DNA from: a virus
DNA length: 31,866 nucleotides
IMG/VR virus record: IMGVR_UViG_3300020020_000120
Span: 1-31,866 of that record
Strand: one strand, 5' to 3'
Shown: piece by piece, positions 1 to 31,866 of the stretch
Layout: each line of letters begins with the position of its first letter
Position numbering within the stretch: the stretch's first letter is position 1
Made by a program: the position numbers and the translations under genes
The notes under the pieces: generated by a model
Told to the model about the DNA's origin: nothing
The model's input: the letters and a program-made list of their open reading frames with translations, nothing else
The model's database searches: none

Positions 1-102
1 ATATAGGCCATCTTCACAGTTGGTTGATACAAGACCATTGACAGCGGGATTTGTGTGAACCCCTGCTTCCGTCCTGTAAATGGGAATTGAAATAATTGAC
101 AT
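1..102 (-). CDS. Partial hypothetical phage protein, paralogue of the next gene
   Basis: Only the first 34 codons are in the window; the gene runs off the left edge. The start ATG at 102 follows an A/T-rich leader 12 bases after the previous gene. Residues 9-20 read YRTEAGVHTNPA, the same as residues 9-20 of the protein at 115-489, so the two are tandem paralogues at their N termini. They diverge after this block. I do not recognise the family. The position downstream of neck and tail-completion candidates suggests a small virion or virion-assembly protein, but that is inference. Confidence 0.7.
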   Translation of the reverse strand, partial: MSIISIPIYRTEAGVHTNPAVNGLVSTNCEDGLY

Positions 103-114
103 GGGTAAAAATTT

Positions 115-489
115 TTATTCAGTTAATATGCCGTCACCGTCTTCCGTTAATATGTTTTCGCCGTCTTCAGTGATAATGAAAAGACCTTCGCCTTCTTCCT
201 GATTGAAGCAACAAACCTGATACAGCCTGAAATCATTATACCCTACTTGGGCATAGGCAAACGTGCTATCACATTGGTTTGTGATCTTCAAGGCAACAAC
301 GCTTTGCCCCGGGATATAAACAGCGTCTTCAACCCATTGGTCAACTTCCCAATGAATTAATACTTCCCGGAATTGTTTATTGACTTGTTGAACACCTTCA
401 AGACATGATGTTTGATAGTATTGTACTTCGGCCGGGTTGGTGTGAACCCCCGCTTCTGTTCGGTAAAAAAGCACATTAACGTTGGACAT
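115..489 (-). CDS. Hypothetical phage protein with C-terminal TEDG repeats
   Basis: A 124-residue protein I cannot assign to a family. It has no signal peptide or membrane segment. Residues 9-20 (YRTEAGVHTNPA) match the N terminus of the following gene, showing a tandem duplication. The body is rich in beta-prone residues and contains four cysteines including a CC pair. The C terminus carries a short internal repeat, ITEDGEN-ILTEDGDG-ILTE, a type of low-complexity ending often seen in small phage virion proteins. It follows the 530-1072 gene by about 40 bases and precedes the paralogue by 12, so it is probably co-transcribed with the head and neck genes. A minor structural role is inferred only. 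Confidence 0.7.
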   Translation of the reverse strand: MSNVNVLFYRTEAGVHTNPAEVQYYQTSCLEGVQQVNKQFREVLIHWEVDQWVEDAVYIPGQSVVALKITNQCDSTFAYAQVGYNDFRLYQVCCFNQEEGEGLFIITEDGENILTEDGDGILTE

Positions 490-529
490 AAGCGATAATT
501 ATGCCCCTTCATTTGTTGTGTGTGTCCTG

Positions 530-1072
530 CTAACAGAAAGGGTTTGGGACCCCTTCACATTTTATTTCTTCGTTGCAGTTACTTGTCTGTAAGTCCAAAA
601 GTACAAAGAAATCAATTGCAAAATAAAGTGTGTTGTCCCGGAAGTTGAACCGCCCTGTTGGGGCTTCTGAACGAAGTATTTCATCCGGGATGACTGTGAA
701 CTTTTGAATTCGGATAAAGCTTGTCTTCATGAATGCTTTCAGAAGGGTTGCAATTATGTCTTCATGGTTCCTGTCTTCTGAAGCGTTAAAGAATACAATC
801 TTGTGGGGAACGTTGAACCTGTACTTACGGGTATTACAACCCCCAATCTTTTCGGCATCAACAACGTCTGAAGGCCCGGTTGTCCTGCAATAGCAGCTGA
901 AGCCCTTGGTATCATCAAGACCAACATATTGATACCGGCCGTTGACCGGGGCAGCTGGTTTCAGTCCGCCTTTTTCAAGGGGCTTCAGTAATACGGAATG
1001 ATATATTCCGGTGACAAACTTAGTTTGAAGAATGTTCCTGAACAGTTCTTCAAGAATTGAATATCCTATCAT
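530..1072 (-). CDS. Hypothetical neck or tail-completion protein
   Basis: About 180 residues from the ATG at 1072 (MIGYSILEEL); a TTG at 1093 would add seven residues but ATG is preferred. The start overlaps the end of the upstream gene by 23 bases. No motif identifies a function. Contents that can be seen: a central cysteine cluster (CYC, GGC), a GRFNFRDN segment, and a cysteine-rich C-terminal tail (NCNEEIKCEG). Size and position next to the head-closure-like protein at 1050-1598 suggest a tail terminator or head-tail joining protein, by analogy with normal phage order. One internal copy of the AAACTWAGTTT word lies near codons 16-19 (LQTKF). Confidence 0.7.
   Translation of the reverse strand: MIGYSILEELFRNILQTKFVTGIYHSVLLKPLEKGGLKPAAPVNGRYQYVGLDDTKGFSCYCRTTGPSDVVDAEKIGGCNTRKYRFNVPHKIVFFNASEDRNHEDIIATLLKAFMKTSFIRIQKFTVIPDEILRSEAPTGRFNFRDNTLYFAIDFFVLLDLQTSNCNEEIKCEGVPNPFC
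1016..1026. repeat. AAACTWAGTTT word, internal copy
   Basis: Exact copy of the 11-base near-palindrome, inside the 530-1072 gene, encoding part of LQTKF. It extends to an 18-base identity (AAACTTAGTTTGAAGAAT on the plus strand) with the copy at 3454. Confidence 0.8.
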
Positions 1073-1598
1073 AAATCTGTTTTGTTGCTGCAATGACGTT
1101 TGTTCTTAATACTTCCCTTTCTTCATCTGACAGGGAAAAGATTTCAGCATTGATTTGCTTTTCTTGACCCCTTGCAATTTTGTACAGGTCTTCGTCTGGA
1201 ATGGAACACACAACCCTGATTGTACTTTCTTTTATCACAACGATCCCCCGGCGAAGTGTCCCGGTGAATTCTAAATCCTTGTACCTGATTTGACGGCCCT
1301 TCGCAACCCTTTTCTTTTCGTACTGTGAAAGCCGTATGTCATCAACCTGACCAAAAAGGAATTCAATCTTCCGTCCTTCAAATTGTTTCTTGCTGACTGA
1401 CTTCTTGGGACCCCTGTAAGACCCCAAGGAAACGTTTCCAGCATCTTCACCCCGGTTGAATATCCTGACCTGCATGGTTGCCTTCGCTGCATTCACACCA
1501 ATTACAAGGGCTTCTGAAAGGTCAATGCTTAGTGCTTTTTCCTTTATGACCTTGAAGCGTTCGATCAGTTCACCGATATTTGAAGTGAAGTCCGTCAT
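1050..1598 (-). CDS. Phage neck / virion morphogenesis-like protein
   Basis: A 182-residue protein whose middle has the layout of phage virion-morphogenesis or HK97-gp10-type neck proteins known from Bacteroidota prophages: an N-terminal helix, then a segment ending in MQVRIFNRGEDA and GSYRG, a basic stretch with KGRQIRYKDLEFTGTL, and a C-terminal helix. These blocks are what I recognise; I cannot run a profile search to confirm. The start ATG at 1598 overlaps the upstream stop in an ATGA arrangement, indicating translational coupling with the 1595-2599 gene. Likely role: head completion or tail attachment. Alternative: tail terminator. Confidence 0.6.
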   Translation of the reverse strand: MTDFTSNIGELIERFKVIKEKALSIDLSEALVIGVNAAKATMQVRIFNRGEDAGNVSLGSYRGPKKSVSKKQFEGRKIEFLFGQVDDIRLSQYEKKRVAKGRQIRYKDLEFTGTLRRGIVVIKESTIRVVCSIPDEDLYKIARGQEKQINAEIFSLSDEEREVLRTNVIAATKQIYDRIFNS

Positions 1599-2599
1599 CC
1601 TGTTGCGTATGCTGTTTGAATTTTACTTTCACAAATAATGCACTTGTCAGAACGGTTGTTCTTCAGGTACGTGTTGACAATGCTTCTTAAACCCATCATG
1701 TCCCCGGTCCCTGTCAGGCTTTCTTTATACCTTTTTCCGTATGTGCTTTTCGTTTCAATTTGTGGTTCATCATTGAAAGAAACTGTGTCATTGTTCCTGT
1801 CCGCTTGGTTTTTGTTTTCGTAATACAGTTCACCAATCTTGTACACCATTGCAAGCCCGAACGTGTTTTCTGCTTGGTGTATCATGTCACATACAACGGC
1901 ATCATAACTACACCCAATAGAAACACAGGGAATGAACCCGTATTGTGTTGATCCTTCAACCCCGGCAATATGGCCTGACAGTGAAACCGGGTTGTTGGCT
2001 GTTGCTGATCCCCCACAACCACAAGAAGCCCCTGTTTGACAGCTTATCTGACCAAGGCCAACACTGATATCAGTGAACCCGATCTTCACGCTTTTCTGTG
2101 AAGTGGTGTATGTCATTTTCAACGGCATCAACACACCGGCCTGAATTGCAACATCAAAATTTTGAACAGTGTCCCCGTCATCAAAATAAAGTTCATAGGT
2201 CCCCGTCACGTCTGCCAGTATTACCAGCTTTGAAATCTTCAGGGTCTTGTACCTGCTTGCAATGGAAGGCTTCACTATGATCCCGGCATTGGCCGTGTAC
2301 ACCGGGGAAAGAACACAGGATGAACAAACGTCCCCAATTGATCCGTTCATCTTGTATCCATTGTTCATCAAGAATTCAATATCTGACAGCATCATTCTTG
2401 CAGCTGTGTTGATCAGCTGGTTGCCAAAGTCCTTCCCGCTTGGGTTGCTTGCTTTGGTCATTGAAGAAAGCTTCTTCACATCAAGGCCCTGAACGTCTTC
2501 AATCCAAAAAGGATATTGGTCTTCAACTTCACATTGGGACCTGATACCAACAAGTGATTGCAAACATTGTGTTTTGTCAATAAAGGTTGTAGGGAACAT
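1595..2599 (-). CDS. Conserved Bacteroidota phage structural protein, function unknown
   Basis: A 334-residue protein. The N terminus has the pattern TTFID..QCL..LVGIR..C followed by a WIEDVQGLDVKKLSSM block, and the middle has a TGTYELYFDDGDTVQNFDVAIQAGVLMPLKM segment made of short beta strands (quoted here only as a location, about residues 130-160). I recall similar proteins in Bacteroidota prophages, without a proven function. It is cysteine-rich, with a CGCGG run near residue 190 and a CIICESK pair near the C terminus that could bind metal. Genes on both sides are head or neck genes, so a virion role is likely. It might be a capsid-associated or neck protein; I find no HK97-type capsid signature and do not call it the major capsid. 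Confidence 0.55.
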   Translation of the reverse strand: MFPTTFIDKTQCLQSLVGIRSQCEVEDQYPFWIEDVQGLDVKKLSSMTKASNPSGKDFGNQLINTAARMMLSDIEFLMNNGYKMNGSIGDVCSSCVLSPVYTANAGIIVKPSIASRYKTLKISKLVILADVTGTYELYFDDGDTVQNFDVAIQAGVLMPLKMTYTTSQKSVKIGFTDISVGLGQISCQTGASCGCGGSATANNPVSLSGHIAGVEGSTQYGFIPCVSIGCSYDAVVCDMIHQAENTFGLAMVYKIGELYYENKNQADRNNDTVSFNDEPQIETKSTYGKRYKESLTGTGDMMGLRSIVNTYLKNNRSDKCIICESKIQTAYATG

Positions 2600-2605
2600 G
2601 TTTCT

Positions 2606-2776
2606 TTATTTTTTTGGTTCAAATACAATTTTATTATCCTGTTCTTTCAATGGCTTGGAATGTTCGTTTGTCTGAAGAATTTCATCCGGTATCCCTTCAG
2701 GGAATGCAGTGCAACCCCCGGCTTCCGGCCGAAAGTGTTTGCATTCAAAACATATCAGGTTTACAGTGTCGGTCAT
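2606..2776 (-). CDS. Small cysteine-containing phage protein (CKHF...GIP..IL family)
   Basis: A 56-residue gene starting with an ATG that overlaps the stop of the MuF gene (ATGA), ending in TAA seven bases before the ATG of the next gene. The protein contains CFECKHF, then a third cysteine (GGC), AFPEGIPDEIL, a histidine, PLKEQ and IVFEP. This order of elements is one I recognise from small proteins that follow the head morphogenesis gene in many phages. Three cysteines and histidines could form a zinc site. Function is not known to me; the coupling to the MuF gene suggests a head-related or scaffolding role. It lies in what would otherwise look like a 173-base gap. Confidence 0.75.
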   Translation of the reverse strand: MTDTVNLICFECKHFRPEAGGCTAFPEGIPDEILQTNEHSKPLKEQDNKIVFEPKK

Positions 2777-4389
2777 TTCTTGAAATATTTATCAATCAAA
2801 AGTCCAATTTTTTTGGCATATAAGGAAGGTTCACTTAAAAGCTGGTATTCCGTGAAGCCTTCTGCCATGAATTCGTTTAAGTTAGTTGAAGCATACTTCC
2901 CAAGGAATATTGCTGAATACTTGTCATCCTGACCAAATGATTTGAAATAATTGAGGTCATTGAAATATTCTTTCCTTATTTCTTCAAGTTCAACAAAAAA
3001 CTTCTTCACTTCAATATTAAAATTCCCTTGTTGATTGATTGCAATGACGTGTGCAAATTCATGGGTTGTTATCGCAAGCTTTTCGTTTGCAGGATCAACA
3101 GGGGACTTGCTTCGCAGATAGTCCGCTTTTGAATTTGTCCTTGTCCTGTTTGCAATGTGATCCGTTTGGTCCCCAAAGTTTATATCTGTGAATTGCCTTC
3201 CATAACCGTAATGCTTAACAACACCGAAATAACGTGAAGTACTTTTCATGTGTATTTTGACAGGATATGTCTTGTCAGAAGCATCACTTAGTTTGTAGGC
3301 ATTTGACAACCGCTGTATTTCAGCAATCCGGGCATTGATATCTTCCAATGGTAGTGTTGAAGAAATTGTTACTGACTTCACAGGAAGGCCAAGGTTTCCT
3401 TCAATAACGTCCTTGATCAATTGCCTTGCTTCAGTCTTACTTCTTGCAGCTTTAAACTTAGTTTGAAGAATTGGGTCCGGCTTCGTATCAACCTTTAAAG
3501 GTTCCTGCTTGGCCTTTGGCTTTGGTTTTTCAATGTCTTCAACAACGATCATTGGGGTGAAGTCATGCCGGCAACCCCAATGCAGTTTATTCAACGGAAG
3601 GTTCTTGATCGTTGTTCCTTCAATCAACTTGGCCTTTGGATTTGTCCGGGCAATGTCAAGTATCTTTTCCCATTCCGAAAACTTCAGGTATCCGCTGGTA
3701 TCATGTGACTGATCAACCGCTTCGATACACTGCTTGGAACTTGTTTCAATCAATGATCCAGAAATGATATATCCAGTAAAAACAAAATCATTGACAAGCT
3801 GCTGATTGATTGCCCCGGTGTAACTATCAACAGCCATCATTGCCGTTTGATCAAGGTAGCTTTTCAACTTCCCTGACTTATCCTGTCCGCCAAGAATGTA
3901 GTTGTTCAGGACTTCTTTCACGTCCCGCATATTCGCCCCGGCAAGAATGTTCCTGAATACATTTTCCTTCAATGGTGCAGCGAAGTGTGCATTCAAGCCG
4001 TTGCCAGTATATTGCTGAATGACTTCATCAACAATGGTCTTTTGAACAGCTGTGACACCGGCCGTTTCAATGTTAAAGTTGTGGGCTGTTTTGTGGAATA
4101 GCTTGTTGTTCGTTTGGATCGTTGTAAGGTCCCCAAGAAACTTGCTTATCCTTGATTGATAGGTTGGGGCTGAATTAACGATATCAACAACAGCTTGAAT
4201 GAATTCATCCATGACCCGGGACAGGTCTTCATCAGTTGCAATTTCACCCTTCTTGACTTCAAGGTTTTCAATCAACCAATCAAATGAACCGTCAACAACA
4301 CTTCTTTCCAGTGTTGACAAAGAACCCCACCGGTCCACTGCAAGCCTTTTCAGCCTGTTCAAGTTTTCCAGATATTCGGTAATTGTCAT
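2773..4389 (-). CDS. MuF-type minor head protein fused to a zinc metallopeptidase-like domain
   Basis: A 538-residue, two-part protein. Residues about 1-285 look like a phage head-morphogenesis (MuF) protein: a helical N terminus, then DSYTGAINQQL at 188, IETSSKQC with C221, and LHWGCRHDF at 269-277, the conserved Cys-Arg-His end of MuF domains. A lysine/proline-rich linker follows (residues 287-305). The C-terminal part contains TTHEFAHVI, a HExxH zinc site at residues 443-447, and NEFMAEGF at 505-512, giving E506 as a likely third ligand. This is the arrangement of a gluzincin-type metallopeptidase. MuF proteins with enzymatic tails are known as phage polymorphic toxins; a prohead or peptidoglycan role is an alternative. 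ATGA overlaps on both sides tie it to portal and the small cysteine gene. Confidence 0.8.
   Translation of the reverse strand: MTITEYLENLNRLKRLAVDRWGSLSTLERSVVDGSFDWLIENLEVKKGEIATDEDLSRVMDEFIQAVVDIVNSAPTYQSRISKFLGDLTTIQTNNKLFHKTAHNFNIETAGVTAVQKTIVDEVIQQYTGNGLNAHFAAPLKENVFRNILAGANMRDVKEVLNNYILGGQDKSGKLKSYLDQTAMMAVDSYTGAINQQLVNDFVFTGYIISGSLIETSSKQCIEAVDQSHDTSGYLKFSEWEKILDIARTNPKAKLIEGTTIKNLPLNKLHWGCRHDFTPMIVVEDIEKPKPKAKQEPLKVDTKPDPILQTKFKAARSKTEARQLIKDVIEGNLGLPVKSVTISSTLPLEDINARIAEIQRLSNAYKLSDASDKTYPVKIHMKSTSRYFGVVKHYGYGRQFTDINFGDQTDHIANRTRTNSKADYLRSKSPVDPANEKLAITTHEFAHVIAINQQGNFNIEVKKFFVELEEIRKEYFNDLNYFKSFGQDDKYSAIFLGKYASTNLNEFMAEGFTEYQLLSEPSLYAKKIGLLIDKYFKK
3454..3464. repeat. AAACTWAGTTT word, internal copy
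   Basis: Exact 11-base copy inside the MuF fusion gene, at codons for LQTKF near the end of the linker. Shares 18 contiguous bases with the copy at 1016 and sits in the same reading phase. Confidence 0.8.
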
Positions 4390-6197
4390 TCACCTTGTTG
4401 TTGTTGTTCCAAAAGTTTTGTCTTTAAATCCTTCACCGGTTCCGGCTTGTATTGTTCCAAGTCCTTCTTCAACGTTGCAACAATTTGATTGGTGTCCTTT
4501 GCAAAAAGGTCCTTGTCATTGAAGAACATATTTTGAAGCGTTGGGAATGCGAAAACGTGAACAGCAAATTGTTCAGGGGTGACAATCATGTTTGCTTTAA
4601 AGCCGGCAATTTCTGCATTGGTATAGTAAAGCAATGGATCAACAACCTTTAGAACATCAATAAACTTCCTGACAGGGGATGACTGTGAAATGAACTTATT
4701 CACGAAGCTATCAACTTGACTTGCCTTCAGCATGACAGGAACGTTGGAAGAAAGAATGTCCTTCAACGCTGTGAATGCTTCCGATTCACTAAGGATTGCA
4801 TACGAATAAGGAATTTCAACACTTACCTGAACAGGGGAAGCAATCATGTAATTTTCAAAGCACTGAAGCACGAAGCGAAGTCTTTGAAAGAAGCACTGTC
4901 CAACTTTGGTCAGGAAGGAATACATGTCATCCCGGTCAATCTGTTTTGATTCTGCACTCTCAACATTACCCGTTGCAACACGTTGGGAAATGTAAACGGC
5001 CGTTTCAGCCATTTCCAAATAATCCTTCCATTCGCTTTTGGAATATTCAAGAATTGAAGTATCCGGGGTATAATATTTTACATCATCAACATCAAGGTGC
5101 TTGTTATCACTTTCCAAACCTTGTGGATCATACTGCTTGACATAAACCTTGTAAGGGGTTTGATTTCTTGTGTATCCCGATCCCCCACACTTCCCGCAAT
5201 ACTTCCTATCCCCGTATTCGGATTGATCAGCTTCCGTTTCACAAAGGATTTGCCCGTTCTGACAACCTTCAGCATCACAGGGGGTTTGTATTTCAGACAT
5301 TCTTGGGAAGCTGAACGTGAAGTTCACAGCTGTATGTTGTGAATGCTGAAGAAGGGCCAAGTTGCCAAATGATACAAAGGGGTTCAGGAAACTTTTGTTC
5401 ACGTTGTGCTTGGACTTTTCCCCGCCGGCATCAATGACAGGAAGGAATTCTTGCTTGAATTCAAATTCTTCAATGTCGTATTCCTTTGCATCTTCTGTCT
5501 GTGAAATCCTGATAAGGCCAAAGTCTTTCATGAAGACATGGTACACATACTTTTTAAACGTTGCCTTCATTTTCGGGGTGTATGTGTTTTCCCTTGCTTC
5601 CCGGAAATTGGGCCTGTTTATGGTTTGATCATAAAAGGTTTCACTCCAAACATGGACTTCTTCAATTTCATAATCAACAACGCTTTCTTTTTCACTGATA
5701 AAAATAACCATGTCGTTTGACAGGTATTTAATGTGACAGCTTTCAATGAAGACAACGGGGCCTGTACCATACTTTTCAACGTATTCCGGGGGATACACAA
5801 CGATCCGGGAATTGGCATCTTGCTTCAATGCAAACTTCACCCATTCATCAAGGAACCATGCAAAGAAGTTCATCCCGTCAAAGGTGTGTTCAGAAGTGTA
5901 TTGTAGGACCTTTTCAGACGCTTCTACCGTGTAGGAAGAATTTTTGAATATCCTGTTCACGTTATTGGCTGCACGTCCAAACGAAGCTTCTGTGACACTC
6001 TCAAAGGCAAGTATCCTGTTCTTCTTGCTTTCAGGGTGTTCGTTCGGGAACAACGTGTTCAGTTTATAAAATATTTCTCCTTGGCTGTGAACCTGTACGG
6101 CTTCAGCATACTTTTTAAAAAGTTTCCTTTGCCATTCAGGAAGCTTCTTCCCAATGACAAAGGAAACAAGGTCTTTTTCAGACTGAAATTGAGGCAT
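4386..6197 (-). CDS. Portal protein with inserted zinc-finger-like module
   Basis: A 603-residue protein assigned as portal from size, position directly before the MuF gene, and overall pattern: N-terminal helical region, a beta-rich segment with YPPEYVEKYG, a wing-like region, a central segment followed by a long stem-like helix (about residues 400-450, with AESKQIDRDDMYSFL), and a Gln-rich C terminus (LEQQQQ). Residues 307-341 hold a cysteine module: CDAEGC, a further C319, then CGKCGGSGY, reminiscent of DnaJ-type CxxCxGxG zinc fingers. I recall cysteine modules in portal-like proteins of Bacteroidota phages. Portals form the dodecameric ring through which DNA enters and leaves the head. 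Start ATG at 6197 lies one base from an AAACTWAGTTT site; the stop overlaps the MuF start. Confidence 0.75.
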   Translation of the reverse strand: MPQFQSEKDLVSFVIGKKLPEWQRKLFKKYAEAVQVHSQGEIFYKLNTLFPNEHPESKKNRILAFESVTEASFGRAANNVNRIFKNSSYTVEASEKVLQYTSEHTFDGMNFFAWFLDEWVKFALKQDANSRIVVYPPEYVEKYGTGPVVFIESCHIKYLSNDMVIFISEKESVVDYEIEEVHVWSETFYDQTINRPNFREARENTYTPKMKATFKKYVYHVFMKDFGLIRISQTEDAKEYDIEEFEFKQEFLPVIDAGGEKSKHNVNKSFLNPFVSFGNLALLQHSQHTAVNFTFSFPRMSEIQTPCDAEGCQNGQILCETEADQSEYGDRKYCGKCGGSGYTRNQTPYKVYVKQYDPQGLESDNKHLDVDDVKYYTPDTSILEYSKSEWKDYLEMAETAVYISQRVATGNVESAESKQIDRDDMYSFLTKVGQCFFQRLRFVLQCFENYMIASPVQVSVEIPYSYAILSESEAFTALKDILSSNVPVMLKASQVDSFVNKFISQSSPVRKFIDVLKVVDPLLYYTNAEIAGFKANMIVTPEQFAVHVFAFPTLQNMFFNDKDLFAKDTNQIVATLKKDLEQYKPEPVKDLKTKLLEQQQQGE

Positions 6198-6198
6198 G

Positions 6199-6209
6199 AA
6201 ACTAAGTTT
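6199..6209. promoter_or_regulatory. AAACTWAGTTT start-associated site before portal
   Basis: On the coding strand AAACTTAGTTT, then C, then the portal ATG. It fills the short gap between the 6216-6854 gene and portal. Function inferred as a protein binding site. Confidence 0.6.
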
Positions 6210-6215
6210 TGCTTC

Positions 6216-6854
6216 TTAGGAAAGTTTAGGCAATACGGTTGAAAGACCCGGTACATCAATAGTACAAGGAAAACCAAGTTCCTTCCATGACAGAACAACT
6301 TGGGCTGTTTGGCTTTCTTCGTTATTGTCTGGAACAATCCAATCGAAATCAGAAGTGTTGAACACCCCAACCGGAAGAACAGTATTATCCCCGTCACACA
6401 TTCTTGCAACTAAAAGATAGCTGCTGAAGTTTGTGATCAATTCGTTCATCTTAGCACATGTGGAACGTGCAGAACTTTTGTCAAAGCATTTAATACTGAA
6501 GGTCAAGGCCCAAGTGATAGAAATAAGCTGTTCAGTTCTACATGATGCAACCCGTTCGTTCTGTTGCCCTGATTTGGCAATTGATCCAATGCCAAGCCCC
6601 GAACGTCCCAAGGGACCCGGGATTTCAGGTGTCCCAATCAATGCTGTCCACCAATCAAGATCAAGAACGTTTGCCTGACTGAAGGTTTCAGTACAGGGAA
6701 CAAAGTAAAGTTCATTGATGCCACCAACAGCGATTTCGCAAACACACTGCTGTGTTGATTGTGGAAAATCAGGTTCAGCGCAACCGTCCGCAATGGTACA
6801 AGCCGGGCCGCTTAGGTATGGCATGAAGAACCTTCTTGGAAAAAAGGTATTCAT
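6216..6854 (-). CDS. Candidate tail tube (major tail) protein
   Basis: A 212-residue protein with beta-prone content. It contains CEIAVGGINELYFVPC near residue 43 (the VGGI..(L/V)YF pattern I associate with Bacteroidota phage tail tube proteins), a GIGSIAKSG segment, and LISITWALTFSIKCFD, an amphipathic strand pair. Eight or more cysteines are present. Start at 6854 is supported by the A-rich leader (AAAAATTTATG); an internal ATG at 6824 (MPYLSG) is also possible. A terminator lies upstream, so this gene may begin a transcript that continues into portal. The tail tube call rests on a weak pattern and context. Alternatives: head decoration or head-tail connector protein. Confidence 0.45.
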   Translation of the reverse strand: MNTFFPRRFFMPYLSGPACTIADGCAEPDFPQSTQQCVCEIAVGGINELYFVPCTETFSQANVLDLDWWTALIGTPEIPGPLGRSGLGIGSIAKSGQQNERVASCRTEQLISITWALTFSIKCFDKSSARSTCAKMNELITNFSSYLLVARMCDGDNTVLPVGVFNTSDFDWIVPDNNEESQTAQVVLSWKELGFPCTIDVPGLSTVLPKLS

Positions 6855-6927
6855 AAATTTTTGTGTTTTGTACGTTTAAAAAGCTTTTTAATCTGTACAA
6901 TAAGCCCGTACCAAGGCAACAGGAAGA

Positions 6928-6954
6928 AATAAAAAAGGGGTGCAATTACACCCC
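6928..6954 (-). terminator. Rho-independent terminator after tail tip gene
   Basis: On the minus strand GGGGTG-TAATTG-CACCCC followed directly by TTTTTTATTT: a perfect 6-bp GC-rich stem, 6-base loop and U tract. It ends the tail-tip transcript 27 bases after the stop at 6981. The rest of the 126-base gap holds only the A/T-rich leader of the next gene. Confidence 0.85.
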
Positions 6955-6980
6955 AAATATATACTTTTTGTAAAAACAAA

Positions 6981-8414
6981 TTATTCGCCTTCAAACGGGG
7001 GCGGGTCCCCACATGATAAAAGACAGGTATCCCGGGCCAATCCAACAATAGTATCAGCTGGAATTGAAAGGCTGGTTGCTATTGGTCGAAGTGTCACCGT
7101 TGTTGGTGTTGTTCCAGATTTGTAATACTTGAATAATACCAATGCCGGGTTGGGACTTGAAGCAATAATTGTGTCAATCGGTTCTGAACAATTGGTACAA
7201 AGGAACCTTTCACATTCATAGTTGTACAACGTTGGTTCAGTTTCACAATCCCCGAATTGTTGTGCAGGGGACCAAGGTGAATAATTATCTTCTTCGCAGC
7301 TGATCCGCCAACGTATGACATAACAAGTGTCAGGGTCAATGTCGTTAATAACGAATTGGAAAGGGGGAATGTCATCCGGTTCATCAATCGAATTCCCGCT
7401 ATCAACAGGGACCCCGGAAATAAGTTCCTGTACTTCCCAATAAACAACGGCCCCCGGGGGAATTACCCCGGTCAATGTTCCTGTCCATGTTCCTTCAAGT
7501 TCTTCAACGGTTAAGACAAGATCAGGAAGAAGACAGGGTTCCGGGGGAACTTCAGGAAGAACACAGTCCGCCGGCTTGCATCCAAATACCTGCTTGCATT
7601 CATTGTCAAATATCATGTCCATCTTCCAAAGCTTTGCATCCTTACTGATCATTGCCACTTCTTGACCGTCTGCAAGCTTGTATTCAACACTGTCAATCTG
7701 AACATTTCCCCGGGCAAATATTCCAATTAAAAAGTCCTTGTAGAATGTAGGAACAAGTTCAAATTCAAGAAGCCATTCTTGCACAACGTTCGACTTGTAA
7801 ACCTTTTTATTGTTGAATGCAGAAAAAGTCAACCTGTTCTTTTGCGATTCAATTGAACCCATACGAACGAAGCCGTTGTGAATATATCTGTAAACGGGTG
7901 AACCAAGATATTCTTCAGTAGTTGGGAAGCCGTAATAAATCCCATTGCAATCAACGGCATCCGTTCCAACTTCTTCGTTCGGATAGCAAGCACGAAGCCG
8001 GGTCAATGTTTCACACAATGGAAATTCATACTGTTCCGAATAATAAACATAATCAAGGCCATCAAGTGTAAAAGTGACCTTGAAGAAAAATCTATTGTAT
8101 GTCACACCAACCGGGGGGGTAACAACCAACCCACCAAAGACCCCGTACCATTGCTCTAAATGATCCTGACCAATAACGGAAGAACTTGCAACAGCTGTTC
8201 CAACGTTGTCAATGTCACAAACGTTCATGACCTCAATTGCAACTGTATCCGGTTCCCCGGGCAGGTTTGACAGGTCAGCAAAAAGAACAATATCACTGAA
8301 CACGTTGACAGGTACATAAAAAGGCTTTTGACAAGCTTTATTTCTTGTACAGTTATACTGAAGTTCCGTGAATGGTTTTTCGGACACACCTTGCCCGGCA
8401 TATAGTAGTTTCAT
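6981..8414 (-). CDS. Tail tip / baseplate protein with fibronectin-III-like domain
   Basis: A 477-residue protein, coupled by an ATGA overlap to the 8411-10408 tail tip gene. The N-terminal 300 residues are beta-rich and unfamiliar, with short blocks such as SEQYEFPLCET and an NRLTFSAFNNKKVYK segment. Residues about 305-395 look like a fibronectin-III-type beta sandwich (LTVEELEGTW..TGVIPPGAVVYWEV, then CYVIRWRISC...YSPWSPAQQF), a fold common in phage tail and receptor-binding proteins. The remainder is cysteine-rich, with CERFLCTNC and a final LLSCGDPPP. Extracellular, disulfide or metal stabilisation is possible. Likely a distal tail component contacting the host surface. A terminator follows. 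Confidence 0.55.
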   Translation of the reverse strand: MKLLYAGQGVSEKPFTELQYNCTRNKACQKPFYVPVNVFSDIVLFADLSNLPGEPDTVAIEVMNVCDIDNVGTAVASSSVIGQDHLEQWYGVFGGLVVTPPVGVTYNRFFFKVTFTLDGLDYVYYSEQYEFPLCETLTRLRACYPNEEVGTDAVDCNGIYYGFPTTEEYLGSPVYRYIHNGFVRMGSIESQKNRLTFSAFNNKKVYKSNVVQEWLLEFELVPTFYKDFLIGIFARGNVQIDSVEYKLADGQEVAMISKDAKLWKMDMIFDNECKQVFGCKPADCVLPEVPPEPCLLPDLVLTVEELEGTWTGTLTGVIPPGAVVYWEVQELISGVPVDSGNSIDEPDDIPPFQFVINDIDPDTCYVIRWRISCEEDNYSPWSPAQQFGDCETEPTLYNYECERFLCTNCSEPIDTIIASSPNPALVLFKYYKSGTTPTTVTLRPIATSLSIPADTIVGLARDTCLLSCGDPPPFEGE

Positions 8415-10408
8415 TTCAGAACGTTTCCTTTTAAGTTGATGAAGCCGTTTTCATAATCAATTTCAAAATTAGTGATCCGTCCCCGGATATACCGTGTACC
8501 TCTTTTTTCCAGCATGACAACGGCCCCTATTTGTGCAAATGTATCTGACCAAGCCCCAAGCCTGTCAAGCCATTCACAGCAAAGGTCAATAGTCCCGGAC
8601 CATTCCTGATTAATTATAGGATTGAACAGGGGATTGTCATATTCGTGAAACCGATCAAACAAGTTGTCCTTAAAAAAGCTATCAAGGTACATGGGATAGT
8701 TGTACACCACTTCAACCGATCCCCCCGGTTCAAACACCCCGCCGGCCCCGTCATACGTTGGGTGTTCTTCCCAATATTCTTTGTCATCAACATTGTACTT
8801 TTCATAAATCTCAATGTCATCAAGATCAACCTTCACAACCTTTGCACTGTCCATTGCAGTAGTACGATCCCAAAGAAGCAACCGGGGTGTATTTATTTCT
8901 GAACTGGAAACCCTGACCATTCCATTCAGATTTGAATTGTTGAAGAAATCATTCATGTAGTTGTTTGTGATCGTATAACCCAACGCACATAATCCAGCTA
9001 CCAATGCAGCTGTGACCGGCATGGATGCCATGAACATTTGACCAAGGCCAACAACTATTGCGGCAAGGGCAATTGTACGGCCAAGCTTTACACCTTCTTC
9101 AAGGAAGTCTTCTGAACTTCCATCATTATGAAATGAAGTGGAAGAAAACGCAAATGATTTCGTCACGTTCCCTTCAAGCATTGGATTGTTTGCTTCGCCG
9201 TCAAAGTCAACAATGTCGTTGTATCTCCACTTCAATTCATTTGAACAGGTGTCTTGTGGATCAATGGTGTATTGGTAGTTGCCGTATGCAGCCTTTTTGT
9301 CCCCGTTGAAAGTATAGCGTTTGAAGTATAACTTATCCGCCCCGGGTGCAGTGAAATCATATATTGGGCTTTGCTGATCAAAGAAAGACTTGGGTTTGAA
9401 TACAAGTTTATTGTTCGGTGTAACATACCATTCAGCATTAAAAACGTCCTTCAATTGGTTCAGGAACTTACTGAAGGGAAGAACGCTTCTGTTGTCCCAA
9501 ATGAATTTTGTTGAGGGTGAAGAATAATCCCCGCCGTCAAATTCCTTCAATGATGTTGAAGCCGGCCAAAAAAAACAAAGGTCCCTGTAAGCATTGCCGG
9601 GATTATCATCAAACATGGTGTCATAAGTATAACCATATTTGTCACACATGTTTTCAATGTACGTCCTGATCAGTGGTGACGGACAGAAGTAAGTAAATCC
9701 AAGGCAACGGGATATCCAGCGTTTGCCTTCTGTTAATGCAATCAGGATACCTATTGAAAGAATGCCGGCCAAGTATATCAGGAACGCAAAGACAGCCAAG
9801 TAAAACTTGGGCTTCTTTTCAACGATCATTTGAAACGTTGGATGATCCTTGGTGCTTGTCCCGTCCTTGTTAAACCAATTTTGCCAATTGTCTTCAATCG
9901 GTGTTTTATCAAACGCATGAATGACATTATCCATTTCACGAAGTGGCATGTCCACAATGCAGGGTTCTTCATCCGGGGCATAATCCGTATTATCAAGCTT
10001 GATTTCAAATATCCTGTAATTCTTTTGACAGTCTTCATCCCTTATCAGGACTTCAACAGCGTTCAACAGCTGACAGGCATCCGTCATAAGCCAATCGTAA
10101 ATGAATTGGAATGCAGTTGAAAAGAAGCGAAGGTTTGCGGTCAATCCTTTTTGGTAGTTGGACCCGGCTTCATTGGTCTGCACGTTCCCGCCTTCACTTG
10201 CATCACTTGTCACAGCTGACCATGTTAGTTTGAACTTATCCAAACCTTCTGTGTGCTCGGTCATCTCAACCCAATCAGGAACATCAACGGTCCCGTCAAC
10301 ATAAACTACTGTTCCATCAGGAAGGCATTGAATAATGACAGGTTCAAGAATATCGTTGTCCCTGTACAGTTGCTTTTGCCGGAAGAAAATCTTCAATCTT
10401 GTTTGCAT
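8411..10408 (-). CDS. Large tail tip protein with two hydrophobic segments
   Basis: About 665 residues from ATG at 10408 (MQTRLKIFF); a TTG at 10414 would add two residues. It directly follows the tape measure, where distal tail and tail-associated proteins lie. The opening (a short RLKIFF strand, IIQCLPDGT, later TANLRFFSTAFQFIYDWL) and the middle block WYVTPNNKLVFKP resemble large tail proteins of Bacteroidota phages. Two hydrophobic stretches stand out: residues about 202-225 (FYLAVFAFLIYLAGILSIG) and about 445-480 (ALAAIVVGLGQMF..., VTAALVAGLCALGY). Such segments in a virion protein could insert in the host membrane at infection. The stop overlaps the next start (ATGA). The exact tail role (Dit/Tal-like) is inferred. 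Confidence 0.55.
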   Translation of the reverse strand: MQTRLKIFFRQKQLYRDNDILEPVIIQCLPDGTVVYVDGTVDVPDWVEMTEHTEGLDKFKLTWSAVTSDASEGGNVQTNEAGSNYQKGLTANLRFFSTAFQFIYDWLMTDACQLLNAVEVLIRDEDCQKNYRIFEIKLDNTDYAPDEEPCIVDMPLREMDNVIHAFDKTPIEDNWQNWFNKDGTSTKDHPTFQMIVEKKPKFYLAVFAFLIYLAGILSIGILIALTEGKRWISRCLGFTYFCPSPLIRTYIENMCDKYGYTYDTMFDDNPGNAYRDLCFFWPASTSLKEFDGGDYSSPSTKFIWDNRSVLPFSKFLNQLKDVFNAEWYVTPNNKLVFKPKSFFDQQSPIYDFTAPGADKLYFKRYTFNGDKKAAYGNYQYTIDPQDTCSNELKWRYNDIVDFDGEANNPMLEGNVTKSFAFSSTSFHNDGSSEDFLEEGVKLGRTIALAAIVVGLGQMFMASMPVTAALVAGLCALGYTITNNYMNDFFNNSNLNGMVRVSSSEINTPRLLLWDRTTAMDSAKVVKVDLDDIEIYEKYNVDDKEYWEEHPTYDGAGGVFEPGGSVEVVYNYPMYLDSFFKDNLFDRFHEYDNPLFNPIINQEWSGTIDLCCEWLDRLGAWSDTFAQIGAVVMLEKRGTRYIRGRITNFEIDYENGFINLKGNVLK

Positions 10409-10413
10409 ACTCA

Positions 10414-10424
10414 AAACTAAGTTT
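10414..10424. promoter_or_regulatory. AAACTWAGTTT start-associated site before tail tip gene
   Basis: On the coding strand GTTAAACTTAGTTTTGAGTATG: the word begins inside the TAA stop of the tape measure gene and ends five bases before the ATG at 10408. Confidence 0.6.
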
Positions 10425-13400
10425 AACTTCTATTCCGCAATAACCGTCTTTTCCTTGCTTTTGAAATGGATGCTTCAAAACCGTTTTCATCAAGGTTCAC
10501 ATTTATTCCCATTTCATCAAGGCCAACAACAACCCGGTTCATTGTGTCATTCAATTCTTCAACCCGGCCAATCAATTCATAGTTGTCCGTACTAAGCTTT
10601 CCATCAGTGGCAACAGAAAGCCTGTCAAAGTCAACAACTGGAATGTCCGTCTTTGGATACCCCTGTACAAACGAATTAAGGGCATCCGGGGGAATGGTCC
10701 TGTTGTGGATTGCTGAAAGGGTATCCCAATAGTCCTGATTTTCACGGGCCGTAACAACCCTTTCCCCAACGTGCAACCGGGCCTTCACTTGGTCCTTCCC
10801 GGGCTTAACGCCCCGGCCGGACACATATTCCTCTCCTTCATAGAACCCCGGTTCTTGGGGCTGTAATGAGTTCACAAAGCTATATGCCGCACCAATGGCT
10901 GAAATGACGGCCGCAACAGCGGCAATTGCAGCCAACGGGCTTCCTGAACGGGCCGCTTGTGCAATAGCGGATATTGCCGCAACAATCGCATTGGACGTTG
11001 CAAGGGCGTTATTGATTGCAATTTCTTTACGGGCTGCATCTTCCCGCTTCTTTTCCAGTTCATCCAATCGCTTCTGTTCCATTTCCAGATATTCGGCATT
11101 GCCATTTTCAGCAAGTTGCCGGGCATTTTCAACCCGGGTATTCTGAAGGGCAATGGACCTGTCTAAAGCCGCCGCTTCAGCTGCATTGACTTGCTGCCAA
11201 AATTGGATGACGGAATTGGCAAGATCATTCACAGCCCTGACATACTTCAGTATGTTGTCAAGCCGTGTCTTTTCGTCTGCATTTTTATCGTCTGAAGAAC
11301 CGGTTGCAATGTCCCGGCGAAGCGTTGATATCTGTCCCCGCAATATGTCCCTTTGTTTTTCCAGCTGTTCAAGCTGCTTGGGGTCCGTTGTTGCTGCCAG
11401 CTGTTTATTGATCCGGTCAAGTTGATCTTCCGCTTCAGCAAGCTGAATGTCCCGCCTTATCTTGGCTTCACGCTTCAGGATAGCTGTCAGGTTCTTTTGA
11501 TACTGCTCGTAGTTAATCTTTCCTTCCATGAACAACCCTGTCTGTTCCCGGATCAATTTTGTTGTGTCTTCGTTTTCCTTTAAAGCTTCCTGATCAAACT
11601 TAGTTTTAGCCTTGTTCAGTGTATCGTTGAAAGTCTTAAATGCAAGATCAATTTCAGCATTGGCCTTGGCTTGGGCTGCTTGATCCAATAAGTCCCCGAA
11701 CATGAATGCCGCAATCATTTTCTTCCGTCTTGCCAATGCCGGGGAAAGAAGGCCCTTGCTGGTTTCTTCATCAATTTGTTTCATGAAGTCAGCTGAACGT
11801 TTCTTAATCTGTTCAACCGTTTCCTGATAGTTCACATCAATCTGTTCCCGTTCCCGCTGGAATTCGTCACGCAGGTTATTGATCCTTTTTGTTTCAGCTT
11901 CCAACGTTGCCTGAAGAATGGCATCATTTACTTTGTCCAATGCTTCCGTCCGCTTCTTCCTGAATTCTTCAAGGCTTTTTGAAAGTTCAACATCATTGAT
12001 TTGTTTCAGGACAGCGTTCAAAAGATCAGCTTGTTCAACTGTAAGTTTTTTATCCTTCAACAGCTTGGCAATTTCAAACAGTTCCTTGTTGAATTGTGCT
12101 TCAAACTTTTCACGAATAAGCCCTTCGCTTTGGAAGACGGAAGCTGAAGCACTTGCCAACCTTGCCTGAAGTTCCAGAAGCTTTTGACGGAATACGTTTT
12201 CAATTTCCTTTGCACCCTTGGTCCCTGCACCCCTGTCAACTGTTGTCAATCCTTCAGCTGTAATCAACGGGGATAGTAATGATCCAAGTTCATCAAGACT
12301 TTTCTTGGCAAGGTCCCGGGTATTGATTAATGAAAATATTCGTGCCTGTTCATCCGTGTAAATGGTGTTGATCTTCTTACCCTGTTCAACACGTCTGTCA
12401 ATGTTCTTGTCAACAGCCTTGCTGTAATTATCTAAACCCTGTACACTTGTTGCCAGTGTTTGTTGTTCTTGTTCATAATTCTGTTTTGCATTGGCAAGAA
12501 TTTGTTCTTCTGTAAGGTTTGCACGTTTCAGGGCTTCGTTCACTTTCAGCTGTGCATCTACAAACTTGGTGCTTTCTTCAGTAAGCTTTGAAAGGGCTGC
12601 AACGGATACAGCCCGTTGAAGGATCAGTTTATTTTGTTTTTCGATTTGGGTATTGATCAGGCCCAAATTATCAATCTGCTTTAAATCAATTTTATTGGTT
12701 TCATCAGCTGTTTTGTTGTATTCCTTCGCAATCTTAACACGTTCCGCTGCTGGAATATTTGTGTCATTCAACTTCTGTTTGAATATTTCAAGCTTTGCAA
12801 CATCGTCACCAACTGACTTGGCCGCTGAAGAAGTTACTTCATCAAGTATTTTTTGTTGCTCCTTAAACTTGTCCAATTCTTTTTGTACGTCAAACAGGTT
12901 GTCAACGAAAGATATCAATGCCGGTATTGCTTGGCTTATGATCCCGCCGGCAAAGCCTGACAGTAATCCAAATGCAGCATCCTTGGCAAAGTTTCCAAAC
13001 TTCTTGATCCCGTCCGCTGCAATGGCATTCACATTGGTGAACTTGCCAACAGCTTTGTTCACTTCGTTGCTGTTTTTAATCTGTTCCCTTTGGACCCGGG
13101 AATATTCCCTTGATACTTCATTTACTTTTTTCTGTGCAACAGTCAGCTTGGCTTGGCTGGAAACAAGTTCATCATATTCCTTGTCAAGAGCATCAACTTT
13201 CTTCCTGTTTTCTTCAACTTCATTTGCGTTCAATGCAAGGGACTTGGAAAGCTTATCCGCTTCCTTCCGGTTTTCCTTCATAGCATCGGTTGTTTCCTTG
13301 ATGCTTTGCTTTAACAACGCTTCAGCTTCCCGGGCCTTGTCCAAGGAATCAAGAACGTCTTCAACGCCCTGCTTTACCGGGGTTCCATCAAATTCAGCCC

Positions 13401-13431
13401 CGAAAATGACATTGTTTTTTTCTTCCGGCAT
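10423..13431 (-). CDS. Tape measure protein
   Basis: At 1002 residues this is the longest gene of the window. Most of it is predicted helix and coiled coil: Lys/Glu/Gln-rich heptad-like sequence at residues 30-125, 260-560 and 600-790. Hydrophobic, glycine-rich patches lie at about 150-180 (FGLLSGFAGGIISQ) and at about 815-855 (alanine-rich, SAIAQAARSGSPLAAIAA). A C-terminal globular part has GFYEGEEYVSG and KARLHVGERVVT, a pattern often seen at the ends of tape measure proteins. Such proteins set tail length and are ejected with the DNA; at roughly 0.15 nm per residue the tail would be about 150 nm, as an estimate. The start is fixed by the motif touching the ATG and by the terminator upstream. 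Confidence 0.9.
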   Translation of the reverse strand: MPEEKNNVIFGAEFDGTPVKQGVEDVLDSLDKAREAEALLKQSIKETTDAMKENRKEADKLSKSLALNANEVEENRKKVDALDKEYDELVSSQAKLTVAQKKVNEVSREYSRVQREQIKNSNEVNKAVGKFTNVNAIAADGIKKFGNFAKDAAFGLLSGFAGGIISQAIPALISFVDNLFDVQKELDKFKEQQKILDEVTSSAAKSVGDDVAKLEIFKQKLNDTNIPAAERVKIAKEYNKTADETNKIDLKQIDNLGLINTQIEKQNKLILQRAVSVAALSKLTEESTKFVDAQLKVNEALKRANLTEEQILANAKQNYEQEQQTLATSVQGLDNYSKAVDKNIDRRVEQGKKINTIYTDEQARIFSLINTRDLAKKSLDELGSLLSPLITAEGLTTVDRGAGTKGAKEIENVFRQKLLELQARLASASASVFQSEGLIREKFEAQFNKELFEIAKLLKDKKLTVEQADLLNAVLKQINDVELSKSLEEFRKKRTEALDKVNDAILQATLEAETKRINNLRDEFQREREQIDVNYQETVEQIKKRSADFMKQIDEETSKGLLSPALARRKKMIAAFMFGDLLDQAAQAKANAEIDLAFKTFNDTLNKAKTKFDQEALKENEDTTKLIREQTGLFMEGKINYEQYQKNLTAILKREAKIRRDIQLAEAEDQLDRINKQLAATTDPKQLEQLEKQRDILRGQISTLRRDIATGSSDDKNADEKTRLDNILKYVRAVNDLANSVIQFWQQVNAAEAAALDRSIALQNTRVENARQLAENGNAEYLEMEQKRLDELEKKREDAARKEIAINNALATSNAIVAAISAIAQAARSGSPLAAIAAVAAVISAIGAAYSFVNSLQPQEPGFYEGEEYVSGRGVKPGKDQVKARLHVGERVVTARENQDYWDTLSAIHNRTIPPDALNSFVQGYPKTDIPVVDFDRLSVATDGKLSTDNYELIGRVEELNDTMNRVVVGLDEMGINVNLDENGFEASISKARKRRLLRNRS
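11596..11606. repeat. AAACTWAGTTT word, internal copy
   Basis: Exact 11-base copy inside the tape measure gene, encoding TKF in AKTKFDQ. Opposite orientation to the start-associated copies in the surrounding tail block. Confidence 0.75.
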
Positions 13432-13442
13432 AAACTAAGTTT
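13432..13442. promoter_or_regulatory. AAACTWAGTTT start-associated site touching the tape measure ATG
   Basis: On the coding strand AAACTTAGTTTATG, the word abutting the start codon. Upstream at 13446-13453 the coding strand reads TACATTTG, a match to the Bacteroidota -7 element TAnnTTTG, but no TTG is found at the right distance, so a promoter is only possible. Confidence 0.6.
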
Positions 13443-13452
13443 CACCAAATGT

Positions 13453-13488
13453 AAAAAGAAAAACCCGGTGTGACGGTTCACCGGGCTT
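13453..13488 (-). terminator. Rho-independent terminator upstream of tape measure
   Basis: On the minus strand CCCGGTG-AACCGTCA-CACCGGG followed by TTTTTCTTTTT: a 7-bp GC-rich stem and U tract. It lies between the stop of the 13515 gene and the tape measure start, so tape measure expression needs readthrough, antitermination or a start site downstream of it. Confidence 0.85.
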
Positions 13489-13514
13489 TCAAACGTTGAA
13501 AAGGCAATTTCTTA

Positions 13515-13877
13515 TTAAGCATTTTGGTACGTAGTCTTTGCAACAGGTTCCTTTGGTATCAATAACCGAATTGCGGCATCAACCGGGTTGTCATCAATTC
13601 CCCCCTTCCCAATTTCATTTGGATAGTAGTTCACAATTACCCCGGCAAGCTTACCAATCAAATCATTTGGGTTTGGCTTTAAAAGGTAAGCACTTTCAGG
13701 AAGGGTCCCGCTTTCGTATAACAGATATAAAAGCTGAATGACTTCATCCGGTGTCCTGTCCGGGTGAACCTTTGTTGTCAGGATGACCAATGCAGCCTGA
13801 AGAAGCTTCCCTTCATGTGTTGAAAGATCAATCTTTTCCAATGTGATCTTGTCTGTTTGTTCCTGTACGTTTCTCAT
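13515..13877 (-). CDS. Hypothetical protein upstream of tape measure
   Basis: A 120-residue soluble, mostly helical protein, with no family I recognise. Visible blocks: THEGKLLQAALVILTT, HPDRTPDEVIQLLYLLYESG, and GGIDDNPVDAAIRLL. The paired helices with conserved-looking DPDE-type turns could be a small assembly factor. It starts 11 bases after the holin candidate with an A/C-rich leader (CACCACAACAATG) and is followed by a strong terminator. Being in the slot just before the tape measure, it might be a tail assembly protein; evidence for that is position only. Confidence 0.65.
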   Translation of the reverse strand: MRNVQEQTDKITLEKIDLSTHEGKLLQAALVILTTKVHPDRTPDEVIQLLYLLYESGTLPESAYLLKPNPNDLIGKLAGVIVNYYPNEIGKGGIDDNPVDAAIRLLIPKEPVAKTTYQNA

Positions 13878-13888
13878 TGTTGTGGTGT

Positions 13889-14119
13889 TTAAACAGCTTC
13901 ATCCCCTTGAACCTTTTCAGTTGGGTGTTGAACTAACATTTGGCGAAGTATCCCAACGGTCCCGCCTCCAACGGTTGTTAATATTCCCATTAATACAACG
14001 GAAGCATTTTCAGACATGGGTTGGTTGGACACTAATCGCAAAAGGATTATTCCAACAACTGACAAAGGGATTGTTGCTGCCAGTAAAAGAAGGATAATAT
14101 GTGCAGGGTTCCATTTCAT
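13889..14119 (-). CDS. Candidate holin, two transmembrane helices
   Basis: A 76-residue protein with two clear hydrophobic helices: residues about 8-29 (HIILLLLAATIPLSVVGIIL) and about 41-58 (VVLMGILTTVGGGTVGIL), a short polar turn between them, and a charged C-terminal tail (HPTEKVQGDEAV). Size and layout fit class II holins, which make membrane holes so that the lysin reaches the cell wall. The muramidase gene lies about 1.1 kb upstream in the same direction, with the chaperone-like pair and a small gene between them. Holins have no conserved sequence, so the call rests on topology and context; a small membrane protein of another role is possible. Confidence 0.5.
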   Translation of the reverse strand: MKWNPAHIILLLLAATIPLSVVGIILLRLVSNQPMSENASVVLMGILTTVGGGTVGILRQMLVQHPTEKVQGDEAV

Positions 14120-14145
14120 AATAGAAAGGTACGGATTAAAAACAT

Positions 14146-14334
14146 TTACCTTGGATTGAAGTCAAAAATCATGTTAGGCTTGCTCCATTTATAGCCTTCA
14201 GGCCCCCAATATTCTTCAACCTTTGACTTTGCTTCAGCTGCATTGCCAGCAACAATGAGAATTGGCCGCTTCTTTACCTGTGAACCATTGATGCTTTTTT
14301 TCCTTTCAGTAATGCGAAATTCAAACAGTTTCAT
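14146..14334 (-). CDS. Small hypothetical protein
   Basis: A 62-residue basic protein, not recognised. A strand-like start (MKLFEFRIT), a lysine-rich turn, a second strand (PILIVAG), a helix (NAAEAKSKVEEYWG) and a final strand (PNMIFDFN) suggest a compact alpha/beta fold. The leader TTTAAATAAAACACAACATG is a good example of the A-rich starts of this phage. It lies between the frameshifted gene and the holin candidate. Confidence 0.6.
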   Translation of the reverse strand: MKLFEFRITERKKSINGSQVKKRPILIVAGNAAEAKSKVEEYWGPEGYKWSKPNMIFDFNPR

Positions 14335-14360
14335 GTTGTGTTTTATTTAAAGGTGAATAA

Positions 14361-14705
14361 TTACTTCTTCCGTGTCTTCAACCTTTGTTCATCAATTGCC
14401 TTCTTCTTCTTTTCTTCTTCCTCAATGAATAGGGACATTTCGTTATAATATTCTCCAATGGTGTATGAAAGCAAAAGGTCCCTGTCTGAAATACTTCCCT
14501 TTGTGATTGCACGAATGAACAATTGGTTCTTCCTTTCCCGAATACCTATGTCCCGCAATGCTACAATTGCCCCGGGCTTTTCCCTGACTGTTCCTGAAGG
14601 TTCAAAACAGTTTTTGAAATCGTTCCCAAGCGTTTTATATAGCGTTGCATGTGATCGGTGTGCCAAGTCAAAAAAAAAGCAACCATTTCGTTTGATCCTT
14701 TCCAA
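14361..14705 (-). CDS. Downstream frame of a frameshifted tail-chaperone-like gene
   Basis: This open frame overlaps the end of the 14561-15145 gene by 145 bases in the -1 frame and has no convincing start of its own; the ATG at 14705 lies inside the other gene and lacks an A-rich leader. It is best read as the extension of that gene after a -1 slip at the nine-T run (14670-14678). The added 103 residues contain FIRAITKGSISDRDLLLSYTIGEY (located about residues 63-86 of this frame) and end in a charged helix (EEEEKKKKAIDEQRLKTRKK). The fused product would be about 261 residues. An indel error in the homopolymer is an alternative that would make one plain gene. Confidence 0.6.
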   Translation of the reverse strand: MERIKRNGCFFFDLAHRSHATLYKTLGNDFKNCFEPSGTVREKPGAIVALRDIGIRERKNQLFIRAITKGSISDRDLLLSYTIGEYYNEMSLFIEEEEKKKKAIDEQRLKTRKK

Positions 14706-15145
14706 TATTGAAGCTTTTCGCTTGATTGCTGTTCATCGAAATAATCAATCCGTTCGTCATCTGCAAGGATATACACTGTACACAATGCAAGCTGTTGCCT
14801 TATGGGATCAGCTGTGTGTGTTGCCAACCTTTCCATTTCAAGGATAGTTGCATAAGTCTTTTCATACTTTTCAGGATCGTTGGACCGGATATCTTGCTTC
14901 AGCTGGTTGCACCATGTTTTAATATCCTTCAAGGTCAGTCCGATTGTGTACAGGTCAGTAATGTTCTTGACCATTGACATACGCATGAAAGGAATTTTAT
15001 AAAGATCAGTGAACCCCCACCATCTTTTGCCTTCCCCGTCCGTGTAGATATGTGAAAGCTTTGTTTCCGTCCCGGTTGCAGTATTGGTATAAATTCGGAC
15101 GGCTCGTTTGTTTTCTTCCCGTTCCTTGGTAAGCTGGTAAATCAT
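14561..15145 (-). CDS. Tail assembly chaperone-like protein, upstream frame
   Basis: A 194-residue protein in its own frame. It contains a WWGFTDLYKIPFMR block near residue 42, a long helical centre, and the pattern QQLALCTVYILADDERIDYFDE near residues 117-138, which I associate with Bacteroidota phage proteins encoded near the tape measure. At codons 156-159 the coding strand has GCTTTTTTTTTGAC. Continuing in frame gives a 36-residue tail; slipping back one base gives the 14361-14705 extension. Two products made in a fixed ratio from overlapping frames upstream of the tape measure are typical of lambda G/GT-type tail chaperones. Here three other genes lie between it and the tape measure. The start is preceded by GAAAAAATACACAACACAAATG. 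Confidence 0.6.
   Translation of the reverse strand: MIYQLTKEREENKRAVRIYTNTATGTETKLSHIYTDGEGKRWWGFTDLYKIPFMRMSMVKNITDLYTIGLTLKDIKTWCNQLKQDIRSNDPEKYEKTYATILEMERLATHTADPIRQQLALCTVYILADDERIDYFDEQQSSEKLQYWKGSNEMVAFFLTWHTDHMQRYIKRLGTISKTVLNLQEQSGKSPGQL
14670..14678 (-). other. Probable -1 ribosomal slip site (nine T)
   Basis: On the coding strand the zero frame reads GCT TTT TTT TTG and the -1 frame reads TTT TTT TTT GAC. A T TTT TTT heptamer permits tandem slippage of two Phe tRNAs. I could not identify a clear stimulatory stem just downstream. A homopolymer sequencing error must be excluded. Confidence 0.5.
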
Positions 15146-15174
15146 TTGTGTTGTGTATTTTTTCAGAATGAAGG

Positions 15175-15210
15175 TAAAAGAAAAAACCGATTGGTAGAAA
15201 CCAACCGGTT
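15175..15210 (-). terminator. Rho-independent terminator after the muramidase gene
   Basis: On the minus strand AACCGGTTGGT-TTCT-ACCAATCGGTT followed by TTTTCTTTT: an 11-bp stem with one G-U pair, a four-base loop and U tract. It lies between the lysin stop (15271) and the chaperone-like gene start (15145). Nothing else is seen in this 125-base gap. Confidence 0.85.
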
Positions 15211-15270
15211 AAATTCAATCTACATGATACCCATTTAAGATGATCTTACTTGGGCGAATATAATAATTTT

Positions 15271-15792
15271 CTACACGAAATATTTAAAGTCATCCAACCT
15301 GTTTTTCCAACCGTTCAAAAACTTCCGTTGGCTTGGGTTGTTCTTGACGATATTGTTATAGAATGCAAGCCGGGCATTGTACAGTGTTTGGAAGAATGTC
15401 TTGGGATGCTGTGCATTCAGGGCCGCAATGGTTTTGGCTCCAACAACGCCGTCTTGCTTTACTCCCAATAGTCTTTGCGGGATAGTGATGCCCCAACTTC
15501 CTGAATTGAAAACCCAGTCAACAAGAAGGTTTGCAATGGATTGGTTTTTTATGTCATCCGCTTTCCAGCGGTTCCAGTATTTGCGAAGCACAGTTTCATA
15601 ATCTTTGTCTTCAATCAGCTTCAGGTCATTTACATCAATGTCACCGTCCTTGTCTTTGTCATAGCCAATGCTTTGCCATGTCTTCAACGTCACACCCATT
15701 TTTGTAGGACCGCCAAGGTCCCCGGGTGTGTTAGTGTATTGCCGTCCTTCCCATTTAAGGACTATTGGAACAAGGGTTGATATGTTTGCCAT
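15271..15792 (-). CDS. GH108-type muramidase (endolysin) with EF-hand-like insert
   Basis: A 173-residue protein from ATG at 15792 (MANISTLVPIVLKWEG); the open frame extends further upstream but that part crosses a terminator and is not coding. The N-terminal domain has the GH108 pattern: VLKWEGRQY with catalytic E15, then PGDLGGPTKMGVT. Residues 45-56 read DKDKDGDIDVND, a textbook EF-hand calcium loop inserted in the catalytic domain. The C-terminal part (VKQDGVVGAKTIAALN) fits the peptidoglycan-binding domain that accompanies GH108. No signal peptide is seen, so it should need a holin. It cuts the glycan strands of the host wall. It has flanking terminators on both sides and an AAACTWAGTTT site just before its ATG. 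Confidence 0.88.
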   Translation of the reverse strand: MANISTLVPIVLKWEGRQYTNTPGDLGGPTKMGVTLKTWQSIGYDKDKDGDIDVNDLKLIEDKDYETVLRKYWNRWKADDIKNQSIANLLVDWVFNSGSWGITIPQRLLGVKQDGVVGAKTIAALNAQHPKTFFQTLYNARLAFYNNIVKNNPSQRKFLNGWKNRLDDFKYFV

Positions 15793-15794
15793 AC

Positions 15795-15805
15795 AAACTA
15801 AGTTT
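15795..15805. promoter_or_regulatory. AAACTWAGTTT start-associated site before the muramidase
   Basis: On the coding strand AAACTTAGTTTGTATG: two bases separate the word from the ATG. It lies between a terminator (15821-15846) and the gene. Confidence 0.6.
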
Positions 15806-15820
15806 TGACGAATATACAAA

Positions 15821-15846
15821 AAAGAAGACCCCCTTGGAAAAGGGGG
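15821..15846 (-). terminator. Rho-independent terminator just upstream of the muramidase
   Basis: On the minus strand CCCCCTT-TTCC-AAGGGGG then TCTTCTTTTTTG: a perfect 7-bp stem with a U-rich tract. It stands about 30 bases before the lysin ATG, so it ends transcripts coming from the fibre or from the candidate promoter at 16011-16038. Confidence 0.85.
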
Positions 15847-15895
15847 CCGATCCTCATTTTTAACTTTTAAACCAGTTTTGTTATGGATGCCCTTG

Positions 15896-15980
15896 CTTAG
15901 ACAAGCCGGGGGATCATTAACCAACTCAAATTCTAAATCAATAAAAAACCAAAACTAACGTGCCGGGCTTCTTAGACAAG
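15896..15980 (-). ncRNA. Noncoding interval with two related hairpins
   Basis: The 235 bases from 15793 to 16027 hold no gene. On the minus strand the ten-base word CTTGTCTAAG occurs twice (15971-15980 and 15896-15905), each time set in a small GC-rich hairpin with a GUCU loop (outer arms CCGGG/CCCGG in the first; CCC/GGG in the second). With a candidate promoter upstream and a strong terminator downstream, a transcript of roughly 180 nucleotides is possible. Alternatively the first hairpin, followed by a T-rich stretch, is a weak terminator of the fibre gene. The coordinates given span the two repeats. Confidence 0.35.
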
Positions 15981-16010
15981 GCCCCGGTCATCTTATGGAA
16001 TTAGCGTTTC

Positions 16011-16038
16011 CAAATGTAGGAAAAATATTAATTCACAA
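16011..16038 (-). promoter_or_regulatory. Candidate Bacteroidota-type promoter
   Basis: On the minus strand TTG (16036-16038), 17 bases, then TACATTTG (16011-16018), matching the flavobacterial consensus TTG-N17-23-TAnnTTTG. It overlaps the last codons of the fibre gene. The expected start near 16004 would produce the noncoding interval that ends at the 15821-15846 terminator, or, with readthrough, the muramidase. Confidence 0.4.
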
Positions 16039-18364
16039 TCCACCAATTCACTGTGCTTGCATCCCCCACATTGCTTGAATTAATTACAAACGAAGTCCCG
16101 GCCGTTATGGTCCCAATGTACACGGCCCCGCAACTTGCACATGAAGTAAGCGTTGCAAATATTTTACTTGAAGCTGTGACCGCCGTTGTATTCACTGTGA
16201 CGGTTCCAGCTGATAAGGTAGCTGTCCCAACACTTGCATCCGATCCCGTTGCAATCTTGATCTTGTCCCCTGCATTCATCAACGAAAGGTTTCCATCAAG
16301 TTCAAGCCTGTCACCGGTTGAAAAGCCTGTTCCAATCCGGGACTTGCCAACACTGTCAAACGTTTGACGAATGTTGCCTTCACCGTCTGAAATTAAAATA
16401 TGCCGGCTGAATGTTGCAATGCTTGTTCCAACGTTGCCCCCAAGAATAACGTTATAACTTCCCGTTGTAATATCTGAACCCGAATTGTATCCAATTGCAA
16501 CATTGAAAGAAGAAATGTTTTTGCTTAGTGAATAGTATCCAACTGCAACGTTGCTGTTGCCTGTTAGATTTAAATAGTTTGTATTCAGTCCAACGTTTAC
16601 ATTCTGACTTCCCGTTGTAGTTGTTCCGCCGGCATTTACTCCAACACCAACGTTGCTTGATCCACTTGTTAGGAATTGATAGGACAGCGTTCCAACTGTT
16701 GTATTGTTTGCCCCGGTAACAGGTCTCATTGTGTATGCACCAAGGGCTGTATTTGATGCACCGGCCGCTGTCCCCAAGTCCATTGCAAATCTTCCCAATG
16801 CTGTGTTGAAACCGCCTGTGATCAAACGCCCGGCATCGTATCCAATAGCTGTGTTCGATCCAGTAATTGTTGAACTTAAAGCCCTGTATCCATACGCTGT
16901 ATTTGAGGCAGCAACACCGGGAACCCGGTTCCCTGCTTGGTATCCATAAAAAGTTTGACCCGTTGAACTGACCATTCCTGCACTGAAGCCATTCAATCTA
17001 AATACCAGCGGAACGTTGTCATTGTTCCCGATCCAGTTCACAGTTGTATCGTTGCCAGTATTTCCAGTAAGAGACCAACCGCCCCCTGAAGCTGTTGCCC
17101 AATATGCACTTCCGTCCGCTGTTGAAGTCAATACTTTTCCTGCGCCTTCATTCCCTGTTGCGAAACGAACGGTCCCTACAACATCAAGCATCTTCCCCGG
17201 GGCATGTGTACCAATACCAACCCAAGATGTGTCCGGCCCTGTTCCGCCAAGTACGAGTGCATTGCTGACGGAAACCTTTGCATTGTATCCAATCGCTGTG
17301 CTTTTATTGATCGGTATTGCGTTCGATATACTTGTATGCCGTGAAGCATAATACCCCAAGAACTGACAGAAGCTGTCCACAAGTGAAGCTTCGTTTCCGC
17401 CTGAACCATATCCTGAATGCCTACCAAGGGCATTGTTTCCAAAGCCTGTGCGAAGCTGAAATAAAGCATACGTACCAATTGCCGTGTTCCAATCAGCTGC
17501 TTTCAGTGTCGCTGTTGCTGTTGCTCCCGATCCATCCCCTGTGATAGTCACTGTTGCGCTATCATAGCGAAGCCCCGGGTCCGTCACTGTGATCCCTACC
17601 ACTGCACCCCCTGAAACTTGGGCCGTTGCCGTTGCTTGCACGTCCCCACCAACAAGACCGCCTTCAGTTGTTGGTCTTGGTGCTGAAATGGTGACGGTTG
17701 CTGAAGTATATCCGCTTCCCCCGTTCGTGACCGTTATTGCATCAATTACCCCGGAAGCAACATTCAGTGCTTCCCTTCCTACTGCAACGTTTGTGATCCC
17801 GATTGTATTATTCTGAAGCGTTCGTTGACCAATAGCAACGTTTGAATAACCTGTTCGATTATCATGCAGGGTATAAATGCCTAGTGCAACGTTGCCAAGC
17901 CCCGTTGTGTTGTGATACATTGAAGTGAAACCAAGTGAAGTGTTCCCATACCCTGAAAGGTTTTCCGTCATGGCCTTCCAACCAATTGCAACGTTCTGTC
18001 TTCCCGTTGTATTAATCTTCAACGCTTCAAATCCAATTGCAACCGTTCCGCCGGTATGGGATGACGTTGCAACAGGAATATAACTTTGCAACACTTGGTA
18101 TCCAATACCAACGTTGTCTGAATTCACGTTGTCCGCCGCCCCTGTATTCAATCCCAAGTAAATACTTCTATTGGCTTGTGATTGCCCGGCCTTCCGATAT
18201 ATTGAAGCCCCGGTGACTTTGTAATTAGCTGATCCAAGTTGAACGGGTATCTGAACACTGTCAGGCCATCCGTTATACCTTGGCATTTGACTAATTTTTA
18301 CTTGTGCATCACATACACTGAACAGTGACATGATGGAAAGCAATAGCAAACTAAGTTTTTTCAT
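16028..18364 (-). CDS. Tail fibre-like repeat protein with N-terminal signal peptide
   Basis: A 778-residue protein. Residues 1-20 (MKKLSLLLLSIMSLFSVCDA) form a Sec signal peptide, unusual for a virion protein. Residues about 85-200 and 485-645 consist of YadA-like or trimeric-fibre repeats with the core N(V/T)A(I/L)G...L..N.TG. Residues 207-285 hold an inserted module with VTNGGSGYTSATVTIS and TATATLKA, like the GGSGY repeats of other phage fibres. VGIGTHAPGKMLDVVG at 382-397 is a motif common in Bacteroidota fibre and surface proteins. The C-terminal 80 residues (GTATLSAG..TVTVNT, then STVNWWIVN) look like a fibre tip domain. Likely binds the host surface. Terminators precede and follow it. 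Confidence 0.7.
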   Translation of the reverse strand: MKKLSLLLLSIMSLFSVCDAQVKISQMPRYNGWPDSVQIPVQLGSANYKVTGASIYRKAGQSQANRSIYLGLNTGAADNVNSDNVGIGYQVLQSYIPVATSSHTGGTVAIGFEALKINTTGRQNVAIGWKAMTENLSGYGNTSLGFTSMYHNTTGLGNVALGIYTLHDNRTGYSNVAIGQRTLQNNTIGITNVAVGREALNVASGVIDAITVTNGGSGYTSATVTISAPRPTTEGGLVGGDVQATATAQVSGGAVVGITVTDPGLRYDSATVTITGDGSGATATATLKAADWNTAIGTYALFQLRTGFGNNALGRHSGYGSGGNEASLVDSFCQFLGYYASRHTSISNAIPINKSTAIGYNAKVSVSNALVLGGTGPDTSWVGIGTHAPGKMLDVVGTVRFATGNEGAGKVLTSTADGSAYWATASGGGWSLTGNTGNDTTVNWIGNNDNVPLVFRLNGFSAGMVSSTGQTFYGYQAGNRVPGVAASNTAYGYRALSSTITGSNTAIGYDAGRLITGGFNTALGRFAMDLGTAAGASNTALGAYTMRPVTGANNTTVGTLSYQFLTSGSSNVGVGVNAGGTTTTGSQNVNVGLNTNYLNLTGNSNVAVGYYSLSKNISSFNVAIGYNSGSDITTGSYNVILGGNVGTSIATFSRHILISDGEGNIRQTFDSVGKSRIGTGFSTGDRLELDGNLSLMNAGDKIKIATGSDASVGTATLSAGTVTVNTTAVTASSKIFATLTSCASCGAVYIGTITAGTSFVINSSNVGDASTVNWWIVN
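18348..18358. promoter_or_regulatory. AAACTWAGTTT site inside the first codons of the fibre gene
   Basis: Coding strand ATGAAAAAACTTAGTTTGCT: the word covers codons for KKLSL in the signal peptide, three bases after the ATG. It is downstream of the start, unlike most copies. Confidence 0.55.
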
Positions 18365-18389
18365 TTCGTAGTGTTTGTGATGAAATTAA

Positions 18390-18421
18390 ATGAAAAAACC
18401 CCAACATGAATGCCGGGGTTT
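18390..18421 (-). terminator. Rho-independent terminator after the lipoprotein gene
   Basis: On the minus strand AAACCCCGGCA-TTCA-TGTTGGGGTTT then TTTCATTT: an 11-bp stem with two G-U pairs and a U tract. It lies between the lipoprotein stop at 18463 and the fibre ATG at 18364. Confidence 0.85.
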
Positions 18422-18462
18422 GCTTGTCGCTGATCGTTACCGTATGAATAAAGGGTTGTAAG

Positions 18463-18933
18463 TTACCTGTAAGATAATTGAATATTTTGAATTGATCCAT
18501 TAACAACAGAACATGAATTCAGTGTTGTATGATCGTACAAGGTCCCTGAAAATGTTCCGTTCACCAAGCCCCCGTTGTTGCTGGTAATGGTCACAGTGAA
18601 TTGCAGGTTGTTCACACTTGTGAATATCTGTGATCCTTCCCGGAAAGTGATAACCCCCGATGAAACGTTGTACGTTCCCGGACGAAGGCTGTCCGTCTGG
18701 AATGACAGGCCAAACATATTTTCAGAACTTGGGGCCTTGGTCCCAACGAAGGAATACATTCTTTGTGATCCGGTCGCAACCCCGGCCGCTGCAACATCAA
18801 CGTATGTCTTCAGGCCACTTTGAACCGTGAATTCAATCTTCCCTTCATGCCCGTCCCGGGACAGGTCAGATTTTGCACAGGAAGCCATTAGGAAGGCAAC
18901 AGTGACAAATAAAAGGTTTAAGGTCTTGTTCAT
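18463..18933 (-). CDS. Phage-carried lipoprotein (moron candidate)
   Basis: A 156-residue protein with a lipoprotein signal: charged N terminus, hydrophobic core, then FLMASC with C19 as the predicted lipidated cysteine, followed by AKSDLSRDG. The mature part is a beta-rich domain with GTYNVSSGVITF and VNGTFSGTLYD, the layout of small Bacteroidota cell-surface lipoproteins. I know no phage assembly role for such a protein. It sits between large terminase and fibre, with its own promoter-like sequence (18953-18983) and its own terminator (18390-18421). That independent unit is typical of a moron expressed from a prophage. Possible roles, inferred: superinfection exclusion by altering the host surface, or a host fitness gene. 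Confidence 0.75.
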   Translation of the reverse strand: MNKTLNLLFVTVAFLMASCAKSDLSRDGHEGKIEFTVQSGLKTYVDVAAAGVATGSQRMYSFVGTKAPSSENMFGLSFQTDSLRPGTYNVSSGVITFREGSQIFTSVNNLQFTVTITSNNGGLVNGTFSGTLYDHTTLNSCSVVNGSIQNIQLSYR

Positions 18934-18952
18934 GGTGTTTTTTTTAGTAGGT

Positions 18953-18983
18953 CAAAATTAGCTTCTTTTTGGGTCCTGTGCAA
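18953..18983 (-). promoter_or_regulatory. Candidate promoter of the lipoprotein gene
   Basis: On the minus strand TTG (18981-18983), 20 bases, then TAATTTTG (18953-18960), matching TTG-N17-23-TAnnTTTG. The expected start, near 18946, would leave a short leader (ACTAAAAAAAACACCATG region) before the ATG at 18933. Confidence 0.55.
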
Positions 18984-18999
18984 TAGGGGCGTATTTCTA

Positions 19000-20355
19000 C
19001 TACATATTGACAAACTTTCTAAGGTCATGGTACATGAAATACCGGCCGTTGTCAAGCAAGTGGGTTTTCAACTTATCCTTCTTATCAATTTCCCCGGTGT
19101 CAGAAACCTTGACCGTTGCAATGTCATCAATGAAGAACTGACATGCTGAAGAAACCTTAAAGTTGGGATGCCTGTGAAAGACACTGTTCATGACTATCCG
19201 TGTATCAGCAATTGAAGGGTTCACAACTGGAAACCTTACTTGCCGTGGTGAAAGCTGAAGTTCTGACTTTATGATTTGAATGTATGACCGCTTCCCCTTC
19301 ACTGCCCCCTGTCTTGCCCGGCCGGAAGCATCCCCACTGACTTCAACGTAATATCCAGCCTTGACCCAATCGGTATTGATCCGGGTAAGGACCTCAAAAA
19401 TATCACTGTCCCGCAATCGGTATTCCTGAAGGACCTTGGACCATATCAACCCGTTGCTTTGTGTGACAAGGCAAGTCATTGGATCAACGTTGAAGTCAAA
19501 CCAAAGCTTCACAGGAAGGACCTTGATTGGTTTACTCCATGCAATACCCGCCGGGGTTGTGATATCAACAACATGCTTTTCTTCATCGAACGAATAAGCA
19601 AACAGCTTTGCATCATTGGCAAACCGCCAAACCGATTTGATAAGCTGGTTGTATGAAATGGGATCAAGGTTGTTCCAGTTCTTCCACTGATCAGCTGTGA
19701 CAAATGGGTTGTCAGACGGAAGGGCTTCTTGATAGAACCAATCTTCAGGAAGTGTCCCGGCCGTATGCCTGTCATAAAGCTTTTTCTTTACCCAAGTATT
19801 TGTTGGGTTGAACGTTCCCATCAGTAACGGGATAGGCATGTTCTTAATGTACCATGATCCCAACCTTTCAATTGCCCGTTCTAAAAGCTTTTCGGAAATG
19901 CCTTCCATCTGTTCCAAGAAGATACCATTGGTTTCAAGGCCAAGCATCCACTTCAGTTCAGGGTCTTTCATCAGGTTTTCTGACTTGAAGAATATCTTGC
20001 TCCCGTTCTTAAAAACAATGTGATAGTTTGAGGGCTTTCGCTTCCAATAGAAGTCTGTCCCTTCCGTACCAAGAAGCTTTTCCATTGATGGAATGGTTGT
20101 GTCTTCAAGTTCCGGGAAGTCTGAACGGAATATATGCCACCGGGACCGGGGGAACATTCTTGCCAGTACGACAAGGATATACAGGCATACATAAGTTTTC
20201 CCGCCCCTGATTGCCCCGCCGTAAAAGAAAAACCGGAACTGATTAATCCCGGCAATTGCTTTCATGACCTGATCATAAAAGTTGCATTGTGGTTGGTTCA
20301 CTATACCGGTTTCAGGGTGTCTGAATGCAAATGCAACGTGTTCCTTTTTAGTCAT
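19000..20355 (-). CDS. terL: Terminase large subunit
   Basis: A 451-residue protein from ATG at 20355 (MTKKEHVAFAF), which overlaps the upstream stop as ATGA; a longer start is less likely. ATPase domain: Walker A GGAIRGGKT at 46-54, Walker B GIFLEQM at 144-150 with catalytic E148, and a coupling motif LLMGTFNPTN at 177-186. The C-terminal nuclease domain has FDFNVDP near 286-292, SGDASGR at 340-346 and an Asp-containing HLLDNGRYF near the end, the acidic residues that bind metal in RNase H-like terminase nucleases. The enzyme powers DNA into the prohead and cuts the concatemer. It pairs with the small subunit at 21344-21946. Confidence 0.93.
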   Translation of the reverse strand: MTKKEHVAFAFRHPETGIVNQPQCNFYDQVMKAIAGINQFRFFFYGGAIRGGKTYVCLYILVVLARMFPRSRWHIFRSDFPELEDTTIPSMEKLLGTEGTDFYWKRKPSNYHIVFKNGSKIFFKSENLMKDPELKWMLGLETNGIFLEQMEGISEKLLERAIERLGSWYIKNMPIPLLMGTFNPTNTWVKKKLYDRHTAGTLPEDWFYQEALPSDNPFVTADQWKNWNNLDPISYNQLIKSVWRFANDAKLFAYSFDEEKHVVDITTPAGIAWSKPIKVLPVKLWFDFNVDPMTCLVTQSNGLIWSKVLQEYRLRDSDIFEVLTRINTDWVKAGYYVEVSGDASGRARQGAVKGKRSYIQIIKSELQLSPRQVRFPVVNPSIADTRIVMNSVFHRHPNFKVSSACQFFIDDIATVKVSDTGEIDKKDKLKTHLLDNGRYFMYHDLRKFVNM

Positions 20356-20837
20356 AGCCTGTTTTTGTATGTCAGCAAACAACAACCAAGAAATTGCCGT
20401 TGCTGGTATAGGGTAACAACCTTCTTGTGTATTTTCTGAAGGTCATGTTGGTATTTGTGGATCATTGGGGCCTTCTTCTTTAGGACCAAGAATTGAACTG
20501 AAGGATCAAGTGACATTTCAACCCACATCAACCCGGCCCAATTTGGTATTTCAGGAACTTGGATCAATCCAGCTGGAACAACATAATAGATTTGATTTGG
20601 TACACGGCCCGGCCAAAGATGAACATTGTCAATCCTGAACTTCTTCCCCTTTCGTGCATCCCGTTTGAAGTCTGCCCGGCTAATCTTTACTTCATACTCA
20701 ATGACAATGCCGGTCTTGCTCACTGAAATCATATCCTGTTGCCCGGCAAATAAATGGTTCACATTGGGACAAACAAGTTGATGCCCGGCAATAACCCGGT
20801 CTTTTCCTATCACTGCAACAATACTTGCTTCTGTCAT
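20352..20837 (-). CDS. PD-(D/E)XK nuclease-like protein (MmcB-like)
   Basis: A 161-residue protein. D35 followed by IEYEVKISRADFKRD (E49, K51) gives the D...ExK core of the PD-(D/E)XK nuclease fold, and the later segment IYYVVPAGLIQVPEIPNWAGLMWV (about residues 83-106) is the pattern of small nuclease-like proteins related to MmcB. It is coupled by ATGA overlaps to the gene before and to large terminase after it. Possible roles: trimming DNA ends during packaging, recombination-linked nuclease, or anti-host nuclease. The fold call rests on motifs seen by eye. Confidence 0.65.
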   Translation of the reverse strand: MTEASIVAVIGKDRVIAGHQLVCPNVNHLFAGQQDMISVSKTGIVIEYEVKISRADFKRDARKGKKFRIDNVHLWPGRVPNQIYYVVPAGLIQVPEIPNWAGLMWVEMSLDPSVQFLVLKKKAPMIHKYQHDLQKIHKKVVTLYQQRQFLGCCLLTYKNRL

Positions 20838-21082
20838 GCTTCCTTGAATGAAATTGCTGTTGTGAAATGTGTTATCTGTCCTTTGTTGTTCATGATAAGC
20901 CCCCTGCTTGCCAGTTCAGCTGTCAGGGCTGCACAATATTCGTATTCTTCTTGTTCAAGGAAGTGGGGAAGGGCTTCACTAATTTCCTGATCCGTCATAT
21001 CCTTAGTGACATACAAAGTCATAAGGACCCCTTCAATTTCCTTGGCTTCAAATCGCTGAACATATTGCCTTGGCATGTACAT
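20834..21082 (-). CDS. Small hypothetical protein in packaging block
   Basis: An 82-residue mostly helical, acidic protein, not recognised. It contains TKDMTDQEISEALPHFLEQEEYEYCAAL (about residues 26-53), a run of two helices, and ASRGLIMNNKGQITHF. The start (MYMPRQYV) touches an AAACTWAGTTT site; a second Met is at residue 3. It overlaps the nuclease-like gene by ATGA. Confidence 0.65.
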   Translation of the reverse strand: MYMPRQYVQRFEAKEIEGVLMTLYVTKDMTDQEISEALPHFLEQEEYEYCAALTAELASRGLIMNNKGQITHFTTAISFKEA

Positions 21083-21093
21083 AAACTTAGTTT
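21083..21093. promoter_or_regulatory. AAACTWAGTTT start-associated site, overlapping a stop codon
   Basis: Coding strand AAACTAAGTTTATG: the TAA of the upstream gene lies inside the word and the ATG at 21082 follows directly. Confidence 0.6.
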
Positions 21094-21332
21094 GAATCGG
21101 AAAGCCTTTGGACCTTCAGGGCTTCAATGATCTTGTTGAATAATTCGACCGGGATGACATTGCAGGTATTACCACAACCACAAGGACAGAACATTTGTTG
21201 AACTTCCTTGTCCCTGATCTTTACTGCAACAATTGGATGAAGTTCATCTACGTTGACAAAGCCCTGAAGAAGTCTGTTGTAGGCAACAGTGACGGTCAAG
21301 AATTCGGGTTGTTGAATTTTAAGGGTGTGCAT
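21087..21332 (-). CDS. Small hypothetical protein with cysteine cluster
   Basis: An 81-residue protein, not recognised. Residues 48-56 read FCPCGCGNTC, four closely spaced cysteines likely to bind zinc or an iron-sulfur cluster. The rest is one amphipathic strand region (LKIQQPEFLTVTVAYN) and a C-terminal helix (VELFNKIIEALKVQ). It lies between the two terminase subunits, so a packaging or DNA-binding role is possible. Leader: CCTAAAAAATAAATCAATG. Confidence 0.65.
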   Translation of the reverse strand: MHTLKIQQPEFLTVTVAYNRLLQGFVNVDELHPIVAVKIRDKEVQQMFCPCGCGNTCNVIPVELFNKIIEALKVQRLSDSN

Positions 21333-21343
21333 TGATTTATTTT

Positions 21344-21946
21344 TTAGGTGCTTGAAAGCATTGGTATTTTAGAACCGTCTGACAAGATAACAAACCGTTC
21401 CACATTTTCAACTTCCCCTTCATCGTTCACTTTACCCATTGCTCCAAATATCTTGCTTGGGGCATAGTTCCCGTTGCGCTTGTATAGTTCTGAAATTGAA
21501 ATTTGCTTTTCCCGGATATTGGGGGGCCGCTTTATTCTCATGAAGTTTGCTTCCTTGGTCCGCTTCACTACCTGACCATTCTTGTCAAGGATATCCGTCC
21601 AACGATATACCTGAACCACGTCTTCAACTTCAACCAACCCCTGAACGATTGCACAATGATACTTGTCCAATTCATCAACTGTCAACAGGGTTGTTTCACT
21701 GAATTCCTTGGCAACGTTCCGGGTAATTTCGGCCGTTATTGCTTCCCCTCTTGCAGCCCGGGCCTTGTCAATCAGCTGCACAATTTCAGGTTGCTTCATA
21801 AGCCTTGAAGCATGGACCGCCGCTGTCATTCTTTTAGCCAACTTGCCCGGTGACATGTGTTCCTGATAAGCCTTGTACAGTTCCAGACCGCCGGCAACAG
21901 CATTGCAAAACTGAACATGCCGGTCATTTATTTTGAATTTAGCCAT
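21344..21946 (-). CDS. terS: Terminase small subunit
   Basis: A 200-residue protein with the layout of Terminase_2-like small subunits: N-terminal helix-turn-helix region (FKINDRHVQFCNAVAGG...LYKAYQEHMSP), then RMTAAVHASRLMKQPEIVQLIDKAR, the 'Ll..peV...i' pattern seen after the HTH, and a central helical oligomerisation region. The C terminus (NYAPSKIFGAMGKVNDEGEV) is typical as well. Small subunits recognise the packaging site and stimulate TerL. It starts after a 113-base gap that holds an AAACTWAGTTT site 53 bases upstream. Confidence 0.78.
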   Translation of the reverse strand: MAKFKINDRHVQFCNAVAGGLELYKAYQEHMSPGKLAKRMTAAVHASRLMKQPEIVQLIDKARAARGEAITAEITRNVAKEFSETTLLTVDELDKYHCAIVQGLVEVEDVVQVYRWTDILDKNGQVVKRTKEANFMRIKRPPNIREKQISISELYKRNGNYAPSKIFGAMGKVNDEGEVENVERFVILSDGSKIPMLSST

Positions 21947-21999
21947 GCTTTGATTGTGTGTGTTCCGATTATAAAACTACCAAAAAACGGCAAAAAGAA

Positions 22000-22010
22000 A
22001 AACTTAGTTT
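22000..22010. promoter_or_regulatory. AAACTWAGTTT site upstream of small terminase
   Basis: Coding strand AAACTAAGTTT, 53 bases upstream of the terS ATG, the only intergenic copy not next to a start codon. The 113-base gap 21947-22059 shows no gene and no clear hairpin. Confidence 0.55.
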
Positions 22011-22059
22011 GTGAATGCTAATTTTATTTCATGTGAAGATTTATCCAGTTACCCGGGAC

Positions 22060-22404
22060 TTATCCCTTTCGTTTTCTTGCCTTGTGTTGTTTCTCCCGTT
22101 CTTCGTATGCTCCAACATCATACCCCTTCCGGGCTGCATGAACAATTTCTTCCCGGGAATACGTTTCAAGTTCCCAATCCTTGCCGGCTTTGTGAAACAC
22201 AAGTGTCCCAACGTTTTCATTTATTACTTGGTGTCCCCCGCTTTCCATTCCGCCGGGGTCCCCTTCAACACCAATTTCAAGCCAACCAATTGTTTTGAAT
22301 AACGGTATTTCAATTTTATCATGTGCATTGCTGAAGTTCACTGAACCGGGGGCCGGAAGTTGTTCATCAATTATTTTCTTCAGCTGTTGGATGGTTATGT
22401 TCAT
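22060..22404 (-). CDS. Hypothetical protein
   Basis: A 114-residue protein from ATG at 22404 (MNITIQQLKK), chosen because it overlaps the upstream stop as ATGA; a longer reading from 22542 would overlap that gene by 140 bases and is rejected. Not recognised. An N-terminal helix (QQLKKIIDEQLP) precedes strand-rich sequence and a basic C-terminal helix (EEREKQHKARKRKG) that could bind nucleic acid. Confidence 0.6.
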   Translation of the reverse strand: MNITIQQLKKIIDEQLPAPGSVNFSNAHDKIEIPLFKTIGWLEIGVEGDPGGMESGGHQVINENVGTLVFHKAGKDWELETYSREEIVHAARKGYDVGAYEEREKQHKARKRKG

Positions 22405-22637
22405 AAAACGGGATTTACTTTTTTCTTTTCTTTTGGCATCCAAACGCAAAGCTTGGGAAGCCAAAACTTTTCTGCATCCATGTAGTACGGCAACAGTTCC
22501 CTTCTTTTCACTATCCGCTTCTTCAGCCCCCACCATGTCCATACTTCAATGGTCAGTAAGTATCCTATACCATTTGCTTCAAGGGATTGGTACGGCTCAA
22601 TTTGATAATCCAGCAATCTGTATTTTCTGAATGTCAT
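22401..22637 (-). CDS. Small hypothetical protein
   Basis: A 78-residue basic protein with five tryptophans (for example VWTWWGLKK near residue 32), not recognised. Starts and ends in ATGA overlaps with its neighbours, so it is translated as part of the short-gene array before the packaging block. Confidence 0.55.
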   Translation of the reverse strand: MTFRKYRLLDYQIEPYQSLEANGIGYLLTIEVWTWWGLKKRIVKRRELLPYYMDAEKFWLPKLCVWMPKEKKKVNPVL

Positions 22638-22855
22638 ATAAAATTTATTTTAACCTTACCCTTTACTTTCCACTTGGCAACAATTACCCGGTCGGTCCAA
22701 GCAAGATCAAGGTTCCACCTTCTTGTTTCTTTCCAAAAGTCCTGTTCTTCAAAATATACCGGGTCGGGTTTGTGCATAAACTTCAATTGATAAAAAGTCA
22801 ATTGTTGCCCGGACTGAATCATATATTCATAAATAGCCATCAATGCTGTTCCCAT
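22634..22855 (-). CDS. Small hypothetical protein
   Basis: A 73-residue protein, not recognised, with a helix (ALMAIYEYMIQSGQ) followed by aromatic-rich sequence and a basic beta-like C terminus (VIVAKWKVKGKVKI). The ATG directly follows an AAACTWAGTTT site; the stop overlaps the next start. Confidence 0.55.
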   Translation of the reverse strand: MGTALMAIYEYMIQSGQQLTFYQLKFMHKPDPVYFEEQDFWKETRRWNLDLAWTDRVIVAKWKVKGKVKINFI

Positions 22856-22866
22856 AAACTTAGTTT
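22856..22866. promoter_or_regulatory. AAACTWAGTTT start-associated site, overlapping a stop codon
   Basis: Coding strand AAACTAAGTTTATG, same arrangement as at 21083: upstream TAA inside the word, ATG directly after it. Confidence 0.6.
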
Positions 22867-23123
22867 GCTTTTTGTTTTAATTCGATCCGGCCAATTGTCC
22901 CGGCATTTATATCGTAATCAGCAAAGAACCTCCCGTTCCAAAATATGACATTCTTCAGGACCAAATACAGCCCGGTGAAACGGTCAACAGTTCCTTCAAA
23001 GAATGGTTCCCGGCTTAACTTCCTGCCCTCTTTTGTGGACAGCTGCCCGTTGGTCCAAATCCTGACTTCCTTCCCCTGTATCAAAGGAAGCATCAATTGA
23101 ATTTCCTGTTGCTTCTTTGTCAT
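22860..23123 (-). CDS. Small hypothetical protein
   Basis: An 87-residue protein with a small beta-barrel-like pattern (LIQGKEVRIWTNG, FEGTVDRFTGLYLVLKNV, GTIGRIELK), similar in outline to OB or Sm-like folds, but no family is recognised. ATGA overlap with the gene before it. A nucleic-acid-binding role would be a guess. Confidence 0.55.
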   Translation of the reverse strand: MTKKQQEIQLMLPLIQGKEVRIWTNGQLSTKEGRKLSREPFFEGTVDRFTGLYLVLKNVIFWNGRFFADYDINAGTIGRIELKQKAN

Positions 23124-23608
23124 CCGTATTTTCTTTTCCGGCTTCTTTTTTTGTGATTATTTTCCGTGTAAATGAATAGCGAATTATCAACCATGTCAGC
23201 AATCCGTTCATTCCTTTTTCTTGAAGGGTTGTCTTCATTGTCATAGTTGGGGTTATCATCAATGCTTTCAATGATCCGGGTCAGGTTGTCCCATGCACTT
23301 GCTTTCATTTCTTTTTGCTGTTCAATTTCTGAATAGCGGCCCGTCCCCCTGAATGCTCCAATAAATTCGTTTGACCCAACCACAACGTCCGCTGGAATAT
23401 GAACAACTTCCTTTACCCCGCCGTCCGTTGGCCTGTATCCACAAGCCGTCTGTATGCCCTTAACGCCTTCTTCGTTCCTGACTTCGTTTGGTTGTGCAGG
23501 TCTTACCCCGGGAACCCAAACTTCAGCCATCTTGACCCGTTCGCCGTTGATCATGTCTGTATATGTGTCACCGGGTTCCGCTGGTATGTATGCAATAATT
23601 TTTTTCAT
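23120..23608 (-). CDS. Hypothetical protein
   Basis: A 162-residue protein, not recognised. The N-terminal half is beta-prone (IIAYIPAEPGD, MAEVWVPGVRPAQP), the middle has EVVHIPADVVVGSNEF, and the C terminus is a helix followed by a very basic tail (NNHKKRSRKRKYG). ATGA overlaps on both sides. Confidence 0.55.
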   Translation of the reverse strand: MKKIIAYIPAEPGDTYTDMINGERVKMAEVWVPGVRPAQPNEVRNEEGVKGIQTACGYRPTDGGVKEVVHIPADVVVGSNEFIGAFRGTGRYSEIEQQKEMKASAWDNLTRIIESIDDNPNYDNEDNPSRKRNERIADMVDNSLFIYTENNHKKRSRKRKYG

Positions 23609-23892
23609 TCGATTGATTTTAATTTATAGTGATCCATTAATTGTTGAAGCTGTTTAAATACCGGGGGTTCTTCCGATCCATCCTGAACGATCCATTCAAC
23701 TTCAGGGGTTCCATACCTTCCAAGCCCTGAACCATTCCGGGGGTTCTTTGGTGTGAACACTTTCTTTTGAATGGTCATTCCGTGAAGCTTGTGATCAGGT
23801 TGATTTATTTCCCCGGAATAAAGGGCTGTGTTGCCATGATCCATATTTAAGTGCATGGTCATTCCAAATTTATGAACTGCAAGCTTTCCCAT
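23605..23892 (-). CDS. Small hypothetical protein
   Basis: A 95-residue protein rich in His and Met (MTMHLNMDHGN, HKLHGMTIQKK), with a GTPEVEWIVQDGSEEPPVF segment. Not recognised. Starts in a TAATG overlap and ends in an ATGA overlap with its neighbours. Confidence 0.55.
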   Translation of the reverse strand: MGKLAVHKFGMTMHLNMDHGNTALYSGEINQPDHKLHGMTIQKKVFTPKNPRNGSGLGRYGTPEVEWIVQDGSEEPPVFKQLQQLMDHYKLKSIE

Positions 23893-24329
23893 TATTTTTC
23901 ACATTGTCTTGTTGACCAAAAATGATGTTCTTCTTCTTTCTGACAGTTTGCACAGGGTCCATGAATGATATAACCCTGTCCCGGGTAAATAGTCCCTTCC
24001 GTTCCTTTGTAATGGGTTTTATTCCACATTTCAACAGGGGTCCTGTTTTCATCAGCTGGAACCGTTTCCGCTTCGCTTTCTTCCGGGGTGAATGGTGTTG
24101 TTGTTGACATACGAATTGGAGAAAAGCCCCGGTTGAAAGTGACCTGTGTGAACCAAAGCTTTTTGGTCCTTACAATTTCCTGTACTTCTTCTTCAGATAA
24201 TTCAAAGCAACAGGTAACGTTGCCTTCAGGGTCCCGGCCTGACTTATCAACGTGAATGAATAAGGTCCTGTATTGGGGTTGATCTTTGGCAAGCTGAATG
24301 TTTGCCTTTGGGAAGTCAATTGAATTCAT
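23892..24329 (-). CDS. Hypothetical protein with C-terminal zinc-like motif
   Basis: A 145-residue protein, not recognised. The first 80 residues read as a strand-rich domain (YRTLFIHVDKSG, TKKLWFTQVTFNRGF) with a CC pair; an acidic linker follows; the end GPCANCQKEEEHHFWSTRQC combines CxxC, two His and a third Cys, suggesting metal binding. Its N-terminal phrase LWFTQVTFNRGFSP is distinctive for a search. Confidence 0.55.
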   Translation of the reverse strand: MNSIDFPKANIQLAKDQPQYRTLFIHVDKSGRDPEGNVTCCFELSEEEVQEIVRTKKLWFTQVTFNRGFSPIRMSTTTPFTPEESEAETVPADENRTPVEMWNKTHYKGTEGTIYPGQGYIIHGPCANCQKEEEHHFWSTRQCEK

Positions 24330-24333
24330 GGTA

Positions 24334-24594
24334 TTAACTTGGTTTGGTTATATAATCATTTTCTTCCCCGTCTTCAAGATCAGGAAGGGGGCGAAGATCA
24401 AAGCCCAACTTTTGAAGCTTTACTTTTAGCATTTCCCCGGACGAAATCATTTCTTTCATCGTTGCCCGGCTTTCAGGGGTCCAAGGAATACGTTCATTCT
24501 TCAAGCTTTCTGTCAAGTGTTCCAGTGTTGAAACTACTGACATGCCCAAGAACATTCCTTCGTCCGGCTTTAGATACAAATGGTTTGCGTTCAT
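24334..24594 (-). CDS. Small hypothetical protein
   Basis: An 86-residue, mainly helical acidic protein (MSVVSTLEHLTESLKN, ESRATMKEMISSGEMLKVKLQ), not recognised. Leader AACCTAAAAAAAATCACATG is a clear A-rich start. It follows the HNH gene by 33 bases. Confidence 0.55.
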   Translation of the reverse strand: MNANHLYLKPDEGMFLGMSVVSTLEHLTESLKNERIPWTPESRATMKEMISSGEMLKVKLQKLGFDLRPLPDLEDGEENDYITKPS

Positions 24595-24627
24595 GTGATT
24601 TTTTTTAGGTTGTTAAAGATATATTTT

Positions 24628-25038
24628 TCAAAACAATTTCTGAAGCCCCTTTTTATTTTCGTTCGTCTGTCTGGAATTCTTTTGATGCAATTCCTTGTCA
24701 TGTGCTAAATGATGTTTCTGACATAACGCTTTCAAATTTTCATCCCGGTTGTCTGTGATATCATGGTTCATGTGTGCAATAGTCAACACAATCCTGATTG
24801 GCTTCTTGTCAGCTGGTATCCCGGCCAATGGTTCACCGGGTGAAAACAAATCGCAACCGCTATCTTCCAAGACTTTCATGATTTCTTCAACGGTCCAAAA
24901 ATTCCCGTCTGTTCCATGAAACCCAACAGCGTAATTGCTTACACCACATTCACAACAACAGTGCTTGTCCCTGTCCAATATCCGGGGCCGGATTTCAGTC
25001 TTCCAATTGACAGGGTATTTTGAATAGTCACAGGGCAT
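24628..25038 (-). CDS. HNH endonuclease
   Basis: A 136-residue protein with the HNH pattern: cysteines C28-E-C31 region (HCCCECG) after an N-terminal helix (IRPRILDRDKH), then VLTIAHMNHDITDN with H89, and ENLKALCQKHHLAHD with N101, C106 and H110. The Cys residues form the supporting zinc knuckle. HNH proteins nick or cut DNA; in phages they act in packaging (with terminase) or as free-standing homing enzymes. Here it lies about 3 kb before terS in an array of short genes, and is joined to the gene before by a TGATG overlap. The split between the two halves (about 55 residues) is longer than in the smallest HNH proteins. Confidence 0.8.
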   Translation of the reverse strand: MPCDYSKYPVNWKTEIRPRILDRDKHCCCECGVSNYAVGFHGTDGNFWTVEEIMKVLEDSGCDLFSPGEPLAGIPADKKPIRIVLTIAHMNHDITDNRDENLKALCQKHHLAHDKELHQKNSRQTNENKKGLQKLF

Positions 25039-25433
25039 CAGCTTTCTTTTTTATCTGTGAAAGGAAATTGCTTGGTTAAAAAGTTTTGAAACCGTTCCTT
25101 CTTGATCCGGGTGAACAGGATACGCAAAGCATTTGCATTTTCATAAGTAAGGCCCCCGGTCAAGGCTTTCTTTTTACCTGTGCTTTTTTCAGTAGCAATA
25201 ACACAATATTCCATGTCCGTAACTTTTGGCAACAGGATTATTTTTCCGTAACTGTCTTTATCAATCTGAAGCCCCCTTCTTTCCGTTTCCCTTGACAGCT
25301 GAAAGAAGCCCACTGTTGCCCCGGGCTTGTTCATCTTGACTTCTTCAAAGCTAATTGCAAGGTCATTCCAAAGGCCCTGAATTTCGTTGTCAGGCAACCT
25401 GTTCAGCTGTGCTTGTGTGTATGTTGTTTTCAT
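25038..25433 (-). CDS. Hypothetical protein
   Basis: A 131-residue protein, not recognised. N-terminal helix (AQLNRLPDNEIQGLWNDL), a middle strand region with TDMEYCVIATEKSTGKKKALTGG and a helix (YENANALRILFTRIKKER), as in small alpha/beta phage proteins. Overlaps the HNH start by one base (TGATG) and the previous stop by ATGA, so it is expressed with the HNH gene. Confidence 0.6.
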   Translation of the reverse strand: MKTTYTQAQLNRLPDNEIQGLWNDLAISFEEVKMNKPGATVGFFQLSRETERRGLQIDKDSYGKIILLPKVTDMEYCVIATEKSTGKKKALTGGLTYENANALRILFTRIKKERFQNFLTKQFPFTDKKES

Positions 25434-25729
25434 TTGTTAGAATAGTTTTTTATTGCTTGAATTGCCGCTTTCAACCAATGGTCTGCAAGAATAGGATAAA
25501 AGAAACCTGAATTATAATCATAGCCATCCCAACGGCCCTGACTGTCTTTGTAAATAACTTTATAATATTGAAGGTATTCGCCGGGACTTGTGAATTCCCG
25601 TTGTGCAATTAGTTCAACAACATTTCTTATATTATTAGTCACAGACATTCCGCCAATGTCCAAGTCTTCAATCATTATAAAGTAATGACCCTTTACCCTT
25701 CTTAATTGATATGTGAAGTCGCTGTTCAT
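25430..25729 (-). CDS. Hypothetical protein
   Basis: A 99-residue protein, not recognised. It has a strand pair (LRRVKGHYFIMIEDLD), NNIRNVVELIAQREF and a C-terminal helix with DHWLKAAIQAIKNY. Sits between the 131-residue gene and the tiny lipoprotein gene. Confidence 0.6.
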   Translation of the reverse strand: MNSDFTYQLRRVKGHYFIMIEDLDIGGMSVTNNIRNVVELIAQREFTSPGEYLQYYKVIYKDSQGRWDGYDYNSGFFYPILADHWLKAAIQAIKNYSNK

Positions 25730-25732
25730 CTG

Positions 25733-25897
25733 TTAATATGTCTTCCATTGATAATGACAATAGACACATGTTGCTGTGTTACACGGCCAATCACAGTCCA
25801 TCATTGTTTTGTCGTACACTTCATGCTTGCATTGCTCGACTTTCTTCAAAGGGACACATGATGATAAAAGGATAATAAGAAAAATAAATTTATTCAT
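25733..25897 (-). CDS. Tiny cysteine-rich lipoprotein
   Basis: A 54-residue gene, ATG at 25897 overlapping the previous stop (ATGA). The N terminus MNKFIFLIILLSSC is a short lipoprotein signal with C14 as the lipid site. The mature 41 residues hold five more cysteines, including DCDWPCN and TCVYCHYQW, plus His residues, so a zinc site or disulfides are likely. In size it recalls outer-membrane spanin subunits, but those are proline-rich rather than cysteine-rich, and no inner-membrane partner is adjacent. The role is unknown. Placement in the early-looking small-gene block argues for host modification. Confidence 0.7.
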   Translation of the reverse strand: MNKFIFLIILLSSCVPLKKVEQCKHEVYDKTMMDCDWPCNTATCVYCHYQWKTY

Positions 25898-26127
25898 TGT
25901 CTTTGTTTTGGCTGTGAAGGGTTGTCAAGAACCCAACGAAAATAAGCTTGTTTCAAAACCCATTGCGCCGGCATTCCGTTTATTGATGCAAGGACCTTCT
26001 TGTTGACAACATCAACTTGGATGACATATATCTTCACCGCAATCACTTCCTTGTATTTTGTACGTCCGTCAATCTTTGTGTGTCCTTTCCAATAAACCTT
26101 TCCGGGCTGAATGTCTTCAATTTTCAT
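25894..26127 (-). CDS. Small hypothetical protein
   Basis: A 77-residue basic protein with a beta-barrel-like pattern (IQPGKVYWKGH, YKEVIAVKIYVIQVDVVN, KKVLASINGMPAQWV), not recognised. Leader CTATAAACGTACAACATG. Coupled to the tiny lipoprotein gene by ATGA. Confidence 0.6.
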   Translation of the reverse strand: MKIEDIQPGKVYWKGHTKIDGRTKYKEVIAVKIYVIQVDVVNKKVLASINGMPAQWVLKQAYFRWVLDNPSQPKQRQ

Positions 26128-26136
26128 GTTGTACGT

Positions 26137-26325
26137 TTATAGGTTCCCTGTCAAGTTTAAATGTTCCCTGATTTCATTGTACACATGGTTCAACGCCCCT
26201 TCCTTGCTGTACTTTTCAGACCTATAAGCATCAATCAACAATAAGATGGACTTCATTTTTTCAACATGGTGTCCTTCTAATTCCTTTAGCCGTTGAACCT
26301 GCTGTACAATGTCTTCAGTTTTCAT
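26137..26325 (-). CDS. Small hypothetical helical protein
   Basis: A 62-residue all-helical protein (MKTEDIVQQVQRLKELEGHHVEKMKSI..), likely a small coiled coil. Not recognised. Starts in an ATGA overlap with the ParB-like gene. Confidence 0.55.
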   Translation of the reverse strand: MKTEDIVQQVQRLKELEGHHVEKMKSILLLIDAYRSEKYSKEGALNHVYNEIREHLNLTGNL

Positions 26326-26951
26326 TTTGGTTTGACTTTATGTGCTTTTAAATATTCCGTGACTATGAAATACATGGCATTGGCATTGTCATTACTGTTG
26401 CCAGTATTCGCAAACTTAGTTTTGTTCAGTTCCTTGGATATCTTCAAAGCTTGCTTGACCTTGGCCGCTTGTGAATTGATGAACTGGAAAGCAACCGTTG
26501 TTTGATTGGCCTTGTCAGCATCTTCAATCTTGTCCTTCATCCCCGGGGGATCAGTTACGATGGACCCCCAAGCTTTCAGGGCCGGGTATTCTTCAACCAA
26601 GGCTTCAACAACATCAGCATCCAACACAATGTTCTTCTGTGCAACAACATTGTCAGCCAAAGCCATCTTGTAAAATTCGGTTGTATTGCTTTTGATATCC
26701 GTCCGCTTTACTGCAATGATTTCATGACCGTCCGTTTCAATGATCCTGACATTTTCCATCCCAATCGCCGCCGCCCCTTCAACAGTTCCGTTCCCGGCAA
26801 TTATATGGTTGTCATTTGAAATAAGAATTGAACGGCCAAAACCATTTTCCCGAACGGAATTTTCCAACAATGTAGTTCCATAAGGTGAATGCTTGTTAGC
26901 ATTTTTTTGATCCAAGTTCAATGACTTGATCGTTGTTTTCTTTTCAGCCAT
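26322..26951 (-). CDS. ParB/sulfiredoxin-like domain protein
   Basis: A 209-residue protein. Residues about 10-82 match the ParB N-terminal (ParB/Srx) fold: LDQKNANKHSPYG, LLENSVRENGFGRSILISN, and HIIAGNGTVEGAAAIGMENV, the last equivalent to the ParB box 'vIaG..R..Aa...G'. No HTH follows in the same chain; the C-terminal part is helical and unassigned. In phages such proteins act as CTPase-type DNA-binding regulators or accompany DNA-modification and packaging genes. The gene overlaps by eight bases with the tiny HTH gene before it. A copy of AAACTWAGTTT lies within it (NKTKF). Confidence 0.75.
   Translation of the reverse strand: MAEKKTTIKSLNLDQKNANKHSPYGTTLLENSVRENGFGRSILISNDNHIIAGNGTVEGAAAIGMENVRIIETDGHEIIAVKRTDIKSNTTEFYKMALADNVVAQKNIVLDADVVEALVEEYPALKAWGSIVTDPPGMKDKIEDADKANQTTVAFQFINSQAAKVKQALKISKELNKTKFANTGNSNDNANAMYFIVTEYLKAHKVKPK
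26412..26422. repeat. AAACTWAGTTT word, internal copy
   Basis: Exact 11-base copy inside the ParB-like gene, coding for TKF in LNKTKFAN, same reading phase as the other internal copies. Confidence 0.75.
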
Positions 26952-27087
26952 AATTGATAGATTTTAAATATTGATCAATGATTTTTTTAGCAAGGTCTTC
27001 AGGAATTTCCATCAGCTGTGAAATCTGTGCAATATTCGCCCCTTGCCTGTAATACCCAATGATTGCGGATTGTTCTTCCTGTGTCAT
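26944..27087 (-). CDS. Tiny helix-turn-helix protein
   Basis: A 47-residue gene. The product reads as a compact HTH: SAIIGYYRQGANIAQISQLM (helix, turn with Gly-Ala, recognition helix) then IPEDLAKKIIDQYL. It overlaps the ParB-like start by eight bases and the stop of the 28-residue gene before it (ATGA). Possibly supplies the DNA-binding part for the ParB-like protein, or is a small regulator. Assignment by pattern only. Confidence 0.6.
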   Translation of the reverse strand: MTQEEQSAIIGYYRQGANIAQISQLMEIPEDLAKKIIDQYLKSINYG

Positions 27088-27170
27088 CTTCCTTTGTTTA
27101 AATGATCAACTAAAATTTTGAATGAAGTCCTGACAAGGAACCAAGCCCCAAGAATGTAAATGATTTCCAT
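27084..27170 (-). CDS. Very small possible membrane peptide
   Basis: A 28-residue open frame (MEIIYILGAWFLVRTSFKIL...), with one hydrophobic N-terminal helix and a basic end. Its ATG is three bases after the previous stop (TAACAATG) and its stop overlaps the next start as ATGA; this perfect fit in the array is the main support. Function unknown. Confidence 0.4.
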   Translation of the reverse strand: MEIIYILGAWFLVRTSFKILVDHLNKGR

Positions 27171-27172
27171 TG

Positions 27173-27601
27173 TTAGCGTTTTGCTGTGAAGAACTTGATT
27201 GCTTGCTTGTACATATCCTTTGCCTTGATTGTGTGCCGGCTTTTCAACCTGTATCCAGTTTTAGCAAACTGCACAATTGTATCAAGAAACGGTTGCATTG
27301 CGTTCACCCTTTCTTCGTGTGCCTTCAACATTTTTCGCAAAACCTCAAGTTCCCCGGTATTATCAGCTGCCCTTAACATTTGGGGCCTGTCATACACTGC
27401 ATCTTGCTTCCTTTTTTCTTCCCTTTCATGTGCTTCCTTCAGTAAATATTCAAGTTGTTCAATCTTGCCATTGTACGCCCGGGGGCTAATACCAATCAGG
27501 TTGCCATCAAGATCAAAAATTTCAAATTCAGGTTCATAATGGCTGTCACCGGGCCGCTTGTAAACAATGACTTGCTGGTTTTTTGCAATTGGTTCTTTCA
27601 T
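27173..27601 (-). CDS. Hypothetical protein
   Basis: A 142-residue protein, not recognised. A strand-rich start (QQVIVYKRPGD, FEIFDLDGNLIGISPRAYNG), then a long coiled-coil-like helix (EYLLKEAHEREEKRKQDA, ELEVLRKMLKAHEERVNAM) and a basic C terminus. Leader TTAAAAAATACACAACATG. Confidence 0.6.
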   Translation of the reverse strand: MKEPIAKNQQVIVYKRPGDSHYEPEFEIFDLDGNLIGISPRAYNGKIEQLEYLLKEAHEREEKRKQDAVYDRPQMLRAADNTGELEVLRKMLKAHEERVNAMQPFLDTIVQFAKTGYRLKSRHTIKAKDMYKQAIKFFTAKR

Positions 27602-27628
27602 GTTGTGTATTTTTTAAAGATTAATAAT

Positions 27629-27859
27629 TCAATCAATAATTTCTTTTGGGGTATTCGTTGCTTGCCTTGGCGGGGGTTCTTCAACAGTAAAAGTGACCCG
27701 GAACTTATCACTTTTGTTTTGACGAATCATTTTTTCAACTTCTGACAAGATGAATTTTACCATTGCTTCCCCGTCCGGGATGCCCCGGGTTCTATTTCTC
27801 ATTGCTGTGTGTTCTGTAATCACAGAACCAAAATCAAGCTTTTCAACATCAATAATCAT
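27629..27859 (-). CDS. Small hypothetical protein
   Basis: A 76-residue protein, not recognised, with a helix (GEAMVKFILSEVEKMIRQN) followed by a strand (KFRVTFTVEE) and a polar Pro-rich end. Leader TTAAAAAATACAACAATG. Follows the small membrane protein gene by 18 bases. Confidence 0.6.
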   Translation of the reverse strand: MIIDVEKLDFGSVITEHTAMRNRTRGIPDGEAMVKFILSEVEKMIRQNKSDKFRVTFTVEEPPPRQATNTPKEIID

Positions 27860-27877
27860 TGTTGTATTTTTTAAGTG

Positions 27878-27997
27878 TTAAGAATTCGCCTTTGAAGAAT
27901 GCTTTTTCTTTTCGTCTTTCACTCCCCGTTGATATCCCAATAAGGAACCTATCACATAAGCCAAGGCAATTGGAATATAAATTTCTAAAAAGTCCAT
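27878..27997 (-). CDS. Small single-helix membrane protein
   Basis: A 39-residue gene too short for usual ORF lists. MDFLEIYIPIALAYVIGSLLG forms one membrane helix, followed by a basic cytoplasmic-type tail (YQRGVKDEKKKHSSK). Leader TTAAAATACACAAGATG is a good A-rich start. Lies directly after the exonuclease gene. Function unknown; small membrane proteins of this kind in phages include inhibitors and exclusion factors. Confidence 0.55.
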   Translation of the reverse strand: MDFLEIYIPIALAYVIGSLLGYQRGVKDEKKKHSSKANS

Positions 27998-28007
27998 CTT
28001 GTGTATT

Positions 28008-29060
28008 TTAAGATAACAAAATCATTTGTGCAACTTCCTTGGTGTCCTTGGTGAAGTCTTTTGTCAGCATCCAATTCAGGAAACCTTTTTCACTCTTTGC
28101 CGGCTTGTGAATGTGGGGACCAAATGCAAACACGACTTCCCCGGCTTCGTTCTTTTCAAACTTACCAGCAAGATCAATAATTTCCTTGCCGTAATTACTA
28201 TACAAAGCAATTTCCTTCATCGTCTTTGGCAGGTCTTCATACATGGCAAGCTGCTGACAAAATATATTCTTGGTTTCAATGATATCCTGTTCAGCGGAAT
28301 GTGCTTCTTCATGATCCCGGCCAAGATAGAACTTGACACCGGCCGAAAGCGTTCGTTGTTCCTTCTGAACAAATATGTTCCTTACATCAATCAAGTTCAC
28401 CTTCTTCCAATCCCATTGCAGACCAACCCGGGCAAAGCTGAAGTATAAAAGTGGAACGTCAAACCTTGTTGAATTAAAGCCGGCAATATCACAGCCCTGA
28501 ATGTGTTCAAGTAGTGCTTTTGATATCTGCACAAATGCCGGGGCTTCCTGAACGTCTTCATCAGTGATGCCATGCACATCACTTGCTTCCTTTGGAATTG
28601 GAACAGGGGGCTTGATCAACATGGTCCTGATTTCTTCCGTTCCATCCGGGGAAATTTTAAGTACACATATTTCAACAATGAAATCCTTTTCAACATCGGT
28701 TCCAGTTGTTTCAAGGTCAATGAAGCAAATTGGTCTTTCCAGTTCAGGAAGGAAGGAACCAACAATTTCTTTCTTGTGAACTAAATGGTTCCTGTGATCG
28801 TTGAAACACTTTAAATACCCGGCCGTGAACCCTCTTTCAAAAGACAGCCTTTCATCAGGTCCACTGAATTCACCCCGGTCTTCCCTGATCTTGCCCAAGT
28901 GGTCAACAATTGCATCCCCAACAATTAAGATTGGTTCTTTGGCTTCTTCATCAATGATCCGCTTCAGGTCCTTGAATTGAACGCACTCTTTGAGATAGCC
29001 GGCTTCCGTTTCAAAGCCGTATTCAATAAGTTCCTGAATTAATCTTTGTTTTTCTGTCAT
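28008..29060 (-). CDS. DEDDh 3'-5' exonuclease (DnaQ-like)
   Basis: A 350-residue protein from ATG at 29060 (MTEKQRLIQE), which an AAACTWAGTTT site touches; a longer reading would overlap the upstream gene by about 137 bases. ExoI motif CFIDLETTGTD gives D115 and E117; ExoII GFNSTRFDVP gives D201; ExoIII AHSAEQDIIET gives H254 and D259. These are the five residues of the DEDDh family, which binds two metal ions and removes nucleotides from 3' ends. The first 105 residues and the C-terminal 60 are unassigned. Role in phage: proofreading, recombination or nucleotide recycling. Confidence 0.85.
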   Translation of the reverse strand: MTEKQRLIQELIEYGFETEAGYLKECVQFKDLKRIIDEEAKEPILIVGDAIVDHLGKIREDRGEFSGPDERLSFERGFTAGYLKCFNDHRNHLVHKKEIVGSFLPELERPICFIDLETTGTDVEKDFIVEICVLKISPDGTEEIRTMLIKPPVPIPKEASDVHGITDEDVQEAPAFVQISKALLEHIQGCDIAGFNSTRFDVPLLYFSFARVGLQWDWKKVNLIDVRNIFVQKEQRTLSAGVKFYLGRDHEEAHSAEQDIIETKNIFCQQLAMYEDLPKTMKEIALYSNYGKEIIDLAGKFEKNEAGEVVFAFGPHIHKPAKSEKGFLNWMLTKDFTKDTKEVAQMILLS

Positions 29061-29071
29061 AAACTTAGTTT
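29061..29071. promoter_or_regulatory. AAACTWAGTTT start-associated site, overlapping a stop codon
   Basis: Coding strand AAACTAAGTTTATG before the exonuclease gene; the TAA of the upstream gene is inside the word. Confidence 0.6.
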
Positions 29072-29523
29072 GTATTGTGATTGAATTTTGTGATCGAATA
29101 CGCTGGTAATGCACAGGGGCATGAAAAGTGTTTTGGGGGCCGCTTTCCAAATTCCTGATCCCTTGTTTTCTTGTAGGTTTTCTTGATCCAGCTGTTGCCA
29201 TTCAGGGTAAGGACCTGTTGCTTGTTGATCATATACACGGTTGTCTTGAACTTCCTGACCTTCCGGCAATACTGGAATATAAACTTGGTGCTTTTCACGT
29301 TGATCCTGCTAACAAGCTTTAAATCCGCTTCCCGGACCGAATAACGGCCGCTTTCCGGGGGCCTTGGATTTACCTTGGTTCCAAAAAGGGGCGTTCCTTG
29401 GGCTTCTGTTGGCTCCACATCAAACAGGATCATTTGCCCCGGGGCATCCTTTCCCGGGGTCAGCTTCACAATGTGACCGCCCCTGAACAGGCATTCAAAT
29501 ATTTTACGCTGAAGCTTTGTCAT
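29065..29523 (-). CDS. Hypothetical basic protein
   Basis: A 152-residue protein, basic towards the C terminus (WIKKTYKKTRDQEFGKRPPKH), not recognised. N terminus has a winged-helix-like start (LQRKIFECLFRGGHIVKL). A VREADLKLVSRINVKS segment resembles a recognition helix plus strand. DNA binding is likely, function unknown. Starts one base after the stop of the next gene upstream (TAAGATG). Confidence 0.6.
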   Translation of the reverse strand: MTKLQRKIFECLFRGGHIVKLTPGKDAPGQMILFDVEPTEAQGTPLFGTKVNPRPPESGRYSVREADLKLVSRINVKSTKFIFQYCRKVRKFKTTVYMINKQQVLTLNGNSWIKKTYKKTRDQEFGKRPPKHFSCPCALPAYSITKFNHNTN

Positions 29524-29524
29524 C

Positions 29525-30004
29525 TTAGTATTTCAAATCTGTCCAATGAATGATTTGGCCGTTCCTTACTGATTGCTTGAACCAACGGAAGAACTGTTCT
29601 GAATTCGTGAAGCCATCGTTCCGGGAAAACTGTTCCATCCATCCCGGGGTAATCTCAAACACATGGTCCCTGTTCCTGCAATACATAAGCTTCTTGTCAA
29701 TGTACAGGGCTGCACAGCCTTCATGTCTTATCGTCAAATCAAACCGCTGTACAGCCCTGCACTTTGATAGTTCTTCAATATCCCGGTTGAACTGATCATA
29801 TTTTTTTGTCCTGACACCAATAGCCATGTGAAGCACGTCACCGGCTTTCCATCTTTGACCGGTCCTGATTGTGTGAAGCTTTGGAATAAAGGTTTCCACT
29901 GAACCGATTGCAAAGCAATGTGTTTCCCTTCCCGCTGAAAGGATTTTATGAACAAAGTTTGTTGGTTCACCCCAAGGAAAGTAAGTTTTAAATCCAAGTA
30001 TCAT
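29525..30004 (-). CDS. ASCH/PUA-like domain protein
   Basis: A 159-residue protein. MILGFKTYFPWGEPTNF, then LHTIRTGQRWKAGDVLHMAIGVRTKKYDQF (about residues 43-73) is the pattern of ASCH-like proteins common in Bacteroidota phages: an HTIR element and RWKAGD loop. ASCH domains are PUA-like and are thought to bind RNA or modified nucleotides. Later segment IYDKKLMYCRNRD-like and a C-terminal basic-aromatic region are unassigned. Coupled to the 30001-30648 gene by ATGA. Confidence 0.65.
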   Translation of the reverse strand: MILGFKTYFPWGEPTNFVHKILSAGRETHCFAIGSVETFIPKLHTIRTGQRWKAGDVLHMAIGVRTKKYDQFNRDIEELSKCRAVQRFDLTIRHEGCAALYIDKKLMYCRNRDHVFEITPGWMEQFSRNDGFTNSEQFFRWFKQSVRNGQIIHWTDLKY

Positions 30005-30648
30005 TTCAGAAGTTTTATTTTATTCATTGCCAAGGCAAGACCTTTTTCATCCAAGTCAAAAACAGCTTTACAACTCTCAATCAATTTTGTCATTGCTGAA
30101 TAAGTATTCACAAACCAAGCTTCCCGTTCTTTGGTCCAATCAATAAACTTGTGTTCTGAATATGATCCCCACCTTGTCCCCTTGCCAACAGAAGGCCCAA
30201 CGTCTTCGCCATCCTTTGAATAAAATTGCTTTTCCCCTATTGTGATAATATACCCAACATTGAATTCAAGTTCCATTGCTTGTGTTGGATATTCGGTTTT
30301 ATCAAACCTGACAACATAAGGGGAAGAAAACCGTCCCGGACTTGAACTGTCTGGAACAAAATCAACAAGGTGTTTTGAACTGAATTTATATGCAATTACC
30401 TTTCTCTTTCCCTTCGTTTGTGCATAGTATTCAGAAACTATTTTATCAAAGGCTTTGGAAACTTCGTGAACGGTATTCCCAAACACATATTCCCCGTTGT
30501 TGTCATATACTGCAATGTCATGGGGAAGCTTTATCCAAAACTTTTTATTTTCTGTCTTGATCCTTCGCCGGGATGGTGTGCCAAAATTAATCTTGGCTTC
30601 AAGGTGTCCGCCGTTATAGCGGGAAATGTGTGTTCCAACAATAGGCAT
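30001..30648 (-). CDS. Hypothetical protein
   Basis: A 215-residue protein from ATG at 30648 (MPIVGTHISRYNGG), chosen over 30693 because of the A-rich leader CCTAAAAATTTACATCATG. Not recognised. Strands dominate the first 70 residues (FWIKLPHDIAVYDNNGEYVFG); the middle has AMELEFNVGYIITIGEKQFYS and the end is helical with WTKEREAWFVNTYSAM. Upstream, a lone TAAATTTG (30678-30685) fits a -7 element without a -33 partner. Confidence 0.65.
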   Translation of the reverse strand: MPIVGTHISRYNGGHLEAKINFGTPSRRRIKTENKKFWIKLPHDIAVYDNNGEYVFGNTVHEVSKAFDKIVSEYYAQTKGKRKVIAYKFSSKHLVDFVPDSSSPGRFSSPYVVRFDKTEYPTQAMELEFNVGYIITIGEKQFYSKDGEDVGPSVGKGTRWGSYSEHKFIDWTKEREAWFVNTYSAMTKLIESCKAVFDLDEKGLALAMNKIKLLK

Positions 30649-30708
30649 GATGTAAATTTTTAGGTACTCAAAGGAAGCAAATTTATTTAACAATCACAAA
30701 ATATATTT

Positions 30709-31116
30709 TCACAGGCAATCGGCTTCTTTCAGGGTCTTTGTGGCCTTCAGCTTTTTAATTTCTTCCTTGAAATAAAACATCATTGTCGAAATCTCAAATG
30801 CTCCAAGCTTGCAAACGGTCCTTGACAGAAGATCAATTTCTTCCCATGTTCCCGGGCCGTATCGCTTATTCATTTCTTCCCTGTATTCCTTTTGTCTTCC
30901 CCCGCCGGCCGGACCGTTGCAGATTTTACACTGTGCATGATTGTTCTTTTCATGAAACTTCGTTGCCATGTGTTGCCGCTTTACACCATGCCCACAATCC
31001 ATATTTCGGAAGTACCTGATTGCTGAACAGGTAAAGCATTTACAGAAACCGTTTTCATTGCTGTCACGAAGACGAATGAATTCGCTGAATACTTTCCAAA
31101 GCTTTTTATCATTCAT
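30709..31116 (-). CDS. NinG-like recombination protein
   Basis: A 135-residue protein with the NinG (Rap) layout: an N-terminal helix with LWKVFSEFIRLRD, the cysteine pair FCKCFTC (C25, C27, C30), MDCGHGVKRQHM with C41 and H43, then HEKNNHAQCKICNGPAGG with H60, C63 and C66, and a C-terminal helical part. In lambda, NinG/Rap is a Holliday-junction-processing nuclease that aids recombination. This fits the DNA-metabolism block here. It overlaps the previous stop by eight bases. Confidence 0.8.
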   Translation of the reverse strand: MNDKKLWKVFSEFIRLRDSNENGFCKCFTCSAIRYFRNMDCGHGVKRQHMATKFHEKNNHAQCKICNGPAGGGRQKEYREEMNKRYGPGTWEEIDLLSRTVCKLGAFEISTMMFYFKEEIKKLKATKTLKEADCL

Positions 31117-31597
31117 CTTTAAACGTTTTTATCTTGATCCTGTAAAACTTTTGCTTGCCCAACTTCTGAAATTCAAATGACAGTTCAAACCTGTGAAGGG
31201 GGAACTTCTTTTGAAGTTGTTTCATTTCCCTTTCAATAACCCCGCCGGCATGTGTTGTTTCCCGGTGAATACGTGAATATTCTTTGTCAGGGTGTTGAAC
31301 AATTTTTGCTTCCGTCTTTACATTGATATCAGGAAGGGCATCAAAAGCCGGCCTTGTATAAATCATGTACTTTTCATCAATGGTTTCTTCAAGGCTTGCA
31401 TGTTGGTTGCCATTTTCCCAACTAATTAAGTCTTCAACAAACTGTTCAACCTTATTACCAAGGTCATCAGGAACTTTTAAAGGTCGAAGCATGATTGAAA
31501 AGTATTCCGTTATGATCGGAATTTTTACCCGGTAATCTTGCGGGGTTGCAACTTCAAGCTTGATCAGGAAAGCAAGAAGGCGTTGTGTTGCTGTCAT
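31109..31597 (-). CDS. Hypothetical protein
   Basis: A 162-residue protein, not recognised. First part helical (TATQRLLAFLIKLEVATPQ, KVEQFVEDLISWENG), C-terminal part strand-rich and basic (HRFELSFEFQKLGKQKFYRIKIKTF, residues about 134-158). Flanked by an ATGA overlap upstream and NinG downstream, so possibly part of the recombination block. Confidence 0.6.
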   Translation of the reverse strand: MTATQRLLAFLIKLEVATPQDYRVKIPIITEYFSIMLRPLKVPDDLGNKVEQFVEDLISWENGNQHASLEETIDEKYMIYTRPAFDALPDINVKTEAKIVQHPDKEYSRIHRETTHAGGVIEREMKQLQKKFPLHRFELSFEFQKLGKQKFYRIKIKTFKDE

Positions 31598-31764
31598 CTT
31601 GATTTTGTTTTTTTCATTTTAAATCCGGTATCAAAAAGCTTTTCCCGAACATGTGCAACTTCTTTTATTGCTTCGTTCAAAGGGCTTCCCTCAATATTGT
31701 AGTTTAGTTTCATAAGCTTTCCAACAATTGTGTCAAGCTGTTTTAATGCTGAAGACTTGTTCAT
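31594..31764 (-). CDS. Small hypothetical protein
   Basis: A 56-residue gene with ATGA overlaps on both sides. The product is helical and basic (SSALKQLDTIVGKLMKLN, EAIKEVAHVREKLF, GFKMKKTKSR). Not recognised. Confidence 0.6.
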   Translation of the reverse strand: MNKSSALKQLDTIVGKLMKLNYNIEGSPLNEAIKEVAHVREKLFDTGFKMKKTKSR

Positions 31765-31866
31765 TGATTTGGGTTTAATGTTAAAGGTTGAATTTTGAAA
31801 GTCACATTGTGGTTGATCAGTTCTGCTTTGCTCAATTCATCTGCATACTTGTTTTGTTCCCGCCTG
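31761..31866 (-). CDS. Partial hypothetical protein, C-terminal end
   Basis: The last 34 codons of a gene entering from the right edge; the stop overlaps the next start (CAATGA). Visible sequence is charged then strand-like (KYADELSKAELINHN, TFKIQPLTLNPNQ). Not enough to identify. Confidence 0.55.
   Translation of the reverse strand, partial: RREQNKYADELSKAELINHNVTFKIQPLTLNPNQ

Follow-up and report, generated by a model that had tools for sequence, protein, structure and literature searches.

What reads an 11-base palindrome that recurs, letter for letter, along a phage genome, and to what end, is the question raised by the 31,866-base stretch of viral DNA analysed here (IMG/VR record IMGVR_UViG_3300020020_000120; hereafter the window). 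The first-pass annotation had listed 13 exact copies of AAACTWAGTTT and put the expectation far below one; all 13 coordinates were borne out, and dinucleotide shuffles of the window gave a mean of 0.05 copies with a maximum of 1. The excess also held under the shuffled-sequence control proposed at that time, including the version that keeps the codons (five wholly coding copies in the window against a mean of 0.18 after synonymous-codon shuffling). Copies one mismatch away numbered one against 1.4 expected, and this unique copy (AAAGTAAGTTT, 29978..29988) may be due to chance.

Bacteroidota phages are among those whose terminase large subunits resemble that of the window, and PHROGs names were obtained for the tape measure, the endolysin, the terminase subunits, the exonuclease and a NinG-like gene. 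Relatives were taken from IMG/VR, namely G1 (48.8 kb), G2 (42.6 kb) and G3 (50.2 kb), whose terminases are 71%, 64% and 63% identical to that of the window, and a 5.1-kb fragment; gene order is common to the window and its relatives, and G3 is probably complete because it carries a 127-base terminal repeat. Counting the word in relatives, a check suggested by the first-pass annotation, showed it to be enriched in all three genomes (8 copies in G1, 5 in G2 and 15 in G3, with one in the fragment), and no palindrome is more strongly enriched in these or in the window. The word forms a perfect dyad, and among the 41 exact sites of the four genomes the central base is A in 26 and T in 15. The shorter string AACTWAGTT occurs 55 times in these genomes and AACTSAGTT not once. 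No notable information was found beyond the 11 bases across the 41 sites, and a longer motif around the word was rejected.

Distances to start codons were measured along the adjacent genes, which are read on the minus strand, and the placement given earlier for the 13 sites stood when re-read in this way. An ATG follows seven of them, after 0, 0, 0, 0, 1, 2 and 5 bases. The site at 6199..6209 lies 1 nt ahead of the ATG of a portal-like gene (4386..6197), and the homologous portal junction carries the word in two relatives and one fragment; the site at 10414..10424, which is also present in G1, overlaps the stop codon of the tape measure gene, with the ATG of the next tail gene (10408) 5 nt further on. 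Junction sites often include the stop codon of one gene and touch the start of the next, as at 21083..21093 (stop of 21087..21332, ATG of 20834..21082), 22856..22866 (stop of 22860..23123, ATG of 22634..22855) and 29061..29071 (stop of 29065..29523, ATG at 29060 of the exonuclease-like gene 28008..29060). The site at 18348..18358 begins 6 bases past the A of an ATG and occupies codons 3-6 of gene 16028..18364, the product of which has a signal peptide. Four sites are internal to genes: 1016..1026 (gene 530..~1072 on the minus strand; codons ACT AAG TTT), 3454..3464 (gene 2773..4389), 11596..11606 (tape measure gene 10423..13431) and 26412..26422 (a ParB-N-like gene, 26322..26951, in whose product no DNA-binding domain was recognised).

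Eight of the 13 window sites lie outside coding regions or across their ends, coding regions making up 93% of the window, and the preference of exact sites for gene junctions is significant in the window (P 1e-4), G1 (3.5e-4) and G3 (0.02). An ATG within 0-7 nt downstream was found at 7/13 sites in the window, 6/8 in G1, 1/5 in G2 and 5/15 in G3, and 22 of the 41 exact sites have none. The conservation at start codons that the first-pass annotation had proposed to examine was seen in part: the portal and tape-measure starts keep the word, and the association with start codons is strong in the window and G1 and weak in G2 and G3; for the most part it seems to reflect the junction preference. 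The sites are also spaced more evenly than chance, a feature that the first-pass annotation had not noted, in the window (P about 0.001) and in G1, where the eight exact sites have a coefficient of variation of 0.14 (P about 5e-6). Compared with random gene junctions, the evenness persists (P 0.0009 in the window; 0 of 50,000 draws for the exact sites of G1; 6e-5 in G3 with near-sites included). It is unusual for sites to be placed so evenly along the genome of a virus, and this would indicate coverage of the whole genome and not control of single promoters.

In each of the six pairings of the four genomes, orthologous gene boundaries have sites in common, with P values that run from 0.03 down to <3.4e-4. 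The homologous places that keep the word are the portal start, the terS promoter, the tape-measure start, the gene after the tape measure, the end of dnaB, a position ahead of a capsid-like gene, and the ParB operon described below; the flanks of these sites have diverged, and the gap from word to ATG varies (1, 3 and 5 nt at the portal gene). Enrichment of the word is restricted to this phage lineage. Neither the more distant relatives nor the relative G9 carry the word, it is missing from six of six cultured Bacteroidota phages, and PBb001, G6, G7, G8 and G9 have no palindrome comparable to it. Thirty-five unrelated viral contigs, picked for a single promoter-plus-word string, showed no enrichment (one copy each, two in one contig), and with one copy per contig they serve as a control and not as new members. 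Profile scans with ParB and YqaJ added no further genome, a scan of 84,980 prokaryote genomes for prophages or hosts, using profiles of the portal and the terminase, gave no match, and among the literature matches listed, the papers containing the letters of the word are unrelated to phages. The exactness, the W centre, the bare 11 bases and the places kept amid diverged flanks are best explained by a symmetric DNA-binding dimer, and AAACTWAGTTT is accordingly predicted to be a word of this lineage read by such a protein.

Three sites in the window stand in a defined relation to predicted promoters, judged against the Bacteroidota -7 element consensus TAHHTTTG and its published numbering (PMC6847099). 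At the tape measure gene the word (13432..13442) is directly ahead of the ATG, and 3 nt upstream of it lies TACATTTG (13446..13453, minus strand), which matches the consensus; the order TACATTTG, 3 nt, word is identical in G3, and by the published numbering the word would span about -1 to +10. The endolysin-like gene (15271..15793) has the word (15795..15805) 2 nt ahead of its ATG and, 3 nt upstream of the word, a near match to the element (TATATTCG, 15809..15816, minus strand) that comes after a terminator-like hairpin. At terS the order is reversed: the word (22000..22010; also present in G2 and G3) ends 53 nt before the ATG, and a -7-like element (TAGTTTTA, 21972..21979, minus strand) follows 20 nt downstream, a gap that is identical in G3 with TACATTTG, which places the word at a predicted -43 to -33. 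At all three promoters, as predicted from sequence, the word therefore covers either the start or the -33 region. The -7 element was rejected as a regular companion of the word, being present at a minority of sites only, and many junction sites have no visible promoter. The dyad, the restriction to the lineage, the conserved junctions and the promoter distances all support the earlier proposal that a phage-encoded DNA-binding protein uses the word.

Candidates for this protein are found in the relatives. In G1, G2 and G3, which are all the relatives with a sequenced early region, one operon encodes a ParB-like protein of ~285 residues and, directly downstream, an XRE protein of ~80 residues. 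The word lies ~42 nt upstream of the first called gene of the operon in G1 and G3, and in G2 further upstream, where a longer run of genes begins. The relatives' ParB belongs, by its sequence, to the ParB/Noc/KorB family: it matches TIGR00180 with E about 1e-15 (member shown; slightly below the curated cut-off), its profile matches the solved structures of ParB, Spo0J, Noc and KorB in the PDB, the N-terminal fold carries the GxRRxRA motif as GHRRxRA in all three phages, and the central HTH scores above the cut-off of PF17762 (HTH_ParB) in all three. An AlphaFold model matched these folds as well, with the KorB-KorA complex among its matches, and is used for fold class alone in view of its low confidence (pLDDT 65). 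Where ParB of M. xanthus has E-N, with the catalytic glutamate, the profile alignment shows T-N next to a gap; with Thr apparently in this place, CTP may be hydrolysed differently or not at all. Searches of G1, G2 and G3 gave no PF13614 match, that is, no ParA-type ATPase, which argues against a ParABS partition system, and no PF00589 match for a tyrosine integrase. The window contig does not include the ParB-XRE region, the presence of which in the window phage is deduced from the relatives. G9 has neither the two genes nor the word, and as its contig may be cut at that locus, the co-occurrence of word and operon is suggestive only. The predicted recognition helix of the XRE protein differs among three phages whose word is identical (TALTISKL, SRLTIGKI and TYLTISKL), and that of ParB is somewhat more constant, which slightly favours ParB as the binder.

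The explanation we favour, with a confidence that stops a little short of even, is that AAACTWAGTTT is the binding site of the phage ParB/KorB-like protein, probably acting with the small XRE protein, and that it regulates transcription. The closest parallel is RK2, in which KorB is a CTP-dependent clamp that loads at the palindromic operator OB (ATTTTAGCGGCTAAAAG), and KorA stalls the clamp, so that promoters both near and far are shut (PMC11790492). Both systems would pair a ParB-family regulator with a small DNA-binding protein on one mobile element (KorB/OB and KorA/OA in RK2), the partner gene adjoining that of ParB in G1, G2 and G3; both use a short palindrome with a single-base centre, at sites close to promoters as well as remote from them, and the modelled fold of the relatives' ParB matches KorB and its complex with KorA. 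They differ in that the element here is a phage, with no ParA found and a partner of the XRE type (HTH_3), and in that the word with its W centre is unlike the TTTAGCGGCTAAA-type operator. Unlike the RK2 operators, the sites are evenly spaced and located at intercistronic junctions; silencing would be assumed by analogy. We infer that these evenly dispersed sites serve the ParB-XRE pair as operators or loading sites and work as the KorB-KorA operators or stoperators do; the identity of the binder, the silencing, sliding that depends on CTP, and the direction and timing of the regulation are part of the same inference. ParB would load at sites spread evenly over the phage genome and, sliding or stationary, would halt transcription or set its pace. 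Bound at the promoters of the tape measure, lysin and terS genes, it could occlude the start or the -33 region; junction sites inside operons could act as roadblocks or loading points, and the word upstream of the ParB-XRE operon would provide for autoregulation. If the KorB analogy extends so far, evenly placed loading sites would let the clamp cover the entire phage genome. That an orphan ParB clamp and XRE together form a genome-wide regulator, with loading and removal of the clamp setting the timing of genes, is a speculative extension to which we give appreciably less credence.

Of the other readings, the one nearest to hand, which we regard as rather unlikely yet a serious competitor, is that the word is bound by the small XRE protein acting by itself, as the site of a classical repressor or an operator of the stoperator type, ParB not being the reader. 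Small XRE dimers commonly read palindromes, a single HTH_3 gene is present in every relative that carries the word and none in G9, G6 and G7, and the word lies upstream of the operon that XRE shares with ParB. However, its recognition helix varies at the first positions among the phages that share the word, and near-exactness and even genome-wide spacing are unusual for repressor-type operators. The even spacing round the genome and the family of the candidate binder would also suit a parS-like centromere or genome-organising site, at which ParB arranges, protects or segregates the genome and transcription is not its main role; we consider this distinctly improbable, as no ParA was found in the three relatives and organisation alone needs neither the junction preference nor the fixed promoter distances seen at some genes. 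parS sites cluster near an origin, and the word, although, like parS and Noc sites, it would be a palindrome at which a protein of the ParB/Noc family loads, is a different one, with 5-15 exact sites over the whole genome.

The alternative offered by the first-pass annotation, a start-codon signal acting in translation or at the mRNA level, of the kind suggested for the start-associated sequences (SAS) of Cluster K mycobacteriophages, draws on the nearby ATGs of the window and G1. It is disfavoured, and is the least probable reading considered here: few sites in G2 and G3 have such an ATG, sites occur within genes, around the predicted transcription start or, at terS, 33-43 bases upstream of it, the distance to the ATG differs at one and the same gene (the portal), and TTT often precedes the ATG, against the A at -3 and -6 that favours initiation in Flavobacterium (PMC6847099). 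Scarcely more credible is a host-factor site, recombination signal or modification site that is frequent here by happenstance. DNA modification does exist in the group, G1 having a cytosine methyltransferase-like protein (motifs recognised by eye) and G3 a Mom-family protein; against this stand the absence of the word from the six cultured Bacteroidota phages, its single copies in other contigs and the fixed promoter geometry. Chi-type signals are asymmetric, unlike the symmetric word.

The likeness to stoperators and start-associated sequences drawn in the first-pass annotation is fair as to working. Like the stoperators of Cluster A mycobacteriophages, AAACTWAGTTT is one short word in many copies, genome-wide and largely intergenic, with a putative phage regulator; those are asymmetric, however, and read by a monomeric immunity repressor (PMC9283540), whereas the word here is a perfect palindrome with no asymmetry or orientation, in phages with no detected tyrosine integrase, and does not belong to that class. 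With the Cluster K SAS (5'-GGGATAGGAGCCC) it shares a position just upstream of many start codons, kept between relatives; the SAS are asymmetric, mostly in one orientation, and can in part pair with 16S rRNA (PMC3203893), whereas the present word is palindromic and found also inside genes and at promoters, which sets it apart from them as well. Phages and mobile elements often encode orphan ParB-like proteins, with no ParA, and for most of these no DNA site or role is known (PMC12704722). A sharply defined and conserved candidate site is now coupled to an orphan ParB and a candidate partner, and the site and role of such a protein thereby become directly testable. Palindromes are also present at promoters in the orphan-ParB phages 7-7-1 and AH2, an observation that we record without counting it as evidence.

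The ParB-N-like protein of the window (26322-26951; phrog_620, ParB-like), whose gene contains one copy of the palindrome AAACTWAGTTT, is kept in all four phages, i.e., the window phage and its word-carrying relatives G1, G2 and G3, and has no recognised DNA-binding domain. Palindromes were also seen in two other phages that have ParB-like proteins. Burkholderia phage AH2 (L049) has five GACACN9GTGTC palindromes at 5954-12976 (one of which precedes the gp27-ParB gene pair by about 90 bases), and Agrobacterium phage 7-7-1 (L050), which encodes a ParB-like protein, has seven TACAANNNNNTTGTA palindromes at 17274-29109, mostly TACAAATNATTTGTA, placed between -35-like and -10-like elements.

In two window ORFs, 8411-10414 and 28008-29201, the real start is likely to lie directly past the word (at 10408 and 29060, respectively) and not at the start of the longest ORF. 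A second, translational, start-associated element is perhaps represented by TAAANNTTTA in G1 (10 copies, mostly directly 5' of start codons) and ACCTTAAAATT in G2 (5 copies, directly 5' of start codons; both in L011-L016).

The G1 contig is probably a circle cut within an 18-bp tandem array (GGGCATCCATAGGG + 4), because both of its ends (L011:1-150 and L013:8505-8778) fall in this one array, which encodes hexapeptide-like repeats. In G3, a Mom-family protein (L028:8690-9379) points to DNA modification in this phage.

Follow-up and report, generated by a model that had tools for sequence, protein, structure and literature searches.

The window analyzed here is the complete IMG/VR record IMGVR_UViG_3300020020_000120 (31,866 bases, no end repeats), which is possibly a genome fragment. 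It encodes a MuF-type head protein with a zincin domain as its C-terminal tail, followed by a small gene of a family referred to here as Cys3His. Tail and small gene probably constitute an effector-immunity cassette of the MuF polymorphic toxin type, carried by phages in which no lysogeny genes were detected. The features on which this reading is based are as follows, in the order of transcription.

4386-6197, minus strand: portal-like gene, 603 aa (PHROG portal family, E 0.0056), directly upstream and overlapping the MuF start by 4 nt
2773-4389, minus strand: MuF-zincin fusion gene, 538 aa plus stop (ORF reading)
3538-4389, minus strand: MuF-type head part, residues 1-284, with an HWGCRHDF motif at its end (untailed relatives and a remote profile match of the PF04233 kind)
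3478-3537, minus strand: Pro/Lys-rich linker, residues 285-304 (site where the tails of relatives attach or are missing)
2776-3477, minus strand: predicted zincin domain, residues 305-538 (alignment of 14, model with pLDDT 91.2, structure comparison)
3049-3063, minus strand: HEFAH, residues 443-447, predicted to supply two zinc ligands and the catalytic glutamate (H, E and H invariant in 52/52)
2893-2895, minus strand: Tyr 499, seven residues ahead of Glu 506, candidate catalytic tyrosine (invariant in 52/52)
2854-2877, minus strand: NEFMAEGF, residues 505-512, with Glu 506 as predicted third zinc ligand and Glu 510 invariant too (52/52)
2606-2776, minus strand: 56-aa Cys3His protein P0002, predicted to act as an immunity or inhibitor protein (its start overlaps the zincin stop, ATGA)
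1595-2599, minus strand: next gene, 334 aa, marking the end of the cassette (homologues lie directly after MuF in the untailed L002 and L004)

The original prediction had described an HExxH fusion ORF at 2773-4389. The ORF is real, but it is encoded on the minus strand and has 538 residues; HEFAH at residues 443-447, the NEF.AEGF block around 505 (NEFMAEGF, residues 505-512) and the Pro/Lys-rich linker (about residues 285-304) are all present as claimed. The MuF label was given because of the position after the portal-like gene with its 4-nt overlap, the HWGCRH motif at the end of the N-terminal part, and a remote match of that part's profile to PF04233-like proteins (E 4.4e-5, probability 69%). 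A Pfam search of the window found no match to PF04233 or PF06152 even at E 1, a narrower profile pair for the MuF part gave no match (probability 1.3), and the portal assignment of the upstream gene is itself weak (PHROG portal E 0.0056). PF04233 scored over the cut-off in five of the ten zincin carriers scanned. As in MuF toxins, the fusion gene lies directly downstream of the portal-like gene. Two untailed relatives, L002 (68% identical) and L004 (60%), consist of the MuF part alone and end after about residue 284. Two further observations concern this region. The portal-like protein (4386-6197, minus) has a Cys-rich insertion, CDAEGC ... YCGKCGGSG, which resembles a zinc-binding knuckle and is unusual in portals. 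The gene order is also unusual (minus strand, 20385 to 115): fibre-like, lysis-like and tape-measure-like genes come after the large terminase gene (19000-20385) and before portal and MuF.

The zincin domain was modeled with high confidence (pLDDT 91.2, pTM 0.90). H443, E444, H447, Y499, E506 and E510 were invariant in 52 of 52 non-redundant relatives, and 14 C-terminal domains from different phages could be aligned (excluding L001, which is truncated at its 3' end, and the tailless L002 and L004). Since the active-site residues are invariant in 52 relatives and the domain folds with high confidence, the zincin motif is not a chance occurrence. The window protein gave no confident match to sequence families and no match to Pfam ATLF (PF07737) up to E 1; weak ATLF matches were found in three of 14 relatives, the best at E 0.02, and the curated cut-off was not reached. 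A Foldseek search of the model against the PDB gave nothing below E 0.3. With a second structure aligner, the catalytic domain of lethal factor was matched at Z 7.8 (rmsd 4.4, 176 of 234 residues aligned), followed by a putative metal-dependent hydrolase (Z 7.7), the PPEP peptidases (PPEP-1, up to Z 7.2) and Certhrax (Z 6.2); these values are middling, and Z below 8 can mean a shared arrangement only. The top 41 structure matches were metallopeptidases or toxins of the lethal-factor group, and the first unrelated row appeared at Z 5.3. Among viral structure models, three phage proteins matched the whole domain (E 2e-21 to 1e-15). The zincin fold that had been expected was recovered by structure prediction (pLDDT 91), with lethal-factor-like peptidases as nearest folds, and we conclude from the model that the domain is a predicted gluzincin of the lethal-factor/PPEP neighbourhood, outside Pfam ATLF. 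It shares with the ATLF and PPEP gluzincins the fold neighbourhood (Z 7.8 and 7.2) and an HExxH with a downstream Glu. In known ATLF/PPEP enzymes a Tyr stands seven residues ahead of the downstream Glu, the same spacing as in the window domain. It is unlike ATLF in that the window protein has no Pfam ATLF match and that its action, if any, would take place in bacteria.

No immunity gene had been thought evident downstream. This did not hold up: a 56-aa ORF (2606-2776, minus) overlaps the fusion-gene stop by 4 nt (ATGA) and occupies the space before the next gene, and its family follows every carrier with an intact 3' end. C9, C12, C22, A24, I29, H39 and Q46 were invariant in an alignment of 35 homologues, and the median Ka/Ks was 0.15 (126 non-independent pairs), which together identify P0002 as a real gene. 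It had no match in Pfam or NCBIfam and a weak match in PHROG to a family of unknown function. Its structure model is modest (pLDDT 80.8, pTM 0.55), and a fold search against the PDB returned no match.

The two genes are tightly coupled. All 91 carrier ORFs whose 3' end is intact have a Cys3His-family ORF after the zincin, 89 of these detected by search and two (L035 and L085, small ORF cut by the contig end) recognised in the DNA; four of 95 zincin ORFs, whose 3' end is cut, were left out. The 91 include overlapping fetches of the same contigs and correspond to 64 distinct small proteins. In untailed MuF loci the family was found in 0 of 60 (best E 0.25). For 52 cassettes, those of 61 non-redundant pairs with a MuF part longer than 150 aa, small-protein distances had a partial correlation of 0.39 with the zincin beyond MuF, vs. 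0.09 with MuF given the zincin; by this measure the small protein tracks the zincin, not MuF. The scans kept the best 80 relatives of 103, of 123, of 145 and of 211. Viewed from the small protein, 71 ORFs in 69 viral loci were obtained: 63 adjoin this zincin type, three adjoin another HExxH protein, one is cut, and the remaining four are solitary and lie in two loci (L321 and L323). Each of these two loci has two Cys3His genes 1.4 kb apart with no effector directly upstream (L321, 2009-2224 and 3387-3707; L323, 2021-2236 and 3405-3692).

A small ORF also abuts the stop of nine further proteins of this MuF family that end in other HExxH tails (L100, L107, L111, L112, L136, L144, L152, L167 and L174). 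These small ORFs are mostly unrelated to Cys3His, the one in L100 being of the Cys3His type, and two HExxH tails (L156 and L165) have no abutting small ORF. One MuF protein of the window's family (L099, 6001-7524), in a record with an integrase, has a tail without HExxH and no small ORF nearby; this tail gave no match to Pfam, and from its motifs we take it to be of nuclease character.

The zincin domain sits at the C-terminal end of its carriers and was found on several unrelated N-terminal clusters (41, 15, 6, 2 and 1 members). In relatives, the same MuF part is also followed by other C-terminal domains or by none, a comparison that the original prediction had itself proposed. MuF parts that are 97-99% identical carry this zincin (L005 and L109), another HExxH tail (L111 and L174) or no tail (L131). 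At the DNA level, the extra block in the four tailed loci (L005, L109, L111 and L174) vs. L131 extends from near MuF residue 282 to the end of the small ORF, so that L131 represents an empty site for the tail and small-ORF block. The L111-type tail aligned with the window zincin only from the HExxH helix on (hhalign probability 21%). A matching exchange is seen in cultured phages. Zincin and small ORF are both present in the Flavobacterium phages lotta8-1 and lotta8-2. In pippi8-1, a sister phage obtained from the same host strain, the first 284 residues of the MuF part are 94.8% identical and lead into another HExxH tail (HEIGH), followed by another, acidic 70-aa ORF. The whole genomes of lotta8-2 (compared without its last 89 bases) and pippi8-1 form two colinear blocks, 99.69% and 98.73% identical, and the sole non-homologous stretch, 997 nt in pippi and 902 nt in lotta, is the tail plus small ORF. 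FPSV-S1, a relative at 48.8%, has neither zincin nor small ORF. The two genes are thus coupled, and on near-identical backbones they are present, absent or replaced together. At the level of sequence, these comparisons show the last 234 codons of the fusion gene and the overlapping 56-codon gene to be one exchangeable cassette.

These exchanges bear on two other explanations of the tail. The zincin could be a peptidase of head maturation or self-processing, cutting MuF or other proteins of the head, a role that had been raised at the outset. The linker between MuF and zincin would suit it, and zincin-like domains of phage polyvalent proteins have been proposed as processors of multidomain polypeptides (PMC5512222). 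We rejected this role, now quite improbable, because tails are swapped or missing on MuF parts that are 97-99% identical; the different tails of lotta and pippi in otherwise matching genomes argue against it as well, as does the separate ClpP-like protease gene annotated in lotta. That the tail is dispensable and untailed relatives are common might instead suggest a degenerate or neutral passenger without function. This is hardly credible, given that the catalytic residues are invariant in 52/52 and that purifying selection acts on the small ORF (median Ka/Ks 0.15, from the 126 non-independent pairs).

We examined the Cys3His family in bacteria and archaea, where 145 of 245 candidates were confirmed and the best 80 of the 145 were kept. 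In 30 of these 80 loci, the small gene starts within 30 nt of the end of an upstream ORF that is 100 aa or longer; the other 50 have no such upstream ORF, and some of them begin at a contig end. For 20 of the 30, the upstream protein was scanned with Pfam. Ten of the 20 upstream proteins have an HExxH near the C-terminus and no ADP-ribosyltransferase match, six end in an ADP-ribosyltransferase domain (PF03496, over cut-off), three are MuF proteins whose tail is of unknown type, and one is an unrelated ATPase. The MuF proteins with a tail of unknown kind in L209, L238 and L254 are from methanogens, each with a Cys3His gene behind it. On an Oscillatoria plasmid (L175), the Cys3His gene (3983-4168) lies a few bases after a very large protein ending in ART-PolyVal. 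In Bacteroidota bins, some solitary copies have type I restriction genes (L181, 3501-3659; L192, 3501-3638) or cas1-cas2 (L191, 1172-1315) no more than a few kb away; the neighbours of another (L182) are, judged by gene name, presumably housekeeping genes.

A peptide-pattern scan of 84,980 species confirmed no zincin among 587 candidates. The idea that the zincin is absent from bacteria was nevertheless dropped, as two Bacteroidota bins reached via the small protein (L184 and L218) carry zincins of this type. Their fusion genes (L184, 3688-5346, minus; L218, 3726-6323, minus) are convergent to the Cys3His gene and not upstream of it.

A zincin-specific inhibitor was rejected as the function of the small protein: the Cys3His family also follows ADP-ribosyltransferase tails, and its occurrence with these enzymes and alone in bacteria weakens the idea. 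Its breadth fits either an immunity family serving several effectors or a general partner of effectors. In the second case the small protein would assist C-terminal effectors as a loading factor, a chaperone or a supplier of zinc, and the zincin would still be injected. One family accompanying two unrelated enzyme classes, zincin and ADP-ribosyltransferase, speaks for such a partner, as do the invariant C9, C12, C22 and H39, which suggest a zinc site. ADP-ribosyltransferases require no zinc, which makes zinc delivery a poor fit. A single loading factor is difficult to reconcile with other zincin tails that have unrelated small ORFs, as immunity proteins would have, and the solitary bacterial copies also count against a partner role, which we regard as rather unlikely overall.

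The carriers seem to differ from temperate phages. In 28 carrier records, chosen by length and many of which may be fragments, no tyrosine integrase, rve or serine resolvase (PF00589, PF00665, PF00239) was found, and an integrase was present in two of 12 other records (L099 and L136). The missing integrase, transposase and resolvase genes are supportive of a non-temperate lifestyle and do not amount to proof. The authors who described lotta and pippi found no genes for lysogenic replication, which pointed to lytic replication only (PMC7077304). The original prediction, that MuF proteins with toxin tails are known mainly from temperate phages of other phyla, understated the difference: an integrase, rve or resolvase match is missing from 28 of the 28 carrier records, and the isolated relatives are described as lytic only (PMC7077304).

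The reading as an effector-immunity cassette would work as follows. The effector would be a lethal-factor-like zinc metallopeptidase, as its predicted fold and conserved active-site residues indicate, and the Cys3His protein most likely neutralises it. Through the MuF part, the enzyme would be placed beside the portal within the head, in a few copies; by analogy with the known place of MuF proteins, the zincin may be packaged there and pass with the DNA into the next cell, where it would cut at least one bacterial protein. The small protein would be co-produced with the enzyme and would guard the producing cell and the phage proteins until the effector is packaged. Proteolysis, the bacterial targets and inhibition by the small protein are thus all putative, and the need for immunity is less obvious in a lytic phage than in a lysogen.

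MuF toxins have so far been explained via lysogeny, by the choice between lysis and lysogeny or by competition between lysogens. Cassettes of the same layout that are exchanged as units between near-identical isolates, in phages without lysogeny genes, call for another account, for instance that phages compete with each other or that host defences are attacked. We tentatively suggest, as a speculation with the odds against it, that strictly lytic phages use these cassettes against each other. The injected zincin would harm replication in a cell occupied by a rival type, and the small protein made in that cell would protect against the same type only; lotta8 and pippi8, which share a host and differ essentially in this cassette, would then be two kin groups, and the solitary bacterial copies would be captured immunity genes used for host defence. 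Because lotta8, pippi8 and their host are cultured, direct testing is possible.

We found no earlier description of a zincin and Cys3His cassette, or of MuF toxins of virulent phages, in the open-access library searched. What is added here is a defined zincin and Cys3His cassette and its replacement as a unit between near-identical isolates described as lytic; the Cys3His family is a new candidate immunity family spanning phages, bacteria and archaea. MuF toxins were defined by Jamet et al. (2017; PMC5576092). There, a metallopeptidase domain was present in 20% of 191 putative toxins, a small ORF followed 89.4% of MuF toxin genes vs. 25.5% of 952 short MuF genes, and the family was called exclusively temperate, with no virulent phage having a known toxin domain. 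The present fusion resembles these polymorphic toxins in its post-portal gene, probable MuF part at the N-terminus, variable C-terminal enzyme and downstream small ORF. It differs in having a MuF part of a remote type that Pfam does not match, and in that the toxins described there are temperate (PMC5576092), whereas the carriers here, including isolates described as lytic, have no lysogeny genes. The closest experimental case is Bxa, a MuF ADP-ribosyltransferase toxin of Bacteroides stercoris whose adjacent immunity proteins were demonstrated experimentally (Alexei et al., PMC11699363). Bxa with Bsi and BAH shares with our system a MuF fusion, a Bacteroidota phage and adjacent small immunity genes; there, the enzyme is an ADP-ribosyltransferase, the phage a prophage and the immunity experimental, whereas here the enzyme is a predicted zincin, no lysogeny genes were detected and immunity is predicted (PMC11699363). 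The zincin-like MPTase of phage polyvalent proteins resembles the present domain as a zincin related to the lethal-factor group and delivered by a phage, which is the route predicted here. That domain is a hub in giant multidomain proteins (PMC5512222), whereas the zincin described here is one domain at the C-terminus of a head protein, accompanied by a small partner gene of its own.
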